From: a virus
Reading direction: 5' to 3' (one strand)
Length of the DNA stretch: 63,670 nt
IMG/VR virus record: IMGVR_UViG_3300046542_000142
Coordinates: 1-63,670 of that record
Part shown: positions 1 to 63,670 of the stretch, one piece after another
Position numbering within the stretch: position 1 is the stretch's first letter
How the letters are laid out: each line of letters opens with the position of its first letter
Position numbers and translations under genes: made by a program
The notes under the pieces: generated by a model
What the model was told of the DNA's origin: nothing
Databases searched by the model: none
Seen by the model: only the letters and a program-made list of their open reading frames with translations

Positions 1-127
1 GCGTTCGTACCCGTCAAGCAGGGCGCGCATTAACGTGTCGAACGGGATTTTGCGTAAAACTTCGAAAGTAGTGCGTAAATCTCCGCCTCCAGTTATTACG
101 CCATGAGCGATATCCTCGTTTGAAAAC
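1..127. repeat. Terminal direct repeat, left copy (identical to the right end)
   Basis: Bases 1-127 are identical to 63544-63670. The repeat lies inside a coding region that continues in frame when the two ends are joined, so it marks a circular map rather than a biological long terminal repeat. A length of exactly 127 is also the usual largest k-mer of de Bruijn assemblers, which leave such an overlap on circular contigs. Confidence 0.95.
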
Positions 128-216
128 GGCGTACTAAGTGCTTCCAGACTACGTAGATACTCGATTGCGTCCGCCACCTCGCGTGGAACTGTTACCGGTT
201 TAATTTGCGTTGTCAT
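1..216 (-). CDS. Hypothetical protein, 5' part (gene spans the circular join)
   Basis: This is the N-terminal 72 codons of a protein of about 129 residues. It starts at ATG 216-214 (MTTQIKPVTVPREVADAIEY) and continues across the join at 63543 to a stop at 63370. Its start overlaps the stop of the upstream gene in a TAATG junction, which implies translational coupling. The protein is acidic, probably largely helical, and ends in GGAA. I do not recognise a family. Its value here is as proof of circularity: the frame is uninterrupted over the join. Confidence 0.85.
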   Translation of the reverse strand, partial: MTTQIKPVTVPREVADAIEYLRSLEALSTPFSNEDIAHGVITGGGDLRTTFEVLRKIPFDTLMRALLDGYER

Positions 217-656
217 TACGCGTTCACCCCTTCGATTTTTATTCCGAGCGCTTTAAGCGTAGTAACTACCTCGGCGCAGGCTGACCGAGCGTAGACGTTG
301 CCCGCGTCTGCGTTGTGTTTCAAATACGCAAACCTTTCGCGGATCAACGTATATACCTCGTCCTCATGTGGCGGTCCTTCTGCAGCTTCGTAAGTCTGCG
401 CAAATATCTCCGGCTTACACGGATAGCGCTCGCCGGCCACTCCGGTAATGATCCAATCGCCCGCGCTGATTTCGTGGAATCCTTCGAGCGTTTTAATCGC
501 GGGAACCTTGTGAAATGAGGCCGGCGGTATCGGCGTTCTTTTATCGTGATAGCCGACGAAGCGCCCTCCGCCAATTACGTAACATGCGTAGCCATCTTCG
601 AGGCCCGGCGTATATTGGACAGCGTCGACAATTACGGGTTTCTTGCGGAATTTCAT
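216..656 (-). CDS. Small phage protein, PGDYG-like
   Basis: The 146-residue product starts MKFRKKPVIVDAVQY and carries GDWIITGVAGERYPCKPEIF at about residues 67-86, followed by QTYE. This layout (MKFRKKPV start, EGF.EI..GDWII.G..GE.YPCKP.IF..TY) is that of a widespread phage accessory family related to the PGDYG domain, whose function is unknown. A GGAGG lies just upstream. It is followed without a gap by the gene that crosses the circular join. The family call is good; no biochemical role can be stated. Confidence 0.75.
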   Translation of the reverse strand: MKFRKKPVIVDAVQYTPGLEDGYACYVIGGGRFVGYHDKRTPIPPASFHKVPAIKTLEGFHEISAGDWIITGVAGERYPCKPEIFAQTYEAAEGPPHEDEVYTLIRERFAYLKHNADAGNVYARSACAEVVTTLKALGIKIEGVNA

Positions 657-708
657 ATTATCGCCTCCTATACGTTATTTATCGTAGCGACCGTAGCGTC
701 CCGCACCT

Positions 709-1353
709 TCATGCGCTAATATTTTCGTATGCGGTCCAGCGCTTGCGGATTAACACGACGCTATTATGCAGCGCCTGCTTGCTTACGGCCATCTCACGCG
801 CGATATCCGCCATCTTCTGGCCGCCGAGCAATGCGCTGACAATACGCTGCTGACTCGGCTTTAATTCCGCGATAAACTCGGCGGCGTATAGCACTGTCTC
901 GTCGTCCGTACGGCCGCCATCCGTCCAGTCCGCTAATGGCGCAATACCGCGCGATCGAACGGCCAGCAGCGCTTTACCGGCGGCCTTAACGGTGACTCCG
1001 TAGCGTTGCGCGATTACCTCCGGCTGCTCAGCGTCCAGGCCATCGTCCATAATACGCCGCGCTAACGGATATACGCGGTTAGGGATGCGGCCGGCACCGG
1101 ATTCACGGCGGAATAGCTTACCGATGTATCCGCGTATATACGACGTGGCGAACGTGCTAAATTCGATGCCGGCGTCGTTATAGCGGTCATATGCGAGAAT
1201 GAGTCCGAGCGTGCCTTCGCTGACTGCGTCCTCGCGAATACGGCGGTCACAGCGGTTAGTAATTGCGTAGACTAGGAGCAAGTTAGCAACGATAAAGTCA
1301 GCACGGGTTAACGGGCCTAGTAACGGGTTGTCTGCGTGGGGAGCGTTAGTCAT
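709..1353 (-). CDS. Sigma-70 family RNA polymerase sigma factor
   Basis: A 214-residue protein with a sigma region 2-like segment at about residues 30-85 (DAVSEGTLGLILAYDRY, then FSTFATSYIRGYIGKLFRR) and a region 4 helix-turn-helix at about 165-208 (LKPSQQRIVSALLGG, then MADIAREMAVSKQALHNSV). It should bind host core RNA polymerase and direct it to phage promoters. The start is ATG 1353 because GGAGG lies 10 bases upstream; an in-frame start at 1386 would lack a ribosome binding site. It follows a non-coding gap of about 690 bases and is separated from the structural genes, so it may be expressed on its own. Which phage genes it controls cannot be told from sequence. Confidence 0.85.
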   Translation of the reverse strand: MTNAPHADNPLLGPLTRADFIVANLLLVYAITNRCDRRIREDAVSEGTLGLILAYDRYNDAGIEFSTFATSYIRGYIGKLFRRESGAGRIPNRVYPLARRIMDDGLDAEQPEVIAQRYGVTVKAAGKALLAVRSRGIAPLADWTDGGRTDDETVLYAAEFIAELKPSQQRIVSALLGGQKMADIAREMAVSKQALHNSVVLIRKRWTAYENISA

Positions 1354-1730
1354 GGCGTTGATACCTCCGTGTGTGTAATAGTGCAAAAACGAGAGTGAAA
1401 ACGGCGTGAGTAAGGCGGTGCGGGTTAGCTGCGCGATAATAGCGCTATTGACTTCCGCGTAAATGGTAGTATTCTTTAAGATCTTTTAAAGACTTAAAGA
1501 TCTTAAGATCTATTAACTCAGTTATTCACTACGTTCATAACTTCGTTACGGACCGGATAAGAGCATTCCGTTCCGAACATAACAGGAAACGCGCGGATTA
1601 GCCTTGTATTACACATATAGAATAGCGCTGATCTTAAAACATAAAAGATAAAACCGTATCCGATGCGTCCGCCGCGCCCCGTTTCCGCGTCTGCACCTTA
1701 ACCTCCGCTCGGCCTCCGTCGTTTCTCCGT

Positions 1731-1820
1731 GTAATCACCGTTGAATTAGCCGTCCGGATAGCGCGAGGGTAACTTTATCCCTCCCGGACATCTAACCAGC
1801 TAATTTCACGGTGATTTAAC
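1731..1820. repeat. Inverted-repeat element, copy A
   Basis: The outer arms are AATCACCGTTGAATTAGC (1733-1750) and its near complement GCTAATTTCACGGTGATT (1799-1816). Nested inside are GTCCGG/CCGGAC (1752-1757, 1784-1789) and GAGGG/CCCTC (1765-1769, 1779-1783). A second copy with nearly identical outer arms lies upstream of terS at 29577-29672. Function unknown: recombinase or protein binding site, structured RNA, or replication/packaging signal. Confidence 0.7.
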
Positions 1821-1975
1821 GGGAGGACGTAAGGGAGGCGTAAAGTGAACGCACGGTGGGCGTGTGAGGCTACGCATGGTGATTCCGCGTTAATTACGTT
1901 TGTGTTAAATAGTGCAAAAACGGTTGACGCTAACTTTGCGTAAGTGTGCTAAAGTGCAAACGGTCAATCTTCGCT

Positions 1976-1999
1976 TAAAAGGGCGTCGTGATTCACGAC
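1976..1999 (-). terminator. Possible intrinsic terminator after the gene ending at 2045
   Basis: On the minus strand a GTCGTG-AAT-CACGAC hairpin is followed by GCCCTTTT. The stem is only 6 bp with a short U-tract, so termination may be partial. Confidence 0.45.
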
Positions 2000-2044
2000 A
2001 TCCTTACGATGACTGAACGAAACGTGCACCCATCCTCCGAATTT

Positions 2045-2422
2045 TTATGCGCAATCGTCCGGAGTGTGCCCGTAGCGACCTCCGATAGGGAACGAGATTA
2101 CGTTTCCCTGCGCCTCTAATTCATCTTCCAATTTCCAGCGCGCCATTTCCTCGGCATCATGCGCGATGCACTTAATAAGTACGTTCCGAATGGAACCGAC
2201 GATTTCCGCGTACATCTCAACATCTCGCTGCGAAATTTCCTGTACAACCGCATGTGCGATAGGGGAAATCGTAGTGTAGGCGCGCGACCATATCTCCGCA
2301 CCGGTCGCTCCCTCCGGTACTGCGTTTTCTAATTCCGCAAGAAATATTCCGGCTAAATCTTCATACGGCAGTTCATAAGTCGTTGCAGCGAGAAGCTCTC
2401 CCCATGTCGATACTTTGCGCAT
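2045..2422 (-). CDS. Hypothetical protein (125 aa)
   Basis: A 125-residue acidic, mainly helical protein starting MRKVSTWGELLAATTYE. Its ATG overlaps the stop of the upstream endonuclease gene (TAATG), and the ribosome binding site AGAGGAGG lies within the last codons (EEVA) of that gene, so the two are translationally coupled. A terminator-like hairpin follows. I do not recognise the family. Confidence 0.7.
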   Translation of the reverse strand: MRKVSTWGELLAATTYELPYEDLAGIFLAELENAVPEGATGAEIWSRAYTTISPIAHAVVQEISQRDVEMYAEIVGSIRNVLIKCIAHDAEEMARWKLEDELEAQGNVISFPIGGRYGHTPDDCA

Positions 2423-3699
2423 TACGCTACCTCCTCTGTAGTGTTAGTATTACTTGCATTTTGCGTTAGGCATTTGCCCGTTATGTCCAACGCGGTTAAT
2501 CTTCGGTTGAGTATCTCCTCTATCTCGTCGAATTGATCGTAGCGGATGCGTATTAGATCGATGCCGTTGGCGCGGCAGTAATCCGTTTTAATATCATCTT
2601 TACGCTGGCGGTCGTGGAATTGGCGTTCCGCTCTCGCTGTGTTTCCTGAGTAAGCTACCGGCTGAAAATGCTGCTCACCGTCATATTCGATAAGTACCAT
2701 TTTAGTAGCGCCTATTACTGCGAAATCAAATGGTAAGCGCTCTTTGTCACGGCAATCGTCAATTTTGTACTCTCTTGAGAATACATATCCGTGAGATTCT
2801 AAGTATGCTAGTACCCTCAGTTCTCCTCGGCTAGATTTACAGTAAGGGCAGCGCCGTCCACCAGAAAGGAATGTACCAGCCCTTAAGTTCCACTCACGTC
2901 CGCAATCATTGTGACGCATCCTTATTTTGTCCTTTCCGCGTGAGTAGGCACTTAACACTGTGTATTCAGCACCCGCAAGCGCGTGTACTTCCTCAACAAA
3001 CTCCGCATGCGTCTTGCGCTTTGATACCGCCGCACATATCGGACACCTATTTCCCGCTGATAGAAAATTGCTAGGCAGCGCTGCCCACACGTGCCCGCAT
3101 AAGTTGTGGCGCATATTTACTTGCAGATGGTACCCCACGTACTTTCCGACTACGCTGTACTCGTCCCCTACTATCTCGTTAACTTCTTTTACGAAATCCT
3201 CATCTGTCCTTTTTCGAGTTTCTGCAGAACTCTTGGAAACCTCACCTACGGAACAGGTGGGACAGCGCGACCCTTGTAGGAGGCTATTCGGCCTCACAGG
3301 CCAAACCTTTCCACAGCGTTGATGTAGCACGTCTGTATGATTATCTGTTCCCGCATACGCGCCTACGAGCAAGTACTCCCCGTCAGTGATGTCAAACAAG
3401 TGTGCCTTAAACGTCTCCGACGTCCAGTACGTACGTTTACGACGTGTTCCAGTCGGGTTTGCCCGTTTACGTCTTTCTGCGGCATACTCACTCCTACATT
3501 TATTGCAGCTTGCGGTCGTCCCACTTATTAATTTCTTGTCGACCCCGAAATCCCTCAGCGCCTTCTCCTTACCACACTTTGTACACGCCTTTCCATCGAC
3601 CTCTATCGTAGTCCCATCCGGACCTGTTATCGGCACTTTTACGGTTTCAACGCGCTTCCCCTTCGCCACGGTTGCGTCAACTCCTTTCATACGCTTCAA
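2422..3699 (-). CDS. Homing endonuclease, EDxHD (Vsr-like) type with zinc-binding repeats
   Basis: The 425-residue protein has a treble-clef zinc unit (CTKCGKEKALRDFGVDK, with CNKCRSEY) at about residues 38-70. Three repeats follow, of the type H..CG..W......L..G.RCP.C (about 128-150, 203-227 and 261-287). The C-terminal domain is a Vsr-like nuclease with the EDxHD signature: RGELR, LPFDFAV, EYDGEQHFQP and DIKTDYCRANGIDLIRI. This matches the I-Bth0305I-type homing enzymes, which cut intron-less or intron-containing phage alleles. The AT-richer base use contrasts with its neighbours, a sign of transfer. The start is uncertain: TTG 3699 has AGGGG 8 bases upstream, while GTG 3669 has AAAGGAG 11 bases upstream. 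Confidence 0.85.
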   Translation of the reverse strand: MKRMKGVDATVAKGKRVETVKVPITGPDGTTIEVDGKACTKCGKEKALRDFGVDKKLISGTTASCNKCRSEYAAERRKRANPTGTRRKRTYWTSETFKAHLFDITDGEYLLVGAYAGTDNHTDVLHQRCGKVWPVRPNSLLQGSRCPTCSVGEVSKSSAETRKRTDEDFVKEVNEIVGDEYSVVGKYVGYHLQVNMRHNLCGHVWAALPSNFLSAGNRCPICAAVSKRKTHAEFVEEVHALAGAEYTVLSAYSRGKDKIRMRHNDCGREWNLRAGTFLSGGRRCPYCKSSRGELRVLAYLESHGYVFSREYKIDDCRDKERLPFDFAVIGATKMVLIEYDGEQHFQPVAYSGNTARAERQFHDRQRKDDIKTDYCRANGIDLIRIRYDQFDEIEEILNRRLTALDITGKCLTQNASNTNTTEEVA

Positions 3700-3753
3700 C
3701 GCATGAACCCCTACACCCGCACACTTGCTCTTAAAATAAATTATTCTTGATAG

Positions 3754-4722
3754 TTACGAAGCAATATGATCCAGCGCTAGTGCACCGAAGTTAGCGCGCA
3801 TAGGAAAGTGTAACCCTACAGATTCCCGCCATATTTCGAGTGAGGGCTTCTTGTACCCGTACCGTATGTTATCCGACTTAATCTCATCCACAGCCCGCTT
3901 GTTTTCGAAGCACCAATAGGTGAACTTTTTAAATTCATCCGGAGTAAGCCCGTTTTGATGAGCCAACTTACCGACGAGCGATTCGAAAGTCAGGCGCGTT
4001 ATCCCAAAGTGCATCCCTTTCGTGGGGAACCACTCAAAGGGGTTCTTTGCTCTCTTAGAATTATTGGCTTGCCAACTGAGGGCCACCATATTTCCAACAT
4101 ACGTACCACAATGCCCTGTAGATAGCGGTATAAAATGATCCATCACGCTATTTCCTCCCCTCAATAACTCACTTGCCAGTTTCTTGTTCCAGTTGGAGGG
4201 AAGTCCTACGATCCGTGACCTACGCTTCTCCCCTCCTGCGACTATCGCCAACTTATCTGGCGGATTATTTCTAAGACCGCAACTCTTGCAATAACGCATA
4301 TAACCGTGTCTTGCCCTAGTATCTCGCGTGTACTCAGCAAGAGGAAGGTCACGTGAGCAGCACGGGCATAACTTGTATATGCAAGTAGCCAATGGCACTA
4401 AGTTTTTCTTGCTTAAGTACCCGGATATACCACCGTACTCCCGTCTTAAGTACATGATGGTGTATTGTGCAGGAACGGCCGTGTCTGCCTCCCATACCTC
4501 GGACAGTTTATCCAAGCTCACATAACCGCTATTAAACGCTAAGCTGATAAGTGCGTCAATTCGGTCCTCATGAAGGAGATAGTTCCCTGACTCATCAACT
4601 GGTTCCGTAACTTCTCCCACTTCATCGAAGGCGGCGTAGCTCTCCAGATTGTGTTTCCGCACCACTCTATTTACTTGATTATGATGTATGCCCAATTTGG
4701 CACCTACGGCATGTCTTGACAA
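3754..4722 (-). CDS. HNH-type homing endonuclease, 5' end apparently degenerate
   Basis: The readable part begins with a helix-turn-helix (LSRHAVGAKLGIHHNQVNRV) and has a zinc knuckle (CPCCSRDLPLAEYTRDTR, with YCKSCG). It ends with an HNH core, MDHFIPLSTGHCGTYVGNMV, followed by WQANNSKRAKNPFEW. No ATG or ribosome binding site suits this frame; TTG 4722 is only the first possible start, and the frame stays open upstream (KLSNEIQELLDSG) to a stop near 4796. A run of ten G residues at 4775-4784 lies there. In another frame just upstream, the sequence encodes a CETCGEC...FC zinc-knuckle-like stretch. One extra base would join the two, so the gene is either frameshifted or mis-sequenced at the G-run. 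Intergenic location and AT-richness suggest a mobile gene. Confidence 0.7.
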   Translation of the reverse strand: MSRHAVGAKLGIHHNQVNRVVRKHNLESYAAFDEVGEVTEPVDESGNYLLHEDRIDALISLAFNSGYVSLDKLSEVWEADTAVPAQYTIMYLRREYGGISGYLSKKNLVPLATCIYKLCPCCSRDLPLAEYTRDTRARHGYMRYCKSCGLRNNPPDKLAIVAGGEKRRSRIVGLPSNWNKKLASELLRGGNSVMDHFIPLSTGHCGTYVGNMVALSWQANNSKRAKNPFEWFPTKGMHFGITRLTFESLVGKLAHQNGLTPDEFKKFTYWCFENKRAVDEIKSDNIRYGYKKPSLEIWRESVGLHFPMRANFGALALDHIAS

Positions 4723-4859
4723 ACCGCTATCCAGTAGCTCTTGAATTTCATTTGATAACTTAGACAGAAAGGCGCCCCCCCCCCTACTTTATTTTGTCTT
4801 ACTGTAGCTACAACGCACTCCCCGCATGTTTCGCACGCTTTTTAGTAAAACGCAAATAA

Positions 4860-4887
4860 GCACTCACCAGACAATTCCGGCAAGTGC
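4860..4887 (-). terminator. Possible intrinsic terminator
   Basis: On the minus strand GCACTTGCC and GGTGAGTGC can pair with G-U and one mismatch, followed by TTATTTGCG. It would separate integrase transcription from the HNH gene. Confidence 0.45.
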
Positions 4888-4938
4888 TTTCAATGACTTT
4901 AAACAAGGGGCACTCAAACCTATGCATACCCACACAAA

Positions 4939-4981
4939 TACGCCAGCCCTGCGGAAATTAATCCGTAGTGACTGGCGTATG
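4939..4981 (-). terminator. Strong inverted repeat directly after the integrase stop
   Basis: Arms ATACGCCAG and CTGGCGTAT (9 bp, perfect) enclose a second stem CGGA/TCCG with an AT loop. On the minus strand it is followed by TTTGTG, so it is probably the integrase terminator. Because it touches the integrase gene (stop at 4983) it could instead belong to the attachment region. Confidence 0.6.
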
Positions 4982-4982
4982 G

Positions 4983-6020
4983 TTAACGTAGTATTTTGCG
5001 TGACTTACCGCTGTTTCCTATAACCGCGTTCAGCGGAGAGTACGCGCGGTGATTATCCTTGACGGCTGCGTCCGAGAGGTGCGTATAGTGATTCGTCATC
5101 CTCTCGCTAGCGTGTCCGAGTATCATCTGCAGGTGCCGCGCGGAACCTCCGGACTCAAGGAACAACGTAGCTCCGGAATGTCGCATTAAATGCGGATACG
5201 TCCGCTTATCAAGCCCGGCTATTTCCGCGTAATCCTTGAGACTTCGTCCGAAACGTCCCGGAGTCAGCGGATTCCCCTGCGTCGTAAGGAAAATAAACTC
5301 GCTACCGAACTCCTCCGTCTCTCTGATTAACTCGCAGATTAGCTTAATTGTACGCTTAGTAAGCGGTACGGTGCGCCCTTTACGTGTCTTAACGTTTTCT
5401 CTCCGGAGGAACACCGAGCACGCCTGCGGGTCTACGTCCTCCTTGCGCAGAGTCATCGCCTCATTTATACGAAGCATCCCGTCGATCAATACGTTAAGGA
5501 CTACGAAGTCACGAAACCCACGGTAACGGCGCTGGTCTGGCGCTTTTAGTAGTCGCGCGAGCTCGTCCACCGTTAATACGTTGATATCGCGGCCCACGTC
5601 GGGTAACGGCTTTACGCGATGGAACGGATCATGCTCGACGAGTCCGTCTTCTACGAGGAATTTGAACATCGCCTTTAATAGTTTAAGCCGCGTGTTAACG
5701 GATTTCGGCAGTAGTCCGATCACCTTCTTATGACTCGGCATTCTGCTCTTTTCGTTGAATTGTTGTTTCTTGTCCCGCAACCATATGACGTAATCGCGGC
5801 CGAGCTCCGTAGTCATGTATGCTACCTCGCGCGGAATGTTGTGTACATCTAAGTACTCGCAGAATGCCGCGTAGTTATGTACGTACGACGCTAATGTTGC
5901 CGGAGCCCTCCCGACAGCTACGCCCGCCTGGTAGTACGCGCTAAATAAATCGTCAAGTGACTCCGATGCCTCCGCCAGTCTTCGCGCCAGTTTCTTCGGC
6001 TTACCCTTCGTTATGCTCAC
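4983..6020 (-). CDS. int: Tyrosine recombinase / phage integrase
   Basis: A 345-residue site-specific recombinase. A SAM-like N-terminal core-binding domain (about residues 20-135) is followed by a catalytic domain. It carries the Arg of LIDGMLRINEAMTLR (about 204), the Lys of ENVKTRKGRTVPL, HLMRHSGATLF (HxxR), LGHAS and the nucleophile Tyr in TNHYTHL. All catalytic positions are present, so it should be active. It starts at GTG 6020 with GGAGGT 6 bases upstream. Upstream lie three copies of an AGTCANCGKACAGT motif that may be arm-type binding sites; downstream is a strong hairpin. The role would be integration/excision, or XerCD-like dimer resolution if the phage is virulent. Confidence 0.93.
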   Translation of the reverse strand: MSITKGKPKKLARRLAEASESLDDLFSAYYQAGVAVGRAPATLASYVHNYAAFCEYLDVHNIPREVAYMTTELGRDYVIWLRDKKQQFNEKSRMPSHKKVIGLLPKSVNTRLKLLKAMFKFLVEDGLVEHDPFHRVKPLPDVGRDINVLTVDELARLLKAPDQRRYRGFRDFVVLNVLIDGMLRINEAMTLRKEDVDPQACSVFLRRENVKTRKGRTVPLTKRTIKLICELIRETEEFGSEFIFLTTQGNPLTPGRFGRSLKDYAEIAGLDKRTYPHLMRHSGATLFLESGGSARHLQMILGHASERMTNHYTHLSDAAVKDNHRAYSPLNAVIGNSGKSRKILR

Positions 6021-6381
6021 GTTGTACCTCCGTTAATTTTCGTGAACGAGGCGGACACAGCACCGTATCCCTAACGCGTAGTCAGCGGACAGTCACCGTA
6101 CAGTTTACGCGTAGCTACGCGTTTTAGCTGCGAATATACTACGCATGGCCTAACGTCCCGGTTGCGGATAGTTCCTTGATAGAGACGCACGAAGGCCATG
6201 CGCTATCCCTAAAAATCCGCGTCCTGTCTACGTTTAGTCAACGTACAGTCATCCGTTCGTCCTCGTTCTATACGTCAATTATAACGCTAGCGCCGTATCC
6301 CTGCAACGCGCTGCTGCCGCTATTCAAACGCAAAAAAAGGCGCAGTCCCTACGGATACTACTCCGCAAAGACTGCGCCTGT
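6021..6381. other. Integrase upstream region: repeats, palindrome, pseudoknot potential
   Basis: No gene. It contains three 14-base copies of AGTCANCGKACAGT (6080-6093, 6091-6104, 6236-6249) and a perfect 16-base palindrome ACGCGTAGCTACGCGT (6107-6122). CGCATGGCC (6142-6150) can pair with GGCCATGCG (6194-6202), while GGATAG in that loop (6166-6171) can pair with CTATCC directly after (6203-6208), an H-type pseudoknot layout. A terminator sits at its right end. The repeats suit integrase arm sites (attP) or a regulator. Confidence 0.55.
6332..6378 (-). terminator. Intrinsic terminator of the lysis operon
   Basis: On the minus strand a perfect 9-bp stem GGCGCAGTC/GACTGCGCC is followed by seven T residues, just after the stop of the 67-residue membrane/zinc-ribbon gene. 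It ends leftward lysis and late transcription. Confidence 0.9.
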
Positions 6382-6585
6382 CTACTTCGTAATTAATTCG
6401 CCCGTTGCTGTCCGAACAATTCGCGTCTTACACTTAGGGCACTTAGACGATTCGTCGATTAGCTTCGATTCAAATCCGCAGATAGGACACGCAACGCTCT
6501 CCGACCGAGCGTACTTTATTACTGCGAGGGGTACCCCGATCACTAAACCGATGATAACGCCTACAATTATTATCAGTAAGAACAT
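6382..6585 (-). CDS. Small membrane protein with zinc ribbon (67 aa)
   Basis: The first 25 residues form one strongly hydrophobic transmembrane segment (FLLIIIVGVIIGLVIGVPLA). The remainder is a cytoplasmic-type zinc ribbon with CPICGFE and CPKCKTR (two CxxC pairs about 18 residues apart). It is the last gene of the lysis cassette before the terminator. The ribosome binding site is weak (AAGGCGG). Zinc-ribbon membrane proteins of this size are common in Gram-positive genomes and their role here is unknown. Confidence 0.7.
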   Translation of the reverse strand: MFLLIIIVGVIIGLVIGVPLAVIKYARSESVACPICGFESKLIDESSKCPKCKTRIVRTATGELITK

Positions 6586-6612
6586 GAGCGTTCCGCCTTC
6601 CGTACGTTTCCG

Positions 6613-6801
6613 TTATTTACCTTTATTATCGTCCGCCGGAAACGTTTTGTAAATACCGACGCCAATAATTGCGTACGTTACGATATCAACGCCCGCCTGC
6701 CATACGCCCGCTTCCGGGGCCACTCCGTATTTAACGAGTAGCTGATACGCGAGTGACGCAACGGCCGTTAAGAAATACGGATTCAATAAGCGCTTTTTCA
6801 T
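6613..6801 (-). CDS. Holin, phiLC3-like
   Basis: A 62-residue protein, MKKRLLNPYFLTAVASLAYQ and on, with two hydrophobic segments and a short charged tail (DDNKGK). The N-terminus and the VDIVTYAIIGVGIY block are typical of the phiLC3-type holins of Gram-positive phages, which form membrane lesions that let endolysin reach peptidoglycan. It sits directly downstream of the endolysin gene, and its GGAGG overlaps the end of that gene. Confidence 0.82.
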   Translation of the reverse strand: MKKRLLNPYFLTAVASLAYQLLVKYGVAPEAGVWQAGVDIVTYAIIGVGIYKTFPADDNKGK

Positions 6802-6805
6802 CGTA

Positions 6806-7534
6806 TTATTTCGCCTCCTTCGTAGTGACTGCGGCGGTCTTGCTTACGTTGTCCCACGCGATGGCCGCGCCAAGCTTATCGGATACCTCACGTAAGGGAA
6901 CGTATACCGCTCCGTCGATGAGTACGCCGTCCTTCGCCTTCACTCCGTCGATAATTACGTTCGCTTTATTTACGATCACGTCTACCGCCTCTTTCTTCGG
7001 ATTAATCAACGGCTCACTTACGCGAGCCTTTAGGTTCGCCATAATAGCGTCTGTCTGCGCCTGTGTCGGACACTTGCCGGCGCGATACTGCGCGGTACTC
7101 AGTCCGAACGTCATCTCAAAATGCGGAAGGTCCAGGAACGTTTTCCAATCGCCGCCCCACGTAAAGCCGAGCGCCTTTGCCAGCGTAACGACTTCGTTCC
7201 AATCCGCTTTACCGTTACGGTTAGCGTCGAGCTTTGCGTCCCATGAAACGGACTTACCATCGTTCGTCAATAGCGCGAAGTCAATCGCCACGCCGAAGTT
7301 GTGATTCGAATAGCCGCCCTTTGCGTTCGTGACGATGCTGCCGGGCGCTGTCCGACCCTGCGCATATAATGCGTTCTGCTCCGCAATCGTCCGCAGTCCT
7401 TGCGTGATTACGATCGGGATGCCGCCCGCGTATGAACGGTCGATGAGCGCTTCGGCTGCCGCCTTTACACACGGAATAAGCCCGCTCAATCTAGCTGCGG
7501 ACTTCGCACGTACCTGTTCGATTGTTAACGTCAT
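6806..7534 (-). CDS. Endolysin: L-Ala-D-Glu peptidase (VanY/M15C) with stalk domain
   Basis: A 242-residue lysis enzyme. Residues about 30-150 form an M15C metallopeptidase domain with zinc ligands in SNHNFGVAIDF (SxHxxGxAxD) and DLPHFEM, plus the WGGDW block, as in Listeria ply500-type endolysins that cut the L-Ala-D-Glu bond. The C-terminal part (about 185-242, DGVLIDGAVYVPLREVSDKL) is a copper-amine-oxidase N-terminal-like stalk domain, frequent in Paenibacillus surface proteins, probably for wall binding. It lies between two holin-type genes. No signal peptide, so export depends on a holin. Confidence 0.92.
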   Translation of the reverse strand: MTLTIEQVRAKSAARLSGLIPCVKAAAEALIDRSYAGGIPIVITQGLRTIAEQNALYAQGRTAPGSIVTNAKGGYSNHNFGVAIDFALLTNDGKSVSWDAKLDANRNGKADWNEVVTLAKALGFTWGGDWKTFLDLPHFEMTFGLSTAQYRAGKCPTQAQTDAIMANLKARVSEPLINPKKEAVDVIVNKANVIIDGVKAKDGVLIDGAVYVPLREVSDKLGAAIAWDNVSKTAAVTTKEAK

Positions 7535-7561
7535 ATTACGTAAAACCTCCGTTATTTTATA

Positions 7562-7891
7562 TTACTTGATGTTAACCGCTTGCTCGATGTATTGCATACG
7601 GAGTTCAATCCGCTCAAGCGTTGACGCGATCTTACCGTTAGCCTCGTCCGTCTTCGTAAGATGTTCCATCAAGCGTTCTTCTCGCGCCTGGGCTTCCGCT
7701 TTATTCGCGTCAACGAAGTCCATGAGCTTCTGTTCGCGCTTAACCGCGTCGTCCCTACTCGCGCTAATCTGCGCCTGCTGTGCGCGTAACATCAGCCATA
7801 TGAGCACGCCGATTACGAGGACGGCCAGCGGCATCCATAACCCCTCGCGCATAAGCTCGATAGCCGTCGTAAATATTCCGGTTGCTTCCAC
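7562..7891 (-). CDS. BhlA/UviB-like holin
   Basis: A 109-residue protein with one N-terminal transmembrane helix (MPLAVLVIGVLIWLML, about residues 20-36) followed by a charged coiled coil rich in Lys, Glu and Gln (REQKLMDFVDANKAEAQARE). This is the layout of BhlA and UviB holin-like proteins. It starts at GTG, overlaps the stop of the upstream HhH gene (TAGTG) and precedes the endolysin. With the phiLC3-type holin it gives the cassette two candidate holins; one may be an antiholin. Confidence 0.8.
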   Translation of the reverse strand: MEATGIFTTAIELMREGLWMPLAVLVIGVLIWLMLRAQQAQISASRDDAVKREQKLMDFVDANKAEAQAREERLMEHLTKTDEANGKIASTLERIELRMQYIEQAVNIK

Positions 7892-8253
7892 TATTCCGCT
7901 ACCACCTTTCCGCTAATACTTGCGATGATTCCCGGCCCTATCCCGTCGACGCGCCCGAGCTCGTATACGTCAGCGTACGGCCGCCCCGCGATTATTCGAT
8001 CCGCCAGTACTTCGCCAATGTCCGGTAGCGCTACGAGAGCCTCACGGCTGCAGCGGTTAATGTTCGGCAGTCCCGACGTATACGCAACCGCCTTAACCGC
8101 TTGTATCGGCGGGCTATTAACGTTGATTGTATTCGTATTGGTATTCGTAGGGGACGGCGCTGTTAACGCTGATATTGCGGCGAATACGCTGAGCCCGAAC
8201 GTGACTACGATTGCTACTACGATTAAGATGCGGTAGAGCTGCGCCTTGTGCAA
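7891..8253 (-). CDS. Membrane-anchored helix-hairpin-helix protein (ComEA-like)
   Basis: This 120-residue protein has an N-terminal transmembrane anchor (ILIVVAIVVTFGLSVFAAIS, residues 9-28) and a Thr/Asn-rich linker. A ComEA-type double helix-hairpin-helix follows at about 63-115 (LPNINRCSREALVALPDIG, RVDGIGPGIIASISGKV). ComEA anchors bind double-stranded DNA outside the membrane during transformation. A membrane-tethered DNA-binding protein in a phage lysis cassette is unusual. It starts with TTG preceded by AAGGGAAGTGAG. Possible roles include handling DNA at the envelope during entry or exit; this is inference. Confidence 0.75.
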   Translation of the reverse strand: MHKAQLYRILIVVAIVVTFGLSVFAAISALTAPSPTNTNTNTINVNSPPIQAVKAVAYTSGLPNINRCSREALVALPDIGEVLADRIIAGRPYADVYELGRVDGIGPGIIASISGKVVAE

Positions 8254-8284
8254 AAGCTCACTTCCCTTGCGCTTATATTTACGC

Positions 8285-8357
8285 TATACTAACGCTAAGC
8301 CGCGCAACCTTGCGCTCGCGGCCGGGGAACGTGCGAAGGCATCGCCGTTCCTTTTTT
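8285..8357 (+). ncRNA. Candidate rightward small RNA with intrinsic terminator
   Basis: On the plus strand, against the direction of all nearby genes, two stable hairpins follow each other: GCCGCG/CGCGGC (8299-8322) and GGAACG/CGTTCC (8326-8351, extended by an inner GCG/CGC). They are followed directly by TTTTTT. A TATACT box at 8285-8290, with a poor -35 (TTCCCT), could start a transcript of about 60 bases. No rightward gene ends here, so the terminator needs another explanation. Not expression-proven. Confidence 0.4.
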
Positions 8358-8376
8358 GCGTTGTACGTGCGCTTGT

Positions 8377-8556
8377 TTATTCGGTCGCTGGCGTGAGGCC
8401 CGCGAGTGCTACGCCGATCTCTTCGTCAAGGCTGCGTAATACAGCTTCTCGTTGGCCGGGCGCGATTGATCCGAGGACTGCGCTGATTGCTGCGGCGAGT
8501 TCAGCGGCTGGATTCGCGAGGTCGACCGTTAGTTCGAGTAATGCGCGTGCTTTCAT
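8377..8556 (-). CDS. Hypothetical small protein (59 aa)
   Basis: A 59-residue Ala/Leu-rich acidic protein beginning MKARALLELTVDLANPAAEL, probably all-helical. It starts at ATG 8556 preceded by AAAGGAG and sits between the tail-tip gene terminator and the lysis genes. Small Ala-rich proteins at this position, downstream of tail genes, are common in Gram-positive phages. Family not recognised. Confidence 0.75.
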   Translation of the reverse strand: MKARALLELTVDLANPAAELAAAISAVLGSIAPGQREAVLRSLDEEIGVALAGLTPATE

Positions 8557-8574
8557 TTATAACGTCTCCTTTAC

Positions 8575-8606
8575 GTAAAAAGAGCCCCGCTATGTATGCG
8601 AGACTC
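8575..8606 (-). terminator. Intrinsic terminator after the tail endopeptidase gene
   Basis: On the minus strand GAGTCTCGC pairs with GCGGGGCTC (9 bp including G-U pairs) and is followed by TTTTTAC. The U-tract runs almost into the ribosome binding site of the next gene. Confidence 0.8.
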
Positions 8607-8615
8607 ATTCGTTTG

Positions 8616-10736
8616 TTACGCCGGTATGTTTACGATAGCGAGTTGCGCGCCAGTCATACTGAATAGCTTGAGATTACGCGTAGTCGGATCGAACGTCATG
8701 TTCGTAGCTGCGCCTGACCGATCGGCCTTCGCACTTAGCGCGGACGATAACGACGCAACATCGGTAGCCAGCGAGTCCAGCGCGGGTAAGTTAACTACGT
8801 TGACGTAGTTGAAATCGAATGTACTCACGCCGTCCCGGACCGCGATTAGCGACGTAGGATGGTCGATGTCCCCACCGAGTACGACCGTTGAGCCTCCAAT
8901 AGAAAGTACGCTATCCGCCGCGATGCTGAAACCTCCGCCGTTCTGTCCGGATATACCGCCGCCGAATGAGCCGTCCGGGCCGTAATAGCGCATCTCCTGG
9001 ATGCCGAAGTCATCGTCCGTCTCGATCGATATCCGCCGCGTTCCCGTGCTGTCAAACGAGCGTAGGCCGTCCGGATCGAGTATAATGCGCCGGGTTGACG
9101 TAGCCGTCCGTATAGTCGATCCGATAATCTCCGTCCCCGTAATCGTTCCGGCGGTAATATCCGAATAGACCATCGTAGAGTTTTCGATTGCGCCGGTTAA
9201 CGTAATCGAACGCGCTACGACGTCGCCGTTCATATATACGCGGAAAGGCGCAGAGCTAAAGTCCGCATGGCCCGCCGCGATACCGTTCGGATTTATCTGC
9301 GTGACGTTGTTTCCGCTGCCAATTAGCATAGACACGAAGCTTCCGAGTTCACCCGCGATAACTTCCGCCGCGATCTTACCCGCTGTAATCGCTGTCCGTG
9401 CGGTTGCTCCGCCGTCCGTCGTAATGATGATACCGTTTGACGTTAGTATAACTTGATCGTTCGCGTCCGCCGTTGACTGCAATACGATTCCGCGCGTATC
9501 GTATTTAACCTCCGTTTTACTCTCGTTGATCTCAATAACCGCCAGCCGCGCGAACTCTTCGAATACTTCCGCTCGGATTCTCCCGCCACTAAACACGTTC
9601 TCGATCGCGCGCCGTCCCGCCTCCAGGTCCGCTATGATCTGCGTATAATCGCGCCGCATAACGTTAGCGACCGTGAGTGACGTGTGCTTATCGGGCGCAT
9701 ACGGATACTCCGTCATTTCCGTAATCCGGGCGGTGATATTCGTGAGGCCGAGCGCTGGGTCAACGAGCGTAACGGTATCGCCGAGGCCGGGGCGCGCTTC
9801 CTGCGTGTCGATCTTGAATAAGTCCACCGCCGATACGCTAACTTCAAGCGCCGGTACCTCACGTTCGGCTAAACGGGTTCTCGCGGCTGCTACGAGCTTT
9901 ACCGGATCGGTTACGTCCTGCTCCGTAAGTAAATCGTCGTAAAACGGAACGGTATCGGAGGCCCAGGCGGCGGCGAACGGTGATACGAGGTAATTGACGG
10001 TCAGCAGTCCGCCGGAGATAGCGCCGGGGTTAGCCGCGAGTAGCCGCGTCTGTTCCTCCGCCGTAAGTATCGACGCAGGCTGACCGATCCATGTGCGCGA
10101 GTCCTTCATCTCCGCATAGAGGCGCGTACACAATGATGTCGCGCTGTCCGAAAATGACGCCGTAAGCAAGTTGCGCGTAATCTGGATGCGGTAATCTGAC
10201 GCGGCGTTACCGATTTTCTTGCGCAGATGGATGACGAAATTATCCGGCTCAACCTCCGCGCCGTACGTGTCGATTACCGCGTTCAGCGCTTCGAGGCAAT
10301 TGCCGCCGCCGAACCCTTTTACATCCGCGAGATCAAACGTGTCGTCTACGGAGATAGAGAAGACGCCGCCGGTAGCCGCAGCGATTAGCGCCGTTAACTC
10401 CGTGATGTGCTTGCCGTAGCCCTCCGCGATATATGAGGCGTACGGGAACTTATAGTCCGCGAGTTTGAACATAACGTGTGAGCACGATATCTGCGCGGTT
10501 AGCTTGCGGTCGTCGCGGTTGCGCTGGCGGCTGTTTATAACGTAGTACTGGCCGCGCTCATCCATTACGTGACCTTTCAGCGGTAACTTATCCGTAAAGT
10601 CAGCGCTAGACATCGGGACGTTAAATGTCAGCGTATGGTCCGCGTTGATTCGGCGGACTCGCGTAATATCGTAAGCGTCACGTAGGATGCCGATGCGCTT
10701 GCGGAAACGGTCGTACGATTGTAATGCGTCTATCAA
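8616..10736 (-). CDS. Tail-tip / prophage endopeptidase-like tail protein (Tal)
   Basis: A 706-residue baseplate hub-like protein. The N-terminal ~370 residues (IDALQSYDRFRKRIGILRDA; LPLKGHVMDERGQYYVI; GDTVTLVDPALGLTNITARI) fit the Tal / phage endopeptidase-tail family, equivalent to gp27-type hubs. A helical linker (LEAGRRAIENVF) leads to a beta-rich fibre-like C-terminal part with repeated TSNGIIITTDG- and RIILDPDGLRS-type blades. It starts TTG with GGAGG 7 bases upstream. It lies next to a Dit-like gene and ends at a terminator. It probably forms the tail tip that contacts the wall. Confidence 0.85.
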   Translation of the reverse strand: MIDALQSYDRFRKRIGILRDAYDITRVRRINADHTLTFNVPMSSADFTDKLPLKGHVMDERGQYYVINSRQRNRDDRKLTAQISCSHVMFKLADYKFPYASYIAEGYGKHITELTALIAAATGGVFSISVDDTFDLADVKGFGGGNCLEALNAVIDTYGAEVEPDNFVIHLRKKIGNAASDYRIQITRNLLTASFSDSATSLCTRLYAEMKDSRTWIGQPASILTAEEQTRLLAANPGAISGGLLTVNYLVSPFAAAWASDTVPFYDDLLTEQDVTDPVKLVAAARTRLAEREVPALEVSVSAVDLFKIDTQEARPGLGDTVTLVDPALGLTNITARITEMTEYPYAPDKHTSLTVANVMRRDYTQIIADLEAGRRAIENVFSGGRIRAEVFEEFARLAVIEINESKTEVKYDTRGIVLQSTADANDQVILTSNGIIITTDGGATARTAITAGKIAAEVIAGELGSFVSMLIGSGNNVTQINPNGIAAGHADFSSAPFRVYMNGDVVARSITLTGAIENSTMVYSDITAGTITGTEIIGSTIRTATSTRRIILDPDGLRSFDSTGTRRISIETDDDFGIQEMRYYGPDGSFGGGISGQNGGGFSIAADSVLSIGGSTVVLGGDIDHPTSLIAVRDGVSTFDFNYVNVVNLPALDSLATDVASLSSALSAKADRSGAATNMTFDPTTRNLKLFSMTGAQLAIVNIPA

Positions 10737-10753
10737 GGCCGCGCCTCCTTTCG

Positions 10754-11275
10754 TTAATATAGATAGCGGTCACGATGCGTAATGCGCGTCAGGATTTCGC
10801 GGGCAGCTTCGTTATCCGCGTATGTTACCGTATTGAGTCCGAGGCCCAATTCGAAGAAGTCTCCGTCAAGCAAGTGGATCGCGTTGACTCCGTTTAGCTT
10901 GATCGTCTGGCGCTTAACGTCAATAACGAGTTTATCGCCCGGATCGAAATCGCCGGTAAACGTAAGCGCATCGACGTGCATATAGCGGACGTGTGCGGTT
11001 AGCTGCGTTGACGAAGCGAAGCCCGCCGCGTGAAGGCGTTCGCGAAGCATCTGCGTGAGTAATTCCGTAGCGCTCGCGAATGTAGCTGCCGCCGGGATGT
11101 CGCGCGTGGGCGCTCCGTTAAATTCCGTGGCGGATTCGTAAGCGAGGCCGACCGCGAAGTCAGCGTTTAGGCGCGCGGATACGTCCGTCGTTGAGGCAAT
11201 CGTAACGTTAAAGAACGTCTGGATAACGTAGGGGCGATTGAAGGGCGCGCGGTTGAATGCGCTGTGAAACGACAT
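10754..11275 (-). CDS. Tail-tip protein with Dit C-terminal-like domain
   Basis: A 173-residue protein. Its second half (FDPGDKLVIDVKRQTIKLNG, then HLLDGDFFELGLGLNTVTYA) has the pattern of the C-terminal domain of distal tail proteins, in which a metre of GD.L.ID...+.V..NG is followed by a loop and a beta-strand pair. AAAGGAG precedes ATG 11275. It sits between the endopeptidase-tail gene and the acquired O-antigen ligase-like gene. It probably bridges hub and spike; the exact place in the baseplate is inferred. Confidence 0.65.
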   Translation of the reverse strand: MSFHSAFNRAPFNRPYVIQTFFNVTIASTTDVSARLNADFAVGLAYESATEFNGAPTRDIPAAATFASATELLTQMLRERLHAAGFASSTQLTAHVRYMHVDALTFTGDFDPGDKLVIDVKRQTIKLNGVNAIHLLDGDFFELGLGLNTVTYADNEAAREILTRITHRDRYLY

Positions 11276-11305
11276 AGGCGTGCGTCTCCTTTCTAACGTA
11301 GAATA

Positions 11306-11329
11306 GCCCCCGCGTGTGACTGCGGAGGC
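11306..11329 (-). terminator. Intrinsic terminator after the O-antigen ligase-like gene
   Basis: On the minus strand GCCTCCGC and GCGGGGGC form an 8-bp stem (one G-U) with an 8-base loop, followed by TATTCT. It closes the acquired cassette. Confidence 0.65.
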
Positions 11330-11377
11330 GCGTACGTTGAGGCTGCGTGTTAGTGCGCAGTTTGGTCCAACTTATTA

Positions 11378-12679
11378 TTACGTCTGTACTACTAAATTCG
11401 CTCGTTTGTAATTGTTGATGGTCATTATCGCAAATCCAAACATAATCCACATCGGAAGGAAATAAACAGTAGAACTCGTGCTTATGGCTCCAATTAAGAA
11501 TCCGCACATTGATAGGCACGTAGCTGAGGCAAAATACTTTAAGGTAGAGTCTTTAGAATTTCGTGCAATTTTCAACAAATTAAACAGTATTCTTAAGTAC
11601 CATAATACGAATGTAATAAAGAATACTGCACCGGCTTCTACTAAGACCTCTATCCAAAAATTATGCATCGGCACAGCGCCGACATATCCTCTAACATCTA
11701 CTCCCCCCAAAGCCTTCGATGCTCCGCCACCAATACCTAAGCCGTGGCTTTCTTTCAACTCAGACATTCCACGCTTAATAAGCGTTTGTCTTGTTCCGAT
11801 TGAGTCTAGTGTTATTTCGTTGGAAGTAAGGTACGTTTTCAATGCTTGGAAGCTATCAACTATATTCTTTACATTTTCATTGTTCGTGTTTGAGATACTG
11901 GGCCAAAGAAGCGCCACAAGTAGGATTCCAATCGCTGGTATAATTGTTCCCCAAATGGCTGCGCGCTTTCCGTTCAATAAATACAGGTACACGAACATTA
12001 AAAAACAAATCGCAAGTATGTTCCCCCTTGATCCAGCAGCTAATACAAGCACGATAACAGAAATTGCCCCTGCATAATTTACTATTTTCCTCTTATGCAG
12101 TAAGAAGAACGGAAGGATCATTGTCATTGTGGTCGCCAGGTTGTTCGGGTTCCACTGGAATCCTGTAGGCATCGAAGTAGAATTGCGGTTTATCGCAAAG
12201 TCTACGTCTGCTAAACTTCGGCCAAACATGCTCAAATAGTTTGAATAGGGAGACACCGGAAGCCTGAATGGTGTGAATACTTCAAGCAAACTTAAGCATA
12301 TCTCAATCACAAAGAATACTCCTAGAATCTTAAATGCTTTTCGTAGACTATCAATTCCATCTCCGAATCTTGCCATTGTAGTTGTGATTACTAAACCTAA
12401 AAAGATGTAAAACACATACACAGCTGAGCTTTCGGGATTCTTGGACCATACAATGCTCAACGCATACCAAAAAATCATCCAATACAAGAATAAGTGAAGT
12501 CTTGTCGGATGCTGATTAATTTTGATCTTGAAATTATTCTTTAAGACGAGTAGAAAATCAAACCCGAAAAGTATTGCTACTGCAATGTGGAATAGATAGA
12601 GTTTTGAGTAGCTTACTGCGCATCCAATCACTGCGGAAGCCAACAAAAAACTTATAATATGATCTTTCTTGAGTACCAT
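11378..12679 (-). CDS. O-antigen ligase / Wzy-like polysaccharide polymerase family membrane protein
   Basis: About 433 residues with roughly ten to twelve transmembrane helices. A large extracytoplasmic loop near residues 270-345 contains IGTRQTLIKRGMSEL and SHGLGIGGGASKALGG, followed by MHNFWIEVLVEAGAVFF; the G.G.....H..W.E.L.E.G signature is that of the Wzy_C/O-antigen ligase superfamily. Members polymerise or transfer undecaprenyl-linked glycans at the outer membrane face. The gene is much AT-richer than its neighbours and stands inside the tail module. I prefer ATG 12679 (AAGGG 11 bases upstream); GTG 12691 is an alternative. Upstream is an AT-rich stretch with a TATAAT box, so it may have its own promoter (lysogenic conversion). 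Phage role inferred. Confidence 0.85.
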   Translation of the reverse strand: MVLKKDHIISFLLASAVIGCAVSYSKLYLFHIAVAILFGFDFLLVLKNNFKIKINQHPTRLHLFLYWMIFWYALSIVWSKNPESSAVYVFYIFLGLVITTTMARFGDGIDSLRKAFKILGVFFVIEICLSLLEVFTPFRLPVSPYSNYLSMFGRSLADVDFAINRNSTSMPTGFQWNPNNLATTMTMILPFFLLHKRKIVNYAGAISVIVLVLAAGSRGNILAICFLMFVYLYLLNGKRAAIWGTIIPAIGILLVALLWPSISNTNNENVKNIVDSFQALKTYLTSNEITLDSIGTRQTLIKRGMSELKESHGLGIGGGASKALGGVDVRGYVGAVPMHNFWIEVLVEAGAVFFITFVLWYLRILFNLLKIARNSKDSTLKYFASATCLSMCGFLIGAISTSSTVYFLPMWIMFGFAIMTINNYKRANLVVQT

Positions 12680-12772
12680 ATGCTTCTTCACCCTTCAATT
12701 TATGTAGAATTATGTAATTATATAACTCTCCATAGATTAGTGATGTGAAGTATATTACTGATTGGTTTAATT

Positions 12773-13045
12773 TTAGTTATCGATTGCCTCTGAAAATTCG
12801 GGCAGAAACTTCAAATATTCGTACCCTTGCCTATCCCACCTTAAGGAACCCTCCGACTCTTCAGGTTTAAAACTGTATTGACTTTGTGAAAATGGAGGCT
12901 TTCCGCTAAATCTAGCTTCTTCATTAAAATAGAAGTATACCGTCAACTGTAACTGCGATTCGTTGCCGGATACCTGCTCAATCTTAGCATATGCCGACTC
13001 AACAACAATTCCTGAGTCCTCTGTTTTACTTAGTACCAAAGCCAT
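12773..13045 (-). CDS. Small spike-associated protein (90 aa)
   Basis: A 90-residue protein, MALVLSKTEDSGIVVESAYA, mostly beta-strand by pattern with aromatic-rich LTVYFYFNEEARF. It is AT-rich like the flanking ligase and spike genes and directly follows the spike gene, with AAGGAGG ahead of its ATG. Short genes of this type often follow tail fibre genes in Gram-positive phages and may act as fibre accessory or chaperone. Role unproven. Confidence 0.65.
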   Translation of the reverse strand: MALVLSKTEDSGIVVESAYAKIEQVSGNESQLQLTVYFYFNEEARFSGKPPFSQSQYSFKPEESEGSLRWDRQGYEYLKFLPEFSEAIDN

Positions 13046-13060
13046 AGCAGAACCTCCTCC

Positions 13061-15109
13061 TTAAGTAAGCACCGTTCCAGCGGCGTCTCTCCAAGCCCCA
13101 GCGCCGTCCCACCAATACGGTTTTTTGGTTGTAGTATTAAACATGCACCTATCAGATTGGGCCAGCAAGTTTGTGCTGACGGCTAGAATTTGTGTTGTGG
13201 TCCCTGACCGGGCCACTACCGTGTTCGCTGTCCACCATGTAAACCCAGTCCAGTAGACAAACCTCACGTTGTCTTGCTCCCAGAAACGGAAACCGTCATT
13301 TATTCGTGTGTCCGCAATCCGATTTGAGGATAGTCCAACAACCTGTTCATTCTTCGGATTAATCCACACTGGTGAAGATGCCGTACAGGTAATTTCGTAG
13401 CCAAAGTCTGAATCGTAATACGTAAGATCAATTAGGCCTGTATCTCCTGAATCCTTTTTGAATTTATAGGTATTTGTCAGAAAACGTATTTTCGTTCGCT
13501 TATACAGCACTGAATCTGCATAGAGGAACGGACTCCATACCCCGCTAGTAAGTACAAAATCAACAATAATATCATCCTGCACAAAAGCATCTACTTTATT
13601 TATCCGGCCAACAGATTTGAACCCCTGGATGGTGTTGTTTCTGGATATAAAGGATGTTGCCTGAACGCCGTTATCTTCATCTCCGCGAAGCATGTAGTAA
13701 CATGGATTTTTAAGCGAATCGCCTACTACACTTGAAATAAATGTATTGCCTTCCGAAACTAATTCTTTATAATTCCGACCTCGGATACCTATCGCAAATT
13801 CACCTTTAATCTTGAAGTAATTGTCCTTCAAAATTATTTTTTCAAAGAAATACGCTGACGGCGCTGGGTCTGGATCAATTCTGACTCCAACCTTCAGGCA
13901 GTCTATGAACGTATTACGATAAGCCTCAACAACCCCACCATTGATGTAATTAACTGTGAGCAGCATACCTCCTGCCCCGCCAATTACCGTATTGTCAGAG
14001 AATTCTATGAATGATCCGCCAATAGACTTGAGGGCATACTCAAATCCACTGACCATTTCAGCGTCAGTAGCATATGTTTTCATAACTATTGAATTGCTTC
14101 GAACAAATACGCGTGCACTATTTATAACTGCACCATTAACATTATGGTTTGATATATAAATGGCATGACGATCAATCCAAGCTTGCTCTTCAGAGGGCTT
14201 CTCTGATCCGATGATGTTGCTTTCCACAAACACGTTATTCGATTCATTAATAACAAAGCCATACCCGTAAACACCAGCGCTTTGTGCGGCAGCAGCCATC
14301 TGCTGGTACATACCTTCCACGAGATTATGATCAACCCACACATCTTCACAGGTATCTAGCCCAACCGCAGCGGAAGCATGTCGAAATGTACATCTTGAGA
14401 TAGTGAGATTGGTGACGTTATATAACTGCAGGCATACTCTCACATGATCATCACCGGGGACCTTGCCAGCATCAAATTCTAAACCATATATACCAATATT
14501 TTTATAGGTTCCAGCGCCATCAGCTTTTACCATTTCAGTTAAGCCTGATCCTTTGATTGTCACTTTACCGTTAGCGAACAGGGTAACGTTGCTTTTGAGT
14601 GAAATTGTGGACAACGCAGTATAGTCAGCATCCAATTTCGGAAACAGTACAATACCGCCCCCGATGCTATTTGCGTAGTTGATAGCTCTATTGATACGTG
14701 GCGCATCACTAGACTCGGGGACTATGGCCGGAAACGACTCCACGTTAATCGCTATATCCGCCATCTGTTCACTAACGCTCACTAATTCCGCACTATGATC
14801 CGCTACATTCTCGCGCAACGCATCTGCATCGTATGCCGTAAAATACCGCGCCACTCCTACGCCAACGCCCCACGCCTTCGCCGTAGTCCCGCTGAATCCG
14901 CGTGTAACTCCCGTTAAGTCATTGCCGATCTTTCCCGTATATTTTATCGTCTCCGCGCTCTCATCTACGCCAATCGTCGCAATATTCGGAGCGTCCGGCA
15001 ATTTCGACGCATCCAATACGGAGACGGTCGTTGCTATGTCCGTTAGTGCTGCGGTTAATTCCGTTGCTGGCGAATTCGCAACCGCCGGAAACATTTCTAC
15101 CTGCGCCAT
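13061..15109 (-). CDS. Tail spike with right-handed beta-helix (depolymerase-like)
   Basis: A 682-residue spike. Residues 1-125 (MAQVEMFPAVANSPATELTA; IKYTGKIGNDLTGVTRGFSG) form a particle-attachment region with GC-rich codon use. Residues about 135-500 start with INRAINYANSIGGGIVLFPK and continue with repeated NVTLF.NG, VTNLTISRCTF and GFVINESNNVFVESNI-type coils of a pectate-lyase-like beta-helix. Two short Trp-rich repeats (FRFWEQDNVRFVYWTGFTWW; KPYWWDGAGAWRDAAGT) end the protein. Beta-helix spikes bind, and often cleave, surface polysaccharide. Base composition changes sharply near 14750, so the receptor-binding part was probably exchanged together with the two AT-rich genes downstream. 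Confidence 0.85.
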   Translation of the reverse strand: MAQVEMFPAVANSPATELTAALTDIATTVSVLDASKLPDAPNIATIGVDESAETIKYTGKIGNDLTGVTRGFSGTTAKAWGVGVGVARYFTAYDADALRENVADHSAELVSVSEQMADIAINVESFPAIVPESSDAPRINRAINYANSIGGGIVLFPKLDADYTALSTISLKSNVTLFANGKVTIKGSGLTEMVKADGAGTYKNIGIYGLEFDAGKVPGDDHVRVCLQLYNVTNLTISRCTFRHASAAVGLDTCEDVWVDHNLVEGMYQQMAAAAQSAGVYGYGFVINESNNVFVESNIIGSEKPSEEQAWIDRHAIYISNHNVNGAVINSARVFVRSNSIVMKTYATDAEMVSGFEYALKSIGGSFIEFSDNTVIGGAGGMLLTVNYINGGVVEAYRNTFIDCLKVGVRIDPDPAPSAYFFEKIILKDNYFKIKGEFAIGIRGRNYKELVSEGNTFISSVVGDSLKNPCYYMLRGDEDNGVQATSFISRNNTIQGFKSVGRINKVDAFVQDDIIVDFVLTSGVWSPFLYADSVLYKRTKIRFLTNTYKFKKDSGDTGLIDLTYYDSDFGYEITCTASSPVWINPKNEQVVGLSSNRIADTRINDGFRFWEQDNVRFVYWTGFTWWTANTVVARSGTTTQILAVSTNLLAQSDRCMFNTTTKKPYWWDGAGAWRDAAGTVLT

Positions 15110-15131
15110 CTATAAGACCCCTCTCTCGTAA

Positions 15132-15536
15132 TTACTGCGTAAATTTAACGGACGTACTCGATACCGCGAATCTCGGACGGTCGCCAACGAGGAGTGTGCG
15201 CGGATTATCGAGCGCCTTCGTCCACAAGAGATTGCCGCCGGTTGCTGCGCTTTTTAATCCGATATGCGTTACGAGGCCCCAATCCGCAGTAGCAACGGGG
15301 AATACGACCTCAGCGGTATTACTTACCGTTTGCTGGCCGCTTACGAGCGTAGGCGCTCCGAATGCTACCGCCTGACGCGCGTACGAGCCTCCGCTGACTT
15401 CCGTGCCAGTATCCGCCGCTGTAGGATCGGACGTGTATAGCGCGATATAAACCGTAGCCGGGCCAGTGTACGCCGTATTGCGCAGAGCCGCGTTAAGTAG
15501 GATAGCGCTGAGATAATTCGAAATTTGCATCGCCAT
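15132..15536 (-). CDS. Tail fibre-type structural protein (134 aa)
   Basis: MAMQISNYLSAILLNAALRN, followed by PATVYIALYTSDPTAADTGT and a beta-rich remainder (SYARQAVAFGAPTLVSGQQ). This is a common Gram-positive phage structural family annotated as tail fibre or tail protein. It lies between Dit and the spike, followed by the spike after 22 bases. It is probably a small baseplate or spike-anchoring component. Confidence 0.75.
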   Translation of the reverse strand: MAMQISNYLSAILLNAALRNTAYTGPATVYIALYTSDPTAADTGTEVSGGSYARQAVAFGAPTLVSGQQTVSNTAEVVFPVATADWGLVTHIGLKSAATGGNLLWTKALDNPRTLLVGDRPRFAVSSTSVKFTQ

Positions 15537-15565
15537 TTATTTGTTCTCCTCCGTTAGATCAACGC

Positions 15566-15595
15566 AAAAAGGCTCCGGCCATATTGACCGAAACC
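15566..15595 (-). terminator. Intrinsic terminator downstream of Dit
   Basis: On the minus strand GGTTTCGGTC pairs with GGCCGGAGCC (10 bp with G-U pairs), followed by TTTTT. Confidence 0.75.
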
Positions 15596-15611
15596 TTCGC
15601 GCTGTCTTCGT

Positions 15612-16160
15612 TTATTGGTATTCGTATTCGTTCGTAATCGTAAATCCGTGAACGGTCGTTACTCCGTTGTTGGACATCGTAATCACCGGCCGCGCCCGTA
15701 CATCCGCTTCCGATTCGATCTCGACCGCCGTCGGACTCGCGGTTATCGTAAACTCCGTTATGACTTCCGGACCGACCGGCCACGGGTCATTCATACGCAG
15801 GTTAACGTCGATTAAGCGGCTGCCTGTCGCGCCGAGTTCGAGCGTTCCGGCGTATATCGCAACGTAGTACTTGCCGGGCATATCCGCGAACTCTAGCGTA
15901 ATCTCACCGCGTTTAGCGTTGAATGTCCGCGCTAAGTACGCCAACGTCCGGTGATACTCCGCAGCGCTCGACGTAATCTCGAACGTGAGGCCAATCGGGC
16001 GCGCTCCGTAAGATGCGCCGAAATCAACGACGCCGTCCGTGTTCGCGAGCTTAACGGTGTTGTCGTCCGTCTCCGGAAGGACCGGTATTCTGCGATCGTG
16101 TAGCGCGGCTCCATGTTCCGACAGCCATACGCCATTTACCGCAACGTTATACGTACTCAT
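15612..16160 (-). CDS. Distal tail protein (Dit), N-terminal domain type
   Basis: A 182-residue protein starting MSTYNVAVNGVWLSEHGAAL. It carries the signature elements of the Dit family: R.IPVLPETDDN, VDFGASYGARPIGLTFEIT, FNAKRGEITLEFADMPGKYY and RMNDPWP. Dit forms the hexameric ring joining tail tube to baseplate hub. Its ATG overlaps the tape measure stop (ATGA), as expected for the tmp-dit gene order. Confidence 0.88.
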   Translation of the reverse strand: MSTYNVAVNGVWLSEHGAALHDRRIPVLPETDDNTVKLANTDGVVDFGASYGARPIGLTFEITSSAAEYHRTLAYLARTFNAKRGEITLEFADMPGKYYVAIYAGTLELGATGSRLIDVNLRMNDPWPVGPEVITEFTITASPTAVEIESEADVRARPVITMSNNGVTTVHGFTITNEYEYQ

Positions 16161-19100
16161 AGCGTCTTCACCCCCATCGCCTGTAACCGCGCTGCTGCTC
16201 GCGTCTTCTCATCGTAGTAACTAACGATATCCGCTTTATCCGTCAGCACGACTTCCTTCGCGCCCATATCGATATAATTCGTAGTCTGCGTAACGGTCGC
16301 CGGGGATTTAACGACCGAGCTCGGCACGGTGAGCACGCCTCTTAGCGCGGATTGCTGCGCTGAGCTTAACGTAATCCCACCCGCTTTCGACGCAGCCGTT
16401 ACGCTAGTTGACGATATTGCCGCCATCTTCGCGTTATATTGCGCAATGAACGTATCAAGCTCCGTAAGGATCGCGCTGTTTGCGGTAGCGCTGGAACTTA
16501 TGCGATACGCTGCAATTCCGTCCTCGACCGTTTTGATATCGCCACTGTACGCTTCGAACGATTTCAACAACGCGTCATACTGTGCTTCGGCTGCTGTCTT
16601 CTCGGCGTCATACGCGGCTGACTTCGCGGCCTTCTCGCCAGATAGCGCGTCCTGCTGCGCTTCGAGCGTACGGTCCGTGAGTTCGCGGTCGTGTTCGAGT
16701 TGCATCCGCTCGATTTCCTTGAGCAGCGCGTCACGTTCCTCGATGCCGGCCGGACCGACCGCGCTCTGCAACTCCGCTAACCGTGCGCGTTTCTCACGTA
16801 GCTGCGTTTCGTAATCCGCGTCCGTGTTCAGTGTTTTATTAGCGTCGCGTAGCTTCTGGATCGCGTCAATCCGCGCGTCATAATCGTCCATAGCGGCCTT
16901 CTTACGCGCATCGATTGCGTCGAGGTCCGCGTCCTTCGCGTCTTTAATTGCGGCCTTCTCCGCCTTAACGAGATCGTCCGCAAGTTCTACGCGCTGCTTC
17001 GTTAGGTCCTTCGCGAGCTGATACGCCTGCTCCTCCGCTTTAGCGTAATACTCGCTATCTTTGGTATATCGCGCGCGTACACGATTCCACGCGTCAAGCT
17101 TCATCTGCGTGATTTCAAACTCCGACTTTCCAGCGTCATACATACGGCGTTCTTCCGCGTCAATCCATTTCGCAGACGCTTCGTATTGGTCACGCGCTGC
17201 TTGTTCCGTTTCGGTTGCGACGTCCTTGCGTGACTGGCGGACCTGCGCGTCTGCGGCCTTATACTGTTCGCTGTCCTTCGCGTATCGATCGCGTAACCGC
17301 GTCCAGCTCGAAAGCTTCATCTCCGCGATGGAGAGCTCCGTTTTACCGCTGTCTTCCATGCGCTTCTCTTCCGCGTCAATCCACGTAGCTGAGAAGTCAT
17401 AGCGTGATTGTACACTGTCCTCCGATAGCTGCTTAAGCTGCAGCGTGAGGGTACGCGCATCATCTACGGACTCCTTCAAAAAGGCCGCGTGCTTCTTGCG
17501 CAACTCTTCGTATTTAGCGATCTGTTTATCCGCAGTCAACTCGTAAAAGTCCGCCTGAAACTGGACGGTCTTGAGATCGGCGTCATACGCAGCCTTACGC
17601 GCTTCGGCCGCCAGTTCCGCCGCAGTCTTTCCGGTCCTACCCTTCGCTGGCTTATCCGGATCGGGCGCGATTATATCCTTCGTAAAGTCCTGCACGCCGG
17701 TTTCGACTTGCGACGCCAGCTTCTCCATTTCCCGCGCCGAATCCGCGTACTTCTGCTGCTGCTTGAGCGCTTCTTCACGTTGAGCGTCGATTTCCGCTTT
17801 CGCACCGGACGTCACTGCCTGCGTGATGATCCCGTTCGTAACGATGTCGCCGACGAGACCGCTAGTTCTGCGCGTATTCTGCTCCTCGCGTGCGGCCATG
17901 TCGCCAGCGAATGAGCTCGCTTTAGCACCGGACGCAACCGCTAAGGCATCGCTAAGCCGCGTCAAGTTGTCTATCTGCGTCTGTACCGACTGCGCCTGCG
18001 CCGCAGCTTCCTTGCCAAAATTGCGGATACGCGTAGTCACGTTCGCCGCTGCTGCGTCCGTAAACCGCTTATCCGTGCTGATCTGCGATATGATTACGTC
18101 AATGTTATCCGCGCGGATACGGCCGTCTTCGCCTTGGCGCGCGTTCAACTCCGGATACTGATCGATTAGTTTCTCCGTGATGTCAACGAGGCGGTTTTTC
18201 TGCGCAGCGTCCAGCGTTTGAGCGGAGTTAAGCACTTTAAACTCGTTAGCCAGCGCGCTCATTTGTACGAGTGTCTGTTTCTTCGTGGCTAACGCTGCCG
18301 CCTCCGATTTATCCTGCTCGGTCAGCGCAATCGTTCCGCGTTTAACAACCGCGTTCATTTCGGCCAGCTTAGCGGTCGCTTGCTCAACGCTGGAGTATCC
18401 GAGTCCTTCGAGCTTTTCGTCGAGTTCGCCGAGCGCATCGTTAACGTCCATTGCTTCCGCGAACATTTCCGGCATCCAAGTTCCGTTTTCCTGCGCGGCT
18501 TCAATTTCATTAAGACGTTCCTGCAGGTGCGCGCGCTTTTCGAGAACAGGTACAAGGTCCTCGGTCTTGGATTTCAACGTTTCGATATCCGCTGCTGTCC
18601 GGTCAATTGGTGCCTTGTTAAGCAGCTCGTTGAGGTCTTTCTGCGCGCTGAGCAGCGCTTCTGTCGCCGCTTTATCCTTCGCTTTAGCAGCGGTAAGCGC
18701 ACCGAACGCACCGGCCAGCGCTCCTACTGCTAATAGGGCAACACCTAGCGGACCTGTAGACAGTCCGAGAAGAGCGGCTGCGGATTTGATCGCGGTTAAC
18801 AGAGCTGGAATCACCTTTAGCGCTGTTGAGAGCGTCGTGAGAATAACGACAAACCCAAGTATTCCGCCAGCGGCCGTTGCGAGTCCGGATACGAGTTCCG
18901 CGTTAGCCGACGTAAAGTCCGCGAGTTCAATAATCAGCGGAGTCAGCGTATCTAGCGCCTTCTGTACGACTGGCGTAAACGCTTCGCCCATTGCGACGGT
19001 TGCTTCGTTAGTGGCCTGCGTAAAACGCGCCTGACTACCGATGATTCCTTGCATCGCCTGGTCCGCGTTGCCCACGTAATACGCACCTTCACGGATAAAT

Positions 19101-19744
19101 CCGTTCAGTGCTGCTTGTGTCTTCTGTGCATCCGTAAGCTTTCCGGCCGTTGTTCCGATCGTGGCTGCGTATTCCTTCTGCATAACGCTGAGATTCTTCG
19201 TTACGCCGACCGCATCCGCGAGTACTGAGTTACCGTTCTTGATACCGTCAAGTGACGCCTGTATCGCGCCGCCCATCGTATAGAACGACTGCCGCCCGTA
19301 TGCCGCCGAGTCCGCGAGCGAGTTAATCAGATTCTTCGCCTCTTCGAGACTGAGTCCGGTCGATAGCGCCGTCTTAAACGCTTGTGCCGATTCAGTCAAC
19401 GATAAGAATCCGCGCGAAGACAGCTCCTGTACGGCCGCCTGCGCATCCTTCGTTTGGATGCCGAATCCCTTCGCGACCGCGTTGAGCCCCGCGAATGCCG
19501 AGTGCAGCTTCGTAGCCGCTTCGACTGCGCGCATCATTTCGTTAACTAGCTTCGATAATCCCGCGCCAGCTGCGAGCCCTGCAATCGCGCTCCCCATATC
19601 GCGGAATCCGTCAGCACCGCGCCGCGTGTCGCCTTCAAGCTCGCGTATTCTGCGCCGAGCTTCGTCCATTTGACGCCGGAACTCCGCCATCTCAAGCGTT
19701 ATCCGCGCCTGTATTTCGCCGACGTTCGTGCCGCCTGCCGTCAT
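16157..19744 (-). CDS. Tail tape measure protein
   Basis: The longest gene, 1195 residues. The N-terminus is coiled-coil (EFRRQMDEARRRIRELEGDT), followed by a tape-measure core (about 60-270, ending in QARFTQATNEATVAMGEAFT). Hydrophobic segments lie at about 290-365 (AAGGILGFVVILTTLSTAL; LGVALLAVGALAGAFGALTA). A long helical region follows, with near-repeats such as WIDAEEKRMEDSGKTELSIA / WIDAEERRMYDAGKSEFEIT. It sets tail length and is ejected with the DNA. It follows the frameshifted chaperone genes and a gp10-like gene, and overlaps dit by 4 bases. Confidence 0.95.
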   Translation of the reverse strand: MTAGGTNVGEIQARITLEMAEFRRQMDEARRRIRELEGDTRRGADGFRDMGSAIAGLAAGAGLSKLVNEMMRAVEAATKLHSAFAGLNAVAKGFGIQTKDAQAAVQELSSRGFLSLTESAQAFKTALSTGLSLEEAKNLINSLADSAAYGRQSFYTMGGAIQASLDGIKNGNSVLADAVGVTKNLSVMQKEYAATIGTTAGKLTDAQKTQAALNGFIREGAYYVGNADQAMQGIIGSQARFTQATNEATVAMGEAFTPVVQKALDTLTPLIIELADFTSANAELVSGLATAAGGILGFVVILTTLSTALKVIPALLTAIKSAAALLGLSTGPLGVALLAVGALAGAFGALTAAKAKDKAATEALLSAQKDLNELLNKAPIDRTAADIETLKSKTEDLVPVLEKRAHLQERLNEIEAAQENGTWMPEMFAEAMDVNDALGELDEKLEGLGYSSVEQATAKLAEMNAVVKRGTIALTEQDKSEAAALATKKQTLVQMSALANEFKVLNSAQTLDAAQKNRLVDITEKLIDQYPELNARQGEDGRIRADNIDVIISQISTDKRFTDAAAANVTTRIRNFGKEAAAQAQSVQTQIDNLTRLSDALAVASGAKASSFAGDMAAREEQNTRRTSGLVGDIVTNGIITQAVTSGAKAEIDAQREEALKQQQKYADSAREMEKLASQVETGVQDFTKDIIAPDPDKPAKGRTGKTAAELAAEARKAAYDADLKTVQFQADFYELTADKQIAKYEELRKKHAAFLKESVDDARTLTLQLKQLSEDSVQSRYDFSATWIDAEEKRMEDSGKTELSIAEMKLSSWTRLRDRYAKDSEQYKAADAQVRQSRKDVATETEQAARDQYEASAKWIDAEERRMYDAGKSEFEITQMKLDAWNRVRARYTKDSEYYAKAEEQAYQLAKDLTKQRVELADDLVKAEKAAIKDAKDADLDAIDARKKAAMDDYDARIDAIQKLRDANKTLNTDADYETQLREKRARLAELQSAVGPAGIEERDALLKEIERMQLEHDRELTDRTLEAQQDALSGEKAAKSAAYDAEKTAAEAQYDALLKSFEAYSGDIKTVEDGIAAYRISSSATANSAILTELDTFIAQYNAKMAAISSTSVTAASKAGGITLSSAQQSALRGVLTVPSSVVKSPATVTQTTNYIDMGAKEVVLTDKADIVSYYDEKTRAAARLQAMGVKTL

Positions 19745-20139
19745 CTTAGCGCCCTCCTTATCGCGTCATTTACAAAACGTTGATACAGCCGCTCATTCGT
19801 ACGCAGCGGCCGCGAAAGGAACTTCGGACGCGTGCCGGGCGTAGTCGGATTCTTGTATTCGCCCATTTCGTGAACGCGCAACGCGTAGTTAAAACGAACT
19901 CCGCCCGCTTCTTCCGTTGCGGAATAGAACACCTCACCGTAAATATGACCGTTCTCGTTCTTAACGCGCTTTCCCGCCGTCATCCGCAGCGTTCCGGTCT
20001 TTAACGGCGCTTCGTTGCGTGAATCCGCGAGCAGACGGTCCGTAGCGTCGTGTAATCCGGACATAGCTCCGGCGATTACTTTCGCTTCTTGCTGCAATAG
20101 AAAACGGTAAAGTCCCGCTGTATCTGCGCTAAACGTCAT
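19741..20139 (-). CDS. HK97 gp10-like tail completion protein
   Basis: A 132-residue protein. LLADSRNEAPLKTGTLRMTA, the region around FNYALRVHEMG and the C-terminal PRFLSRPLR-like block (TRPKFLSRPLRTNERLYQRF) are the HK97-gp10/tail-component pattern. The usual place is among the connector genes ahead of the tail tube. Here it lies between the chaperone frameshift gene and the tape measure, a less common order. It overlaps the tape measure start by 4 bases. Confidence 0.75.
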   Translation of the reverse strand: MTFSADTAGLYRFLLQQEAKVIAGAMSGLHDATDRLLADSRNEAPLKTGTLRMTAGKRVKNENGHIYGEVFYSATEEAGGVRFNYALRVHEMGEYKNPTTPGTRPKFLSRPLRTNERLYQRFVNDAIRRALR

Positions 20140-20145
20140 ATCCGG

Positions 20146-20879
20146 TCACCTCGCTCCTATCCGCATCTGATCGCGGAGTAATTTAATCGCGGCCTCATCG
20201 TATTTCGGCGCGCTGCTCTGTTTAAATCCGGCCGCATTACGTAGTCCATCCGTATAACTCCGGAAGTCCTCTACGCTGGTTGAATGCGACATGACGTTGA
20301 CGTTGAGCGCGTCCAGTGTTTCGCCAGCCCGACGCCGCGTCTCCGCCTCCAGTACGTCGAGTAGGTCCATGACGTAATAGCCGCGCTCGAACTCAACCTG
20401 CGTCTTGCCCAAACGGACCGCTGCGTCAATAAAGAATTGATCTAGCGTTATTCCGCGCTCATCACTGCGTCCGCTGCCTTGTCCAGCGTTTGCGTCAGTT
20501 TTAGAGCGCCTTGCACGTTTTTTAGGAGTCCGCCGAAATCGTTCACGCGCGCAACGGCGACAAAGTACGCCATTAATTCATCCGGAGATACGTTCTCGTT
20601 GATCCACGCGGGTTCCAGGTCCGTCAGCACCGCGACCACGTTAACGACGTCGTCGATTGCGCTCTCTACGACCGCAAGCAGATACGGTATCCGGCTGTCT
20701 GCAGGCGCGGTTACAACGCTGATTAACAATTGCGGTAAGTTGCCGACTACGCTGTAAAGTTCGCGCCATTGGCCGATCGTTACTTTGCGCACCTTAACCG
20801 CCTGGCCGCCGAGGATGATTGCGGACGGGTCGACTGCGGGGATTTCCGCTTTATCTGAACGCTTAAATAGCTGCATCAT
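20146..20879 (-). CDS. Tail assembly chaperone, -1 frameshift fusion product (gpGT type)
   Basis: The upstream frame (20879-20448) and the downstream frame (20146 end) are joined by a -1 shift at A_AAA_AAC (20523-20517; zero-frame codons CTA AAA AAC). After the shift the reading CGT GCA AGG CGC ... is open without a stop to 20146. It encodes GITLDQFFIDAAVRLGKTQV and GYYVMDLLDVLEAE and gives a product of about 244 residues. Position just before the tape measure and the mechanism match lambda gpG/gpGT, where the fusion keeps the tape measure soluble and recruits tail tube protein. Confidence 0.88.
20448..20879 (-). CDS. Tail assembly chaperone, short form (gpG type)
   Basis: The unshifted 143-residue product starts MMQLFKRSDKAEIPAVDPSA and includes VRKVTIGQWRELYSVVGNLP and ESAIDDVVNVVAVLTDLEP. 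It is helical, acidic and typical of chaperones between the tail tube and tape measure genes. It ends 23 codons after the slippery heptamer. A terminator separates it from the tail tube gene, so its expression may be set lower than that of the tube. Confidence 0.85.
   Translation of the reverse strand: MMQLFKRSDKAEIPAVDPSAIILGGQAVKVRKVTIGQWRELYSVVGNLPQLLISVVTAPADSRIPYLLAVVESAIDDVVNVVAVLTDLEPAWINENVSPDELMAYFVAVARVNDFGGLLKNVQGALKLTQTLDKAADAVMSAE
20517..20523 (-). promoter_or_regulatory. Programmed -1 ribosomal frameshift site A_AAA_AAC
   Basis: In the zero frame the codons are CTA AAA AAC, giving the X_XXY_YYZ heptamer A_AAA_AAC. This class of heptamer allows both tRNAs to re-pair one base back. 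The -1 frame is open for 124 codons (including the stop) beyond it. Confidence 0.88.
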
Positions 20880-20889
20880 TTTCGCTCCC

Positions 20890-20922
20890 TATAAATAAAA
20901 TAGAGGCGCAGTTAAGCGCCCC
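20890..20922 (-). terminator. Intrinsic terminator after the tail tube gene
   Basis: On the minus strand GGGGCGC-TTAACT-GCGCCTC is followed by TATTTTATTTATA. Confidence 0.8.
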
Positions 20923-20940
20923 TTTCGTGTCCTGCGTTAC

Positions 20941-21471
20941 TTACGGAGTTGCGGTAATTGTGTCGTCGCCGAGGATGAGGATGACGCCGTCTTCGTCCGG
21001 TGTCGAACGGAGTGTTACGTTGGTGATGCGTTCGTTTTCGTTGTTGAACGAATACGAGAGGTCCGTTTCCGAATACGCTAGTGGCAACGTGAGCCAGAAG
21101 TCCGGGTCCGTTTTATGCGCGATCGGCTTGATTACGGCGATCTTAGCGGTATCCAGCAGACTCACGCCTACTCCGGTCTTAAGCAGGACTTTCGATCCGC
21201 CTGTTCCGGTAACCACCTCTGCACCCGCCATGATCTTCGGAATGACGTCGATCTCATATTCCGCGAACGGAACGGTGACGCTGACGTTGCGGCCGGTAAT
21301 GCGCTTATCGACGATGGTTTCGCCGGTCTGATCCGTCTTTTGCTCGCGATACGTAGTTTCCGTATTGAGTACAACGCCGCCGATCGTAGTCTCGAACGTA
21401 ACCATTGTCCCGCCCGAACCGTACTCAACGATTGCCGGGCCGATCTCGATTTTGCTAAAGTCTTGAGCCAT
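20941..21471 (-). CDS. Major tail tube protein
   Basis: A 176-residue beta-rich protein, MAQDFSKIEIGPAIVEYGSG, with VVLNTETTYREQKTDQTGET and a late LPLAYSETDLSYSFNN / TLRSTPDEDGVILILGDD. Length, fold pattern and location between the tail terminator and the chaperones identify the tube subunit. It is bracketed by terminators on both sides, fitting high independent expression. Confidence 0.85.
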   Translation of the reverse strand: MAQDFSKIEIGPAIVEYGSGGTMVTFETTIGGVVLNTETTYREQKTDQTGETIVDKRITGRNVSVTVPFAEYEIDVIPKIMAGAEVVTGTGGSKVLLKTGVGVSLLDTAKIAVIKPIAHKTDPDFWLTLPLAYSETDLSYSFNNENERITNVTLRSTPDEDGVILILGDDTITATP

Positions 21472-21502
21472 TCGTTATTTCCCCCTTTAATTTGTGCACA
21501 AC

Positions 21503-21532
21503 AAAAAAGAGCCGCCCGATTACGGACAGCCC
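21503..21532 (-). terminator. Intrinsic terminator upstream of the tail tube gene
   Basis: On the minus strand GGGCTGTCC pairs with GGGCGGCTC (G-U pairs included), followed by TTTTTT. It ends the head-connector transcript. Confidence 0.8.
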
Positions 21533-21537
21533 TACGT

Positions 21538-21915
21538 TTATAGCGATGTTGTCAATGTAAAATTGACGGAGTAAAGTGCACGACCGCTCTCGTCAGTCCC
21601 GAGATACCACGGCGCTGATTGATCCGCTAGGCATTTAACCACGCGTGTACTCCCGATTATAAATTCCGTCTTGAGGTGTAGCGCCGCAATTAGCGTGTTA
21701 CCTTTCGTTTCAGCCGTTGCCGACGCTTTCGACCGTATAATCACCTGGAACGCCGGATACGCAACGGACGACCACTCGCGAGGTGGAGGTCCGCCGGTTA
21801 TCCGTACATATGCGCAATCATCCGGGTTAGCCGCGATAAAGTCGTTCCCGACTACGGTAATGCCCGGCATTGCGAGCCGGACTGCTGCGTTGATATCCGC
21901 TAGAGTGAGCGCCAT
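21538..21915 (-). CDS. Tail terminator / minor capsid-type connector protein
   Basis: A 125-residue protein with VIIRSKASATAETKGNTLIA and CLADQSAPWYLGTDESGRAL ending in VNFTLTTSL. Helix then beta layout and position directly before the tail tube fit the tail terminator, which caps the tube at the head side. Start ATG 21915 has GGAGGT upstream. Confidence 0.7.
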   Translation of the reverse strand: MALTLADINAAVRLAMPGITVVGNDFIAANPDDCAYVRITGGPPPREWSSVAYPAFQVIIRSKASATAETKGNTLIAALHLKTEFIIGSTRVVKCLADQSAPWYLGTDESGRALYSVNFTLTTSL

Positions 21916-22235
21916 TATACGTCCACCTCCGTTAACAGCGGCTTCCCGTTGAGCGCCCGTTTTACGCTGATTGCGAGTGGCGTGTACGTTGTTTCCGCTA
22001 ATAGTTCGTTGGTGTACGTAAATTCGTCGTTAAGCGAGATGTCCGCCAGCTTATCGAAGTAAAACGTGCCGACGCTGACGACTTCGGCTCCGTGTTGATT
22101 GCGCACGAGCTTAACGCCCTCACTAAAGCGGCATTTCAGCGCGTAAGGGACGCCAGGTATCGGCGTATTGTAATCCGGATCGAAGCCGCCAGCCGGCGTG
22201 ATTGTGACCGTTTGTTTCAGCGGTATCAGCGTCAT
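21915..22235 (-). CDS. Head closure (stopper) protein
   Basis: A 106-residue protein beginning MTLIPLKQTVTITPAGG. It contains FYFDKLADISLNDEFTYTNE and TYTPLAISVKRALNGKPLLT, a beta-barrel pattern typical of SPP1 gp16-like stoppers. ATG 22235 overlaps the upstream stop (TAATG); GTG 22250 is an alternative start but is less well placed. Confidence 0.7.
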   Translation of the reverse strand: MTLIPLKQTVTITPAGGFDPDYNTPIPGVPYALKCRFSEGVKLVRNQHGAEVVSVGTFYFDKLADISLNDEFTYTNELLAETTYTPLAISVKRALNGKPLLTEVDV

Positions 22236-22621
22236 TACATCGTCACCCACTTAACCGCGCGCTTACTGAGCTTAACGCCGTTCGCCGCGCCGATTATCGT
22301 GTAAACGACGTCAGGAATTAGCGCATCCAGCCCCGTTTTCAATCCGTCCTTAAACGTAAAATTAGCTACGCCGGTCAGTCCGAAGCTCGCTACGCCTTGT
22401 TGCTGCAGCGCATTCGTATCGTTAAACGCGATTGCGAGCGCATTCGCATACTCGTAAACCGCCGCGTCCGGTATCGTATATTGAGCGTATTTGTCCGTCA
22501 GCGTCCGTCCTGCCACGTTAACTATCCGTAGTTTTTTGGCGTCGTCAGCGTCTGTCCAATCGTCAATACTGATACAGTTCGCGTTGATATACGTTGTTGC
22601 GTCATTTACCGTAATTGCCAC
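22235..22621 (-). CDS. Head-tail adaptor protein
   Basis: A 128-residue, largely helical protein (MAITVNDATTYINANCISID; IPDAAVYEYANALAIAFND). It resembles SPP1 gp15 / HK97 gp6 adaptors, which form a ring under the portal. It starts GTG 22621 with GGAGG 7 bases upstream and is coupled to the stopper gene. Confidence 0.72.
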   Translation of the reverse strand: MAITVNDATTYINANCISIDDWTDADDAKKLRIVNVAGRTLTDKYAQYTIPDAAVYEYANALAIAFNDTNALQQQGVASFGLTGVANFTFKDGLKTGLDALIPDVVYTIIGAANGVKLSKRAVKWVTM

Positions 22622-22636
22622 GTAAACACCTCCGTT

Positions 22637-22870
22637 TTACTCGGAAGTCTTCGCGGGAGCCTTGCGCGTTTTAGGCGTTGGCTTAACGGGTTCCTCCGGC
22701 TTTTGCTCCGCGACTGCTCGCGGTTCCTCCGTTTTAATCGCGTCCTCCATACGTTCGAGGACCGCGATCTCGTCTGCGGATGTCGCTACGTACTGGCCGC
22801 CGCTAAACTTGCGTTCTTGGCCGCCGACGTAAAACGCGAGTTCCGCGTATCTTGACGTGTATTTTGTCAT
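22637..22870 (-). CDS. Small capsid-region protein (77 aa)
   Basis: The N-terminal half (TSRYAELAFYVGGQERKFSG, then GQYVATSADEIAVLERMED) is a compact domain common after the major capsid gene in Gram-positive phages. The C-terminal half is a Lys/Pro/Glu-rich tail (EEPVKPTPKTRKAPAKTSE). Possible head decoration or assembly factor; function not established. Confidence 0.65.
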   Translation of the reverse strand: MTKYTSRYAELAFYVGGQERKFSGGQYVATSADEIAVLERMEDAIKTEEPRAVAEQKPEEPVKPTPKTRKAPAKTSE

Positions 22871-22875
22871 CGTTA

Positions 22876-22912
22876 ACCTCCGTTACAAACGGGAGCCCAC
22901 GCTAGCAGGCCC
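22876..22912 (-). terminator. Possible intrinsic terminator after the major capsid gene
   Basis: On the minus strand ACGGGGCC and GGGCTCCCGT can pair with a bulge, followed by TTGTAA. Weaker than the other terminators here. Confidence 0.5.
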
Positions 22913-22932
22913 CGTTGTATTTGCGGCTTAAA

Positions 22933-24024
22933 TTACGCCAGGTTCTTAATGCGAGCGAACGCCTTTTCCTGTTCAAGCTGGAACGTGTATTCGCCGACCA
23001 GGATACCGCGAGTGTAGTCGCCCTGTTCGCCGAGGTACTTGTGGAAGAACTCGCGGCCTTGAAGCGGACGGATTGCCATGCGGTTAGTATCGCAGATGAA
23101 CATTTCACCAGCGTCCAGATTGTTGTTCAGCGTGATATCGAACTGACCGAAGTCAGTCACGAATTTCTCTACGACTTGACCACGGATGTTTTCACCGCGA
23201 GTCAGCAGGATTTTATTCGCATCGACTGCGGACAGGGCGCGTTTCTGCTTAGCACTTACGCACAGGCAGTAGTTACCGCCGGCCGCGAATCCGCCTTTTT
23301 CGTAGATGGACTGTGCTGCGTTGTTGATCATATCCGGAGTCAGTGCAGCGCCTGCAGCGTTTGTAACGTTGGTCTGTACGAAGCTGCGCAAGCCCTTCAT
23401 CTGACGTACATTACCGCTCTGATAGCCAATACCGCCGATGATCGCCTTTTCCAATTGCAGCGCGAGTTCAAGCTGTTTCTTCTGCTTTTCGTACTCGTAC
23501 AGATCGCCAATACCGTACTGAGTAACCGCCTCCGCTGTACCGGTTACTTCGATAGAGTCATCGAAGATTTGCGTATAGTTGGACTGCGGTGTACGCGCTT
23601 TGTAACGTGCAGCCCGTGCGTCTGCGCCTTCTGTTCCTTCTACGAATTGAACTTCGATCTTAGCGCCGTCTGCAATCGCGGCTGCAGTAGTTCCAGCGTA
23701 TCCGCGCGTAATAGTCAGCGTTTTGGTACCGGTATTGATTGCGGAAACGTACAGCAGCTCATCCGCGATCTTAACAACGTGACCTACACGGAAAGGCTCG
23801 ACGTTAACGACAACGACCGAAGTATCACCGACCAGCTTAGCGCCGTTAACCGTAGATTCGTCGCCAAAGATTTCATCCTCGAACCATTGGTGCGTAGTCT
23901 GCGTTACTGCATCGCTAAAACCGAGCAGGCTCAACATTGGCGTAGTGTGTGGGTTCAGCAGCAGCAATTCGTCGACAACGGAATACTTTTTACCGATCAT
24001 ATCGGCTGTGTAAATTTTAGACAT
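22933..24024 (-). CDS. Major capsid protein, SU10-like (DUF5309 type)
   Basis: A 363-residue protein. VVDELLLLNPHTTPMLSLLG, the TTHQWFEDEIF segment, EPFRVGHVVKIADELLYVSA and LRSFVQTNVTNAAGA are the hallmarks of the SU10-type (DUF5309) major capsid family, an HK97-fold protein. Scaffold upstream and connectors downstream support this. GGGGG precedes the ATG. No sign of a long N-terminal delta domain, consistent with use of a separate scaffold. Confidence 0.9.
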   Translation of the reverse strand: MSKIYTADMIGKKYSVVDELLLLNPHTTPMLSLLGFSDAVTQTTHQWFEDEIFGDESTVNGAKLVGDTSVVVVNVEPFRVGHVVKIADELLYVSAINTGTKTLTITRGYAGTTAAAIADGAKIEVQFVEGTEGADARAARYKARTPQSNYTQIFDDSIEVTGTAEAVTQYGIGDLYEYEKQKKQLELALQLEKAIIGGIGYQSGNVRQMKGLRSFVQTNVTNAAGAALTPDMINNAAQSIYEKGGFAAGGNYCLCVSAKQKRALSAVDANKILLTRGENIRGQVVEKFVTDFGQFDITLNNNLDAGEMFICDTNRMAIRPLQGREFFHKYLGEQGDYTRGILVGEYTFQLEQEKAFARIKNLA

Positions 24025-24055
24025 TTAATAGTTCCCCCTAGTTTTTGGATAAAGT

Positions 24056-24081
24056 AAAAAGGCCGCCCATATTGGACCGCC
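24056..24081 (-). terminator. Possible intrinsic terminator between scaffold and capsid genes
   Basis: On the minus strand AGGCGGTCC and GGGCGGCCT pair with one mismatch around AATAT, followed by TTTTTAC. Read-through could set the scaffold/capsid ratio. Confidence 0.55.
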
Positions 24082-24096
24082 TCAGTAAAGCCGCTA

Positions 24097-24804
24097 TTAT
24101 TTTTCGAGTTGAAGCTTAAGCGCCGAGTATGCCGCGCGGTCTTCCGGTTTGCCGGACTTGCGCGCCTTCTCCGCAGCTTCCTTGAGCATTTGTTCTTTCG
24201 TCTTGTCCGGAACGTTATCGCCACCACTTGCGCTCCCCAACGGTTTAGCCTGCGTCTTTTCAACGAGATAAGCGTGCGCAGCGACCAGCGCTTCGACCGC
24301 ATCCTTTACGCCGACCGCGTTGCCTTCGTCGTCAACCGTTACCACGCTTAAATCCGCCAGTTTCACCGCAGCCGCCAAACGGTCAGCCGGCACGTTAGCC
24401 TCGCGCGCCAGTGTGCGGAATTCAGCGTTAATAATGCGTTGATTAGCGGCGGTCTCTCGCGCCGTGCTGCGTTCTTCCGCTTCCTGCGCCTTCTTAAGCG
24501 CTTCGGCCTTCTCCGCTTCCAGACGTTCAGTATCGGACAGTTTCGCTTTCTCGCGGTCTAGCTCCGCCTGTTCTAGCGCGGTCAGCTTCGTCTTGATATC
24601 ATCGTAGTCCGCAAATTTCTCCGCCTTCTTACGTTCGCGTGCGAGTCGGTCCGCCACAATGCGGTCTAGCTCCGCTTGTTGCTCCGGCGTAAACTCGATC
24701 TTAGCCGGTTTTTCGCCGCCCTCACCTGCGCCACCACTTCCGCCTTCTCCTCCGCCGTCATCGGCGTTATAGAAAGGGATAAATCCGTTGAATAATCGTT
24801 TCAT
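24097..24804 (-). CDS. Scaffolding protein (DUF4355 type)
   Basis: About 235 residues. A Gly-rich segment (DDGGGEGGSGGAGEGG) precedes a long charged coiled coil at about 35-150 (RIVADRLARERKKAEKFADY; LTALEQAELDREKAKLSDTE). A C-terminal Lys-rich end follows. This is the typical DUF4355/gp20-like scaffold that shapes the procapsid. The start at ATG 24804 has GGAGG 6 bases upstream; an in-frame start at 24840 does not. Confidence 0.88.
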   Translation of the reverse strand: MKRLFNGFIPFYNADDGGGEGGSGGAGEGGEKPAKIEFTPEQQAELDRIVADRLARERKKAEKFADYDDIKTKLTALEQAELDREKAKLSDTERLEAEKAEALKKAQEAEERSTARETAANQRIINAEFRTLAREANVPADRLAAAVKLADLSVVTVDDEGNAVGVKDAVEALVAAHAYLVEKTQAKPLGSASGGDNVPDKTKEQMLKEAAEKARKSGKPEDRAAYSALKLQLEK

Positions 24805-24893
24805 TCGTATCCTCCCGCGTTTAAGCGCCGCGTAGCGCATTGGATGTTAAACCGTCCAGTTTATCGCGTCTTATACGTGAGGGACGCGGAGCC

Positions 24894-25736
24894 TTATTGC
24901 TCCAGTAACTTCGGATCGCGTATCGGTGTTATTACGTGGCGACAATTCGGATGAAAAATCTCGTTACGCGGAAGATCGCCGAAATACCGGTAATCCCCCA
25001 GAGCGTCCGGCGTCAGCTTAACGATCATGCCTTCGTAGCCGCGACACTTATCAATCGCGTTATGCCGGGATATCACTCCGTAGTAAGCTCCGCGACCGAC
25101 CGCTTCATTTACGGCCGCCTCACGGTGCGTTGACGCCATCTTAGTGCGCGTAACCATCTTGACGTACACTTCCGGCTGCCACCGGCGGCCCGCTGCGTCA
25201 ATGATACCGGTGTTAACCGCATTACCTAACGTGCCTTTCATCCGCTGCAGGATGTCGGCGTTAAGCGTTCGATTCCCGTTAATCCCCCGCGTAAGGTTCG
25301 CGCGCATGGAATCGGCGGTAGCCTGGCGGACGGCCAATTTAACGCGGCGGTCAACGTTTTGCGTAACCGCGAGCAAGTCCGCCTGTGTATCCGCGACTGC
25401 CGACGCTACAAACTCGCGGTTAATCCGGTTAAACTTAACGATCTTCTCCGCATCCTCAAGCGTAGACGCAGCGCCGAGGCTGACGATGGACCGCGCGATT
25501 CCGTCCGTGGCGGCCTTCGGTACGTAGCGCTCGACCCACGCGGCCGACTCCGTATTGAGTCCACGCAAAATATCCGCAACCTCGGCGAGCGTAGCTTTCG
25601 CATTCGCGCGTGACATTGCGGTTAAGTCTAAACGTGAGAGTTCCGCGCTAATCGAGAGCAGCGCGTTCTTGTATGCGCGGACGAGCAGCGCAATTTCGTA
25701 ATCATACGTCGGGTCCGGGATAACAGGCGCAGCCAT
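24894..25736 (-). CDS. Minor capsid / head morphogenesis protein (MuF-like)
   Basis: A 280-residue protein. The N-terminal helical part precedes a MuF-type domain with YVKMVTRTKMASTHREAAVN, ISRHNAIDKCRGYEGMIVKL and the terminal IFHPNCRHVITPI block (C...H..C.H). MuF-like proteins sit inside the head near the portal and help assembly. Its ATG overlaps the portal stop. Confidence 0.86.
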   Translation of the reverse strand: MAAPVIPDPTYDYEIALLVRAYKNALLSISAELSRLDLTAMSRANAKATLAEVADILRGLNTESAAWVERYVPKAATDGIARSIVSLGAASTLEDAEKIVKFNRINREFVASAVADTQADLLAVTQNVDRRVKLAVRQATADSMRANLTRGINGNRTLNADILQRMKGTLGNAVNTGIIDAAGRRWQPEVYVKMVTRTKMASTHREAAVNEAVGRGAYYGVISRHNAIDKCRGYEGMIVKLTPDALGDYRYFGDLPRNEIFHPNCRHVITPIRDPKLLEQ

Positions 25737-27319
25737 TACGCAGACGCCCCGTTAAATACCGTAGCGTCCACCGTTCCCAATGTGCGCGCTTCGTCCTCGT
25801 CAATCCGCGTGATCATTTCGGAGGCAGTCGCATCATCTACGCCGTCGAGCGTTTTAACAGCGTCGTGTACGGATATCGTCGCCTTACCGCCCGTACGAAT
25901 CTGCGCCACTTCTGCGGCTTCTTTTTCGTCGATCGGAACGCCATCACGCCAATTGATACGCGGATATACCGGCGTATACTTTTCGAAGTCGCTGATGCCA
26001 GCGTTAACGTAATTCTCGATCTGCATCGCGGTCCATATTGCGTCACGTAAAGCGCGGTCAACGTGCGCGCGGATACGGTTGACTTTGGCGAGAATCGGCA
26101 TGAACCGCGCTTTGATTGCGCCGCTATCTGTATGTGACGTGCCGGTTCCGCCTTTATCCGAAGCGAGCGTCGTACCGAATAGCCACTGCGGCGTTTCCGA
26201 CATTTGATATACGAGGCCGAGTAGCACATCGAGCTCCGTAAATGCCGAGCTTAACTGGCCTTCCCACGTCATATATCCGGGCTCGTGATCGTCCTTGCTT
26301 ACCGGGATATAGCGGCCGCCGCTGCGTAGAGTGTTCGCGGTACCTTCGTCGTCTCCGATATCTTCCGGGCCGTACATCCATGGGTCGCTATGTTTCCAGA
26401 GGATATAATCGATCTGCGCTAAGCGCTCGTTAATCGCGCTCAATACGCTTTCCAGCTTTTCAACGCCGTTAATACCTTCCCAGCGGTCGTCTACGCTTTT
26501 GTACGGGATGTGATGAACGAGTAACTGGTCGGTTCCGGTCGCTTCCACGTCTTCCGCCAGGCCCGTCGCTATCTTCTCGCCGATGTGATACGTTGAAATC
26601 GGTACGCCCCACTCGCCATTTATGCCGGCTTCCGTTAGCTTATAGCGTTCATGTACGATGTAGCCGGGAACGTGGCGCTCAACTACGAGGTAAGGTACGT
26701 ATGATTCCGCCTGACCCGTTATCCAGCGGACAACTTTTCCGCCGGGTTCTTCGACCCAATCAATCCACGCGATGGATATCGCTTTGAACTTCTTACGCGA
26801 GCCCGTTGATAACTCCGGAAATACGATGTCTGCGCGGACGGATTCGATGATCGGTTCCAGCGCGGGCTTCGGCGGAGTCAGACCGTATTCTGCCGCAAGT
26901 AACTCCGTTTCGCTGACGTCGGCTCGCGGACCGTAGCGGACTTTAATAAACGAGTCGCCGCGATAGCCTGCGCCTATTACCATTTCGTGGACCATCTGCG
27001 TAAGATCGTTCTCTTCAACGATCGAGTCTAAGCGTTCCTGCTCGCGGCTGCCTGCGCCAGTTCCCGCTTCGTATGTCGGCGGTTCGCCCGTTAGTAAGTC
27101 CGCCGGCTTCGTGAGCAATATGTCCATGAGGTTAACCGCGATGAATAGCGTCTTAAGCTGCGCAGCGTGCGGCGTATCCTTGAGAAGTGACGATGCGCGG
27201 TCATATATCTCCGGATGGCGACCGTCGAATATCGTGCGCCCACGTTTATAGCAGGCTAGGCGCGGTATATGTGATGGCGGCGGATAGATAGCGCCCGTTT
27301 CGAATAATTTCGTGGTCAT
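25736..27319 (-). CDS. Portal protein
   Basis: A 527-residue portal of the SPP1 gp6/phage portal type. It contains FIAVNLMDILLTKPADLLTG, VIGAGYRGDSFIKVRYG, FKAISIAWIDWVEEPGG, a helical stem region and the DALRDAIWTAMQIENYVN-like C-terminal segment. Twelve copies form the DNA channel at one vertex. It lies between terL and the MuF gene, as usual. GGGGG precedes ATG 27319. Confidence 0.9.
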   Translation of the reverse strand: MTTKLFETGAIYPPPSHIPRLACYKRGRTIFDGRHPEIYDRASSLLKDTPHAAQLKTLFIAVNLMDILLTKPADLLTGEPPTYEAGTGAGSREQERLDSIVEENDLTQMVHEMVIGAGYRGDSFIKVRYGPRADVSETELLAAEYGLTPPKPALEPIIESVRADIVFPELSTGSRKKFKAISIAWIDWVEEPGGKVVRWITGQAESYVPYLVVERHVPGYIVHERYKLTEAGINGEWGVPISTYHIGEKIATGLAEDVEATGTDQLLVHHIPYKSVDDRWEGINGVEKLESVLSAINERLAQIDYILWKHSDPWMYGPEDIGDDEGTANTLRSGGRYIPVSKDDHEPGYMTWEGQLSSAFTELDVLLGLVYQMSETPQWLFGTTLASDKGGTGTSHTDSGAIKARFMPILAKVNRIRAHVDRALRDAIWTAMQIENYVNAGISDFEKYTPVYPRINWRDGVPIDEKEAAEVAQIRTGGKATISVHDAVKTLDGVDDATASEMITRIDEDEARTLGTVDATVFNGASA

Positions 27320-27337
27320 CTGCGTCCCCCTTTTCGT

Positions 27338-29095
27338 TTACATTCCTGCGGGTTTATTGCGTACACGGCGTTTAGCTTTCGCGACGTTCTCGACCGCCAT
27401 CGACAGCGCATCCGCCGAGTCAACGTAGTCGCCGCGTGGAAATTGCGCCAATTGGTCGAGAAGCATTGTGTGGCCTGCATTGAGAATGAGCGTTTTATTA
27501 TGGAACAACGGTTCGAGCGCCTCGATACGTTCGTCCTTACCGGACTTGTGCGCCTTAACATCGTTCAGCCGCGTTTTAGACAACCCTTCGATACGCAAGC
27601 GCTCCTGTAGCTGCCGATAAAATTCGTGCTGCGCATTAATCGTCTCAACGCTGAAAACGTGATGCTTGTACGTTTTAATCCGCTCGACAATCACGTCGAG
27701 TATCTTGTGCGGCTGCTCTTTCGTGGCGTATTCGTCAAGTATGAAGACATATCCGGTCTTATCGTGGCGGCCAACGGTCAGGACGGCGTTATAACAGGAT
27801 CGCGCGTTCTTACCCTGCGCAATATCCCACGCGCCGCTTATCGTCAGCTCCGACATAGGTATCCGCAAGTCTTCGTAACGGATAAAGCGTCGGCCATTAT
27901 CGTACTCATAGCGGTAATAACCGTAAGTGTCCGGGAAGAAGAATTGCTCGTCTTCGCTAAACGCTAGATTCCGGAACTCCGAGTTATATGCGCGTGTTCC
28001 CATGTTCACCTTTTCGTGCATAAGCGCGCGGTACGTCCAGCGCCACGGCCACGCCAAAATAACGCCGGCTTCGAGTTCGGCGCGATGTTCGTTATAAAAA
28101 TCGTCGGCGTCCGTAGACTCATCGTCAGATCGCGCATATATCTCGCAGTAGCGCTCCCATAGTTGCGGATTATCCGGCTCACTTACTACCGCGCCATGAA
28201 ACGAGGATTCGAAGTCCTTACGTTTGAGTACATGATTCAAAAGGCCGGTGGCGCTAACCATCGTACCGACGAGTATAATCGCAGTTGACTTCGATCCGAT
28301 CGGGACGACAACGGAGTTAAACCAGTGTACGAGCTTCTCGCGCGCTTCCTTCGTGCCTTCGTTGTTGATAGACGACGGATCATCGACGATAACAAGGTCC
28401 GGACGCTTTGAACCGTGGCGCATACCACGTAGCTGCTTACCCGATGATGACGCCTCGATGCGCGTGCCGGACGTTGTGATAAACGCCTCTTCGTTGTCCT
28501 TCTCGTTTTGGTTATTGCGCTCATGCAAAAGGGGACCGAAGTCCGCGCGTAGCTTCTCGTTAAATTTGAGCTGCTTGTTAATCCAGCCAATCAGCTTTTT
28601 CGATAGCGTGTCTGTCTCCGATATTTCCAAGATATAGCGCCGCTTTCGATACGCCGTTTGGTGCAACGGGAAGCTATTCGAGAACATACCGGATTTCGAG
28701 TGCCCACGCGCAGCCGCTATCGCAAGCCGAGCGCTTCTCTCAACGTGGTCAACGTGATTGCATAACTTAAAAAACTCCGCATGGATCGGCGCTATTTGTT
28801 CTAGCGGATCGTGCGGAGTTCCATCGTCGGCGTTCGCTATGATATTGTCTTCGTTGTCCGGATTGCCGGCGTCGGAGAGATATTCGTACGTAAAATATGC
28901 AACGTCATCCTCGGCGCGGTCGATCCGTTTGAGCCGTTTTAGTTCCGCAATGTCGGCGCGTAGTGATTCTTCGTGATACGTCGTCGCGCGGCCAGTCCGT
29001 ACAAGCTCGCGCAGTTTAACCGCCCGTTCGCCTACGAGTTTGATGCGCTCAGCACGCGCAGATTTATCGAGCCAAGCTTCGTTTACCCATGCGAT
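27338..29095 (-). CDS. terL: Terminase large subunit (apparent ATC start)
   Basis: About 585 residues if initiated at ATC 29095. A Walker A-like AAARGHSKSG lies at about 126-135, Walker B LVIVDDP near 235, and the nuclease acids are in GAWDIAQGK (about 424), FSVETINAQ and DSADALSMA. The frame is bounded upstream by the terS stop (TAA 29119-29117). No ATG, GTG or TTG occurs before ATG 28687, which would remove the Walker A motif. GGAGGGAGG ends 9 bases before ATC 29095, giving (M)AWVNEAWLDKSARAERIK. Non-canonical initiation is therefore likely; a sequencing error is the main alternative. It pumps DNA into the head and cuts it. Confidence 0.92.
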   Translation of the reverse strand: MAWVNEAWLDKSARAERIKLVGERAVKLRELVRTGRATTYHEESLRADIAELKRLKRIDRAEDDVAYFTYEYLSDAGNPDNEDNIIANADDGTPHDPLEQIAPIHAEFFKLCNHVDHVERSARLAIAAARGHSKSGMFSNSFPLHQTAYRKRRYILEISETDTLSKKLIGWINKQLKFNEKLRADFGPLLHERNNQNEKDNEEAFITTSGTRIEASSSGKQLRGMRHGSKRPDLVIVDDPSSINNEGTKEAREKLVHWFNSVVVPIGSKSTAIILVGTMVSATGLLNHVLKRKDFESSFHGAVVSEPDNPQLWERYCEIYARSDDESTDADDFYNEHRAELEAGVILAWPWRWTYRALMHEKVNMGTRAYNSEFRNLAFSEDEQFFFPDTYGYYRYEYDNGRRFIRYEDLRIPMSELTISGAWDIAQGKNARSCYNAVLTVGRHDKTGYVFILDEYATKEQPHKILDVIVERIKTYKHHVFSVETINAQHEFYRQLQERLRIEGLSKTRLNDVKAHKSGKDERIEALEPLFHNKTLILNAGHTMLLDQLAQFPRGDYVDSADALSMAVENVAKAKRRVRNKPAGM

Positions 29096-29116
29096 GCGAA
29101 CGCACCTCCCTCCGTT

Positions 29117-29554
29117 TTAGTCCGTACCGTCCGCTAACAGTCCGTCTAATTCGTCGAGATCAGCCGCGAGTTCTTCGTTACTCCGCGCTGATCCCGCGTC
29201 CTTCGTTTCAACCGCTACTTGCTGCGTAATTAAGCCGAAGCGCCGGAAGAACAAGTCGATCGCCTTAATGCTCGGCTGGCTGCCGTCAATCGCGCGCATT
29301 AGCTGGCGGTATACCTTCGCACGGTCAGCGGACAAAAAGTCATCCGCGAGATAATTTACGTAATCGATAAAGGCGCGCTTTTGCGTACGCCATTGATGCA
29401 GCGTTTTGCGTGACACGCCGATTTCCTCCGCGATGGCATCGAACGTTAGGCGGTCTTCTTCCGCTGCAAATTCGCGTTCTACGCACATGAGCGCAGCTTT
29501 CTGCTGGCGTCCGTCAAGCTGCGATTCTAGCGCGGCCTTGCGTTTGTCTGACAC
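29117..29554 (-). CDS. terS: Terminase small subunit
   Basis: A 145-residue DNA-recognition subunit. A helix-turn-helix, LTFDAIAEEIGVSRKTLHQW (about residues 37-56), is followed by a helical oligomerisation region and an acidic C-terminus (EELAADLDELDGLLADGTD) that would contact the large subunit. It starts at GTG with GGAGGAGG upstream. Upstream lies the inverted-repeat element copy B. Confidence 0.87.
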   Translation of the reverse strand: MSDKRKAALESQLDGRQQKAALMCVEREFAAEEDRLTFDAIAEEIGVSRKTLHQWRTQKRAFIDYVNYLADDFLSADRAKVYRQLMRAIDGSQPSIKAIDLFFRRFGLITQQVAVETKDAGSARSNEELAADLDELDGLLADGTD

Positions 29555-29576
29555 TGCGTTTCCTCCTCCGTATTTT

Positions 29577-29672
29577 AACGTGATATTTACGTTGAATTAG
29601 CGCTCGAATGTCCGGACCATACGAATACCCTCCTAAGGGCTTACGCAGGCTAATTCAACGGTGATTTAACGT
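29577..29672. repeat. Inverted-repeat element, copy B (leader of terS)
   Basis: Arms ACGTTGAATTAGC (29590-29601) and GCTAATTCAACGGTGATT (29649-29666) flank GTCCGGAC and a CCCT-CCTA-AGGG hairpin. The outer arms closely match copy A at 1731-1820. On the minus strand it lies between the HNH gene and terS and contains a 7-codon frame with its own ribosome binding site. Confidence 0.7.
29597..29620 (-). CDS. Possible 7-residue leader peptide
   Basis: On the minus strand AGGAGGG lies 7 bases before ATG GTC CGG ACA TTC GAG CGC TAA (MVRTFER). It overlaps one arm of the inverted repeat upstream of terS, so its translation would disturb the hairpin. Such leaders can attenuate downstream genes. Too short to judge by coding statistics. 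Confidence 0.3.
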   Translation of the reverse strand: MVRTFER

Positions 29673-29685
29673 GATTACTACGTTC

Positions 29686-30357
29686 TTATGCGGCTATTAA
29701 CGTTAGGCCCGCGATTTCATCCGCTAATAGCGCGGTTAGGCGGTCCCGCTCACGCTGCATAGCGCGTTCGAATGCGTTAGATTGATCGAGTAAGCGCAGG
29801 ACCGTTTCATGCGTCAGGCCCGAACGCTCAACCATGCCGGTGATGACCGCGTCGAAACGTTCTTGCGTAAATTCTGGCGTGCGGCTGCGGAAATCGAGGA
29901 GGGACGCGGAACCTTTTGACGTGTTACAACCGTTGCAAACCTTCGTAAGATTCCAGCACGTATTGTATCCGCCTTGAATCATCGGTATAATATGATCTAC
30001 GTGAACCATCCGCTTGCCTGGCGTCGGTCCGTGGTCGCTACCGCAATAAGCGCAAACATTCGGAGTATTATGGATATCCAGCGCATCCTCTACGGTTAAG
30101 TCCGAAGGCACTCCGGCCAGACCTGCGTAGTAGCGTGACGTAGAGTAGAACGACATATGCGGATTGTCCCGCCGGTACTGGCGTGTACGCTCGTTCTGCG
30201 CCTCCGGGTCCTTTGCGCGGTACTTACGGCTGGCTGCACGCCTTGACTCTACGCTACTAGCTGCGTTCCGGCACCGATTACACTTGTGTAAGTTATTAGT
30301 AAAGCGTGCTTCTGGCGCTGATTGACCGCATGAGACGCAGACCTTTACGTCGCTCAT
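29686..30357 (-). CDS. HNH endonuclease
   Basis: A 223-residue protein. An N-terminal zinc unit (CVSCGQSAPEARF; CNRCRNAASS) is followed by a basic linker and an HNH domain at about 120-165 (CAYCGSDHGPTPGKRMVHVD; HIIPMIQGGYNTCWNLTKVC; NGCNTSKGS). All HNH positions are present. It may be a free-standing homing endonuclease or the HNH protein that assists packaging, since it lies directly upstream of terS. Start ATG 30357 has GGGAGG upstream. Confidence 0.88.
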   Translation of the reverse strand: MSDVKVCVSCGQSAPEARFTNNLHKCNRCRNAASSVESRRAASRKYRAKDPEAQNERTRQYRRDNPHMSFYSTSRYYAGLAGVPSDLTVEDALDIHNTPNVCAYCGSDHGPTPGKRMVHVDHIIPMIQGGYNTCWNLTKVCNGCNTSKGSASLLDFRSRTPEFTQERFDAVITGMVERSGLTHETVLRLLDQSNAFERAMQRERDRLTALLADEIAGLTLIAA

Positions 30358-31077
30358 CCGAATACCTCCCGAGGTTAAATTTTTGTGAGCAAATTCCGTA
30401 CAGCAAACGTGACTTAGTCCTTTACCGCGCTTGGGGGTCACAGCATTACCGCGTTAATACTTTAACGTAGTACAGCGTTACTCCGTCAACAACCACACAA
30501 AATACGCATTTGGCGGTCAACTACGAGACCTTGACACCCACGCTAAACCCGCGCCCAGCCTACGTTTACCTTTCGTAAGTAACTACGCTTCCCTACGCGT
30601 TTGCACTATTCCGCATATCCTGACGCGTTTACATACGTTATTTTCACGTTACTTTACCGTAGTACAGCGTTAATACTGCGCTAACCCCGTGAGTTTGTGG
30701 AGGGCTTCCGGCCTGCCCCGCCCTGCAACCGTATTGTCGCGGATCGCTCGGACGTTAATCGGTCACTCAGCGTTGCCCCCTGCGCAGCCTATACGCTATT
30801 CGCCGCTTCTCCCGTTACCACACGTAACCCTTACGCTCGATCCCGTTCAATCGCGTTCCTTCTAATAATACGTAACAGCACGTAGGTATAAACGCTATCC
30901 TTAATGACACGTTACATGTGCGCTATCTCAGCGTGTGTGAGCGCTTATGTACGTTACCCTAACGTTTATACCTCCACGCTATTAGAGCGCCTGTATGACG
31001 CTAATACTACGTTGATCCAACGCATGTAAAGAACGCTATTCCCACGCCCGGGCAGAGCGTAAGAACAGCGCTGTCTA
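30358..31077. other. Long non-coding gap with direct repeats
   Basis: About 720 bases with no gene-like frame. A 22-base direct repeat (one mismatch; core CGTAGTACAGCGTTA) occurs at 30459-30480 and 30651-30672. Words ACGCTATT and ACGTTA recur many times, for example near 30791, 30976 and 31033. On the minus strand TTGACG at about 30489 lies ahead of the TAAAGT end of the first repeat (19-base spacing). It could hold promoters for the packaging/structural operon or part of an origin. Confidence 0.5.
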
Positions 31078-31260
31078 TTACGTCCGCTTACGTACATTAC
31101 CGTAGTTATCGTACGATATAGATAAGCGCCAGATATTCGCGTCCCAACCTAGCGGAGTCTTACGCCAGAATATCGTCTTAAAGTCTACGCGATCCCATCC
31201 GCTTCCGTATACGAACGATAACGACTTCGATCTCATTGCGCTTCCCCAATTAACGCTCAT
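31078..31260 (-). CDS. Hypothetical small protein (60 aa)
   Basis: A 60-residue basic, aromatic-rich protein (MSVNWGSAMRSKSLSFVYGS). ATG 31260 is preceded by GGAGGG. It is followed by the long non-coding gap. Family unknown. Confidence 0.55.
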   Translation of the reverse strand: MSVNWGSAMRSKSLSFVYGSGWDRVDFKTIFWRKTPLGWDANIWRLSISYDNYGNVRKRT

Positions 31261-31279
31261 ATAACGTTATCCCTCCGTT

Positions 31280-31474
31280 TCATACCCATCCGCCGAATCC
31301 GTTTCTTAACGCGTATATGAACGCCCAATATAACGCAGGCGTAACGCATATTAACGTTAAACATCCGTAATCTATGCGCTGCTTATGTCGGAATCTAAAG
31401 CGTAAGTCAGCGTATAAACCCGCTATAGCTAACGTAATATGAACGATACTTAACGCTATCCGTACGGTTACCAT
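31280..31474 (-). CDS. Small two-helix membrane protein (64 aa)
   Basis: MVTVRIALSIVHITLAIAGL forms one hydrophobic helix; CLTLICVTPALYWAFIYAL forms a second. ATG 31474 is chosen because GGAGG lies 8 bases upstream. Function unknown; possibly an early membrane-active protein. Confidence 0.6.
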   Translation of the reverse strand: MVTVRIALSIVHITLAIAGLYADLRFRFRHKQRIDYGCLTLICVTPALYWAFIYALRNGFGGWV

Positions 31475-31914
31475 CGTTACACCTCCGCTCAACTGCGTAG
31501 TTACTGTACGTTCGCTAACGTAAGTGCTACCGCTTAAAGATCGGCGCTATTCTTTGGCTTTGCCTACATGAGATACTTCTGTGATTATGCTGCATGTATC
31601 TATCCGACAAAGGTTTGAGTATTAAGTGCCTCCGCGTCACTGTGTTCCTTGGCCTTGCCGCTGTCGCGTCTTCGGAACATGTTATTCAACTGCGCTCAAG
31701 CTTTTACCAAAGACCAGCGCGGTTAGATAATAGTTACACAAGGTGCGGTTTTAGCCGCAGTGTCGGACGTTAGTCCGGTTGTCTAAAGACTAAGAAGTAA
31801 TTTGACCCCTTAAACGGCGCAAACCCGCGCGGCTCTAAGGCGGAAGCCACTTTTTACGTGTTCACGTTTTTACCGATAAGAGGCCGTATTTGTTCACGTT
31901 TTTACCGATAAGGC
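31475..31914. other. Structured non-coding region and iterons (possible origin)
   Basis: No gene. Successive stem-loops can form: AGATAC/GTATCT (31571-31602), TGTTCC/GGAACA (31642-31679), TGCGG/CCGCA (31744-31759) and CGGAC/GTCCG (31764-31777). To the right, a 21-base direct repeat (GTTCACGTTT...ACCGATAAG) occurs twice with a period of 31 bases. This sits beside the RepL-like gene, as expected for a replication origin; a structured RNA is the other reading. Confidence 0.5.
31860..31911. repeat. Two 21-base direct repeats (iterons)
   Basis: Identical copies, GTTCACGTTT...ACCGATAAG, at about 31860-31880 and 31891-31911, spaced 31 bases (about three helical turns), immediately after the stop of the RepL-like gene. 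Good candidates for initiator or regulator binding. Confidence 0.75.
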
Positions 31915-32727
31915 TTACGCCGACCTCTTCGCGAAGTTATTCCGGATGGAAAACATCTCCCGTAGCGTCGCGTCCGGCTGCCCGCTTTTGCGGTAAAATA
32001 CGAATGGATTGATTTTGTAATAGCGCGATGTTCCGTAAATTACTTCCGCGAATACGTACTGATCGCCAAAGCGCAGGTTACGCAGTTTCGTATAAACGGA
32101 CTTTTCGGTTACGCCCGTCAGCCTGGCGATATCCTCTTTCGTAAGCGGCAGCGTATTCTCGACGTCACGTTCATACGGATTAGCGCAGATCGTATTCGTT
32201 TCGAGGTGAACGTGGCGTAGCAGCTTATACACGAATCCGAGGTCTTTCGCGTTAACCTCCGAATATAGCGCCTTTACCTTCGCAACGAACGTCTTGATGA
32301 CCGCTGTGTTATCGGACTTTCCTTGGAAGTGATAGCGCGGGTTCAGACGGTAAGTGTCCGCCTCTTCGGTGATTACGCCGGCTTCCGTCATCTCCTTAAG
32401 AAAGTGATGCGCGGTTGTTCGACCGACTCGCAACGTCCGCATAATGTCCTCGCGACTCATAGCGGTCTTATCCGGATTCTCAAGGATCGCGCTGTAGTTG
32501 ACGAAGCACTGTAAATAAAGAAGGTACCCGCAGTGTTTATCGGATACCCTTTCGATTACCTCGTCAATATTGCTCATCTGCGTTATCGTAAATTCGGGGC
32601 CACGCGTTAACTTTCGCGCACATGCCTCTGATTGACTTGCGGAAATAATCCGATCGCCATCCGCTAAAACTGCAGCACTGGTAATCTCGCCTGTCTCGGC
32701 GTCAATTAGCGTTCTAAACTCGGCCAT
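31915..32727 (-). CDS. Winged-helix DNA-binding protein, RepL-like
   Basis: A 270-residue protein. A winged helix lies at about residues 88-130 (MSREDIMRTLRVGRTTAHHF; LKEMTEAGVITEEADTYRLN), and a second HTH at about 195-225 (LPLTKEDIARLTGVTEKSVY). The arrangement, with a middle segment FVNYSAILENPDKTAMS and NP-containing wing, is like the RepL replication initiators of Gram-positive plasmids and phage regulators related to them. Iterons follow directly, supporting an initiator role. It could instead be a transcription regulator. Confidence 0.6.
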   Translation of the reverse strand: MAEFRTLIDAETGEITSAAVLADGDRIISASQSEACARKLTRGPEFTITQMSNIDEVIERVSDKHCGYLLYLQCFVNYSAILENPDKTAMSREDIMRTLRVGRTTAHHFLKEMTEAGVITEEADTYRLNPRYHFQGKSDNTAVIKTFVAKVKALYSEVNAKDLGFVYKLLRHVHLETNTICANPYERDVENTLPLTKEDIARLTGVTEKSVYTKLRNLRFGDQYVFAEVIYGTSRYYKINPFVFYRKSGQPDATLREMFSIRNNFAKRSA

Positions 32728-32915
32728 TACGCGGCACCTCCCGTCTTAGCTGCGTCATATGCGTCTAGGCTGCGTTTAACCGCGTCCGTCTTTTCGTACA
32801 GCCAAAAGCGTCCGCCAGTCTTTTCGTTGATGCCTACGCAGATATAGCGATGACCGGCAACGCGTAGAAACTGGAACATTGACGGCGAGTAGCAGTATAG
32901 GTATGCGTTATTCAT
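32727..32915 (-). CDS. Small protein, DUF5659-like
   Basis: A 62-residue protein, MNNAYLYCYSPSMFQFLRVA, ending in RFWLYEKTDAVKRSLDAYDA. The pattern YL.CYSP...FL...G..Y...G.N..T...FW.....D.....L..YD is that of the small DUF5659 phage family. ATG 32915 has GGAGG 6 bases upstream. It overlaps both the GIY-YIG gene and the RepL-like gene (TAATG). Confidence 0.75.
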   Translation of the reverse strand: MNNAYLYCYSPSMFQFLRVAGHRYICVGINEKTGGRFWLYEKTDAVKRSLDAYDAAKTGGAA

Positions 32916-33609
32916 TGGCGGCCTCCATTCGTTCAGTTCTGTGTGCCCACATCCAAGGTCTTGCGTCTCCGTGAATATCCGCGCGTAGTTGCGCAGCCCT
33001 CTTCCCCGCCTCAACCTTACCTACAGGTGATAGTTCTACGCTTGAAGCAAAGTCCCGAGCGCCTCGTCTGCGCAGTCTCGCACGTGTCATTAGTACTGAC
33101 TGTCTTCTGCGGAGTAATCTCGCGTGTTCGTCAAGGAGCTCTGCCTCCCGGAATAGCTTTGCAGGGTCGTCATCATCCTCAAAGTCATCGCTCAATCTCA
33201 AAGCTACGGATATCCCGTCAAGGTCTTCCCTAATGTCCCGAAGCGCTATGTCACACTCTGTTAAACGCTCGGAAGCATCTGCAATAAATGTTTCATGTGT
33301 GGCCTTATCTATATTGAGTGTCGGCTCTAATGTGTTAATTAAATGTGTCTCAAGCATATCAGCAGCAGCGGTGTCCACCGTGAAGTAAGTAGTGCAAAAG
33401 TAGGCATCATGCAAATCCACATGGCTCCCGAGCTGATGCTGACATAGTCTTCGCCATAGATTCTTAGATTTCCCTACGTAGAGGCAGTCTCCTTGAAAAC
33501 TCCTAAATACGTATACCCCTGGCTGACCGGTATGTAATGCCCTCTCTTTTCGCAAGTCACGCCACTTAAAATTGTGTTCGTCTGCGGTTAGCGAAAAATT
33601 AAACTGCAT
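32908..33609 (-). CDS. GIY-YIG homing endonuclease
   Basis: A 233-residue protein with GVYVFRSFQGDCLYVGKSKN at about residues 31-50 (GIY and YIG elements), then LWRRLCQHQLGSH and the catalytic Glu region (MLETHLINTLEPTLNID). The C-terminal half is charged and helical, probably for DNA binding. It is AT-richer than its neighbours and inserted ahead of a short conserved gene, consistent with a mobile endonuclease. GGAGG precedes ATG 33609. Confidence 0.88.
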   Translation of the reverse strand: MQFNFSLTADEHNFKWRDLRKERALHTGQPGVYVFRSFQGDCLYVGKSKNLWRRLCQHQLGSHVDLHDAYFCTTYFTVDTAAADMLETHLINTLEPTLNIDKATHETFIADASERLTECDIALRDIREDLDGISVALRLSDDFEDDDDPAKLFREAELLDEHARLLRRRQSVLMTRARLRRRGARDFASSVELSPVGKVEAGKRAAQLRADIHGDARPWMWAHRTERMEAANE

Positions 33610-33721
33610 GTTAACTCCTCCAGTAGCTTAGTTTTAGGACCTTGTGGGCCCTCTACCTTAATGGTCCGCAATCCCCACGTAATACAACCCGTAGCGCCCC
33701 GTCCGCACCGTTATTTACCGT

Positions 33722-33750
33722 TTTACAACCCCGCCGCTAACGTTTATAAT
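33722..33750 (+). promoter_or_regulatory. Near-consensus sigma-A promoter (rightward)
   Basis: TTTACA (33722-33727), a 17-base spacer and TATAAT (33745-33750). It is 37 bases ahead of the rightward gene at 33787. A leftward TTGTGG-N16-TATAAA pair overlaps it, so the two directions may compete. Confidence 0.85.
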
Positions 33751-33786
33751 ACGTACATACGTTCCCACAAACGGAGGCTCAACGCT

Positions 33787-34152
33787 ATGAACAACGAATT
33801 ATTACGCAATTACGTGATCTACCCTCAGTTAACCGCGTCCGTACAGCGCGGCCTTGACGAACTTAACGCGGCCCACAACGTACTCAACCGCGCCTACTCC
33901 GCATCCGGCACGTACATCCTGCGCAGAATCACGGACGATCTGCGCGATAACCGCCTAGCGCTCAACCGCGCGGGCCTGCGTGTATTAAGAAGCGCGGAGC
34001 TGAACGGTATGATTCACGTAGAGTTCACGCGTAAAGGTAGCGCAGGCCAGCCGGAGACATATGCGATTGCCCGCGAGGTTCTGCGTAAGGAAATGGGCGC
34101 GATGATGGCGCAGTATATCGCGGAGTTCGGGGAAGCGGGCGGACACGTTTAA
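33787..34152 (+). CDS. Unknown rightward gene with its own promoter (121 aa)
   Basis: One of only four rightward genes. The product, MNNELLRNYVIYPQLTASVQ, is helical in its first 70 residues, followed by LRDNRLALNRAGLRVLRSAE and a beta segment (MIHVEFTRKGSAGQPETYAI). No family is recognised. ATG 33787 is chosen for GGAGG 9 bases upstream. A near-consensus promoter precedes it and a hairpin follows. The independent, opposite-strand layout resembles a lysogenically or immediately expressed gene (moron) or an early host-directed factor. Confidence 0.8.
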   Translation: MNNELLRNYVIYPQLTASVQRGLDELNAAHNVLNRAYSASGTYILRRITDDLRDNRLALNRAGLRVLRSAELNGMIHVEFTRKGSAGQPETYAIAREVLRKEMGAMMAQYIAEFGEAGGHV

Positions 34153-34154
34153 CG

Positions 34155-34194
34155 CAAAAAAAAGACGCTGGCCCCTTCCGGAGTCTAGCGTCTT
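34155..34194 (-). terminator. Intrinsic terminator between convergent genes
   Basis: AAGACGCT and AGCGTCTT form an 8-bp stem. On the minus strand it is followed by eight T residues, so it mainly stops leftward transcription from the control region; on the plus strand it also follows the rightward gene stop. Confidence 0.8.
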
Positions 34195-34218
34195 CCTTAC
34201 GTTATATCTACGCTTACC

Positions 34219-34368
34219 TTACGTTATCTTCCGCCACTCAACCGCTACAAATACCGCCGCCAGCACACCGAATGCTACGATTCCAGCCGCTTGGAAATCG
34301 AGTAGTTGCGCAAATGCGAACGCAATAACTGCGCAGCCAGCGGCGAGTATTAATTTACGTTTCCACAC
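34219..34368 (-). CDS. Small membrane protein (49 aa)
   Basis: GTG-started 49-residue protein, MWKRKLILAAGCAVIAFAFA, with two hydrophobic stretches (residues 6-20 and 28-43) and a basic end. AAAGGAG lies 11 bases before GTG 34368. It is the last gene of a leftward run of tiny genes before a terminator. Confidence 0.6.
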   Translation of the reverse strand: MWKRKLILAAGCAVIAFAFAQLLDFQAAGIVAFGVLAAVFVAVEWRKIT

Positions 34369-34385
34369 GTTAAATCACGCTCCTT

Positions 34386-34511
34386 TTATACGCTAATCTT
34401 ACGCGATTTATCCACCAGCAGCAACGCGAGTGCTACGTGATTCCCCGCCGCTGTCCTCACGTAAAGCCGTCCGTTCATATAGCGCCCGGCTGTAAATCTG
34501 CTCCGTTTCAT
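34386..34511 (-). CDS. Small basic protein (41 aa)
   Basis: MKRSRFTAGRYMNGRLYVRT, then ALALLLVDKSRKISV. Its ATG overlaps the stop of the upstream gene (ATGA) and AAAGGGTGA precedes it. Unknown family; kept because of the tight coupling in the operon. Confidence 0.5.
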   Translation of the reverse strand: MKRSRFTAGRYMNGRLYVRTAAGNHVALALLLVDKSRKISV

Positions 34512-34723
34512 CTACGCTCACCCTTTCCGTATTTCTTACGTGAGGCTGCGCTCAGCTCGCGGTTAAGCGCTTTGAATACGTGGTTACGATACGATAGCAA
34601 GCGCGTCCGCCGTGTGTACCAGCGGTCATACTCCGGATTAGCGAGTAGACGCGCCCGGTAATCGTCGAGCTTGCGGTCGAGGAAGGCGCTGCGTTCGGCG
34701 GAGGTTTTAGGCTGGCGCTTCAT
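34508..34723 (-). CDS. Small basic protein (71 aa)
   Basis: MKRQPKTSAERSAFLDRKLD and DRWYTRRTRLLSYRNHVFKA: strongly basic, helical, likely nucleic-acid or protein binding. Overlaps its neighbours by 4 bases on both sides. Family unknown. Confidence 0.65.
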   Translation of the reverse strand: MKRQPKTSAERSAFLDRKLDDYRARLLANPEYDRWYTRRTRLLSYRNHVFKALNRELSAASRKKYGKGERR

Positions 34724-34902
34724 AGGTTGTTCTCCGCGAGTACCGCGTCCAGCGCAACCAGGATCGTCTTTATATCGCGTATTTTCGAAAAAGGCGAGAA
34801 GTCTGAGCGCATAATGCTGCGTATCATTCCGATTGCGCCTGCGTAGTAGTTGCGGTCAGCCTCGCGGATCACGTCGAGCGCGAAGTCGAGTTCGAGTTTC
34901 AT
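34720..34902 (-). CDS. Small hypothetical protein (60 aa)
   Basis: MKLELDFALDVIREADRNYY, helical and of mixed charge. It belongs to the leftward operon starting at the promoter near 35500. Ribosome binding site GGAGGG upstream. Family unknown. Confidence 0.6.
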   Translation of the reverse strand: MKLELDFALDVIREADRNYYAGAIGMIRSIMRSDFSPFSKIRDIKTILVALDAVLAENNL

Positions 34903-34919
34903 GCGTCATCCCTCCGTCA

Positions 34920-35123
34920 TTAGCGATACATTCCGTTCCTAGCGCCCCACAGCAGGTACTCGGTATGTTCAATTTCTCCCGTTAAGCGGTCGTGCTCTGC
35001 GCTGTTAAACTCACCAGTATCGCGACACTCTCGGTAAAGGACTCCGCACTTCTCGCGCAGGGCTTCCGCTTTGCTTATTAATTCCGCGATTAGCGTATTC
35101 CGTTTGAGTATGATTTTAGACAC
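34920..35123 (-). CDS. Small coiled-coil protein (67 aa)
   Basis: GTG 35123, with GGAGG 10 bases upstream, gives MSKIILKRNTLIAELISKAE followed by YRECRDTGEFNSAEHDRLTG. Two helices, like many small phage regulators of unknown role. An in-frame start at 35252 has no ribosome binding site. Confidence 0.6.
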   Translation of the reverse strand: MSKIILKRNTLIAELISKAEALREKCGVLYRECRDTGEFNSAEHDRLTGEIEHTEYLLWGARNGMYR

Positions 35124-35223
35124 CGTGCCAACACCTCCGTTATGTAATGCGGATTCCCGCGACAAGGAAGCGCGTGGCTTCCGTTGTTTCGGCTTCCGTC
35201 CGCAGGGGTCGCTCGTCAGGCGG

Positions 35224-35406
35224 TTATTTAACTTCTCCTGTAGGCCATACATCTACGTAAGCCAACGCGTCCTCGTATATTGCTTTTTGGATAGCTTCCC
35301 GGCGTTGCTCATCAGTAAAGCCTTCCAGTTCTTTATCATCGACGTCTACCGCCCCCTCCACTTCTGCTCCCTTAATTCCGATAGACATCATCCATTCGAT
35401 CAACAT
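35224..35406 (-). CDS. First gene of the leftward early operon (60 aa, acidic)
   Basis: MLIEWMMSIGIKGAEVEGAV, then ELEGFTDEQRREAIQKAIYE. Acidic protein, directly downstream of a consensus leftward promoter at 35502-35474 and divergent from the XRE gene at 35567. In temperate phages this position is Cro-like, but no HTH is evident. GGAGG precedes ATG 35406. Confidence 0.65.
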   Translation of the reverse strand: MLIEWMMSIGIKGAEVEGAVDVDDKELEGFTDEQRREAIQKAIYEDALAYVDVWPTGEVK

Positions 35407-35473
35407 AACTTACCTCCAAGGTTAAAGCCCTTCGGCTATTAAATGTTACGTTTAGCGTACCGTTTATAACGTA

Positions 35474-35502
35474 AATATACACCGTTACGTTTCCCGTGTC
35501 AA
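35474..35502 (-). promoter_or_regulatory. Consensus leftward sigma-A promoter of the control region
   Basis: On the minus strand TTGACA (35502-35497), a 17-base spacer and TATATT (35479-35474). Motifs GTTACGTTT and TTTCCCGTAAC recur around it and may be operators for the divergent XRE regulator. Confidence 0.88.
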
Positions 35503-35538
35503 CACATTTCGGTACTTTTCCCGTAACAACTTTTGCGC

Positions 35539-35544
35539 TATACT
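35539..35544 (+). promoter_or_regulatory. -10 box of the rightward XRE gene promoter
   Basis: TATACT with a weak -35, 22 bases ahead of ATG 35567, divergent from the strong leftward promoter. A weak, activatable promoter is common for a regulator gene in a genetic switch. Confidence 0.5.
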
Positions 35545-35566
35545 GAACGCAGGAGGTGGCAATTGA

Positions 35567-35791
35567 ATGGCCGCTTATAAAGTCCGCCTTAAACTCGACG
35601 CAATCCTAAAAGAACGCGGCATCGGCGATCGTGAGTTCGCGCGCTTAACCGGAATCCGCCATCCATCCGTAGGTGAAATGCGCGCCAACAAGACGCTGCG
35701 CCTGCCGCTGGAAAACCTCGCGATTATGTGCGAAGTGCTCGACGTTGAGATTACGGATATACTCGAATTAGAAAAAGAGCCGCGCGATTAA
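35567..35791 (+). CDS. XRE-family transcriptional regulator (74 aa)
   Basis: A single Cro/CI-type helix-turn-helix domain: LKLDAILKERGIGDREFARL, TGIRHPSVGEMRANK, then LAIMCEVLDVEITDILELE. It lacks an oligomerisation or peptidase domain. AGGAGG precedes its ATG. It is divergent from the consensus leftward promoter and likely binds that intergenic region, acting as repressor or Cro-like regulator. Its stop overlaps that of the convergent gene by 4 bases. Confidence 0.88.
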   Translation: MAAYKVRLKLDAILKERGIGDREFARLTGIRHPSVGEMRANKTLRLPLENLAIMCEVLDVEITDILELEKEPRD

Positions 35792-36579
35792 GCTGCGGCC
35801 TTTTCTTCGTATTCAGCGTATACTTCCGCGCTCTCTATCGTCACTTCGTTCACCGCGCTCATATCCGCCAGCCACCGCGCACCAATCCCGCGTTTCTGTA
35901 CGAACGGCTCCGTTAATTCCCCGGCGGTCTCCCGCAGATTATACGTAACGACCGCGCCTGTCGCTGTATCGCGCTTATAACGGACAGCCCGCGCCTTATT
36001 ACGTATCTTAGCGCCGGCATCGACCGCATTATTCTCGCCCGGCGTGCGCTTTCTCCGCCCGGCTCCCGTACGACTATTCCGCCCATCAGCCGCCAGCACA
36101 ACGCCGGCCCCTTGCGGATCATCGTCGCGTATCGGAGTCTCACCGCGCATATTCGTGGCTTCGCTACCGCGCCGTCCTTCGCGCCTACGTTCGAGCTGCG
36201 TGTCCGAGTAGATCGGATATTCGTTGTGCTGCGCTTTATGTGCGTCTTCGTCCGCGAGCTCATCGTAGAGCACAACGTTAGTCAAGCGGTCCATAAGCGC
36301 TGTACTCGCGGATACCGGAGTCGGACGCTGGCCCGGACAGCCCTTCGCGTACCAGGCGTCGAGCGCGTATTGGTTAAACTCGCCGTGATCGCGGTAATAA
36401 GCGTCTTGTATCGCAGCGACAACGAGCATACGCGTTTCACGGTCGCGGATATCGTAAGTCGCGCCGTTGTATACGTAAGGGATCGGCGGTGCGTCATCCG
36501 CTTTATAGCGTGAGCGTAACGCCTGTTCTAGCGCCTCAATCGCGGCGGTCGTGCGTTCGATGTACGTTTTCTCTGCCAT
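35788..36579 (-). CDS. Hypothetical protein (263 aa)
   Basis: MAEKTYIERTTAAIEALEQA followed by RSRYKADDAPPIPYVYNGAT; the middle is charged and low-complexity (ERRREGRRGSEATNMRGETP), and the end AEVYAEYEEKAAA. ATG 36579 has GGAGG 9 bases upstream, formed by the last codons of the upstream gene. No family recognised. Confidence 0.65.
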   Translation of the reverse strand: MAEKTYIERTTAAIEALEQALRSRYKADDAPPIPYVYNGATYDIRDRETRMLVVAAIQDAYYRDHGEFNQYALDAWYAKGCPGQRPTPVSASTALMDRLTNVVLYDELADEDAHKAQHNEYPIYSDTQLERRREGRRGSEATNMRGETPIRDDDPQGAGVVLAADGRNSRTGAGRRKRTPGENNAVDAGAKIRNKARAVRYKRDTATGAVVTYNLRETAGELTEPFVQKRGIGARWLADMSAVNEVTIESAEVYAEYEEKAAA

Positions 36580-36581
36580 AG

Positions 36582-36839
36582 TCACGCCGCCTCCTCAATA
36601 GCTACTTTTCCGTTCTCGTCATAAACGTCAAACCATTCCCCACAGTAGTTGAACGTCGACTCTCGTAGCTTAAGAATGGTGGTTATTTTCTTGCAGGTGT
36701 AAACGCGCATTCCTTGATATCTACCGTCCAGTCCGGTAAATTCGCCGCGATAATAGCGCGACAGCCGCCCGTGCTTATAAACCGTTCGAACGTATTTCTC
36801 TCCAGATTCCTCGCCCATCTCTTTGCGTAAGTAAAACAT
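36582..36839 (-). CDS. Hypothetical protein (85 aa)
   Basis: MFYLRKEMGEESGEKYVRTV, beta-rich with Tyr and Arg (HGRLSRYYRGEFTGLDGRYQ) and an acidic end, ENGKVAIEEAA. The EEAA codons carry the ribosome binding site of the next gene. TAATG overlap with the HTH gene upstream. Family unknown. Confidence 0.65.
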   Translation of the reverse strand: MFYLRKEMGEESGEKYVRTVYKHGRLSRYYRGEFTGLDGRYQGMRVYTCKKITTILKLRESTFNYCGEWFDVYDENGKVAIEEAA

Positions 36840-37255
36840 TATGCCGCCTCCGTTTCGTTATCGTCCGTAGTCTCTTCGTCCAGATCGTAGCTGACCGTAA
36901 TCTCGCCGTACTCCCACCGCTTATACACCGCCGCTATTCTTTCCGCTGCCTCACCGTAGAGCTTAGCAGCCGCCTGCTGCGTTATGCCCATGATGGCGGC
37001 GGCGTCCTTCTGCGTCATGTCTGCGCCGCTGATCCACGCGAGTGCTTCCGCCTGGCGCTCTGATAAGCCGGCGCTGAGGATAGCGGAATGAAGATCGAGT
37101 AAAATGCAGCTCGCGTCGGTGTCTCCGTGATACCGCGCGGAGTTAACGTGGTGGCGATCGCGGAGGAGCTTACGTACGCCCTCTGCGTCGTTGAGAACGT
37201 ATTTAACTTCGTATGTGCGTGCGCCTTTGTCTACGTCGATTTTTACAGACCCGAT
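36839..37255 (-). CDS. HTH protein, sigma region 4-like (apparent ATC/ATT start)
   Basis: About 138 residues. The N-terminal part GSVKIDVDKGARTYEVKYVL is followed by LSAGLSERQAEALAWISGAD and MTQKDAAAIMGITQQAAAKL, a helix-turn-helix of sigma-70 region 4 type. The frame lacks ATG, GTG or TTG until codons deep in the HTH. AGGGAG ends 9 bases before ATC 37255 (6 before ATT 37258). It ends in TEAA with a TAATG junction to the next gene. It could be a late-gene activator or sigma-like factor. Confidence 0.75.
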   Translation of the reverse strand: MGSVKIDVDKGARTYEVKYVLNDAEGVRKLLRDRHHVNSARYHGDTDASCILLDLHSAILSAGLSERQAEALAWISGADMTQKDAAAIMGITQQAAAKLYGEAAERIAAVYKRWEYGEITVSYDLDEETTDDNETEAA

Positions 37256-37359
37256 AATAATCCGCTCCCTTTTTCGGACAGACCAGCGCAGGCTTGTCGT
37301 AGCCCCGCGCCAGTGCTGCCGCTTATTGTGAATTTGTCTAACGCTGAAACTTGCGAATA

Positions 37360-37557
37360 CTATTCCGCAATTGTCCGCTCTAATCCCGTTTCCGCCACCA
37401 CATATGCGTTCTCACATTCGCCGTCATGCGTCTTGTCTCCGTTTGTGTACGACGTAACCCCATTGCCTACATAAATCTCGCCGCTACACCAGGCACAGTA
37501 AGCGGAGACTCGCGGTTCACTCGGCGGTTGGAAGCGCTCGTCCATCGGCGTCCACAT
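37360..37557 (-). CDS. Small zinc-ribbon protein (65 aa)
   Basis: MWTPMDERFQPPSEPRVSAY with CAWCSGEIYVGNGVTSY and a later HDGECENAYV (Cys and His ligands). Small Cys-rich ribbons of this kind are common in phage early regions. TAATG overlap with the methyltransferase stop. Function unknown. Confidence 0.6.
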   Translation of the reverse strand: MWTPMDERFQPPSEPRVSAYCAWCSGEIYVGNGVTSYTNGDKTHDGECENAYVVAETGLERTIAE

Positions 37558-38696
37558 TACGCAGCCTCCCGCAGATCGACCGCTAAAGCTGCGTTAAGTT
37601 GCTCCGCCAGCGCGACTCCGATAACGTAGGAGACGCGCGATGCGACTCCGTTACCGACGATTCGGTATTGCGCGGATAGCGAGATTGTGTCCGGTAGCAC
37701 GTACGAATCGGGTACGGATTGGATGCGTAGGCATTCGCGGACGGTGAACCGGCGTGGCTGCGGCGCAGGGTGTACGCCTTCATTCCGTGCATGACTTCCT
37801 ACCGTCAGAGACGGCGACTCCCACGAAGCGACTCGATTAGCTTTCTCGTATGTCCAATCGGGATTAACATTGTCAAATAAATGGCCGTGATGATTATCGG
37901 TGTACGACGGGTGTACGAACGCCTTCCCTTCGTTAAATATCCGCCCCATTATCGTAGGGCTTGGTTCCTCCCATGGATTGACGCGGAACCCAAACGCCCC
38001 ACCTGCGTTCCTTCTAGCGTAACCCTCAAGAGCCTTCTCCGTGATTATTTTCTCTTCGTGATTTGCGATTGGTTCCGGTAAATCTCCGATGACATCGCGC
38101 AACACCTGCGTCCGATACTCTCCAACGCTTGGCTCCGGAAACTTAAACGTAAATCCGAGGTCTTTACGGATGCCGACGATAAACACGCGCTCTCTCTTCT
38201 GCGCCACTCCGTAATCCCAAGCGTTGATTAAGCGCCAGGTAATCGCGTAGCCAATCGCGTCAAACTCCGCAAGGAGAGCGTCAAAAGTCTGACGGTGCTT
38301 CTTCGTAATCAGCCCTTTAACGTTCTCGAATACGAAGGCTTCCGGCTGTCCATGCGAGATGTCTTCTAAGTAATCCCATACAAGTTTTCCTCGCGCTCCT
38401 TCTTCTCCTTCGCCAAGCCCAGCAACACTATAATCCTGACAAGGAGGCCCGCCAGCATAAACATTTGCGTGAGGTATCTTGGCTTTGATTTCCGCGCTCG
38501 TAATGTCCCCACAAATAACATGGTCGCCAATATTGTGAGCGTAAGCCTCTGCGGCACGTTTATCGAAGTCATTTGCGAAGATGATATCGTACCCCGCAGC
38601 CTTGAGTCCGACGGCCATCAGACCACCTCCGCAGAAGAACTCGGCTACTGTTAAGCCATTCGTAGGCAATTGCGGTGTTACGTTATAATTGCGTAT
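37557..38696 (-). CDS. DNA cytosine-5 methyltransferase (possible ATA start)
   Basis: About 379 residues with all key C5-MTase motifs: I (VAEFFCGGGLMAVGLKAAG), IV (GGPPCQDYSVAG, nucleophile Cys), VI (FVFENVKGL), VIII (QKRERVFIVG), IX (FTVRECLRIQSVPDSY) and X (QYRIVGNGVASRVSYVIG). It should modify phage DNA, protecting it from host restriction; no partner endonuclease is adjacent. AGGAG ends 9 bases before ATA 38696, giving (M)RNYNVTPQLPTNG. In-frame ATG 38744 exists but has no ribosome binding site and would overlap the upstream gene. Confidence 0.93.
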   Translation of the reverse strand: MRNYNVTPQLPTNGLTVAEFFCGGGLMAVGLKAAGYDIIFANDFDKRAAEAYAHNIGDHVICGDITSAEIKAKIPHANVYAGGPPCQDYSVAGLGEGEEGARGKLVWDYLEDISHGQPEAFVFENVKGLITKKHRQTFDALLAEFDAIGYAITWRLINAWDYGVAQKRERVFIVGIRKDLGFTFKFPEPSVGEYRTQVLRDVIGDLPEPIANHEEKIITEKALEGYARRNAGGAFGFRVNPWEEPSPTIMGRIFNEGKAFVHPSYTDNHHGHLFDNVNPDWTYEKANRVASWESPSLTVGSHARNEGVHPAPQPRRFTVRECLRIQSVPDSYVLPDTISLSAQYRIVGNGVASRVSYVIGVALAEQLNAALAVDLREAA

Positions 38697-38715
38697 GGTT
38701 ATCGTCTCCTCTCGT

Positions 38716-38907
38716 TTACCTTGTGATGGTCGGTAAATCTCCATTGGACATTTTGAGCGGTAGGTTGCGGTTAATGTTTTTGGCAGGCGTACTACCGTCA
38801 TTAATCGGTATTCCTGCGCCGTAGTTAGTTGTTGTCTTACCGTCAACGACGTTTTGAATATACGCAGGTAGCCTGTCCTCAGGGTCGTGATTCGCTACCC
38901 TCCGCAT
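38716..38907 (-). CDS. Hypothetical protein (63 aa)
   Basis: Frame reads VANHDPEDRLPAYIQNVVDG and GAGIPINDGSTPAKNINRNL. ATG 38907 follows GGAGGAGG by only 3 bases, so the start is uncertain. It overlaps the end of the 50-residue gene upstream. Family unknown. Confidence 0.5.
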   Translation of the reverse strand: MRRVANHDPEDRLPAYIQNVVDGKTTTNYGAGIPINDGSTPAKNINRNLPLKMSNGDLPTITR

Positions 38908-39031
38908 CCTCCTCCGTATTCTCACGTTTCGCTAGCGGCGTCCGATCGTCGTAGGGCTGCGCATTAATCGCGTCGATGCGCCCGTACATATAGCCAGCTT
39001 CGTACCCTGCGCGATATTCATCCGCTGACAT
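38879..39031 (-). CDS. Small acidic protein (50 aa)
   Basis: MSADEYRAGYEAGYMYGRID, then acidic KRENTEEDAEGSESRP. ATG 39031 overlaps the upstream stop (TAATG), with AAGGAGG built into the KEAA codons of the upstream gene. The YRAGYEAGY motif is common in small phage proteins of unknown role. Confidence 0.65.
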   Translation of the reverse strand: MSADEYRAGYEAGYMYGRIDAINAQPYDDRTPLAKRENTEEDAEGSESRP

Positions 39032-39603
39032 TACGCCGCCTCCTTCGCGCTCAACTCCGCCATGATCTCGTCAATCCGCGCATACAGCTCCGCCAGCCCC
39101 GCGTCATTCACTACGGTAAAGTCCGCTGCGTATCCGTCGAGCGCAGTCTCCGTTCCGTGCGCGAGGTCGGCGTAGTTGAAGACGTCACCGGAATTAACAG
39201 CGCGTTCGATGCGTAGAGCTGCGCTTGCTTCTACGCGGATGAGGACGTACGAACGGGCGGCGAGCGCTTCGTACTCCGATTCCTGACGCACATCCGTTAT
39301 TACCGCGTGGAATGGCTGCGCGTCCCACCGTTCGACCGAGCAGACCGCGTCAACGTCCGTGAGGCAGCGGTCGACCCATACGTTTTCTCCGTAGTGTTCG
39401 CGCATAAACTGACCGTGAAACTGGTAGCCGGCGCGGGGTTTAGGATCGCGCGGTATCTCCGGATAGCGGCGGTGAAAGTCGCGTTTCAACTCGTCGCCGA
39501 ACGCGTAACGTGTGTATCCGTATTTGTCCGCGAGATAGGCGGCAACAACGTCCTTGCCTGCGCGGAGCTTTCCGATGAGGCCGATGTTAGGAAGCGTCTG
39601 CAT
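39031..39603 (-). CDS. Deoxynucleoside monophosphate kinase-like P-loop protein
   Basis: A 190-residue protein. P-loop GLIGKLRAGKD (residues 8-18), then YAFGDELKRDFHRRYPEIP and ITDVRQESEYEALAARSYVL are like phage dNMP kinases that make dNDPs for replication. It sits near nrdDG, supporting a nucleotide-supply role. It ends in KEAA, whose codons form the next ribosome binding site. Confidence 0.75.
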   Translation of the reverse strand: MQTLPNIGLIGKLRAGKDVVAAYLADKYGYTRYAFGDELKRDFHRRYPEIPRDPKPRAGYQFHGQFMREHYGENVWVDRCLTDVDAVCSVERWDAQPFHAVITDVRQESEYEALAARSYVLIRVEASAALRIERAVNSGDVFNYADLAHGTETALDGYAADFTVVNDAGLAELYARIDEIMAELSAKEAA

Positions 39604-39823
39604 CAGCGCTCACCTCCGTCCACTTTCCGTTAGCGTCCGTATCCCAAGCGATATTAACTGCGCCGCCGATACGAACGATTGTGTAGTCTCCGATGTACTT
39701 TCTGGCCGATGAACGTAGCGCAATCTTAGCGCGTGTCGCATCGGCATAAATGGCGCGATCCCACGCAAGTTCACCGGTAGCTTTACGTATAATCGCGTAT
39801 ACTTCCGTCGGTGCGTTTTTCAT
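39587..39823 (-). CDS. Hypothetical protein (78 aa)
   Basis: MKNAPTEVYAIIRKATGELA, then RAIYADATRAKIALRSSARK and a beta-rich end. Overlaps the kinase gene by 17 bases. Small alpha/beta protein of unknown family. Confidence 0.6.
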   Translation of the reverse strand: MKNAPTEVYAIIRKATGELAWDRAIYADATRAKIALRSSARKYIGDYTIVRIGGAVNIAWDTDANGKWTEVSADADAS

Positions 39824-39824
39824 A

Positions 39825-40748
39825 TTACGCAGCCCCTTTCAGCGCGGAGGAAGACGTGATGTCCTCCCGTGAGTCATCGAGTACTTGCGCGCTGTCGAGA
39901 AACGTCCACACCTCGCCGCCTTTCCCGTCGATGTAAGTGAATCCGCTCTCGTACGCCATAAACTTCCACCCTGCGGATTTTCCGATCGTTCTGTGCGTCG
40001 GTCGGACCGCGTATACAACTCCGCCAGTAACGACGTCGCCTACGCGGACCTCCGTCGGCTGCGGCGCGTCCATATACTCGCCCGGCACCGTGAGACCCAG
40101 CGCCTTACGTAGCGCGATCGCTTTGCCGATTTCCGCGTGGAATACGTCGGCTGGCGAACACTTTGCGGTGAACTTAGCGAGGACGGCGTTACCGCGCTTA
40201 ACTAACGCCGTAACAACGCGCTTATCACGGTTAACGTGGAACTCAGCGGTGTAAAAGCGACCGTGCAGCGGAGACACTTTCGGAAGGTCCGCGAATGAGT
40301 TTCCGCCGATCCGCAGCAACTCCGCAACGTCAGCGGTCGCCTTCGCGATAACATCCGCGCGGGTTAACGGCTTACTCACGCTTACGCCCGTCGCCTTAAC
40401 GCTGCCTGCGCTGTCGACCGCAAGCCTAGGCGCTGTAACTCCGCTTTCCAACTCCGGCAGGATCGCGCGAATGGCGTCCGCGTTGTCTACGATTAGCTGG
40501 CGGAAGGCGGCGTAGAGGGGATCAGCGGATAACGCGGACGTTACCGGTTCCAGAACGACGTACTCACGGTCGTATACGAATACCGTCGACTCGTTCGTCC
40601 ACACTCCGACAGGGTCCGATTCCTGCCGTTCCTTTACGGTCATTACATCACCGTTAGCGTACGCGCCAGATAGTACGTACGCATCTACGATCTTAATCCG
40701 CGCACCCACCGTTGCCTTACGTTTAACTTCGCGATAATTTACGTTCAT
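39825..40748 (-). CDS. Protein with SH3-like repeat domains (307 aa)
   Basis: The N-terminus (NYREVKRKATVGARIKIVDA, ending DREYVVLEP) is one copy of the repeat found eight times in the 632-residue protein at 49610-51508. The central part carries LTRADVIAKATADVAELLRI and a beta-rich segment with Lys/Arg. Possible nucleic-acid or protein binding module. GGAGG precedes ATG 40748; a terminator lies upstream of the gene. Confidence 0.65.
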   Translation of the reverse strand: MNVNYREVKRKATVGARIKIVDAYVLSGAYANGDVMTVKERQESDPVGVWTNESTVFVYDREYVVLEPVTSALSADPLYAAFRQLIVDNADAIRAILPELESGVTAPRLAVDSAGSVKATGVSVSKPLTRADVIAKATADVAELLRIGGNSFADLPKVSPLHGRFYTAEFHVNRDKRVVTALVKRGNAVLAKFTAKCSPADVFHAEIGKAIALRKALGLTVPGEYMDAPQPTEVRVGDVVTGGVVYAVRPTHRTIGKSAGWKFMAYESGFTYIDGKGGEVWTFLDSAQVLDDSREDITSSSALKGAA

Positions 40749-40847
40749 TTATCGTTGCCTCCTTCGTAGTTGAGCGCTCGGTTAACGTGTCTCTCGCGCC
40801 CTCACTTACTTCAACGGGCCCGCAACGCATCTCGCACACTTATAACG

Positions 40848-40891
40848 AAAAAAAAACGGAGAGTCGGCGAAATTAATCGCTAACTGCTCCG
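40848..40891 (-). terminator. Intrinsic terminator after nrdG
   Basis: On the minus strand an imperfect stem closed by GGAG/CTCC and GCG/CGC is followed by nine T residues. The stem overlaps the last codons of nrdG. It separates the nrd genes from the block downstream. Confidence 0.8.
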
Positions 40892-41352
40892 CTTTGTCTT
40901 CGTATAATCCGCTGATTCCAACTGCCCCGGTACTTAAGCGTAAGGTCACGCTCGGCCTCAACGTAGCGGCCGTCAACGATAACGTCGCATAGTTCCGCAA
41001 GCTCCCGCAGGTCCGTCCGCCTCATTAACGCTTCGTACGTGTATCCCGTATACGCCCATACGTTGAGGTCCGGACAGGCAGCGCGGAATCTGCGCACAAA
41101 CTCCGCGCATTCAGCCGCTGAGAAGAACGGATCGCCGCCACACAGCGTAATCCCGTCGAGCAGCGGATTGGCCGCGACTTCCGCGATTAACGCGTCCTGC
41201 AGCGCCGGCGTAAACGGACGGCCATATGTGAAGTCAGTTGCAGCCTCGTTGTGGCAGCCTGGGCAAGCGTGACGGCATCCGCTGATATAGAATACCGCGC
41301 GCATACCGTCGCCCTCCGTTATTGACTCCGCACAATAGCCGGCGAGATTCAT
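40873..41352 (-). CDS. nrdG: Anaerobic ribonucleotide reductase activase
   Basis: A 159-residue radical-SAM enzyme with the CxxxCxxC cluster motif in SGCRHACPGCHNEAATDF (about 25-42) and GGDPFF for SAM binding. It generates the glycyl radical on NrdD. It follows nrdD after 3 bases and is closed by a strong terminator. Confidence 0.95.
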   Translation of the reverse strand: MNLAGYCAESITEGDGMRAVFYISGCRHACPGCHNEAATDFTYGRPFTPALQDALIAEVAANPLLDGITLCGGDPFFSAAECAEFVRRFRAACPDLNVWAYTGYTYEALMRRTDLRELAELCDVIVDGRYVEAERDLTLKYRGSWNQRIIRRQSGAVSD

Positions 41353-41355
41353 ACG

Positions 41356-43290
41356 TTAGGCTCCGTGGCGTAAGCGGTCTTCAACTTCCGCCTGCTTCGC
41401 CGGATTAAAGCGCGTTTTATAGTCGCCGGTTAAGTAGCCAGTTACGCGGCGGATACGCGACATTGGGACTACGCGGTCCTCTACGCCACATGACGGACAC
41501 TCTGCGCCGATAATGCCTTCGTAGCCGCACGCAGGGCAACGGTCAATCGGATGATTAACGCTGAAATATCCGATATCCTGCGAGAGTGCATACTGTACCG
41601 TACGCATGAAAGCGCGCGGATTATTGCGTGCGTTACCATCGAGCTCAACGTATGAGATTGCGCCGGCATTGCATAACGCGTGGAATGGCGCTTCCAGTTC
41701 GATTTTACGCGCGGCTGTGATCAGATAGTATACGGGAATATGAAACGAGTTCGTATAGTAATCGCGGTCAGTTACGCCGGGGATAACGCCGAATTCTGCG
41801 CGGTCAATCTTCGTAAACTTACCGGCCAAGCCTTCCGCAGGCGTAGCGAATAGCGTGATATTCAATCCGTATACTTCCGAAGCGTCATCACAGAACTCCC
41901 GCATCCTGGCGATAATTTCGGTCGCTTTAGCGTAGACTTCTGCGTCCTCTCCATGATGCTTACCGTAAAGCGCCGTCATACACTCCGCTAGTCCGATAAA
42001 GCCGAGCGCGAGCGTTCCGTGCCTAATAAGATCGCGTACGTTATCGTCAGGACCGAGCGCTTCTCCGCCTTCCCATACGCCCTCGCGCATCATGAAATCG
42101 GAGGCTCGCGCTGGCTGCTGCGCTTGGATTCCGTAGCGGTGGATAAGTCCGCGCACAGATACGTCCATATAGCGATCGAGCTCCGAGAGGAATCCGTTCA
42201 TATCCGGTTCGGCGCGCTGTCCCGTTGCGATTCCGTATTCGAGTCCGAAGCGTACGAGATTCAGCGTATTAAACGAGAGGTTACCCTTACCGGATTGATG
42301 ATTGCGGCCGAATCGATCGGCTATCGTACGCGTCCGGCAACCCATAGTCGCGATAATCGTATTCGGGTCCGCTGGGTCGTAATACTGCAGATTGTACGGA
42401 GCGTCTACGTTAACAAAATTCGGATACATTCTCCGCGCGCTGCATTCGATTGCCCGCGTGAATATATCGTAGTTAGGATCGCCGGGCTCCTGGTTAACGC
42501 CGCGCTTGCACTGGAATATCTGCTGCGGAAATATTGGCGTTTCCCCTGCGCCGAGCCCCGCAATGGCCGCGTCCAGTAACGCGAACGAAACCATCCGGCC
42601 TTCCGTTGACGTACACATTCCGTAGTTAAGCGACGTGAACGGTATCTGGCCGCCGGCCCGCGAGCTCATCGTATTCAAATTGTGGATAAGCGACTCGGAC
42701 GCCTGATACGTTTCCGTCTCCGTTTCGGCCCGTGCGTATTCGTATGAACGCGGAAACACTTGCGCCAGGTCGCGGTTATCGAGGAATAATTCCGTGTCGG
42801 CCACGTGTGTCGATTCGCGGAAATAGCGCTGTCCCTTACGGAAGTGTTTAACGAATGACTTGCGCACGTATGGCGCGAGATCCCAATCGATCTTATTACC
42901 GCTGACGCCGCCGTACTGCGCGTTCTGCTGCGATTGGAATATGATTGCTACGAGCGCCATCGCGGTCATAATCGAATTAGGATGGCGGACGGAACCGCTG
43001 CCCGTATTGAATCCGTTAGCGAGCAGACGGTCGAACGGAATGAATATACAATTCGTTGTGCCGAGCGCGTATTGATCGAGGTCGTGTACGTAAACGTGTC
43101 CGCTGTCAATCGCGCTGACCAGTTCCGCCGGCATTACGGATTCACGTGCGTACCACTTCGAGTATTCGCTGCCGAACTTCGACATCTTACCGCTGAATGA
43201 ATCTCCGTTTAGATTCGCGTTCTCTTTTAGTATTTCCGCATCCTGTGCGTGGATAATACGTTCGCCGATTTCGTGTAAATGTGTAGTCAA
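41356..43290 (-). CDS. nrdD: Anaerobic (class III) ribonucleoside-triphosphate reductase
   Basis: A 644-residue enzyme that reduces ribonucleotides to deoxyribonucleotides. VYVHDLDQYALGTTNCIFIP, FTSLNYGMCTSTEGRMVS, the catalytic IIATMGCRTRTI region, the zinc site CPACGYEGIIGAECPSCG and the C-terminal glycyl-radical segment RRVTGYLTGDY are present. It implies growth of the host without oxygen at least at times. It starts TTG 43290 preceded by AGGGGG. Confidence 0.95.
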   Translation of the reverse strand: MTTHLHEIGERIIHAQDAEILKENANLNGDSFSGKMSKFGSEYSKWYARESVMPAELVSAIDSGHVYVHDLDQYALGTTNCIFIPFDRLLANGFNTGSGSVRHPNSIMTAMALVAIIFQSQQNAQYGGVSGNKIDWDLAPYVRKSFVKHFRKGQRYFRESTHVADTELFLDNRDLAQVFPRSYEYARAETETETYQASESLIHNLNTMSSRAGGQIPFTSLNYGMCTSTEGRMVSFALLDAAIAGLGAGETPIFPQQIFQCKRGVNQEPGDPNYDIFTRAIECSARRMYPNFVNVDAPYNLQYYDPADPNTIIATMGCRTRTIADRFGRNHQSGKGNLSFNTLNLVRFGLEYGIATGQRAEPDMNGFLSELDRYMDVSVRGLIHRYGIQAQQPARASDFMMREGVWEGGEALGPDDNVRDLIRHGTLALGFIGLAECMTALYGKHHGEDAEVYAKATEIIARMREFCDDASEVYGLNITLFATPAEGLAGKFTKIDRAEFGVIPGVTDRDYYTNSFHIPVYYLITAARKIELEAPFHALCNAGAISYVELDGNARNNPRAFMRTVQYALSQDIGYFSVNHPIDRCPACGYEGIIGAECPSCGVEDRVVPMSRIRRVTGYLTGDYKTRFNPAKQAEVEDRLRHGA

Positions 43291-43302
43291 ATATGCGGCC
43301 CC

Positions 43303-43473
43303 CTACTCGTTAAGATGCGCGGCCGTCTCGTCATGCCTACGCCGCGCATCCGTTAATTTACGTTGTAAATCCGTTAAAAGCGCGCCATAAACCGCTAGGC
43401 TGCGTTCGAGCTCCGCGATTTCGGCGAGTTGTGCCTGCGCTAGTTGCAACGTGAGGCGGTCCGCCTGCGTCAT
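43303..43473 (-). CDS. Small coiled-coil protein (56 aa)
   Basis: MTQADRLTLQLAQAQLAEIA followed by LERSLAVYGALLTDLQRKLT and a charged end. Heptad-like pattern suggests a coiled coil. GGAGG lies 10 bases before ATG 43473, which overlaps the upstream stop (ATGA). Confidence 0.65.
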   Translation of the reverse strand: MTQADRLTLQLAQAQLAEIAELERSLAVYGALLTDLQRKLTDARRRHDETAAHLNE

Positions 43474-43685
43474 GCGGCCATATCCTCCGCGTTTAGAGCA
43501 GCGTCTAACACATCATAGATAGCGTACCCACCGTCTGATGCGAGCGCTTCTCCGGGATATTCCTCCGCGACTTCGTCTAGCTTTTCTATACTCAGCCAAC
43601 CGAACACAGCGCGGAGCGTGCGTACCTCTTCCTCCGTGGCGATAATTTCGAAAAACTCCCGGTTATCCATTCGATCAATTCTCAT
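43470..43685 (-). CDS. Small acidic protein (71 aa)
   Basis: MRIDRMDNREFFEIIATEEE, then VFGWLSIEKLDEVAEEYPGE. Acidic and helical, coupled to both neighbours by 4-base overlaps. Family unknown. Confidence 0.6.
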   Translation of the reverse strand: MRIDRMDNREFFEIIATEEEVRTLRAVFGWLSIEKLDEVAEEYPGEALASDGGYAIYDVLDAALNAEDMAA

Positions 43686-44239
43686 GCCGCAATCCCTCCG
43701 ATTTCATCGATCATATTTTCGCGCAGTAAATACGATAGGCCAACCGCACACGCGTCACTGTCATCGTAACCGGGTCGCCATTTGTATCCGTCCGATAACC
43801 GCAGATACCTCCGCACGCCTTCCGCGACTTCCGGCTTCTCCGCTTTACCGCTGCCTGTTACGTATTTCTTAACGGACGGCGGAGATAGCGCGGGCTTCAA
43901 GTCCTCCGCCTGGTATCCGTACGCCGCGAGCGCTTTGTCTGCGGCGGCCCATGCGCTAAATATCGTTTGAGTCGCGCGCTTATTCCGTCCGGACGTAAAG
44001 TCTTCGCGGACTACGATATCGAACGGACGGTGCTCGCGGATGAACGCGGCGACAAACGTCTCGACCGTGTAATTCCGCACCGCATCCGTATCGGCCGTCG
44101 AAGTCGCTACGGAGTCACACGCGATAAGGTGCGGCGTGCGGCCCCGGACTTCCAACGCTGCGATGCCGGGGGATAACGATAGGTCGAGCGCAAGGATGCG
44201 GAAGTTAAATTCCGCTGGTTTCTTCGTCTTTGTCGCGAT
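43682..44239 (-). CDS. RuvC-like Holliday junction resolvase (apparent ATC start)
   Basis: About 185 residues. The first catalytic Asp is in FRILALDLSLSPGIAALEVR (D19), followed by IVVREDFTSG and the C-terminal DDSDACAVGLSYLL with paired acids, as in RuvC-fold resolvases. The first ATG/GTG/TTG in frame is TTG 44155, after D19, so it would remove the active-site residue. GGAGG ends 8 bases before ATC 44239, giving (M)ATKTKKPAEFNFRI. It overlaps the upstream gene by 35 bases. It would resolve branched replication intermediates before packaging. Confidence 0.85.
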   Translation of the reverse strand: MATKTKKPAEFNFRILALDLSLSPGIAALEVRGRTPHLIACDSVATSTADTDAVRNYTVETFVAAFIREHRPFDIVVREDFTSGRNKRATQTIFSAWAAADKALAAYGYQAEDLKPALSPPSVKKYVTGSGKAEKPEVAEGVRRYLRLSDGYKWRPGYDDSDACAVGLSYLLRENMIDEIGGIAA

Positions 44240-44417
44240 CGTTTCCGCCTCCTTCCGCGTTATAGCCGAACGAGAACGCGGACAGCGCCAGCACCGTAAA
44301 GATCACGCTCATGTACCACGGACCCTGCGTAAGTAGCGCGAGCCAAACGAACGCCCCGACCATTAGCGCGCCGATAAGCAGTGTACAGAAAACTCCGTTA
44401 ATTATCCGTTTGAACAT
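44205..44417 (-). CDS. Small two-helix membrane protein (70 aa)
   Basis: MFKRIINGVFCTLLIGALMV and a second helix, WYMSVIFTVLALSAFSFGYN, followed by an acidic Gly-rich tail that overlaps the start of the resolvase gene. ATG 44417 is chosen because GGAG lies 9 bases upstream. Role unknown. Confidence 0.65.
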   Translation of the reverse strand: MFKRIINGVFCTLLIGALMVGAFVWLALLTQGPWYMSVIFTVLALSAFSFGYNAEGGGNDRDKDEETSGI

Positions 44418-44661
44418 CCACGTCATCTCCTTCCGCGCCAATCAGCGCGATGATCCGCGCAGCCGATTCGTCGAGCAGCGTCAGCAACTCCGCCGTAGAC
44501 GTCAGGCGGTCGAACGGTTCATTCGCGGTCATAAACGCGTCAATCTGCGTGTACGTCTCCGCGCTGAGTAATTCCTCCGCCGTCTTATCCGTGAGCTCCT
44601 CCGCGAGTGATCCGAGCGCTCCGAACGTGATTAATTCGCGTAAAAGTTGAACGTCCATCAT
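44398..44661 (-). CDS. Hypothetical acidic helical protein (87 aa)
   Basis: MMDVQLLRELITFGALGSLA with repeated LTDKTAEELLSAETYTQIDA-type helices and an acidic end. Overlaps neighbours at both ends. Family unknown. Confidence 0.65.
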   Translation of the reverse strand: MMDVQLLRELITFGALGSLAEELTDKTAEELLSAETYTQIDAFMTANEPFDRLTSTAELLTLLDESAARIIALIGAEGDDVDVQTDN

Positions 44662-44927
44662 GCCGCCACCTTTCGAAATGTATAAACGGTGTTTCGCGTC
44701 GTCACGCGCAGCCGCCCGTCGTCCGTATATACCGCCTCAATTACGCTGCTCGTACGAAGCAGCGCGTCCCCGTAGTCGATGTACGCGAGGACCATTGCGT
44801 CACCATGTTCGAGGTGTACGATTCTGACGGCGTGTCCTTTTCGTCTGTCCTCGCGCTCAGGGTGCGTGTCATCGGCCCGGTTACGGACGGGCTCGATTGT
44901 GAATATCTGCGGATCACTTGCGTACAT
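44658..44927 (-). CDS. Hypothetical beta-rich protein (89 aa)
   Basis: MYASDPQIFTIEPVRNRADD, then GHAVRIVHLEHGDAMVLAYI and DDGRLRVTTRNTVYTFRKVAA. ATG 44927 follows a GGAGGCGGCGTAAT ribosome binding site made from the upstream KEAA-stop codons. Family unknown. Confidence 0.65.
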   Translation of the reverse strand: MYASDPQIFTIEPVRNRADDTHPEREDRRKGHAVRIVHLEHGDAMVLAYIDYGDALLRTSSVIEAVYTDDGRLRVTTRNTVYTFRKVAA

Positions 44928-44928
44928 A

Positions 44929-45408
44929 TTACGCCGCCTCCTTCATAATCACTTCAACCGCAGCATCGTTCCTATCAACCGCAGACAGCAAGAACTCGAC
45001 CATATCTTGAGCGTCTTCGGGTGCTTCTCGGATCGTAACGGCTGCGGAGACGGCCACGGTAAACATCTCGACAAGGGAGTCTCGTAGGCTAGATATCCTT
45101 CTCTCCGCCAATGTCGCTCTCACTCTGTGCGTTTCCATGGCATGACACACCGCAGCATATGCTTCTGGCGTGGGGTACTTGCGGAGTGCCTCGCGCTTCC
45201 AAAACTCGCACCAGGCATCCGCCTCTGCCAACTCGATAGCCGCCACAGTAGACTCGCACTCGCCTTGCGCTGTATCGTAAACCTTCTGCCTCAGGTCAAA
45301 GACGCGTACTGTATCTCCGTCGTTAGTCACCGATACATCTCCTCTTACACTGAGCGCAAGCAGTCCGTCGTACAGCGCCATCAGTTCCGTATAAGAAAAC
45401 TCAGACAT
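44929..45408 (-). CDS. Hypothetical protein (159 aa)
   Basis: MSEFSYTELMALYDGLLALS, then VRVFDLRQKVYDTAQGECES and helices to DRNDAAVEVIMKEAA. ATG 45408 has GGAGG exactly 9 bases upstream within the KEAA-stop codons of the nuclease gene. Codon use is somewhat less biased than neighbours. Family unknown. Confidence 0.65.
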   Translation of the reverse strand: MSEFSYTELMALYDGLLALSVRGDVSVTNDGDTVRVFDLRQKVYDTAQGECESTVAAIELAEADAWCEFWKREALRKYPTPEAYAAVCHAMETHRVRATLAERRISSLRDSLVEMFTVAVSAAVTIREAPEDAQDMVEFLLSAVDRNDAAVEVIMKEAA

Positions 45409-45409
45409 A

Positions 45410-46441
45410 TTACGCGGCCTCCTTCGCTGACTCTTCGAATCTAATCCGCTGAATCTCCGCGAGCGCTTCGGCTGGCCCGCGCTTCTTCCAGTCCGGCAGG
45501 CTCGACCGGTTAATCGCACTGACCTTCCGTTCAATGACCGCGATTTCCTCTTCCGTTAAGGAAAGCGCACAGGCGCGCTTGAAATTGTTAAACGTAAAGT
45601 TTTCGATATCGAGGGGCGGCGGCGTCTTCGTATTGACCGCGTGGACAATGTCCGCGAAGCCGTCGAATACCTCTGCGCGCATCTCGTCCGTAATATACAG
45701 GCCGTACGCCTTGATATCCGGTGTCTTCGCGAAGTCCTCGGCGGTCATTTCCCACGCCTTTTTAGCGCAGTTAACGTAGAGAATTACGTAATAATCAACG
45801 CTGTACATTTGCGAGTAGCAGACCGTTTGCTTAACGTGCTTTTCGTCCGGACCATTACGCGTTGAGTATTCGGACGTCTTGGCCGACGTAGTTTGCTTCG
45901 ATTTCACTTCGAGGCCGACGCGCAGCACTTCGCCGTCATCCGTCCGGTAAAGCATCATACCGTCGCAGAATCCGTATAGCGCGAAGACAGCGCCGTTGTG
46001 TGTAATATGCGTCAGGCCAGGCGCAAACTGTTCGAAGCGCGGCTCGCCCTGCGTGTTACGTTCGAATACAAAACGTGGGAGGACTCCGGTGGCCTTGGCA
46101 TAGTGTTTCTCCGCGAAGAGAATATCGCGCTGTATCATGTCGCCAACCTGCGTACCGAGCCGAGTCCAGCGCCCTTGATGCGGCGGCTGACCGGCTCCGT
46201 CCTTATTCGCGCCGAGCGCCTTTTCGTAAAGTGAGCGCGGACATGCGCCAGCGGCCGACGGAGAGAAATACGGAATGTTACGCGGCGGCCATACCTTGCG
46301 CGATTTATCCGTGAGGACAGCGGCGTACCAGGCGTGAATCTGCGCGTCGAGCGCGTCGTCGTACGTTTCCGGCTGCGAGTGCCAAACGTTGAGATATGCG
46401 GTAAAGTCCTCCGCGATTTGATTAGCGATTGATTGCGTAAT
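45410..46441 (-). CDS. PD-(D/E)XK nuclease, Cas4/RecB-like (apparent ATT start)
   Basis: About 343 residues. YFSPSAAGACPRSLYEKALG (58-77; CPR-Y motif), then GTQVGDMIQRDILFAEKHY, the catalytic Asp in FCDGMMLYR (about 160) and LEVKSK (E178, K180), then KQTVCYSQMY (the QxxxY element). This is the RecB/Cas4/YqaJ nuclease layout. The first ATG in frame (46138) would remove the CPR motif; no GTG or TTG occurs earlier. AAGGAGG lies 9 bases before ATT 46441, directly after the upstream stop, exactly as in sibling junctions with ATG. Likely a recombination or host-DNA degrading exonuclease. Confidence 0.85.
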   Translation of the reverse strand: MTQSIANQIAEDFTAYLNVWHSQPETYDDALDAQIHAWYAAVLTDKSRKVWPPRNIPYFSPSAAGACPRSLYEKALGANKDGAGQPPHQGRWTRLGTQVGDMIQRDILFAEKHYAKATGVLPRFVFERNTQGEPRFEQFAPGLTHITHNGAVFALYGFCDGMMLYRTDDGEVLRVGLEVKSKQTTSAKTSEYSTRNGPDEKHVKQTVCYSQMYSVDYYVILYVNCAKKAWEMTAEDFAKTPDIKAYGLYITDEMRAEVFDGFADIVHAVNTKTPPPLDIENFTFNNFKRACALSLTEEEIAVIERKVSAINRSSLPDWKKRGPAEALAEIQRIRFEESAKEAA

Positions 46442-46442
46442 A

Positions 46443-46847
46443 TTAAGCCGCCTCCTTTAGCGTGGTTGATCCGGCCAGGTCACGTAGAGCTTCGGTCAGC
46501 TCTGTAGCAAACCGGTTGCTATCGTCGTACCAGCCGCCTTTGCCGAGATTTCCGTTGGTCAGGCGATGTTGTAGCGCTTCGACCGTAGTCTCCTCCGGGT
46601 TCCACTGACCCTCCAATCCGTAGCACGAACAGTGTCCGCCGTTTACTTCGTATATCTTTCCGTCAGACTTACGCCGGAACAAGACAAACGCGTCCCCTTC
46701 GTAATTCTCATTCGTGTAACTGGCGAGGATAATTTCGATATCGTCTTTATCCGTAATTGGATGGCGTGGCCCTGAACTCCACGTATCCTCGAAGTCCTCG
46801 TACATGCGTTCTACGCTGCTCCAATCGTTCAGCATAATCGGTCTCAT
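46443..46847 (-). CDS. Conserved phage protein (134 aa)
   Basis: MRPIMLNDWSSVERMYEDFE followed by DIEIILASYTNENYEGDAFV, YEVNGGHCSCYGLEGQWNPE and ETTVEALQHRL. The EGDAFVLF...YEVNG.HCSC.GLE.QW.PEETT pattern recurs in many Gram-positive phages, function unknown. It ends in KEAA. Confidence 0.72.
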   Translation of the reverse strand: MRPIMLNDWSSVERMYEDFEDTWSSGPRHPITDKDDIEIILASYTNENYEGDAFVLFRRKSDGKIYEVNGGHCSCYGLEGQWNPEETTVEALQHRLTNGNLGKGGWYDDSNRFATELTEALRDLAGSTTLKEAA

Positions 46848-47026
46848 TCTGCGCCATCTCCTTCGGTATATTTGCGTTCACACGTCGGGCCGTCCGGCCC
46901 GTAACCACAACGTGGGCAATCGTGGTCTCCCGCTTCGTCTGCGAGCGTCCGGATTAAAGCGCCGCAGCAAGGGCAGCGAGAAGACGCGTACCCCTCTGCG
47001 ATAGTCGTGCGCAGGCGTTCCGTCAT
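46844..47026 (-). CDS. Zinc-ribbon protein (60 aa)
   Basis: MTERLRTTIAEGYASSRCPC with CPCCGALIR and CPRCGYGPDGPTC: a two-knuckle zinc ribbon. TAATG overlap with the upstream stop. Probably nucleic-acid or protein binding; role unknown. Confidence 0.65.
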   Translation of the reverse strand: MTERLRTTIAEGYASSRCPCCGALIRTLADEAGDHDCPRCGYGPDGPTCERKYTEGDGAE

Positions 47027-47307
47027 TAAGCGGCCTCCCACTGCGTAATTTCAACGGTACGCGTACGCTTGATTACTTCGTCGATATCCGCGTTGCCGTA
47101 GTCATCGTAATTCCAATCGCTGAAATACGAACCGGACCGCGTTATATATCCGCGATAGAAGCGTGTGCCGTCCGTAAAGATGAGCTCAAGCGTCTGATAC
47201 TTTTCGCCGGCTCCGTCCCAATCGCCCGTTTCAACTACGGAGTATAAACCGTCACCATCCTCGCGCCACAGCTCAATTAACTCACGGTTAGTCATTTTAA
47301 CGCTCAT
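47026..47307 (-). CDS. Conserved phage protein (93 aa)
   Basis: MSVKMTNRELIELWREDGDG, then GDWDGAGEKYQTLELIFTDG and SYFSDWNYDDYGNADIDEV. Aromatic, acidic, beta-rich; similar small proteins occur beside the 134-residue family in other phages. Ends WEAA. Function unknown. Confidence 0.65.
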   Translation of the reverse strand: MSVKMTNRELIELWREDGDGLYSVVETGDWDGAGEKYQTLELIFTDGTRFYRGYITRSGSYFSDWNYDDYGNADIDEVIKRTRTVEITQWEAA

Positions 47308-47309
47308 AT

Positions 47310-49574
47310 TTACGCAGCCTCCTTATTTTTGAACCATTCGTCCGGAGTAACGCCTTTACCCCAGCGCAGCATAATCGCGATGTCCGTTCCGTTGGCTACG
47401 TCTCCCCACGAATACGACTGCGTCATAATACGTTCGATAACAGCGATGTCCTCCCGCGTAAAATCCTCCGGAATCTCGAAGACTAATTCGTCATGAATCG
47501 TCCCCCACAGCGCCCAGCCTTCGCGTTCCTTACACGCCTCATGCGCCTTAATCATCGTTACTTTCGTTTGGACGGCGGAACTACCTTGAACGCGAGCATT
47601 CGTACCCTGGCGCATGGCCCGATTAATCTTTCCGTTGTGCTTGCGCCACTCTTCGTACTTCGGATCGTTCCACTTTCCATACGGGATTTCCTTGCGCTTA
47701 AGAGTACCGTCGGGCAAGCGCCGTTTACGTTGCTGCTTATCCGCCCATACGAAGCCGTACTTTGCGACGTGCGCTTCGTTAGCCTTGAGCCACGCGGATA
47801 ATTTCGGCATGCTTCCGAATAGCTCTTCCTTAAACGCGGTGGCCTCCGGTTTCTTTAACTTGAGCATCTCCGCGAGTGAAAAGTCGCTCATGCCGTACAG
47901 AGTCGCCAGCCAGACGACTTTCATCGCTTTACGTTCTGGCGTGTCCTCACCGTTCGGCAGCTTGTAAACTTCGTGGTACGGGCGCTTGTAGTACATGCTC
48001 GCCATGTTAGCGTACGGATCGATGCCCTTCTCGAACGCTTCGATTAGGACCGGTTCGCCTGACATGTACGCGGTACAACGTATCTCTTGTGCCTTAAAGT
48101 CCGCCGATACTAAGACCTTTCCCGCCGGCGCTAGGAACATCTTACGCGCTTCCTCCGGCTGGTTCTGAACGTTGAACTGGTTAGAATCCGCAGCGTCTTC
48201 GTCCTTGCCGGAGCTAAACCGGCCGGTAACGGTTCCCATCGGATTGAACCGCGAGTGCCAGCGCTTAGTCGTCGGATTCTGTTTCGTTGGCAGCGCGTCG
48301 ATGTAAGTTCCGCTGAGCTTCGTTATCTTGCGGTATTCGAGTAAGTCCGCGATAACCTCGAACTCACGGCCCAGCGGTTTGAGCGTCTTCTTAGCGTCCA
48401 TATTCGGAATATCACGGCCGATTTCTTTCGAGAGAACCGCCTTCATCTGCGGCGTAGAATTAAGGTTTAGCTCGCTGTCCCCTTCGTGATGTTTCGCTAG
48501 GACTCCGATAAGCTTTGTATGCAGCTCTTTGGCGCGAGCGCTCAGTTGCTCACCGTACTCTTTCGCGAAATCTAAGTCGAGGACGTAGCCGTTCGCCTCC
48601 AAGTCCACGATTACGTAAAGCAGGGGCACCTCAACCGTTTCGTAATATTCGAGGACGGTCGGCAGTCCGGCAAAGTGCTTGCGCTGGAACTGGTACATAC
48701 ACCAGGTAAGGTCGGTATCCTTTGCTGCGTATGCCAGCGCAATATCCAGCGTAATCTCGTTGAACGGCGTCTTGCCGAATAGTTCCGCGAACGTATCCGA
48801 CTCTACTCCGAGGTATTTCGGCGCTAAGTCTTTCAGGCGGAACGACGGTTCATTCTCGTTTAGTAAGTGCATCGCCACCATTGTATCCCACGTTACTCCT
48901 CGCAAATCACTGCCATGCCGCCGGAACATCGCGATATCAAATATGGCGTTATGGAGGATTTTTCCTATATCCGCGCTATAAAGGAACCAACGTAATTCCG
49001 ATAATACGTAATCACGCGATAATTGTTCGCCCTCATCGTGCATGACCGGAATGTAAACGTGCATTCCCTTTTCGGCTAACGGCGGAATACTTACGGATGG
49101 CAACGTTAGCGATATGCCGACAATAACGTCGGTATAAACGTCAACTCCCGTAGTTTCCGTATCGACCGCCACTTCCGTTTCATTGCGGAGTCTATCGTTG
49201 AGACGCGCAAGCAGCCTTTCGTTGTCGATGAGGAAGTAGTTCGCCGGCGTCTTCGCGACCATGCTACGCAATCTTTCCTCGCGGATTGACACGCGCAAAT
49301 CCTCGTAAATCCGCATAGCCTCCGCCTTGCTGAACCGTTTGCCGACGCTGGACGGGTGCCTGCCCGTCACACCCGTGTCCATTGCGTCTTTTACCGCGAG
49401 TAACTTTTCGCGATCGGCATCCGTATTCTTAAGCGCTAGTATCCGCGTCCAGGCTTCCGCTATTGTTTCCTCCGCCGCCCTCTTACGTTTGGTCGCGCTG
49501 GCTATGCGCTCCGCTACGTCTTCCGGTTCCTCGGCGGTCGGACTGCGTAAGTTAAGCGTTAGTTTAACGTCCAT
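47310..49574 (-). CDS. Family A DNA polymerase with 3'-5' exonuclease domain
   Basis: A 754-residue replicative polymerase. Exonuclease motifs: EVAVDTETTGVDVY (DxE), ILHNAIFDIAMFRRHG and AYAAKDTDLTWCMYQ. Polymerase motif A is SADFKAQEIRCTAY, B is RKAMKVVWLATLYGMS, and C is LWGTIHDELVFEIPED. In motif B the usual Phe after Lys-x-x-x is Leu, which would affect dideoxynucleotide selection. No 5'-3' exonuclease domain. It should copy the phage genome with the DnaB helicase and primase. Confidence 0.96.
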   Translation of the reverse strand: MDVKLTLNLRSPTAEEPEDVAERIASATKRKRAAEETIAEAWTRILALKNTDADREKLLAVKDAMDTGVTGRHPSSVGKRFSKAEAMRIYEDLRVSIREERLRSMVAKTPANYFLIDNERLLARLNDRLRNETEVAVDTETTGVDVYTDVIVGISLTLPSVSIPPLAEKGMHVYIPVMHDEGEQLSRDYVLSELRWFLYSADIGKILHNAIFDIAMFRRHGSDLRGVTWDTMVAMHLLNENEPSFRLKDLAPKYLGVESDTFAELFGKTPFNEITLDIALAYAAKDTDLTWCMYQFQRKHFAGLPTVLEYYETVEVPLLYVIVDLEANGYVLDLDFAKEYGEQLSARAKELHTKLIGVLAKHHEGDSELNLNSTPQMKAVLSKEIGRDIPNMDAKKTLKPLGREFEVIADLLEYRKITKLSGTYIDALPTKQNPTTKRWHSRFNPMGTVTGRFSSGKDEDAADSNQFNVQNQPEEARKMFLAPAGKVLVSADFKAQEIRCTAYMSGEPVLIEAFEKGIDPYANMASMYYKRPYHEVYKLPNGEDTPERKAMKVVWLATLYGMSDFSLAEMLKLKKPEATAFKEELFGSMPKLSAWLKANEAHVAKYGFVWADKQQRKRRLPDGTLKRKEIPYGKWNDPKYEEWRKHNGKINRAMRQGTNARVQGSSAVQTKVTMIKAHEACKEREGWALWGTIHDELVFEIPEDFTREDIAVIERIMTQSYSWGDVANGTDIAIMLRWGKGVTPDEWFKNKEAA

Positions 49575-49609
49575 ATATCCGCATCACCTCCGTTATTTTA
49601 AGCTTCGCG

Positions 49610-51508
49610 TCAGGCGGCCTGCTCCGTGTCGAAGCGCTGTTCTACCGGAGTAATCAGCGCCATGCCGTCCGCGTCAACCGCGTAGAACGTTCCGTCAGGC
49701 AAGCGTAGGCCCGCCGCCATTCCACCGTCTTCCTGCTGCGGTACGTCCTCTACTTCGCCGATAACGCGCTCTTTCTTACCGAGTAGCCGCGTAGCCTCTA
49801 CGATATCACCACGCTTAAACTCGCCGACCTTACGCCCGATTGCGGCCCATTTAGCGGTTTCTTGCGCTTCCTTCTCTATGGCCGCGACTTCATCTGCGGT
49901 AAGCTTAACGAGGTCACCGACGCGGAACCAGTCGTGGTCGCTTCCGTCCATTTTATTCGCGCGGTACGGAACTGACGACGAATCGACCTCTGCGACCTTA
50001 CGTACCTCTCCGATTACTAGGCGATCTCCGTCGTATCTAGCACGAGCTATTCGTACGATGTCTCCGACTTCCAACCGCGCGGGTTCCGCCGGCTTACGTT
50101 GTGCAAGGAACTCTGCTTCGGTTGCGGGCTCTAGTACGCTCTCATACAGCCAATTGCCCGTTGTTCCATCCGCTTTTTCCGCTTTGTACGGCATGCTCCG
50201 GTGGTCATCAACGCTGATTTTGACAACGGAGCCCACCTCGTAATTATGACCGCTCCTTGCCGCGATGACTTTCGCGAAATCCCCGATGGTCAGGCGCTTC
50301 GGATGCGGCTTCTGCGCGTTGAACGCGGCCTCATCCGCAGGCTCCACGTCATCCGTTACGAGCCAGTTGCCGAACGTACCGTCCGCCTTCTCCGCGCGGA
50401 ATTGTTGGCCGCCGTGGCGAGCGTTGTCCTTCGTTTCCGCGATTTTAACTACGCTGCCTTCCGTGTACTCGTGACCGACGGAATTGCTCGTTACCTTAAC
50501 GAAGTCACCGGCGACGTAACGTTTAGGTTGCGCGGAAGCCTGCGCTGGTGCCGGTTCGAGAACGACGTACTCAAACTGCGCTATCACACGGTCGTGTTCC
50601 TCTACGTAAACAGCTCCGTCGTAGCGTACGTTTTTTACGGCGAATTCGTCGCCAGTTACGTAGTTATCCATAGCGGCGTACGCCTCAACGATCTTAATAC
50701 GCTCACCTACGGCGGCCTTACGGTCGACTTCTACGTATTCCTGCGCTGGGGCTACGATAGGCTGCGCAATAGGTTCGAGGACTACGTATTCGCTCAGCAC
50801 TACGAGTTTCCGATCGTTACCGCCAAATGTCACACGCACGTCGCCATCGCCATCTACGCTGTTGACGACGAACTCCGCGCCTTGCTCGTATCTGTGTTCG
50901 TTTGGGTGACGGTTAACAATCCGGATGCGCTCGCCCTTCTCCGCCCAACGTTTAACTTCGCGATACTCAACGGGCGGCATATCAGGAGCTTGCGCAACTT
51001 CCTCCGCTACTTTTTCGTATACATCGAACGTGTCGCCGATGGTATCGTAATTCCGCCCGTTGTTATCCGCGATCTGCGCGTCACCGGCGTCGTCAACTTC
51101 CGTCACCAAATATGCGTTCCCAACGGTCACGCGCTGTTCATAGCGTGGGTGTACGACCTTCGTAATAATGATAACGTCACCTTCGCGGGCTGGGCGTTCA
51201 ACTTTGCGATACTGTGCGCCACCGAACGTGAGCTCATCAGATGAGGCTGCGGGAGGATCGACGGATAGTGGCGCGTAGACTTCGAAATCTTCCGGATATG
51301 TGCCGAATGGATTTACGCGATCGTTAACGTCGTCCACCACGCTCGGTCCGTCTCCTACCGGATAAAAACCTCCGTATTCCATATCGTAATCGGACGAAAT
51401 CACCTTAACGATATCGCCCGCCTGCGCAAGTTTACGGTCAACTTTACGGTAAGCCTGACCGTTAACCACTACGTCTACTGCCGGATAAGTTACGTTCAAT
51501 TTCGCCAT
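49610..51508 (-). CDS. Protein with eight SH3-like repeats (632 aa)
   Basis: About eight repeats of 60-70 residues with the core YR+V.R....GD.V+I......Y..G....V. Three late copies are of the type GDFVKVTSNSVGHEYTEGSV / GDFAKVIAARSGHNYEVGSV / GDIVRIARARYDGDRLVIGE, each with ADGT.GNWL. Earlier copies end in EYVVLEP. One further copy starts the protein at 39825-40748. Repeats of this type form small beta-barrels. Position between polymerase and SSB genes suggests a replication or nucleoid role, but this is inference. Confidence 0.75.
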   Translation of the reverse strand: MAKLNVTYPAVDVVVNGQAYRKVDRKLAQAGDIVKVISSDYDMEYGGFYPVGDGPSVVDDVNDRVNPFGTYPEDFEVYAPLSVDPPAASSDELTFGGAQYRKVERPAREGDVIIITKVVHPRYEQRVTVGNAYLVTEVDDAGDAQIADNNGRNYDTIGDTFDVYEKVAEEVAQAPDMPPVEYREVKRWAEKGERIRIVNRHPNEHRYEQGAEFVVNSVDGDGDVRVTFGGNDRKLVVLSEYVVLEPIAQPIVAPAQEYVEVDRKAAVGERIKIVEAYAAMDNYVTGDEFAVKNVRYDGAVYVEEHDRVIAQFEYVVLEPAPAQASAQPKRYVAGDFVKVTSNSVGHEYTEGSVVKIAETKDNARHGGQQFRAEKADGTFGNWLVTDDVEPADEAAFNAQKPHPKRLTIGDFAKVIAARSGHNYEVGSVVKISVDDHRSMPYKAEKADGTTGNWLYESVLEPATEAEFLAQRKPAEPARLEVGDIVRIARARYDGDRLVIGEVRKVAEVDSSSVPYRANKMDGSDHDWFRVGDLVKLTADEVAAIEKEAQETAKWAAIGRKVGEFKRGDIVEATRLLGKKERVIGEVEDVPQQEDGGMAAGLRLPDGTFYAVDADGMALITPVEQRFDTEQAA

Positions 51509-51586
51509 TAATTTGCGTCTCCTTCGTTGGGGCTGACGCTCTCGCGTCCTCCGCCCCGGTTACGTTCATCAGCGTCAGTGCTCCGT
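51509..51586. other. Intergenic inverted repeat
   Basis: CTGACGCT (51526-51533) and AGCGTCAG (51571-51578) flank about 37 bases in the gap between the PD-(D/E)XK-like gene and the repeat protein gene. No U-tract follows, so it may be an operator or a folded leader. Confidence 0.5.
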
Positions 51587-52069
51587 TTAGGCTGCGCTAG
51601 GTAACTCCGTTTCCTCTACGCTCAAGACCGCTGCGGCCTCTGTATAGACATCGCGGTTCAGCGCGAGGCTCAGCTCAACCCAGCGCTCAGACGCTTTAGC
51701 TTCGGAACACCAGTACTCCCCGAGAAGCCGATTCTCGAACATGTAAACGCGCGGCACTTCGCCCTCAACGATCCAGACGCCAATTATCAGATCAGCGTCG
51801 GCTAAGTCGTAAATGGTTCCGTTACCTTTCTTCGCGTATACTACGAGGTCACCGCCGCGATCCTTACGCTGGCGAATCGTCTTAATTTGAATCTTCGCGT
51901 AATCACCGCTGACCGGGTCTTTCGCGAGCACATCATACGCCTCGTCAGTTTCCGCCTGATGAACGGTCCAGCCGTTAGCCAACAGCGCTAATCGTGCTGC
52001 CAATTCCGAGTACTTCCCTACGTTTTCACTTAAGTGGGCCGTTTTAACCACGCTCCTCTGCGTCTTCAT
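51587..52069 (-). CDS. PD-(D/E)XK endonuclease-like protein
   Basis: About 150-160 residues. NVGKYSELAARLALLANGWT is followed by DEAYDVLAKDPVSGDYAKIQIKT, split here as YDVLAKDP and AKIQIKTIRQR; the E...D...QIK arrangement is the PD-(D/E)XK nuclease core. ATG 52069 has no ribosome binding site. GAGGAG further in lies 10 bases before an in-frame ACG (52036 region), so the true start is uncertain and could be non-canonical. Likely a recombination nuclease. Confidence 0.72.
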   Translation of the reverse strand: MKTQRSVVKTAHLSENVGKYSELAARLALLANGWTVHQAETDEAYDVLAKDPVSGDYAKIQIKTIRQRKDRGGDLVVYAKKGNGTIYDLADADLIIGVWIVEGEVPRVYMFENRLLGEYWCSEAKASERWVELSLALNRDVYTEAAAVLSVEETELPSAA

Positions 52070-52343
52070 ATTCGTCTGTCTGCGTCGGTCCGGTGTCTAA
52101 TACGAATCCGACAACCGCTGTTCCGTCGCTATTGCGGCCGCTTTCCGTAGCCGGACCGATCTGCACGCGGACGTCTAGCGCATACTCTTCGCCGGTCAGA
52201 TCGCGGATCGTGTTAATAAACGTAGCGACATCGATTGCCGCCGTAGACAATTCCGCCGTCTTTTTGAGCGCCAGGCCGACGGTTAGCGAAGACTTTACGT
52301 CAACGATAGCGTCGTCCTCCGTTGTTACCGGTACTTCTGACAT
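52044..52343 (-). CDS. Hypothetical protein (99 aa)
   Basis: MSEVPVTTEDDAIVDVKSSL, then FINTIRDLTGEEYALDVRVQ and an acidic end (TDEYEDAEERG). Its tail overlaps the next gene. It follows SSB. Family unknown. Confidence 0.6.
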   Translation of the reverse strand: MSEVPVTTEDDAIVDVKSSLTVGLALKKTAELSTAAIDVATFINTIRDLTGEEYALDVRVQIGPATESGRNSDGTAVVGFVLDTGPTQTDEYEDAEERG

Positions 52344-52385
52344 GTGCGGTCGCCTCCTTCGTATAGTTGCGTAGACTACCGCTCG

Positions 52386-53216
52386 TTAGAACGGTAAATC
52401 AGATTCGAGAATGTCCAGCGGAGCGTCAGCGTCCGCAGGCGGCGGAGTCTGTGCGTTGTTACCTGCGCTAGAACCGGCGGAGGCACCGATAGACAATCCG
52501 AGGCGGCCGATGTCAAAGCCCGCGATGACCAAATTCTTCGTTTGTTCCTCTTCGTCCGCTACGTACAAGCACGTTTCGAACGATTCCATGTCGAACGGAG
52601 TTTCGCCGAGCTTATCGAAGTTAGCGCGTTCTTCTGGCGTGAGGTCGCGTTCCTGCTTAACGATGGCCGAGAGCGATACGACTGCGTCCTTTCCTGCGCC
52701 TTTCTTTGCGAGTTTGAACGCGATTACGTCGAGGTCATCTTTGTTGTCGTCGATTGCGGATTTAATCGTAGCCTCCTGTTTCGGGCTCAAGTCGACGACT
52801 ACGTCTTTGCCCGTTGTCAGGTCGAAGAATGCGCGCAGATAACGCTTTTTACCTTTGAACAAGTACGCTTCGTTAGTCAGCGCCTTAACTTCGTCCTCAC
52901 TCGCGCCGGCTTCTTTGGCTGCGTTGGCCTCGGCGTAGAACAGGTCGGACGCCTTATCCCATAGCGTAGGGTTCTTGTCTACGTAGCCTCTCGCGTTACG
53001 TGTCGCGGGATTCTTCGGAACGAACGTCTTAACCGCGCCGTGCGTTTTGTCCCCGAACATTCCGTAGCCGTAATACTCCGCAACGTCGTTAATCGACTTG
53101 ACGCCTACGTTCAACTTAGTACCGGATTTAAACGATGTAATCGGACTTTCCTTCGCGCCTCCTTCGTTGTTACCCGCCGCTGCTGCCTCCGCGCCTACCT
53201 TCGTAAACATGCTCAT
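52386..53216 (-). CDS. ssb: Single-stranded DNA-binding protein (phage type)
   Basis: A 276-residue protein. Beta-rich core (LFKGKKRYLRAFFDLTTGKD; VVVDLSPKQEATIKSAID), a flexible Ser/Asn/Pro region and an acidic C-terminal tip, DILESDLPF, typical of SSBs that recruit partners through D(L/I)PF. It lies in the replication block between polymerase-side genes and the sigma-like gene. It is not an E. coli-type OB SSB in length and is closer to phage gp2.5-like proteins. Confidence 0.75.
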   Translation of the reverse strand: MSMFTKVGAEAAAAGNNEGGAKESPITSFKSGTKLNVGVKSINDVAEYYGYGMFGDKTHGAVKTFVPKNPATRNARGYVDKNPTLWDKASDLFYAEANAAKEAGASEDEVKALTNEAYLFKGKKRYLRAFFDLTTGKDVVVDLSPKQEATIKSAIDDNKDDLDVIAFKLAKKGAGKDAVVSLSAIVKQERDLTPEERANFDKLGETPFDMESFETCLYVADEEEQTKNLVIAGFDIGRLGLSIGASAGSSAGNNAQTPPPADADAPLDILESDLPF

Positions 53217-53547
53217 TCGATCACGCTTCCTCTTCGTTTATTTAGCGGATTCGCTTCGCTTTTACACGTTGCAACGCTCCGCCAGGCGTTCGGTCAATAG
53301 GACTGCGCTCGCTGACGTGTCGACTCCGCCAGTTTGCGCCTTACGCTTCGGCCCGAACTCGGATGGGTGCGTCTAATCGTAAATCTATACGCAATTACGT
53401 CCGTTGTACGTATACTCGGGACAACCCCGTAATAACTCCGATTTTACGTGTCGCCGGATCAAGTCCGACGCTGTTGCACGGCTCCTACGTCCGCAACGCG
53501 GCACTAACGGATACCGTCGCGTTAACACCGCACGGCCGACGTAGGAA
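53217..53547. other. Non-coding gap upstream of ssb
   Basis: No clear gene. Two overlapping minus-strand frames read protein-like for 20-40 codons (ending VKAKRIR and AERCNV) but neither has a start codon with a ribosome binding site. The left part is the 5' leader of ssb, and the rest probably carries its promoter; no consensus boxes are evident. Confidence 0.4.
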
Positions 53548-54102
53548 CTACAGAAACGCAATCAAGCCTTTCGCAATCGATGATTTCTCTTTCTGTACGC
53601 TTAGCAGCTCGCTATCCAAAACGTTAATCTGCGCCTGTATTTCTGCAACTCTGGCGTTATTAGCGCTAATAACGCTGCGGCTTGGCGTAATTTCCATACG
53701 ATACTGACATTTCGCGAGCTCAACAGATAAGCGAGATTTCTCTACGCGGACCTTGCGCTCTATCGCCTTCTCCTTACGGTATACTTTCGCGAGCTCCCGC
53801 TTGGCTACCGCCTGGACTTTTTGTTGCATCTCGGACGGCGCGTAGTGCTGCGTGTAGACGGTAACTACAAGGTCTGTATCTAGCGGCATAATGTAAGCTA
53901 CACGTTGAAAAGCGAAAAGGCGTGACAAGCGGCCGTCTTCTGCCGTTATTACAGATACAAATTCCGCTTTCTTTACGTTATCGCGAATCCACTGCTCCGC
54001 TTTTTCTGCGGCAATTCCTAGACGGTCGACTGCGCGGTCAAGTGCATGCTGACTTACGCGAACCTTACCGATAAAGTTACGAGCTCCTAGCGTTGTGCTC
54101 AT
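53548..54102 (-). CDS. Hypothetical phage protein with C-terminal coiled coil (184 aa)
   Basis: VRVSQHALDRAVDRLGIAAE begins the domain (H.L.R...R), followed by FVSVITAEDGRLSRLFAFQR and VVTVYTQHYAP, then a Lys/Glu-rich coiled coil (about 110-175). The N-terminal block is like small phage proteins with toxin-like RelE/HigB folds, but I would not assign activity. Overlaps the 54-residue gene by 4 bases. Confidence 0.65.
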   Translation of the reverse strand: MSTTLGARNFIGKVRVSQHALDRAVDRLGIAAEKAEQWIRDNVKKAEFVSVITAEDGRLSRLFAFQRVAYIMPLDTDLVVTVYTQHYAPSEMQQKVQAVAKRELAKVYRKEKAIERKVRVEKSRLSVELAKCQYRMEITPSRSVISANNARVAEIQAQINVLDSELLSVQKEKSSIAKGLIAFL

Positions 54103-54263
54103 GCGATCACGCGTCCTTTCAATACGGTGGGCCAGCCGCGCAGCACATCGATGTAATCCGCAGCGTCTTCGTATTCTTCGTAGCTTCCGTTATAAATGCG
54201 GTCGACATAGCGGTCGGGTTGGCGGGTGATTTCCGCGTCCTTTTTACGTTTATTTGCGTTCAT
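54099..54263 (-). CDS. Small protein (54 aa)
   Basis: MNANKRKKDAEITRQPDRYV, then DRIYNGSYEEYEDAADYIDV and LRGWPTVLKG. ATG 54263 has GGAGG upstream. Coupled to the next gene (ATGA). Family unknown. Confidence 0.7.
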   Translation of the reverse strand: MNANKRKKDAEITRQPDRYVDRIYNGSYEEYEDAADYIDVLRGWPTVLKGRVIA

Positions 54264-54310
54264 ATATCGTGTACCTCCGTATAATTTAAGTGGGCGCGGT
54301 TAAATAAGCG

Positions 54311-54339
54311 TTGACAACCGCAAATTTTTTGCGTAATAT
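54311..54339 (+). promoter_or_regulatory. Consensus rightward sigma-A promoter opposing the sigma-like gene
   Basis: TTGACA (54311-54316), 17-base spacer, TAATAT (54334-54339). The spacer is a palindrome CGCAAA...TTTGCG, a good operator. No rightward gene follows until 55212, so the transcript would run antisense to the gene at 54468-55082 or end at the hairpin 54428-54458. Confidence 0.8.
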
Positions 54340-54427
54340 TGAAAACGTTAAAGGTTTCATTTGGAATTATTTAGGGTAACCTATACATAAGTAATAAATA
54401 TAACGAGATTATGATATACTTTTAACT

Positions 54428-54458
54428 GGAACGGACTTTCTGCCCGATTGCCCGTTCC
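54428..54458. terminator. Hairpin after the sigma-like gene, possibly bidirectional
   Basis: GGAACGG and CCGTTCC form a perfect 7-bp stem around a 17-base loop between convergent transcripts. No U-tract on either side, so efficiency is uncertain. Confidence 0.45.
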
Positions 54459-54467
54459 GTGTAATTA

Positions 54468-55082
54468 CTAAACGGCTAGGTATTCGGAGACATCACCAAA
54501 GCGATTGGCGTCGTAACGGCGAGCAAGTCTCTGTATCTTGCGTTTAGCAACCTCATGGTGCAATCCTAGCGCTTTGGCGAGCGCTGTAACGGATTCGTAC
54601 TGTGAGAAACTTGATACGATTCGCGTCGTATCTTTATCGACCTGTCGAGGGTCCGAGAGGAAGTCGATCAGTTTTCGCTGGTCGGCTTCTTTCTTTTTGT
54701 GACGTTGTAGTACGATGTCTTCCGTCGTCATTTCGTCGGGTACTTCGGATGTTGGCGCATCCTCGTCGTCCTTATCGACGGTTAATTCATAGTGCTTGCC
54801 GCGTGTTTTCTCTTTCCGGTACCAATCGATCCTCGCGTTCTTTAACGCGGTAGACATTTGCGATCCGAAACCATTAAGTGCCTCCTTCTGCGTTAGTTTA
54901 ATGATGACGTCGTTCAGGATGGAGTCGGCATCATTACGATCGCCATGCCCGGACGAACATACACGTCCGCGATTCTGCGTTTGGAAAACTCGATTCGCTT
55001 CATCATACAGCGCTCGAAAACAGTCCTGGCTACGAGTAGTATAGTAATCTGCAGCAAGCTTATTCAGTTTTTCAAAACTCAA
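54468..55082 (-). CDS. Sigma-70-like RNA polymerase factor
   Basis: A 204-residue protein. DADSILNDVIIKLTQKEALN, then FGSQMSTALKNARIDWYRKE is like sigma region 2 (N.....D.yR+), and the C-terminal VTALAKALGLHHEVAKRKIQ, RLARRYDA is an HTH like region 4. The middle is acidic (KDDEDAPTSEVPDEMTTED). It starts TTG 55082 with AAGG 8 bases upstream. With the factor at 709-1353 and the region-4-like protein at 36839 it could form a cascade of phage transcription control. Confidence 0.65.
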   Translation of the reverse strand: MSFEKLNKLAADYYTTRSQDCFRALYDEANRVFQTQNRGRVCSSGHGDRNDADSILNDVIIKLTQKEALNGFGSQMSTALKNARIDWYRKEKTRGKHYELTVDKDDEDAPTSEVPDEMTTEDIVLQRHKKKEADQRKLIDFLSDPRQVDKDTTRIVSSFSQYESVTALAKALGLHHEVAKRKIQRLARRYDANRFGDVSEYLAV

Positions 55083-55211
55083 GAGCAGCACCTTCTTCTA
55101 TAGTGTTATTTTCCTTACATAGACTTCAACGGAGCCGCAGCACCATCCGCACACTTTATGAAGAAAAATATGTTAAAATGTTTGGTGTACTACTTAATAG
55201 GAGGCGCTAGG

Positions 55212-55466
55212 ATGTACGTTGTCGGTGAATGCCGGCTTCGGACGTTACTAGAGGAGCGCAAGCTTTCGCAGGCCGAACTTGCCCGCCGCACCGGTTATAA
55301 CCGTAAGCAGATCGGTAAATGGATCAACAACCGCGATACGGTCGGCGTCATGGGTATCGATAAGGCACGCACTATCGCGAAGGTTCTCGGACTTAAATCC
55401 CCCTACGAGTTGTACGATTGGGACGAGATTCCTCTTGTGACACCAAGCAAGGCAGCGGACGATTAA
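55212..55466 (+). CDS. XRE-family transcriptional regulator (84 aa)
   Basis: CRLRTLLEERKLSQAELARR, TGYNRKQIGKWINNRD, then ARTIAKVLGLKSPYELYDW: one complete Cro/CI-type HTH. ATG 55212 follows GGAGG by 8 bases; an in-frame start at 55158 has no ribosome binding site. Rightward, divergent from the sigma-like gene (start 55082), so it may control that promoter. A perfect 22-base palindrome follows its stop. Confidence 0.87.
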   Translation: MYVVGECRLRTLLEERKLSQAELARRTGYNRKQIGKWINNRDTVGVMGIDKARTIAKVLGLKSPYELYDWDEIPLVTPSKAADD

Positions 55467-55485
55467 CTTCGTCTGCACCGAATAG

Positions 55486-55507
55486 ATGTCGTCAAATTTG
55501 ACGACAT
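55486..55507. promoter_or_regulatory. Perfect 22-base palindrome between convergent genes
   Basis: Each half is ATGTCGTCAAA or its complement. It lies between the XRE stop and the primase stop and touches the latter (stop codon at 55508-55510). It could be a bidirectional terminator without U-tract or an operator. Confidence 0.75.
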
Positions 55508-56467
55508 TCAACGTATTTTTAAACGCGGTCGCACCGTATCAATCCGCTTAGCACTTTCGCAAGCCAATCGCGTACCCTCGATACCTACCGCGTTGAAATC
55601 CTTACCTCCGCTAATCTCTACGTTGTACAGCCGTACATACCCGCGCATCTTCCGCGTTATCTCCCAGCGCAGCTTCTCGCCGGCCTCATCGTTATCGCCC
55701 GCGATTAGCAGCTCCTCAATCGGACTCCTACGTAATAACTCCGCTTTCTCATCCGTAAACTCGCTGCCACCAACCGCCAGCCCAAACGTACCGGCCGACG
55801 CAGCCGTCATCGCGTCTATTTCCGCCTCAACGATAACCGCCCGCTTAATATTTCTTCGGTAGACTGCGTCGATTCCGTAAATCATCGATTTAACCGGCGC
55901 GCCACCTTTCGCGTACCAAAACGCTTTCCCCCACGTAGCGCGCCACTTCGCGTTCATAACGTCGCCGTTTGGTCCGCCCCACGGCATCACAACGGCATTC
56001 TTCGCGTTGTCGTATCCGCATCTGTACAGCCGCTGAATAATTGGCGCTATTCCACGGCCGGTTAGATACGGAACTTCCTGCTCGATAAACGCTGTGATGT
56101 CGAGGGGCCTGCGTTTAGCTGGCGGTCCCGTGCCGCGTAAGTTAATCCGCAATTCCGGCCGCGCGTATGCGTCAGGGACTTCGTACAAAATTTCACAAGC
56201 CTCAGCGTTTGTTATGTTCCGCAAGAATGCGTACAAACGGATGGGGCCGCCGCTCTGCCAATCCGGATCGATCGCACCTTTATCCGACCAGCATCCGTAA
56301 TACTGTGACGCGCGGTCTAAGTTGATAAAGAAAGATGGCGCGTTATCACTCCGTAAGCCGAACGGCGAGCTCGCGATGAGCTTCGTTGCGTGCGGGATGA
56401 CATTGCGCCAGGGGTAGCGTTCTATTTCAGCGTCGAGGGCGTCTACGTTAAGTAAATTGCGGTCGAT
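55508..56467 (-). CDS. DnaG-type primase with TOPRIM domain (apparent ATC start)
   Basis: About 319 residues. N-terminal KLIASSPFGLRSDNAPSFFI and ASQYYGCWSDKGAI (about 33-70) form the primase-type SPF...PSF.v......YGC motif without the full CHC2 zinc ligands. TOPRIM follows, with VIVEAEIDAM (E about 214) and IAGDNDEAGEKL (DxD about 258). The first in-frame TTG (56236) would delete the N-terminal domain, and no ATG/GTG/TTG precedes it. GGAGG ends 7 bases before ATC 56467. A consensus promoter at 56591-56563 drives it. It makes RNA primers for the phage fork. Confidence 0.88.
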   Translation of the reverse strand: MDRNLLNVDALDAEIERYPWRNVIPHATKLIASSPFGLRSDNAPSFFINLDRASQYYGCWSDKGAIDPDWQSGGPIRLYAFLRNITNAEACEILYEVPDAYARPELRINLRGTGPPAKRRPLDITAFIEQEVPYLTGRGIAPIIQRLYRCGYDNAKNAVVMPWGGPNGDVMNAKWRATWGKAFWYAKGGAPVKSMIYGIDAVYRRNIKRAVIVEAEIDAMTAASAGTFGLAVGGSEFTDEKAELLRRSPIEELLIAGDNDEAGEKLRWEITRKMRGYVRLYNVEISGGKDFNAVGIEGTRLACESAKRIDTVRPRLKIR

Positions 56468-56485
56468 GGCTTTTCCTCCTCCCTC

Positions 56486-56514
56486 TTGTGTTATTTGGTA
56501 ATATGCGGTATTAT
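56486..56514 (+). promoter_or_regulatory. Rightward promoter of the XRE gene at 56604
   Basis: TTGTGT (56486-56491), 17-base spacer, TATTAT (56509-56514). It points at the XRE gene and runs through the opposing primase promoter. Confidence 0.7.
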
Positions 56515-56562
56515 TTCTTTATGGGGATGCAGTACACGTTTCGTTTACCGCCTCCTGAATAC

Positions 56563-56591
56563 ATAATATTCCTATAGATGTCAGATGTCAA
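56563..56591 (-). promoter_or_regulatory. Consensus leftward promoter of the primase gene
   Basis: On the minus strand TTGACA (56591-56586), 17-base spacer, TATTAT (56568-56563). A direct repeat GATGTCA GATGTCA (about 56578-56590) covers its -35 region and the ribosome binding site of the rightward XRE gene, a plausible operator. Confidence 0.88.
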
Positions 56592-56603
56592 GGGGTGAAA
56601 ATA

Positions 56604-56828
56604 GTGCCTTATAGTCAAATCGTCGCAGAGAATATCAAGAAGCTCCGTGAGGAAAAGGGCCTAGAAGCGCAAGCATTTGCGGAGCAACTAGGACTCACAA
56701 AGCAAGCCGTTAACAACTACGATTCTGGCCGCCGTAAATGGCCTATCGATATGTTGCCGCGAGTTGCGGACCTCCTCGGCGTATCCATCGAATACATATA
56801 TGGACGTGAGAATCGTCCTACGGATTAA
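56604..56828 (+). CDS. XRE-family transcriptional regulator (74 aa)
   Basis: IVAENIKKLREEKGLEAQAF, AEQLGLTKQAVNNYDSGRRK, then LPRVADLLGVSIEYIYGRE: a complete Cro/CI HTH. GTG 56604 is preferred, with AAGGGG 8 bases upstream; GTG 56595 lacks spacing. Its end overlaps that of the convergent dnaB-like gene by 11 bases. With two face-to-face promoters it is well placed to act as a switch for the primase operon. Confidence 0.88.
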   Translation: MPYSQIVAENIKKLREEKGLEAQAFAEQLGLTKQAVNNYDSGRRKWPIDMLPRVADLLGVSIEYIYGRENRPTD

Positions 56829-58182
56829 ACCCCGTGAACATAGCGGCCTGCGCTGCCGTATCTACCTCGCGCAGTACTCCGTAGTCTAAGAGTGCGGTCA
56901 GTTCTACGGTGAATCCTTCGCCACCATTACGGCCCTTTTCGATGCCGAGGCGTCCGATTCCGTTCGATGCGTCAAACGAGAATAGATTCGTAGCGATTTC
57001 GAGGACGGCCTTCGTCGTCTTCACCTTGTCGCGTTTCGGCAGGCGTATTTCACGCTGCGCCTCATCCTCCGTATCCTGCTTCTCACTATGCGCCTGAATC
57101 GTATATATGCCGACGACGTCATGCTCGCCTATGATACGCTCAAAGTTACGCGCCGCCTGTTCCGCTGCTCCCCCGGCGGTCTTATTTGCGTTCTTACCGT
57201 ATACGTCTTCGAGCCCGTAAAACGGATCGACGACGACTACGTCAATATCCGGACGCATAAGGAGCTCACGTTCAAGCGCGTCGAGTGTTCGCGTAAGACT
57301 CTTGTCCCCTTTCGCTTGCAAAATCAGCTCCCCCGGATAATGCTCGTTAATCTTCGCGAGTGTGTCGAATAAATACGCTTCGATATCGTCTTCCGCCGTT
57401 CCCGCTAAGAGCTGCTTATTCGGCAGCCCTATGTCCTTAACTCCGAGCCCCTCCGCCTGCAGCACGCCGTCATCCGCCGTCATAATAGATAGTAACCGCG
57501 ATAGCCACGGATACCACTTAACCTCGTATGACTTTACGAGTATTCGCGCGCCCTGGCGTAATAGACATTCGATAATTACCTCGGACAGATACGTCTTGCC
57601 GCGCCCGGACTCCGCCATGATCCCGTAAATATCGCCGGAGAACAGGCCGCCGATCTCGTCGTTAAGGCGCTGGAATGGCGTCTTCCATAGTGTAAACGAC
57701 TTTCCGGCCTTCCGCTTCATATATTCCTCGCGGTATTTTGCGGACAGATCGTCGAGCCCGGAGCCCATCTGTTCGGGAACACTTGTTCGTGTTTCCAGTT
57801 TAATCCGTTCTAGCTGGCGAGTCAAGCCCGTAATGAACTCATCTGCCGTCTTCCCGTCGAAATCGTCCTGTAGTCGCGGATCACTTAGTACTTCCGCCGC
57901 AGCACGTTTGCCCGCCGCGTCCTTAATTTCCCGCGCCAAGTATTCGAAGCTATCCGTTACGCCGGGAATATACGCGCAGACATCGTCGGGAAACTCCGCT
58001 ACGAACGTCGACAATGACGGCGCGGCTCCGCTGTTTTCTTCTGCGTATTTCACTACGAAATCATGGGCGCGGCGCTCCCCGTCCGTTGCGTAGTCTGTAC
58101 GCTTGACTCCGAGCCGCGTAATCGCTTGGACGTCGCCTGTATCGACGATCTTTGACAGTAGTTGTTGTCCATGCGCTGCCAC
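56818..58182 (-). CDS. Replicative DNA helicase, DnaB-like
   Basis: A 454-residue protein. The N-terminal helical domain (MAAHGQQLLSKIVDTGDVQA; FVAEFPDDVCAYIPG) is followed by a RecA-type ATPase with GIMAESGRGKTYLSEVI (Walker A, about 190), VVVVDPFYGLEDVYG (Walker B) and IYTIQAHSEKQ (sensor). It unwinds DNA at the fork with the primase and loader encoded next to it. GTG 58182 has AGGAGG 7 bases upstream. The ends of this gene and the rightward XRE gene overlap. Confidence 0.92.
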   Translation of the reverse strand: MAAHGQQLLSKIVDTGDVQAITRLGVKRTDYATDGERRAHDFVVKYAEENSGAAPSLSTFVAEFPDDVCAYIPGVTDSFEYLAREIKDAAGKRAAAEVLSDPRLQDDFDGKTADEFITGLTRQLERIKLETRTSVPEQMGSGLDDLSAKYREEYMKRKAGKSFTLWKTPFQRLNDEIGGLFSGDIYGIMAESGRGKTYLSEVIIECLLRQGARILVKSYEVKWYPWLSRLLSIMTADDGVLQAEGLGVKDIGLPNKQLLAGTAEDDIEAYLFDTLAKINEHYPGELILQAKGDKSLTRTLDALERELLMRPDIDVVVVDPFYGLEDVYGKNANKTAGGAAEQAARNFERIIGEHDVVGIYTIQAHSEKQDTEDEAQREIRLPKRDKVKTTKAVLEIATNLFSFDASNGIGRLGIEKGRNGGEGFTVELTALLDYGVLREVDTAAQAAMFTGFNP

Positions 58183-58407
58183 CGCTACACCTCCTAGTTT
58201 ACACTCGCTTTACACTTTGTCCAAACACCAAATTAGGCGATTTTTCCATATGCAATTGGGATTTTTTATAAGTATTTGGACAGCATTAGGGAAAAGGTTA
58301 ACTACGTTAACTCTTTCTCACTCCGTTATCATAGCGCATTTTGTCGAATATGCACGCCTAATCTCGTCACCTTGCGCTGCCTCATCGTAGCTCTTTATTT
58401 CGCTCGT
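58183..58407. other. AT-rich promoter region upstream of dnaB-like gene
   Basis: TGTCCAAA (58218-58225) and TTTGGACA (58275-58282) form an inverted repeat, and GTTAAC-TAC-GTTAAC lies nearby. A leftward TTATAA box is present without a clear -35. Probably the promoter and operators of the helicase gene. Confidence 0.5.
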
Positions 58408-59175
58408 TTACGCGCTCTTCCTAATCCCGCGTTTACTCTCGCCTACGAACGCCACGTCAACGCACATGTCACGTATTCTATCCGCGAGCCGTCGGTCGAA
58501 TATCGCGGAGAGGTCCGTCAGCGCTACGTTTGACGTATAAACCGTCGGCAGCCCGTTCGTCACGCGGTGGTTTACGACACCGTGTAAGTCTGCGCGGAAT
58601 GCTTCGCTCGCCGCCCGTACGCCGATATCGTCGAGCACTACGAACGGCGTCGTTTTCGCGCGCTGCTCCATCGCGTAATATTCGCGTGCGATCGGCTCGG
58701 CGGTCTCCTGCGGGATGCCGTTACGCGTGAATCCGAGGTATTGCGTCTGCCACGCGTTCAAGTCGACGAATAGCGCCGGACGTTCGAGCGGAGTTAAGCC
58801 GCGTTGTATGCTTCCGATATAGTGGCGTATGATCCATTCGTTTACCAGCGCGGCGGCTGACGTTGTTTTACCGGTGCCGGGTTCGTCGCTGTACAAGTAT
58901 AGCGATTTCACGCGTTCAGCCTCCGGATCGAATTGGCGCGAGAATGTATCCGCATAGCGTGTAAGATGCCGGTACGCCGCCGCCTGGTTAACGCGTGCCG
59001 GTGAATTGGCTAACGTAAGTCGCGCGTAGTCATCCGGTAGACCTGCCGCGGCTACACGTCCGCCGCGTCCGTTGTAGCCGTGGACACCAATCCAAGCGCC
59101 GCACATCGCGTTGCAGGACGGTCCGCCGGCGTTCTTACAATGCGCAGCGAGTACGCATTTACTTTCGTTCGTCAA
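58408..59175 (-). CDS. Helicase loader, DnaC/IstB-type AAA+ ATPase
   Basis: About 255 residues. A Cys-rich N-terminus (CVLAAHCKNAGGPSCNAMC) is followed by SLYLYSDEPGTGKTTSAAAL (Walker A, about 98), TPFVVLDDIGVRAASEAFRA (Walker B) and LPTVYTSNVALTDLSAIFDR with the box VII Arg. It delivers the helicase to DNA. TTG 59175 is preferred with GGAG 9 bases upstream; ATG 59202 lacks a ribosome binding site. Confidence 0.9.
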   Translation of the reverse strand: MTNESKCVLAAHCKNAGGPSCNAMCGAWIGVHGYNGRGGRVAAAGLPDDYARLTLANSPARVNQAAAYRHLTRYADTFSRQFDPEAERVKSLYLYSDEPGTGKTTSAAALVNEWIIRHYIGSIQRGLTPLERPALFVDLNAWQTQYLGFTRNGIPQETAEPIAREYYAMEQRAKTTPFVVLDDIGVRAASEAFRADLHGVVNHRVTNGLPTVYTSNVALTDLSAIFDRRLADRIRDMCVDVAFVGESKRGIRKSA

Positions 59176-59344
59176 CGTCCCACTCTCCTTTCCGCTCGGC
59201 ATCCGTCATGCCTGCGTTACTACACGCGGCGGCTCCGTTCGTTACCCATATAGGCGCTAGTTCCTGTGGTGCGTAGCGGCGGCCAGCGTTAGATATAACC
59301 GTCCGCCCAATGTTCGCATATCTCAGCGCTTGTAGTAGCGTCAT
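59159..59344 (-). CDS. Small hypothetical protein (61 aa)
   Basis: MTLLQALRYANIGRTVISNA, then RRYAPQELAPIWVTNGAAAC and a charged end overlapping the loader start. GGAGG precedes ATG 59344. Family unknown. Confidence 0.6.
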   Translation of the reverse strand: MTLLQALRYANIGRTVISNAGRRYAPQELAPIWVTNGAAACSNAGMTDAERKGEWDVDERK

Positions 59345-59360
59345 ACTGCGCCTCCCTCCG

Positions 59361-59783
59361 TTATAAAAACTCCGCGATCTCTTCGTCCGTCATTCCGCCC
59401 GCTGCCGCTTGCTCAACGCGTTCCTTCCGCTTACCCTCCGCCAGCACCTGCGCCATGATACGCGGCAGCAGATACGTTACCAAAAATCCCGCTGTCAACT
59501 GCGGATACTTCGCTGATACGCTATGTTCCGCGAAGGCACGTTCGATCGTTTCGCGTAGGGCCTCCGCACCATACAGCGTGAGCGCACGTTTGATTACGCC
59601 TTGTTCGAAGCGCCAGCCCCCGGCGGCCGGTATATACGGATCAGCTCCGTAGCACTCACGGTTGAGATCGATAATCTGTGCCATGACGGTTAGCGTATTC
59701 CAATCCGCGAGGGGAAGGGAGCGCCAGGACTTGCGCTGTTCGGCGGTGACACGCGGTTTAGCTGGCGCTTTCGTCCGAGCCAT
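59361..59783 (-). CDS. Hypothetical replication-region protein (140 aa)
   Basis: Basic N-terminus (MARTKAPAKPRVTAEQRKSW), helical core (RFEQGVIKRALTLYGAEALR; LTAGFLVTYLLPRIMAQVLA) and acidic tail. Its position ahead of the helicase loader suggests an origin-binding or loader accessory role, as DnaD-like proteins have, but no family motif is clear. Confidence 0.6.
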   Translation of the reverse strand: MARTKAPAKPRVTAEQRKSWRSLPLADWNTLTVMAQIIDLNRECYGADPYIPAAGGWRFEQGVIKRALTLYGAEALRETIERAFAEHSVSAKYPQLTAGFLVTYLLPRIMAQVLAEGKRKERVEQAAAGGMTDEEIAEFL

Positions 59784-60096
59784 CGGCGGCCACCTCCATT
59801 ACTCCTAACGCTTCCCTCGCGCGCTTTCCTCCGTCTTGATCTATCGGAAGGAATCCGCACACGTCGATAAGCATCGGATCGTAATTGGCAGAGTAATCCG
59901 CGTACCATTCGAGAGCATTGCGGAAGGTCTCGTTTTCCTCTGTGTAACCGACCGCCTCCCAGACGGCAGCATCAGCGGTTAACGTCAGCGCCTTAACCTC
60001 CGCCTTCAGCCGTTCATTCTCCGCAACGACCGGCGTATACACTTCGCAATAGAAGCAGAACGCGCCTTCTACGTGGCACATGCACTCGCTACTCAT
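59758..60096 (-). CDS. Hypothetical protein with Cys cluster and coiled coil (112 aa)
   Basis: MSSECMCHVEGAFCFYCEVY gives four Cys and a His (zinc-like), then VVAENERLKAEVKALTLTAD, a coiled coil. Overlaps neighbours at both ends. Early region; function unknown. Confidence 0.6.
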   Translation of the reverse strand: MSSECMCHVEGAFCFYCEVYTPVVAENERLKAEVKALTLTADAAVWEAVGYTEENETFRNALEWYADYSANYDPMLIDVCGFLPIDQDGGKRAREALGVMEVAADGSDESAS

Positions 60097-60604
60097 CCGC
60101 AGGCACCTCCGTCAGTAATTTCCGCAGCATCTCGACAATGATTCCGCCTGAGTACGTCATAGCAACCGCGATGCCTGCGCGGAGTCTTGCGTTCTCTTCC
60201 TCTGCGTCTGCCACTTCGTTTCCCATCCGACTGACCGCTTCTTCCAATTCCCATCTGCGGTCATCAATACGGTTAAACTGATCGATATAATACGCATTGC
60301 TTTCGCACAACTCGCGTATTCTCGTTTCCGCGTTAATCGCCCGTTCAATCGCGTGAGGCCACCCGGTGCGTGCTTCGGTGATGAACGTTGCGTCTTCCGT
60401 TGACGGAGGCGAACCCTCGGACGGATAATACTGCGTGCTGTCTCCGAAGTCACATACGTAATCTCCGCTGTGTGCGATTATTCCGCCTGCAAAACCGCCA
60501 TCCCATTCCGGATCACTCCCCGGTTCAAATAGCCACGGGCCTGCGCTCGCCGCCTCGCATATCGCTAAGTCCGCGTGTAAATCTCGTTTCGTTTCCGTTG
60601 TCAT
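60089..60604 (-). CDS. Ead/Ea22-like early protein (171 aa)
   Basis: MTTETKRDLHADLAICEAAS followed by GPWLFEPGSDPEWDGGFAGG, DATFITEARTGWPHAIERAI and a coiled-coil end. The DL.ICEAA..GPW....DATFI..AR..WP.AI.RA layout is that of the Ead/Ea22-type phage proteins of unknown role. ATG 60604 has GGAGG 11 bases upstream. Confidence 0.78.
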   Translation of the reverse strand: MTTETKRDLHADLAICEAASAGPWLFEPGSDPEWDGGFAGGIIAHSGDYVCDFGDSTQYYPSEGSPPSTEDATFITEARTGWPHAIERAINAETRIRELCESNAYYIDQFNRIDDRRWELEEAVSRMGNEVADAEEENARLRAGIAVAMTYSGGIIVEMLRKLLTEVPADE

Positions 60605-60680
60605 TCCGCTTGACACCTCCGAGTATATTTCGGTTATTCTAAATACGCAACTTAATGCGAATCAAAACGCGAACGCTCGT

Positions 60681-60887
60681 TCACGCCAGCATCCCGGACC
60701 ACGCCATAAACGCTACGAACGCGAGCATCGGCCACACTACGACTATTATCGCTGTGCCTACGAAATTCAGCGGCATCCCTTCGTGTGACAACCACGCAGC
60801 AACCGCGAGTCCGATCGCAATGTAAACGAACGCGTCCGTATTGACGATGCGCCATATCCACGTCAAGATACGCTTAACCTTCGCCAT
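60681..60887 (-). CDS. Small membrane protein (68 aa)
   Basis: MAKVKRILTWIWRIVNTDAF, then two hydrophobic segments (AFVYIAIGLAVAAWL; FVGTAIIVVVWPMLAFVAFM). ATG 60887 has GGAGG 7 bases upstream within the KEAA-stop codons of the preceding gene. Role unknown. Confidence 0.65.
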   Translation of the reverse strand: MAKVKRILTWIWRIVNTDAFVYIAIGLAVAAWLSHEGMPLNFVGTAIIVVVWPMLAFVAFMAWSGMLA

Positions 60888-60889
60888 AA

Positions 60890-61024
60890 TTACGCCGCCT
60901 CCTTCGCTATCAATTCCGGCCGGCACTCCGCACACCAATCGTAGCCGGGTACGGGCTTATTACGACCGCAGCGTGCGCAATCGGGCTCACCGTACAGCAT
61001 TTCGTTAATCTCCGCATCACTCAC
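60890..61024 (-). CDS. Tiny zinc-ribbon protein (44 aa)
   Basis: MSDAEINEMLYGEPDCARCG, then GYDWCAECRPELIAKEAA: two CxxC pairs 15 residues apart. GTG 61024 has GGAGG 7 bases upstream. The KEAA-stop codons hold the next ribosome binding site. Role unknown. Confidence 0.7.
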   Translation of the reverse strand: MSDAEINEMLYGEPDCARCGRNKPVPGYDWCAECRPELIAKEAA

Positions 61025-61098
61025 TCCGCATCCTCCTCGTTAGTTTCTGCGGGCTTCTCCCCGCGATAATGTTCGATAATATCGTTAACCGTCTTCAC
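61021..61098 (-). CDS. Tiny acidic protein (25 aa)
   Basis: MKTVNDIIEHYRGEKPAETN, then EEDAE. GTG 61098 lies 8 bases after GGAGG and directly after the upstream stop; its own stop overlaps the next GTG. Kept because of the precise operon fit; otherwise too short to judge. Confidence 0.5.
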   Translation of the reverse strand: MKTVNDIIEHYRGEKPAETNEEDAE

Positions 61099-61506
61099 TT
61101 ACGCTGCCTCCTTCTCCGTTTGTAAATACGCTTGATAAGCACGCTGTGCTTTCTCGGTCTGCGAGAACGGAGCCCCAACGCGTAAACACTCCGCTACAAA
61201 CTCCGCATCGTCATCGCGGAACTTCGCGCCAATCGTATACAGCCGCCAGTGTACGAGTTCATGCAGCAGATTTCCAGCGGTGTTCTCCGGTCCTGACCGC
61301 TCGTTAACCGGCGCTGACATACGTATCTCCTGCAGCCCTGTCGCGTTATTCCACGCAAAGCACGCGCCTCTTCGCGTCCAGTTTCGCGCAGTCAGCCGCA
61401 GCGTACCCGTATAATCAACGCCCCAATGACGCCGGGCCAATTCGCTCGCGAGCGCTAAGAGACGCGTTTGTTCTGCGCGGAGTTCGGCGGTTGTTAAGCG
61501 CGTCAT
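61099..61506 (-). CDS. SprT-like zinc metalloprotease (135 aa)
   Basis: MTRLTTAELRAEQTRLLALA, then NLLHELVHWRLYTIGAKFRD: the HExxH variant HELVH is the zinc site, and DDDAEFVAECLRVG provides downstream ligands. SprT-like domains act on DNA-protein complexes or host proteins. ATG 61506 is preferred (GGAAGGTGG upstream). Confidence 0.78.
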   Translation of the reverse strand: MTRLTTAELRAEQTRLLALASELARRHWGVDYTGTLRLTARNWTRRGACFAWNNATGLQEIRMSAPVNERSGPENTAGNLLHELVHWRLYTIGAKFRDDDAEFVAECLRVGAPFSQTEKAQRAYQAYLQTEKEAA

Positions 61507-61793
61507 ATGTCCACCTTCCCGTCCCATTTGCGCAATTGTGCGAAAGAATTGGCACGGATAGTTCGCGGTGTGTGGTAGAACATGACGGCCCATCGCGCCA
61601 TCTTAACGAAGTCCGGGCGCTCGTCATCGTAGGCTCCGTTCCCATCGCGGAAGTCCTCGCGTGAAACTGTCCGCCAGCCGAACAACTTACGCTTAGCACG
61701 GACCTTTACGTAGCAGTATTTGCACGGATAAGTACGTTCGCTAAACGTTACGCGATACGCTGTGCCGTCGCTGGTTACTACGTCTGTTTTCAT
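61503..61793 (-). CDS. Hypothetical protein (96 aa), paralogue of the next gene
   Basis: MKTDVVTSDGTAYRVTFSER, then RKLFGWRTVSREDFRDGNGA, RWAVMFYHTP and KWDGKVDI. It matches the neighbouring 121-residue protein in layout (DGT.YRV, GWR.V / GFRRV, D....A+.AV..Y, WDG+V). GGAGG precedes ATG 61793. Confidence 0.6.
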   Translation of the reverse strand: MKTDVVTSDGTAYRVTFSERTYPCKYCYVKVRAKRKLFGWRTVSREDFRDGNGAYDDERPDFVKMARWAVMFYHTPRTIRANSFAQLRKWDGKVDI

Positions 61794-62155
61794 TCCGCAT
61801 CGCCCTCCGTTTCTACCCGGCCGTCCCACGCGTTGAAGCGATCGACTTCGGCCTGTTTTCGCGCGGTTGCTTCCGCCTTACGTTCTTTAGAGCGCTCGTT
61901 CTCCGCGATAGCTTCGTAATAATCCGCTACAGCTTCCCGCGCAAAAGCAACGTAATCCAAGCTGTCGGCCGGATTAAAATCGCCGTGATATGCGTGTAAA
62001 GTTAACGTCCATACTCGGCGAAATCCCCACCGTTTACGAGGCACGTATAGATGAGCCTGCGCACACGCTCCGATAAGACTTTCGCGCCACTCCTCGATCT
62101 CAACGCGATACTCCGTCCCGTCCGGCGCTGTTACGGGAAATTTACGCAGCTCCAT
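61790..62155 (-). CDS. Hypothetical protein (121 aa), paralogue of the previous gene
   Basis: MELRKFPVTAPDGTEYRVEI, then RKRWGFRRVWTLTLHAYHGD, LDYVAFAREAVADYYEAIAE and FNAWDGRVETEGDAE. A coiled-coil insertion before the WDG motif distinguishes it from the 96-residue paralogue. 4-base overlap with it. Family unknown. Confidence 0.6.
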   Translation of the reverse strand: MELRKFPVTAPDGTEYRVEIEEWRESLIGACAQAHLYVPRKRWGFRRVWTLTLHAYHGDFNPADSLDYVAFAREAVADYYEAIAENERSKERKAEATARKQAEVDRFNAWDGRVETEGDAE

Positions 62156-62360
62156 CGTCGGCCACCTCCGTAATTTTAACGTTAAAATACTTGCGGAAAT
62201 GTGCGAAGTCTTCTTCGGTGAGCGTGCGCTGCTTATCGCAAGTTGCGCATTGTATCACGAAGAAGGCGCGAAGACGCGGGTCCACGCTTCCCGGTTTCAT
62301 AAACGTGTCATCCAGCCGCCAAACGTGTTCGTGCGCTGGCTTACGCTTAAACGGCCACAT
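62142..62360 (-). CDS. Small Cys/His protein (72 aa)
   Basis: MWPFKRKPAHEHVWRLDDTF, then FFVIQCATCDKQRTLTEEDF: H.H..W plus CxxC suggests a zinc site. Overlaps both neighbours. Function unknown. Confidence 0.6.
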   Translation of the reverse strand: MWPFKRKPAHEHVWRLDDTFMKPGSVDPRLRAFFVIQCATCDKQRTLTEEDFAHFRKYFNVKITEVADDGAA

Positions 62361-62877
62361 CGGCGGACACCTCCGTTAACTTCGCGAGCGAGGACGAGAG
62401 TCCCCATTCATCGAGCAGCAACCTTAAAACATCTTGCGTATAGTCATGACACCGAGGGCACTCGACCTGCCCAGCGTCAATCCGCCTGTGCTCGGAAGGG
62501 TTAACCCAAACTCCATAATAAGGTCGCGTGTGGTCCGGGTGGTGGAACTCCCAGCGATTATGCCAGTTTGGTTTATCATCCGGTCTTTTTATAAATCCGT
62601 GTTTTATAGCTTTTCCAAACAGGCTTCTCGCCCTGACCTTGTCCGGATGCTCCTGTGCGTAGATGGCTCTCCTAGCTCTCTTACGCTCGTGATCTTTTTG
62701 TTTAGTTTTTTCATAATATCTGCGGCGCGTTTCCTGGCCTTTATCGCTCCTCACGTACTTAAGAGACTGCGCCGACATGCATCCTTTGCACCGCCATTCT
62801 AATCCATCAGCCGCTCTCGCGTTTTTAGTAAAGTCGCTTAGTGGTAAATCTCTTCCGCAGCCTCTGCATAACTTCAT
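62347..62877 (-). CDS. HNH-like endonuclease with zinc ribbon (176 aa)
   Basis: MKLCRGCGRDLPLSDFTKNA with WRCKGCMSAQ forms the N-terminal zinc unit. A basic helical region follows (RRRYYEKTKQKDHERKRARR), then EFHHPDHTRPYYGVWVNPSE, HRRIDAGQVECPRC: an HNH-like HH...N..H arrangement. AT-richer than its neighbours. Probably a free-standing homing endonuclease. Confidence 0.75.
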   Translation of the reverse strand: MKLCRGCGRDLPLSDFTKNARAADGLEWRCKGCMSAQSLKYVRSDKGQETRRRYYEKTKQKDHERKRARRAIYAQEHPDKVRARSLFGKAIKHGFIKRPDDKPNWHNRWEFHHPDHTRPYYGVWVNPSEHRRIDAGQVECPRCHDYTQDVLRLLLDEWGLSSSLAKLTEVSADVAV

Positions 62878-62956
62878 TCCGTTTTCCTCCTCGTTATAGT
62901 TATGTAAAACCTCTGCTAAATCCCACGTTTCCGCCGTAAATCAGCGCCCTCACACG

Positions 62957-63370
62957 CTACCCTTCCGCTAATACTCCGCCCGCCTCAACGCCGCTATTTC
63001 CCCGTCGTTTCCCCGCGATTTCAACGGTAACCTCCGGCCACGAATGGACTGACGTGTGCAACGCGCTTGTTATGCGAAATGTTTCTGCACGTAACCGCGC
63101 TGTAAATTCGCTGAGTGACGCCGTGTCCGCGCTAACCGCCGCGTGGAAACGTACATAATCGAGCGCCGCACGCAGTCCGGCGCTGTTAACGGGGAAGTAG
63201 GCCGCGTCATCCCATACTTCGCGTTTAGCTGGCGGCTCTGCGCCTTCGACCGCTTTATAGCCGGGAGCCTGCGTCGGGTCTACGGTGCGGCGGCGTTTGA
63301 TGACGAAGTTATTAGCGGATGCGTCCGATTGGATTGCATAATCTGGCGTGAGATGTGCGTTGAGTGACAT
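62957..63370 (-). CDS. Hypothetical protein (137 aa)
   Basis: MSLNAHLTPDYAIQSDASAN, then NNFVIKRRRTVDPTQAPGYK, REVWDDAAYFPVNSAGLRAA and a beta-rich end. ATG 63370 overlaps the stop of the join-spanning gene. DUF-like phage protein of unknown role. Confidence 0.62.
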   Translation of the reverse strand: MSLNAHLTPDYAIQSDASANNFVIKRRRTVDPTQAPGYKAVEGAEPPAKREVWDDAAYFPVNSAGLRAALDYVRFHAAVSADTASLSEFTARLRAETFRITSALHTSVHSWPEVTVEIAGKRRGNSGVEAGGVLAEG

Positions 63371-63670
63371 TAGGCTGCGCCTCCTTTTGCGTCGTTAATT
63401 CCGGTAATTACAATGCCTAGCGTGTTCAGCGTGAACTCTACGCCCGCATCAAATCCGCGCGAGAACTCTGACGACGATTCTGCGTTGAAGACTGCGCGTA
63501 ACTCTTCGTACGCCAACTCTCGCGCCTCTTCCTCCGTCAGCTCGCGTTCGTACCCGTCAAGCAGGGCGCGCATTAACGTGTCGAACGGGATTTTGCGTAA
63601 AACTTCGAAAGTAGTGCGTAAATCTCCGCCTCCAGTTATTACGCCATGAGCGATATCCTCGTTTGAAAAC
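63370..63670 (-). CDS. Hypothetical protein, 3' part (gene spans the circular join)
   Basis: C-terminal part of the protein that starts at 216. It reads MRALLDGYERELTEEEAREL and ends VITGINDAKGGAA at 63370. In the linear window its start is missing; joined at 63543/1 the complete product is about 129 residues. Confidence 0.85.
   Translation of the reverse strand, partial: FSNEDIAHGVITGGGDLRTTFEVLRKIPFDTLMRALLDGYERELTEEEARELAYEELRAVFNAESSSEFSRGFDAGVEFTLNTLGIVITGINDAKGGAA
63544..63670. repeat. Terminal direct repeat, right copy
   Basis: Identical to bases 1-127, offset 63,543. See the left copy. Confidence 0.95.

Follow-up and report, generated by a model that had tools for sequence, protein, structure and literature searches.

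In one lineage of Paenibacillus tailed phages and prophages, several genes for DNA-cutting, DNA-copying and regulatory proteins appear to begin at near-cognate codons (AUC, AUU, AUA, ACG, CUG) that ribosomes normally reject, and in two of these genes, encoding a Cas4-like nuclease and a RuvC-like resolvase, the start has stayed weak while the codon itself changed repeatedly. In bacteria, non-canonical starts have been described for only a few individual host genes. Related phages exchange one weak codon for another freely and yet retain a weak start, which suggests that low output of these phage proteins is deliberate. We consider it probable, from comparative evidence and by analogy, that the weak starts are maintained in order to attenuate the translation of DNA enzymes needed at low dose, on the design of infC, pcnB and ccpN. 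The affected set would comprise the Cas4-like nuclease, RuvC, the terminase, a family A polymerase, the primase, a PD-(D/E)XK nuclease, a C5 methylase, a sigma-like regulator and sometimes the portal.

Near-cognate starts in the window

The window, meaning the whole stretch of DNA analysed, is a 63.7-kb virus record that forms one IMG/VR entry. A nucleotide search of the window against phage DNA records gave no match, and a search of it for phage tRNAs found none. Relatives of its large terminase gene (terL) were found in Paenibacillus, Bacillus, Chengkuizengella and Thermoactinomyces genomes and in IMG/VR contigs; the nearest named phages are the Halcyonevirus of P. larvae (terL 38%).

A preliminary description of the window had pointed to five genes with an in-frame ATH codon (ATC, ATT or ATA) behind a strong Shine-Dalgarno sequence (SD), and all five were recovered at the same coordinates on the minus strand (Table 1). 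Its observation that no ATG, GTG or TTG precedes the key motifs or most of the frame also held. The first canonical codon of terL is ATG 28687, codon 137, just beyond the ARGHSKS motif, and in RuvC TTG 44155 falls beyond DLSLSPG; the nuclease frame has its first ATG at 46138, and the primase frame its first TTG at 56236. For the gene described as encoding an HTH protein, ATC 37255 and ATT 37258 had been left as alternatives. The former is preferred, as it aligns with ATG and GTG in relatives (L120 and L124, respectively), and the protein is better described as a phage sigma-factor-like regulator (phrog_3512). The methyltransferase, proposed as a sixth case, does have ATA 38696 behind an SD, and conservation begins there; since an in-frame ATG lies upstream at 38801, the absence of a canonical start is not strictly true of this gene. 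A seventh near-cognate gene, which the preliminary description missed, encodes a PD-(D/E)XK endonuclease-like protein, whose match to PF11645 is weak and under that profile's cut-off.

Table 1. Window genes with near-cognate starts (positions in the window)
Product	Length (aa)	Position	Strand	Start codon	SD	Family
Large terminase, TerL	585	27338..29095	-	ATC 29095-29093	GGAGGTG 29103-29109	phrog_38
Sigma-factor-like regulator	138	36839..37255	-	ATC 37255-37253	AAGGGAG 37265-37271	phrog_3512
C5 cytosine DNA methyltransferase	~379	37557..38696	-	ATA 38696-38694	AGGAG 38706-38710	PF00145
RuvC-like Holliday junction resolvase	185	43682..44239	-	ATC 44239-44237	AAGGAGG 44248-44254	PF02075
Cas4-like nuclease	343	45410..46441	-	ATT 46441-46439	AGGAGG 46451-46456	phrog_1706
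PD-(D/E)XK endonuclease-like protein	151	51587..52042	-	ACG 52042-52040	AGGAG 52053-52057	phrog_5018
DNA primase (Toprim)	319	55508..56467	-	ATC 56467-56465	GGAGG 56475-56479	PF13155

The portal gene of the window starts with ATG. Portal genes of several relatives (L013, L014, L089 and contigs G016, G020 and G033) start with ATC, ATT, ATA or ACG, and one of these, with ATA, belongs to a Thermoactinomyces prophage. The window also carries a 65-aa protein (37360-37557; phrog_4331) upstream of the sigma-like gene and a phage-borne anaerobic (class III) ribonucleotide reductase, NrdD (41356-43290), which is found in 1 of 15 related phages.

Where coding begins

An unbiased scan for strong SDs with no ATG, GTG or TTG nearby found ATC 35 times, ATT 19 times and ATA 12 times as the codon in start register. 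Most codons scored 0-3, and the two other frequent ones, GCG (12) and AAT (10), resemble neighbours of true starts. The ATH excess in the start register exceeds chance, and as a positive control the scan recovered infC (ATT) in two host genomes.

Homologues point to the same boundary. In relatives, whether from viral contigs or from Paenibacillus genomes, the start lies at exactly the same position, where the codon is ATC, ATT, ATA, ACG, CTG or one of ATG, GTG and TTG. In pairs of near-cognate homologues, substitutions downstream of the start gather at codon position 3 (nuclease 1304/2493, terL 814/1458, RuvC 585/1053, sigma 161/293), while upstream of the start codon they are spread evenly over the three codon positions. 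Judged by this shift, the coding sequence begins at the near-cognate codon. In these sequence features the genes match the infC, pcnB and ccpN type: a near-cognate codon stands in frame and in start register, with a strong SD ahead of it.

Gene specificity and phage lineage

The distribution among genes was examined in 18 Paenibacillus-type phages (16 contigs, with hosts known for part of them, together with Tripp and Heath), which are akin and so non-independent. Two genes stand out. The nuclease starts with ATT in nine phages, ATC in five, ATA in two and CTG and TTG in one each, so that 17 of 18 starts are near-cognate and none is ATG. RuvC starts with CTG (6), ATC (5), ATA (3), ACG (2), TTG (1) or ATG (1), making 16 of 18 near-cognate, and in a wider set CTG, ATA, ATC, ACG and ATT are all found at its start. 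Near-cognate starts numbered 0 of 95 in six families of the structural or virion region (major and minor capsid proteins and four others) from the same phages. Set against the nuclease and RuvC counts, this gives a Fisher p of 7e-28 when phages are treated as independent, a treatment that overstates the independence of related members.

Other genes are mixed. The near-cognate share is 10/18 for terL, 7/15 for the polymerase, 6/17 for the sigma-like gene, 5/17 for the portal and 4/17 for the primase. At the terL start, relatives have ATC, ATA, ACG or CTG, or else ATG, TTG or GTG; the six sigma-like cases are all ATC, with ATG or GTG at the same codon in the others, and the four primase cases, counted with the window included, are ATC, ATT or ACG, the rest being ATG, GTG or TTG. 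The methyltransferase register holds ATA in eight (the window and seven relatives), ATC in two, CTG in one and ATG in three, and homologues of the PD-(D/E)XK gene start with ATG, GTG, TTG, ATC, ATA or ACG. The preliminary description had proposed this very alignment of homologues as a check, and canonical codons do occur at the same position in some relatives and near-cognates in others. Because many relatives have canonical starts in terL, primase, polymerase, portal and sigma, weak starts are not obligatory there; conservation of a non-canonical start by selection is seen for the nuclease and RuvC, and the evidence for the other five is mixed.

Two readings had been offered at the outset: deliberate low-level expression, and relaxed start selection owing to some feature of phage or host. 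The second, in which some factor makes near-cognates so cheap that they drift in, is the most serious competitor to maintained attenuation, though we regard it as unlikely. Its candidate agents are a second IF3-like protein or some phage protein. The lineage distribution speaks for it, as a strict scan found ATH and canonical starts in a ratio of 37 to 449 in Paenibacillus-type phages and 0 to 96 in Geobacillus-type relatives (ATH was also 0/27 in the Bacillus phage KLEB27-1). So does a second, divergent IF3-like (IF3_C) protein of about 165 aa, which is encoded by 6 of 7 Paenibacillus phage hosts and by the majority of the 105 genomes sampled from the host family. This protein (L134 and L242-L246, in host genomes G003, G001, G005, G004, G007 and G002) is degenerate, without the linker residues Y75 and K79 (E. 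coli IF3 numbering) and several C-domain arginines of canonical IF3.

General relaxation would place near-cognate starts in all gene classes and in host genes, and that is not what is seen. The structural genes of the same phages have none, and host chromosome stretches (P. pinihumi, P. agricola, a Bacillus and Chengkuizengella) yield, apart from infC, one to three candidate ATH starts, compared with about 250 canonical ones. The one convincing case, a P. agricola response regulator (G007:C2:142064-142756; L415) with ATC behind a strong SD, proved isolated, its orthologues starting with ATG or TTG. The unrelated P. larvae phages Fern, Lily and Diva gave ATH in 0 of 57 and begin RuvC with ATG, where Halcyonevirus, in the same host, has CTG. 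The second host IF3, although correlated with the trait in 6 of 7 Paenibacillus hosts, is not required in every case: Thermoactinomyces has one IF3 and yet harbors the phage whose portal starts with ATA. The sampled chromosomes, moreover, do not make wide use of ATH starts.

An IF3_C search of the window found no IF3-like gene. The 65-aa protein mentioned above co-occurs with the trait, in 12 of 15 Paenibacillus-type phages and 0 of 5 Geobacillus or Bacillus relatives, but several other window genes are likewise common in the former and rare in Geobacillus-type phages; such associations are confounded by phylogeny, and none of the genes examined is recognisable as an initiation factor. On the counts for structural genes, host chromosomes and unrelated phages, relaxed selection is unsupported as the sole cause. 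Since unrelated phages of the same host and the host chromosomes show few or no such starts, the trait seems to belong to this phage lineage, possibly together with a permissive host. Relaxed selection may still act as an enabling condition, since within the phage family the trait is mostly confined to the Paenibacillus branch. Such confinement points to something permissive in the host or lineage, which low dosage would not explain by itself.

Weak starts through codon change

Across 74 nuclease and 69 RuvC sequences, the start codon must have changed at least 16 and at least 22 times, respectively, and 8 and 11 of these changes are among near-cognates alone. ATG is nearly absent from the near-cognate clades of both genes. 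For the nuclease it occurs in only three of the 74 sequences: L295, where the call is uncertain, and two members of the Geobacillus-side clade. The nuclease of Geobacillus-type relatives starts with TTG, and their RuvC combines ATG or GTG with a poor SD. The median RuvC SD is much weaker in these relatives, at -9.3/-8.0 kcal/mol (ATG/GTG) versus -15.7 kcal/mol (p = 5e-10), a comparison that, like single start calls, is partly circular because start calling relies on the SD. Read alongside the phage starts, the TTG nuclease and the poor-SD RuvC look like other routes to weak initiation. A stronger SD as general compensation for a weak codon was considered and holds for RuvC only; it does not hold for the nuclease or for terL, and the terL SD is alike in both start classes.

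As the nuclease codon has switched repeatedly among ATT, ATC, ATA, CTG and TTG and hardly ever turned into ATG, and Geobacillus-type relatives resort to TTG or a poor SD, the start position is, on this comparison, held weak while the codon changes, which neither drift nor general relaxation would predict. A neutral account, in which low-dose genes simply need no efficient start and the codon wanders among weak ones without benefit, would fit the free variation of near-cognate identity and the mixture of both start classes in terL, primase, portal and polymerase. Drift should often bring ATG back, however, and its absence from all 18 nuclease starts despite repeated changes, together with the avoidance of ATG by the Geobacillus relatives, makes this account very unlikely.

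It is still more doubtful that translation enters from upstream genes by coupling, readthrough or frameshifting, with the near-cognate codon incidental. The nuclease start does adjoin an upstream stop codon, and RuvC overlaps the preceding gene. That said, the gaps differ (about 20 nt for terL, with sigma and primase far from any upstream gene), the identity of the upstream gene is not conserved, and homologues have ATG, GTG or TTG at the identical codon, each with its own SD. Sequencing or assembly errors in ATG codons, conceivable for a single IMG/VR record, are ruled out because the same codons recur in many independent isolates and metagenomes, among them Paenibacillus assemblies from RefSeq and P. 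larvae phages from GenBank.

Probable attenuation and dosage control

Maintained attenuation is the reading that best accommodates these observations. Sequence comparison shows where these genes start, where coding begins, which genes are affected and that weak starts outlast changes of codon, and deliberate low-level expression fits the gathering of weak starts in DNA enzymes and regulators, with none in structural genes. Mechanistically, a near-cognate codon (AUC, AUU, AUA, CUG or ACG) would lie about 7-9 bases past a strong SD that recruits the 30S subunit; the codon would mispair with initiator tRNA and be mostly rejected by IF3, leaving a small fraction of the AUG level of protein. Rejection by IF3, the low yield and the benefit of limiting enzymes that cut and copy DNA are inferred from infC, pcnB, sigR, cvfC1 and ccpN. 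Too much of a protein that cuts, joins or copies DNA, or that regulates transcription, is plausibly harmful.

A more speculative extension is that IF3-rejected starts let a single global signal set both the timing and the dosage of enzymes for packaging, recombination and replication, as a common switch. Expression of all near-cognate genes might then rise in concert if infection or induction lowered the ratio of free IF3 to 30S subunits, or if IF3 were displaced by the host's second IF3-like protein. We think such a switch improbable.

Consequences for annotation

Common gene callers accept only ATG, GTG and TTG, a systematic blind spot: in public records of these phages, the terminase, portal, polymerase, nuclease and resolvase genes are truncated or missed. 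The GenBank portal, DNA polymerase, nuclease and RuvC of Tripp and Heath begin downstream of conserved CTG, ACG and ATC starts (3131, 38627, 42695 and 43689 in Tripp, L236; 3742, 36907, 40925 and 41919 in Heath, L241), so the public Halcyonevirus proteins are truncated. Truncated records affect structure prediction, taxonomy and functional work. With one phage family keeping weak starts on the same enzyme genes over many genomes, the choice of start codon offers a view of dosage control that can be compared between genomes and put to the test.

Comparison with known systems

A literature search found no report of near-cognate starts of this kind in phages, and SPP1 has AUG, GUG and UUG starts only. 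Halcyonevirus (Tripp and Heath), of the same phage family as the window, shares the trait, with a CTG portal and RuvC, an ACG polymerase and an ATC nuclease; it differs in its ATG terL and in deposited annotations that begin these genes too late.

Among bacterial genes, infC shares the strong SD and an IF3-rejected near-cognate start (AUU, AUC or AUA), and infC of these hosts itself starts with ATT or ATC. It is one autoregulated host gene, whereas the window lineage has up to seven phage genes per genome and no phage IF3 gene. The AUU start of E. coli pcnB is said to limit expression (Binns and Masters 2002, cited in PMC13009471); this too is a single host gene, where the phages have a recurrent gene set with interchangeable codons. 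In Streptomyces, the GTC start of sigR is repressed by IF3, required for correct dosage and misannotated in genomes (PMC5472188). The phage starts resemble it in being non-canonical, misannotated and, if our reading is correct, IF3-repressed and dosage-setting; sigR differs in its GTC codon and in encoding a host stress sigma factor.

As to yield, CUG gives 0.86% of AUG in E. coli, in the figure of Hecht et al. quoted in PMC11497404, and cvfC1 (AUU) and ccpN (AUA) of S. aureus, which have extended SDs, reach about 10%, and up to 30%, of AUG expression (PMC13009471). The last two are, like the phage genes, Bacillota examples in which a non-canonical start is conserved behind an extended SD, but they are host genes with a fixed codon and no clustering by enzyme class. 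Since the phage layout matches that of infC, cvfC1 and ccpN, the phage proteins would, by analogy, likewise be made at a low level.

Follow-up and report, generated by a model that had tools for sequence, protein, structure and literature searches.

On the minus strand of the window (the whole stretch of viral DNA analysed here, 63,670 nucleotides), between the replication genes (63-39 kb) and the terminase and structural genes (29-7 kb), lies the frame of a small putative regulator. From stop to stop it covers 36839-37411 (190 codons), and from ATC 37255-37253 to TAA 36841-36839 it comprises 138 codons. No ATG, GTG or TTG occurs in frame in the 52 codons between this ATC and the upstream stop, and the first canonical codon, ATG 37018, is the 80th. 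The preliminary description had reported a 138-codon frame lacking a canonical start, an AGGGAG ahead of ATT 37258 and ATC 37255, and a TAATG junction with the neighbouring gene. All three are present: AGGGAG occupies 37270-37265 and is followed by ATT 37261, ATT 37258 and ATC 37255, while the stop codon of the frame overlaps the ATG of the gene at 36582-36839. The features of the locus are as follows.

36839..37255, minus strand: regulator gene (phrog_3512, sigma region 4 only), 138 codons, best-supported start ATC
37253..37255, minus strand: candidate near-cognate start ATC, aligned with the ATG of L012, Tripp and 268TH002 and the TTG of C7Cdelta
37265..37270, minus strand: Shine-Dalgarno (SD) sequence AGGGAG, 9 nt before the ATC
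36941..37072, minus strand: helix-turn-helix (HTH) of the sigma region 4 domain, residues 60-103 when Ser 37249 is numbered 1
36582..36839, minus strand: downstream gene, start ATG, coupled to the regulator through TAATG

A sigma region 4-like HTH had been proposed for this frame, with a profile search of its translation as the check. The search matches phrog_3512 ("sigma factor") at E 4e-20, residues 2-125 aligning with positions 4-128 of the 130-position profile, i.e. along the full length of the family. Pfam Sigma70_r4 is matched at E 6e-5, just under its curated cut-off. The AlphaFold model is confident (mean pLDDT 84.6), and its C-terminal half fits known structures of sigma region 4, with deviations of mostly 1.3-3 Å across 53-75 columns; the Foldseek E-values are weak (>0.05) and the probabilities near 1. 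By domain similarity only, the protein thus has the region 4 HTH of the sigma-70 family, the part of sigma factors that binds the -35 element. Region 2, which is involved in -10 recognition and core RNA polymerase binding, has no match in Pfam, PHROGs, NCBIfam or the fold search, and the protein is therefore not a complete sigma factor. Neither the ArpU/RinA late regulators (TIGR01637/TIGR01636) nor the Xpf-type positive control factor (NF005385) gave a match to the regulator.

The frame is kept in homologues of 34-94% identity. These include proteins of Paenibacillus larvae phages annotated as "RNA polymerase subunit sigma" or "SigK-like", of Bacillus phages 268TH002 and phi18-2, of IMG/VR contigs, and of prophages of Paenibacillus, Brevibacillus, Cohnella, Neobacillus, Chengkuizengella and Bacillus. 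Judging by its region 4 domain and fold and by the position of the gene in the genome, the product is probably a late-gene transcription regulator, possibly the activator that had been suggested. A second sigma-like gene is found at the other end of the record (709-1386, minus strand; phrog_351), where TIGR02937 scores just under its cut-off.

The conserved N-terminal motif start-G-x-V-K-[IV]-D served to align the homologues. Among 85 distinct sequences the start column contains ATG in 50, ATC in 26, TTG in four, ATA in three and GTG in two, and it always stands behind an SD, whether the codon is canonical or near-cognate. It is ATG in L012, Tripp and 268TH002, TTG in C7Cdelta, ATC in the window and L007-L011, and ATA in phi18-2, where the annotated gene begins inside the frame, 26 codons past the aligned ATA; the suggestion that ordinary annotation would miss such a gene is thereby borne out. 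On an IQ-TREE protein tree, 15 switches between near-cognate and canonical codons are reconstructed, at least 10 of them forced by well-supported branches. In-frame stops lie 6, 10 and 14 codons upstream in L010, L011 and L009, respectively, so that no other canonical start is left there. Between the window and L007, codons 2-78 differ by 22 synonymous and 9 nonsynonymous changes (dN 0.053, dS 0.569), a pattern indicating purifying selection on the segment that precedes any internal canonical start. On this evidence the frame is a real, conserved phage gene, and ATC 37255 is its best-supported start: the conserved N-terminus has no in-frame ATG, GTG or TTG, the SD is properly spaced, and the start column is kept in relatives.

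The preliminary description had left the choice between ATT 37258 and ATC 37255 undecided. The ATC aligns exactly with the ATG or TTG of relatives and the ATT 37258 lacks such an alignment, which favours the former. Initiation at ATT 37258, or at ATT 37261, is improbable, even though both are near-cognate and close to the SD and position -2 is ATT, ATC or GTT in most near-cognate members. Only the ATC column aligns with the ATG, TTG or GTG of relatives, and it is invariably ATC or ATA in near-cognate members; the codon before it varies (ATT, ACT, ATC, ACC, GTT, AAC), making ATT 37258 less likely. That the N-terminal part might be read by frameshifting or by run-on from an upstream gene draws on the 52 open codons ahead of the ATC. 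It seems very improbable, given that upstream sequences and frames differ among relatives, that stops lie 6-14 codons upstream in several of them, and that the SD has stayed immediately in front of the ATC. Scarcely credible, finally, is a decayed frame or a 59-residue product from ATG 37018. This is indeed the first canonical codon, but a start there would forfeit half of a conserved protein, a half on which purifying selection acts, and the sequence ahead of this ATG (TGGATCAGCGGCGCAGAC) has no clear SD.

Some relatives are less straightforward than the window. In a Bacillus subgroup (L043, L045, L047, L051 and relatives), canonical codons occur in frame ahead of the SD, at a distance of 9-17 codons from the start column, and a longer product may be made there; in L040, of the same subgroup, a 1-nt shift removes them. 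L068 and L042, which belong to the ATA/ATC rows, are ambiguous, with a GTG or TTG in the same frame shortly before the start column. Two further relatives, L039 and L041, do not have the M-G-x-V-K start, and the sequence AAGGAGGCGATTACCGATCGAT suggests that they may begin at the ATC of I-D.

Near-cognate starts are not peculiar to the regulator, a point missed by the preliminary description. The following candidates occur in other genes of the window.

27338..29095, minus strand: terminase large subunit, 585 codons, start ATC 29095-29093
45410..46441, minus strand: Cas4-like exonuclease (phrog_1706), 343 codons, start ATT 46441-46439 behind AGGAGG
43682..44239, minus strand: RuvC-like resolvase, 185 codons, start ATC 44239-44237 behind AAGGAGG
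55508..56467, minus strand: DNA primase (Toprim), 319 codons, start ATC 56467-56465 behind GGAGGAGG
38694..38696, minus strand: possible near-cognate start ATA of a C5-cytosine methyltransferase, the gene being listed from TTG 38846

Confidence in the last is lower, as its frame also contains canonical codons further upstream. The terminase gene has an in-frame stop seven codons upstream of its ATC and its first canonical start only at 28687; the homologues of Tripp, C7Cdelta and G797 have ATG at the site of the ATC. The primase homologue of G795 likewise starts with ATG.

Across 13 related Bacillus/Paenibacillus phages and prophages, near-cognate starts (ATC, ATA, ATT; rarely ACG or GTA) are found in genes for the large terminase, portal, primase, Cas4-like exonuclease, RuvC and N6-methyltransferase, mostly at sites where homologues have AUG. 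Since this start type is common to many genes of the lineage, including the terminase and primase of the window, it is not a device restricted to the regulator. In 67 distinct IMG/VR relatives the terminase column is ATG in 23, TTG in 22, ATC in 10, ATA in three, GTG in three, ACG in two, GTA in two and something else in two; five of these sequences (both GTA, one ATA and the two others) have an ATG one codon later. A near-identical terminase leader, GGAGGTGCGTTCNN, precedes ATC in L238, ACG in L166 and L185, and ATG in L169. In L166 and L185 the apparent ACG start, at about position 498, lies six codons past a stop and behind GGAGG. For the portal of 268TH002, phi18-2, G003, G798 and G800, ATC is the first codon past the stop, behind AAAGGAGG; another portal has ATA in G795 and ATG in the window, and the DNA polymerase has ATA in G001 and ATG in the window. 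In the N6-adenine methyltransferase gene, which lies upstream of the regulator in many relatives, the column is ATA, ATC, GTA, TTG or ATG. The GTA occurs in L003 at 1772 (Tripp, annotated 15 codons later) and in L034 at 505.

The extent of the phenomenon was estimated in two ways. Of 760 conserved frames from the 13 phages and prophages, 58 have no canonical codon near the conserved N-terminal end and yet a strong SD; in 34 of the 58, ATC, ATT or ATA follows the SD at 5-10 nt. Flagging in six frames without requiring an SD and an alignment yields many antisense false positives (117 of 175 flags had no SD). The aligned-start test was restricted to homologues whose canonical start is supported by an SD. 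It counted, in the lineage, 17 genes with ATC, ATA or ATT behind an SD against 202 with ATG, GTG or TTG, as well as 16 with another codon, in which the true start is probably displaced. The same test gave no near-cognate start among 68 genes of eight control phages (five Listeria phages, two Fernvirus phages of P. larvae, and PG1). Genes of the lineage are not independent, and families, of which there are about ten, are therefore the better count. Some candidates were set aside: two ATT flags in the controls, from a looser scan, look by their position like an upstream extension and an internal frame, and ACG in some aligned-start genes probably reflects one-codon shifts after an ATG, only the terminase ACG of L166 and L185 being counted. 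Flagged genes encode enzymes, regulators, the terminase and the portal, products that are presumably needed in small amounts; genes for the major capsid or the tail tube were not seen among them. Gene finders restricted to ATG, GTG and TTG will truncate or miss genes in these phages. Indeed, the GenBank entries of Tripp, 268TH002, phi18-2 and C7Cdelta give several of them truncated or extended canonical starts.

The context of the regulator start differs with its codon type. Genes with a canonical start adjoin or overlap the upstream gene in 39 cases and do not in 17 (n=56), whereas those with a near-cognate start adjoin it in four and have a free leader in 25 (n=29; Fisher p 9e-7). Relatedness-controlled independent pairs point the same way (4.5 vs 0.4 in favour) in a comparison that is underpowered (median sign-test p 0.125). 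These observations suggest two possible routes to a modest output of the regulator, namely coupling and a weak codon. Extended anti-SD pairing is -15.1 kcal/mol for near-cognate and -14.2 kcal/mol for canonical starts (p 0.03, uncorrected for relatedness); the difference is only slight, and a stronger SD is not claimed as compensation for the weak codon. A G+C-rich, hairpin-like insert separates the upstream gene from the SD in the window (37275-37321), L007 and L009. It is missing in L008, where the SD directly follows AATAA, and with a z-score of -1.75 the hairpin was left out of the mechanism. The leader of the N6-methyltransferase gene, AAGGGGGCGATTGTTATAGG, is the same as that of the regulator where the methyltransferase is absent (L057 compared with L006). 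Repeats of TTAACGAA occur in the leader (TTGTTAACGAAGTTATTAACGAAAAAGGAGG) of L043, L047, L051 and relatives, about 40 nt before the regulator, as well as in the L030 group, and further upstream, with an apparent methyltransferase remnant between, in L053, L064 and L065; they are possibly operator sites.

Taken together, the data make it quite probable that the window encodes a region 4-type regulator translated from AUC 37255 by means of AGGGAG, that this is one of a set of near-cognate starts in the lineage, and that these starts give reduced, dosage-tuned output. In this reading, the frame, the aligned column, the repeated switching, the N-terminal selection, the SDs and the genome-wide recurrence are documented by the sequences themselves. 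The SD would place AUC 37255 in the ribosomal P site, where the initiator tRNA would read AUC, AUA or AUU through near-cognate pairing, and synthesis of the products would be slowed and tuned to dosage, with IF3 as a possible limiting factor. In Staphylococcus aureus, AUU and AUA starts work at about 10% of AUG and, in the case of one gene in rich medium, at as much as 30% (PMC13009471), a range from which a reduced product rate would follow; in Listeria, start strength decreases from ATG to ATA to ATT (PMC13068326). In Streptomyces, the GTC start of sigR is held down by IF3, and its replacement deregulates the regulon (PMC5472188). By analogy with these bacteria, the AUC start would lower, and perhaps condition, the output of the regulator, and low or dosage-tuned translation is the likeliest purpose of near-cognate starts in general.

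This purpose, but not the AUC start itself, is disputed by the main alternative, in which strong SDs make the start codon nearly irrelevant and ATG, TTG, ATC, ATA and ACG interchange without selection. Such drift is a genuine though lesser possibility. It would explain the numerous back-and-forth changes, the 22 TTG and 10 ATC beside 23 ATG in the terminase column, and the presence of an SD throughout; it fits less well with the conservation of ATC in whole clades of the regulator, its excess over ATA (26 to 3) and the lack of any ATT, with the dependence of codon type on operon position, or with control phages that have SDs and show no near-cognate starts. A phage trans factor, such as an IF3 antagonist, could instead relax start selection during induction and thereby make the near-cognate genes a translationally controlled set. 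The occurrence of the feature in several different genes (DNA replication, recombination, packaging) and the IF3-repressed sigR of Streptomyces (PMC5472188) speak for it. We regard it as unlikely, since the window contains no tRNA genes or Rfam RNAs and initiation at such codons, at 10-30%, is already within the reach of ordinary Firmicute ribosomes (PMC13009471). Dosage-tuned translation from the AUC remains the preferred reading. It can tentatively be extended to a lineage with a relaxed start-codon rule, in which genes of replication, recombination, modification, regulation and packaging would have been selected onto AUC, AUA, AUU or ACG, their output being set jointly by initiation fidelity (IF3). 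If true, this would be a layer of phage translational control hidden by annotation. As ATG, ATC, ATA and ACG replace one another naturally at a single site, the role of the start codon can be tested in related natural genes.

Other features of the lineage may be mentioned here. AimR-type arbitrium receptors are annotated in 268TH002 (35774-37012; L140) and phi18-2 (37444-38754; L141), and part of the lineage may therefore use peptide signalling. The window carries an anaerobic ribonucleotide reductase, nrdD/nrdG (40873-43290, minus strand); near this place, 268TH002 and C7Cdelta have alpha/beta ribonucleoside-diphosphate reductase genes instead.

Near-cognate starts in bacteria are regarded as rare curiosities. 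In the phages described here they are a recurrent feature of the lineage and reach essential genes (large terminase, portal, primase). The known examples, such as infC, ccpN and sigR of Streptomyces, each stand alone. A search of openly accessible papers revealed no concentration of near-cognate starts in one phage lineage, essential genes included, and such lineage-wide use appears to be unreported there.

The closest parallels are the Firmicute genes infC (AUU/AUA), ccpN (AUA) and cvfC1 (AUU), which, like the window gene, have a conserved AUN start behind an SD; several of the Firmicute non-canonical starts belong to regulators and were overlooked by gene finders, as here (PMC13009471). However, those are isolated genes, with four sites in S. 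aureus (PMC13009471), whereas several genes per phage are concerned here, with mostly AUC and with essential packaging and replication genes included. In sigR of Streptomyces (PMC5472188), the start codon restrains a regulator of the sigma type, which is the idea advanced for the window gene in the preliminary description. Codon and host differ, sigR encodes a sigma factor with an anti-sigma partner whereas the window protein has region 4 only, and a role of IF3 here would be by analogy. Among phages, the PBSX Xpf-type "positive control sigma-like factor" (NF005385), for example PANG_00062 of Paenibacillus phage PG1, is also a small sigma-like protein; the HTH of the window protein aligns with it over 46 residues (hhalign E 2.9e-5) and the rest does not. 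By contrast, the phrog_3512 proteins of P. larvae phages C7Cdelta, Tripp and Unity and of Bacillus phages 268TH002 and phi18-2 are homologous to the window protein over its whole length, and the same phages share its neighbourhood of dNMP kinase, methyltransferase and regulator. Most annotated members of this family start with ATG or TTG, in contrast to the ATC of the window, and phi18-2 has the ATA missed by annotation.

Follow-up and report, generated by a model that had tools for sequence, protein, structure and literature searches.

To our knowledge, few bacterial genes have been described with non-canonical translational starts. IF3 represses initiation where the codon is not ATG, GTG or TTG (PMC5472188; PMC2268962), and the level of IF3 affects the propagation of phage M13 (PMC2268962). 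The sigR gene of Streptomyces starts at GTC and is repressed by IF3 (PMC5472188), and in E. coli the AUU start of pcnB holds down the level at which poly(A) polymerase is expressed (Binns and Masters 2002, cited in PMC9410913). When located behind extended Shine-Dalgarno (SD) sequences, the AUU and AUA starts of S. aureus give about 10% of the expression obtained with AUG (PMC13009471).

The window analyzed here is a stretch of 63,670 nucleotides from a Paenibacillus-group bacterial virus (IMG/VR record IMGVR_UViG_3300046542_000142). Its minus strand includes a gene for a putative Cas4/RecB-fold PD-(D/E)XK nuclease (phrog_1706; positions 45410 to 46441, 343 amino acids plus the stop codon) with a candidate ATT start at 46439 to 46441. 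The junction reads ctaAAGGAGGcggcttaat followed by ATTacgcaatca, with the ATT at 46441-46439, the end of the GGAGG at 46451 and a 9-nt spacing between them. The complete SD, AAAGGAGG, occupies positions 46451 to 46458, and its duplex with the anti-SD has a calculated energy of -12.6 kcal/mol. The junction ahead of the gene at 45408 (GGAGGccgcgtaat followed by ATG) likewise has a 9-nt spacing. A pattern search of the window with GGAGGCNGCNTAATATK found exactly three matches: the minus-strand sibling junctions at 44925-44941 (GGAGGCGGCGTAATATG) and, ahead of the next gene, at 45406-45422 (GGAGGCCGCGTAATATG), both with ATG, and the nuclease junction at 46439-46455, with ATT. In 100 shuffles, the mean number of matches was 0.00 and the maximum 0. 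The original prediction that the ATT stands exactly where sibling junctions have ATG, at the same 9-base spacing, was therefore borne out, with two siblings. The nuclease frame opens at 46456, immediately past an in-frame stop codon, and ends with the stop at 45412-45410; just five open codons lie upstream of the ATT. No ATG, GTG or TTG occurs in this frame before ATG 46138, which codes for residue 102 of the product and is not preceded by an SD. As had also been predicted, the preceding stretch of about 100 codons includes the CPRSLYE motif (residues 67-73) and has no usual start codon. Local RNA structure hiding the nuclease start was rejected as an explanation, since the folding energy obtained for the window, -9.8 kcal/mol, was no stronger than that of shuffles (z 0.55).

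Gene callers place the start of this gene at internal canonical codons. In the GenBank entries of the Paenibacillus larvae Halcyonevirus phages, the annotated nuclease starts are 16, 47 or 53 codons inside the position homologous to the ATT. Translation from ATG 46138 would leave the first 101 codons untranslated, and this is extremely unlikely in view of the comparison with relatives. The dN/dS of codons 2-100 ranges from 0.06 to 0.25, the same as in the rest of the gene, invariant residues are present within residues 1-101 of the alignment, and the first canonical codon is placed differently from relative to relative. As judged by these sequence comparisons, codons 2-100 are under purifying selection and translated. 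The predicted structure of the nuclease (pLDDT 90, and 94-96 over residues 1-20) agrees with this conclusion. Its best structural match was Cas4 SSO0001 (4ic1; Z 12.2, 182 residues, model residues 51-294), and lambda exonuclease was matched from residue 45 with a Z of 10.4. Both matches, and with them the predicted fold core, start near model residues 45-54, well ahead of the first canonical Met, and the predicted fold would need codons 2-100. The proposal that residues 1-101 are part of a Cas4/RecB-like nuclease was supported by both the low dN/dS and this fold.

The catalytic motifs D160, E178xK180 and Q205xxxY209 are invariant in 21 relatives, and the phrog_1706 profile, annotated as 'CRISPR/Cas system associated', matched residues 23-335 with an E value of 7.4e-60. 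A Pfam search of the nuclease returned no significant match, and a sequence-profile search for solved relatives returned none. The protein is a predicted PD-(D/E)XK nuclease that has the fold and the catalytic motif common to the Cas4/RecB/lambda-exonuclease group. It differs from Cas4 in its extra N-terminal helices and in its cysteines: none is invariant, only C208 is nearly so, and relatives have other residues in place of the window's C67. Lacking conserved iron-sulphur cysteines, the protein does not qualify as Cas4 proper. The gene is located in a phage replication operon, with a family A DNA polymerase gene upstream and a RuvC gene downstream, and no CRISPR locus was seen nearby.

A single-sequence scan of whole bacterial genomes found no relatives of the nuclease, and bacterial relatives were recovered with an alignment query instead. 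IMG/VR relatives that are 93%, 89% and 66% identical all have ATT at the same codon. The Halcyonevirus nucleases are about 57% identical and align from residue 1; Unity, Tripp and C7Cdelta, as well as phage Heath, have ATC at the start site, behind AAAGGGGGAGATCGT. Starts were assigned in 68 distinct nuclease genes from the SD and the in-frame stop, partly by eye, as ATT (18), ATC (18), CTG (4), ATA (2), TTG (12), ATG (12) and GTG (2). Thus 42 of the 68 genes have a near-cognate codon at the site corresponding to the ATT, which supports the ATT as the start codon, and the alignment of homologues that had been proposed as a check confirmed a near-cognate start at the same site in relatives. The ATT is one base away from ATG, and it could have arisen by an error in sequencing or by a recent mutation that inactivated the gene in this one genome. 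The probability of such an origin is vanishingly small, and conservation refutes it: dozens of phages and host genomes that were sequenced independently, finished GenBank phages among them, have ATT, ATC, ATA or CTG at this site. Since the near-cognate start is conserved independently in relatives, finding an ATG in the raw reads is implausible.

The surroundings of the site are also informative. The distance from the SD core to the start is 7-11 nt in every near-cognate nuclease gene. In 20 of these 42 genes an in-frame stop immediately precedes the start codon (for example, AAGGAGGCGGTTTAA followed by ATT, ATC or CTG), so there is no usable start upstream in them. Codon 2 is variable (ACG, TCG, ACA, GGT and others), and it is not the start because TCG or GGT would be unable to serve as one. 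Taken together, the sequence comparisons indicate that it is close to certain that the nuclease initiates at ATT 46441. Two peculiarities were observed among the relatives. In four genes from other Bacilli (L079, L080, L081 and L088) the start is GGAGGACGATGCNNT followed by ATC (GGGGACGATGCTCT in L080), and all four have an out-of-frame ATG 7 nt before the ATC, which could act as a decoy that further lowers initiation. In L070/L075, both from one prophage (G165), two overlapping frames take the place of the single nuclease frame and break it near residue 222; the probable cause is a frameshift, either in the assembly or in a prophage undergoing decay.

Upstream of the nuclease lies a gene for a 134-amino-acid protein (46443 to 46847, minus strand; phrog_21421), and the SD of the nuclease is located within its last codons. 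Its TAA ends 1 nt before the ATT, and its frame differs from that of the nuclease. This protein matches phrog_21421, which is labelled 'integrase', with an E value of 1e-38; the label looks doubtful, as the protein is too short for an integrase. The arrangement brings up the question of whether frameshifting, or readthrough of the stop codon, fuses the nuclease to the upstream protein. The window has an SD-like sequence just before the stop and an RF2-like GCTTAA slip, the DEDDh exonuclease gene of Unity has a slippery-looking A_AAG_GGG heptamer, and in some relatives a single same-frame TAA separates the two frames. However, the gene upstream of the nuclease codes for the 134-amino-acid protein in the window, a zinc-ribbon protein in L001/L002, an 84-amino-acid protein in L003 and the DEDDh exonuclease in Halcyonevirus, and its frame relation to the nuclease also varies among them, while the weak start and the SD spacing are nearly constant. 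A common frameshift or readthrough fusion is excluded because neither the upstream gene nor the frame relation is shared among relatives, and we consider production of the nuclease as a fusion exceedingly improbable.

In a 38-gene clade of the nuclease tree, formed almost entirely by genes from Paenibacillus phages or prophages, the start codons are ATT (17), ATC (11), CTG (4), TTG (4) and ATA (2), and ATG and GTG are both absent. The tree, which was produced by a quick search and leaves the long branches L050, L085, L051, L087 and L083 outside this clade, has at least 12 codon changes at the start site within it. The comparison shows a near-cognate start that is kept while the codon itself turns over among ATT, ATC, ATA, CTG and TTG. 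ATG or GTG starts were found in homologues from Enterococcus, Sporosarcina, Listeria, Carnobacterium and some other Bacilli, and the Bacillus phage homologues start at TTG or GTG. The mean SD energy is -12.6 in the near-cognate genes vs -9.2 in the ATG homologues (p = 2e-6, uncorrected for kinship). The absence of ATG over 12 changes, although the weak codons are one base away from it, suggests selection against a strong start.

Near-cognate starts are not limited to the nuclease. The RuvC-like resolvase of the window (phrog_159; 43685 to 44239, minus strand) has a candidate ATC start at 44239 behind AAGGAGGCGGAAACG and an N-terminal region without a canonical start. Among 39 RuvC genes of the phage group with an SD-supported start, the codon with the best SD is CTG in 16, ACG in 8, ATC in 6, ATA in 5, TTG in 2, GTG in 1 and ATG in 1; it is thus CTG, ACG, ATC or ATA in 35 of the 39, and 26 of the 39 have no canonical codon in the region. 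The RuvC genes of L031, L035, L065, L066 and L075 have an ACG exactly 9 nt after the GGAGG and a variable preceding codon (ATT, CTT, ACT or CAG), and this combination points to ACG starts in those five genes. The terminase large subunit gene (phrog_38; 27341 to 29095, minus strand) has an ATC start at 29095 behind GGAGGGAGGTGCGTTCGC, and its first canonical codon is 136 codons downstream. The terminase start is ATCGCATGG, with ATC, in the window and in G002 and G003, whose terminases are 34% identical to that of the window, and ATGGCGTGG, with ATG, in Heath. The DNA primase gene (phrog_47; 55511 to 56467, minus strand) has an ATC start at 56467 behind GGGAGGAGGAAAAGCC, while its relatives have ATG. 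The start of the DNA polymerase is ATG in the window and in G003 (ATGGACGTT), ATA in G002 (ATAGACGTT) and in L031, ACG in Heath (ACGAAATTC) and ATC in L040, and that of the portal protein is ATA in G002 and CTG in Heath. When the portal and polymerase starts of Heath are reassigned, they fill annotation gaps of about 140 nt that precede these genes. In the GenBank entry of Heath (L100, MH460826; positions 3742, 36907, 40925 and 41919), the annotated starts of the portal, DNA polymerase, nuclease and RuvC genes are 16-43 codons inside the likely true ones (CTG, ACG, ATC and CTG, respectively). The comparison thus shows strong SDs, and it shows that near-cognate starts recur in these phages, in the genes for RuvC, terminase, polymerase and portal.

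The window has further candidate cases. A small helix-turn-helix/sigma-like protein (36842 to 37255, minus strand), one of the less certain cases, probably starts at the ATC at 37255, or at the adjacent ATT, behind AAAAAGGGAG, and its G002 homologue has the same start layout. The C5 DNA methyltransferase (37560 to 38696, minus strand) has a possible ATA start at 38696 behind GAGAGGAGACGATAACC, and the canonical codons upstream of it have no SD. An HNH-like endonuclease ORF (3757-4767, minus strand) probably starts at the CTG at 4767; the ten consecutive G that precede it (TAGGGGGGGGGGCGCCTTT followed by CTG) overlap the SD and could vary in number. The phrog_5018 protein (51590-52069, minus strand) has an ATG at 52069 without an SD and an ACG at 52042 with a strong one (AGAGGAGCGTGGTTAAA followed by ACG).

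One fixed rule was applied to phage and host ORFs, and it flagged 20 of 216 phage ORFs vs none of 127 host ORFs (Fisher p 1.4e-4), the host control being 160 kb of the chromosome of a single species, P. abyssi. The rule is heuristic, and a few of the flagged ORFs are doubtful (61855, plus strand, in G003; 42546 in Heath). These comparisons bear on the chief rival explanation, in which the ATT is the true start and its weakness is not selected. The ribosomes of the hosts would tolerate near-cognate codons behind strong SDs, and the codons would drift neutrally. The turnover of the codon at the nuclease site and the number of gene families affected are both compatible with drift, and the polymerase, primase and portal genes, which have ATG in one phage and a near-cognate codon in another, may have start codons that drift. 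Nevertheless, drift does not readily account for a clade in which none of 38 nuclease genes has ATG or GTG after at least 12 changes, for the retention of ATG and an SD by most genes of the same phages, for the lack of near-cognate-only genes among the 127 host ORFs, or for SDs that are stronger where the codon is weak. We consider drift unlikely as an explanation of the nuclease start. Selection of the weakness is favored because ATG is absent, the SDs are stronger (a comparison uncorrected for kinship) and the proteins concerned are either enzymes or components present in few copies.

We hypothesize that the ordinary initiator tRNA (fMet) would pair with ATT 46441 with one mismatch, and that the unusually strong SD, directly behind the upstream stop codon, would hold it there. 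The strong SD and the nearby stop would permit slow initiation or re-initiation, slow because IF3, by analogy with other bacteria, would reject the near-cognate codon. Little nuclease, and little of other catalytic or low-stoichiometry proteins, would then be made from a polycistronic mRNA shared with ATG-starting neighbors. Selection would act on the weak start as a means of limiting dosage, and the nuclease level may track that of IF3 or free 30S subunits in infection. A further alternative is that a phage factor, such as a modified IF3, an initiator-like tRNA or a ribosome modification, opens near-cognate starts in infection, so that these starts act as a switch timing several genes together. 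Near-cognate starts are common to several gene families in one phage, and the IF3 effect on M13 also speaks for the idea. All the codons are, however, one mismatch away from the ordinary initiator anticodon, making a new tRNA unnecessary, and no factor of this kind was identified; a phage initiator tRNA was rejected since the window has no tRNA gene. A timing switch of this type is very unlikely. The dosage-limiting reading, a near-cognate, IF3-sensitive start behind a strong SD that was selected to limit the amount of nuclease, is in our judgment quite probable, with the reduced expression and the IF3 dependence inferred from other bacteria. We also lean, with less assurance, toward a broader proposal. 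The Paenibacillus phage lineage may use near-cognate starts (ATT, ATC, ATA, CTG and ACG) behind very strong SDs as a heritable dosage dial. The dial would act on DNA enzymes and low-stoichiometry proteins that recur as a set (nuclease, RuvC, terminase, polymerase, portal and sometimes primase and methyltransferase), the weak codons would be freely exchanged, and ATG would be selected against at the nuclease.

A weak start that is kept across a phage clade while its codon changes is the picture expected from selection on the strength of initiation and not on the codon, and the site allows a direct test of codon strength against nuclease level and phage fitness. There is also a practical consequence. 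Gene finders accept only ATG, GTG and TTG, and as a result the nuclease, RuvC, portal and polymerase of these phages are too short in public annotations, the missing part often amounting to tens of residues.

A literature search of open-access papers found no report of near-cognate starts of this type in phages, which is weak evidence of absence, and none of a clade in which a weak start persists although its codon changes. Non-canonical starts are known from the single genes infC, pcnB, ccpN, cvfC1 and sigR, and their clade-wide use by phages appears to be undescribed. The nuclease shares with the IF3-discriminated starts of infC, pcnB, ccpN and sigR a non-canonical true 5' start without a usable canonical alternative, a strong SD at the proper spacing and the conservation of the weak start among relatives. 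The infC gene, which codes for IF3 in E. coli and other bacteria, likewise has a conserved near-cognate ATN start (AUU, AUC or AUA) that IF3 rejects (PMC5472188; PMC9410913); its codon serves IF3 autoregulation, whereas in the phages the genes are those of DNA enzymes and the codon itself turns over. The Staphylococcus and Bacillus genes cvfC1 (AUU) and ccpN (AUA) also combine a weak start with an extended SD and are conserved within the Bacilli, but they belong to host regulators and small proteins, and the accessible portion of PMC13009471 describes no phage case. As happened with the phage nuclease, the start of sigR was once misannotated, and its weak start sets stoichiometry within an operon, although sigR uses GTC and is one gene of actinobacteria (PMC5472188). 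The closest system in purpose is pcnB, where a weak AUU limits the expression of an enzyme (cited in PMC9410913); pcnB is one chromosomal gene, whereas in the phages the weak starts extend across a clade and stand behind very strong SDs.
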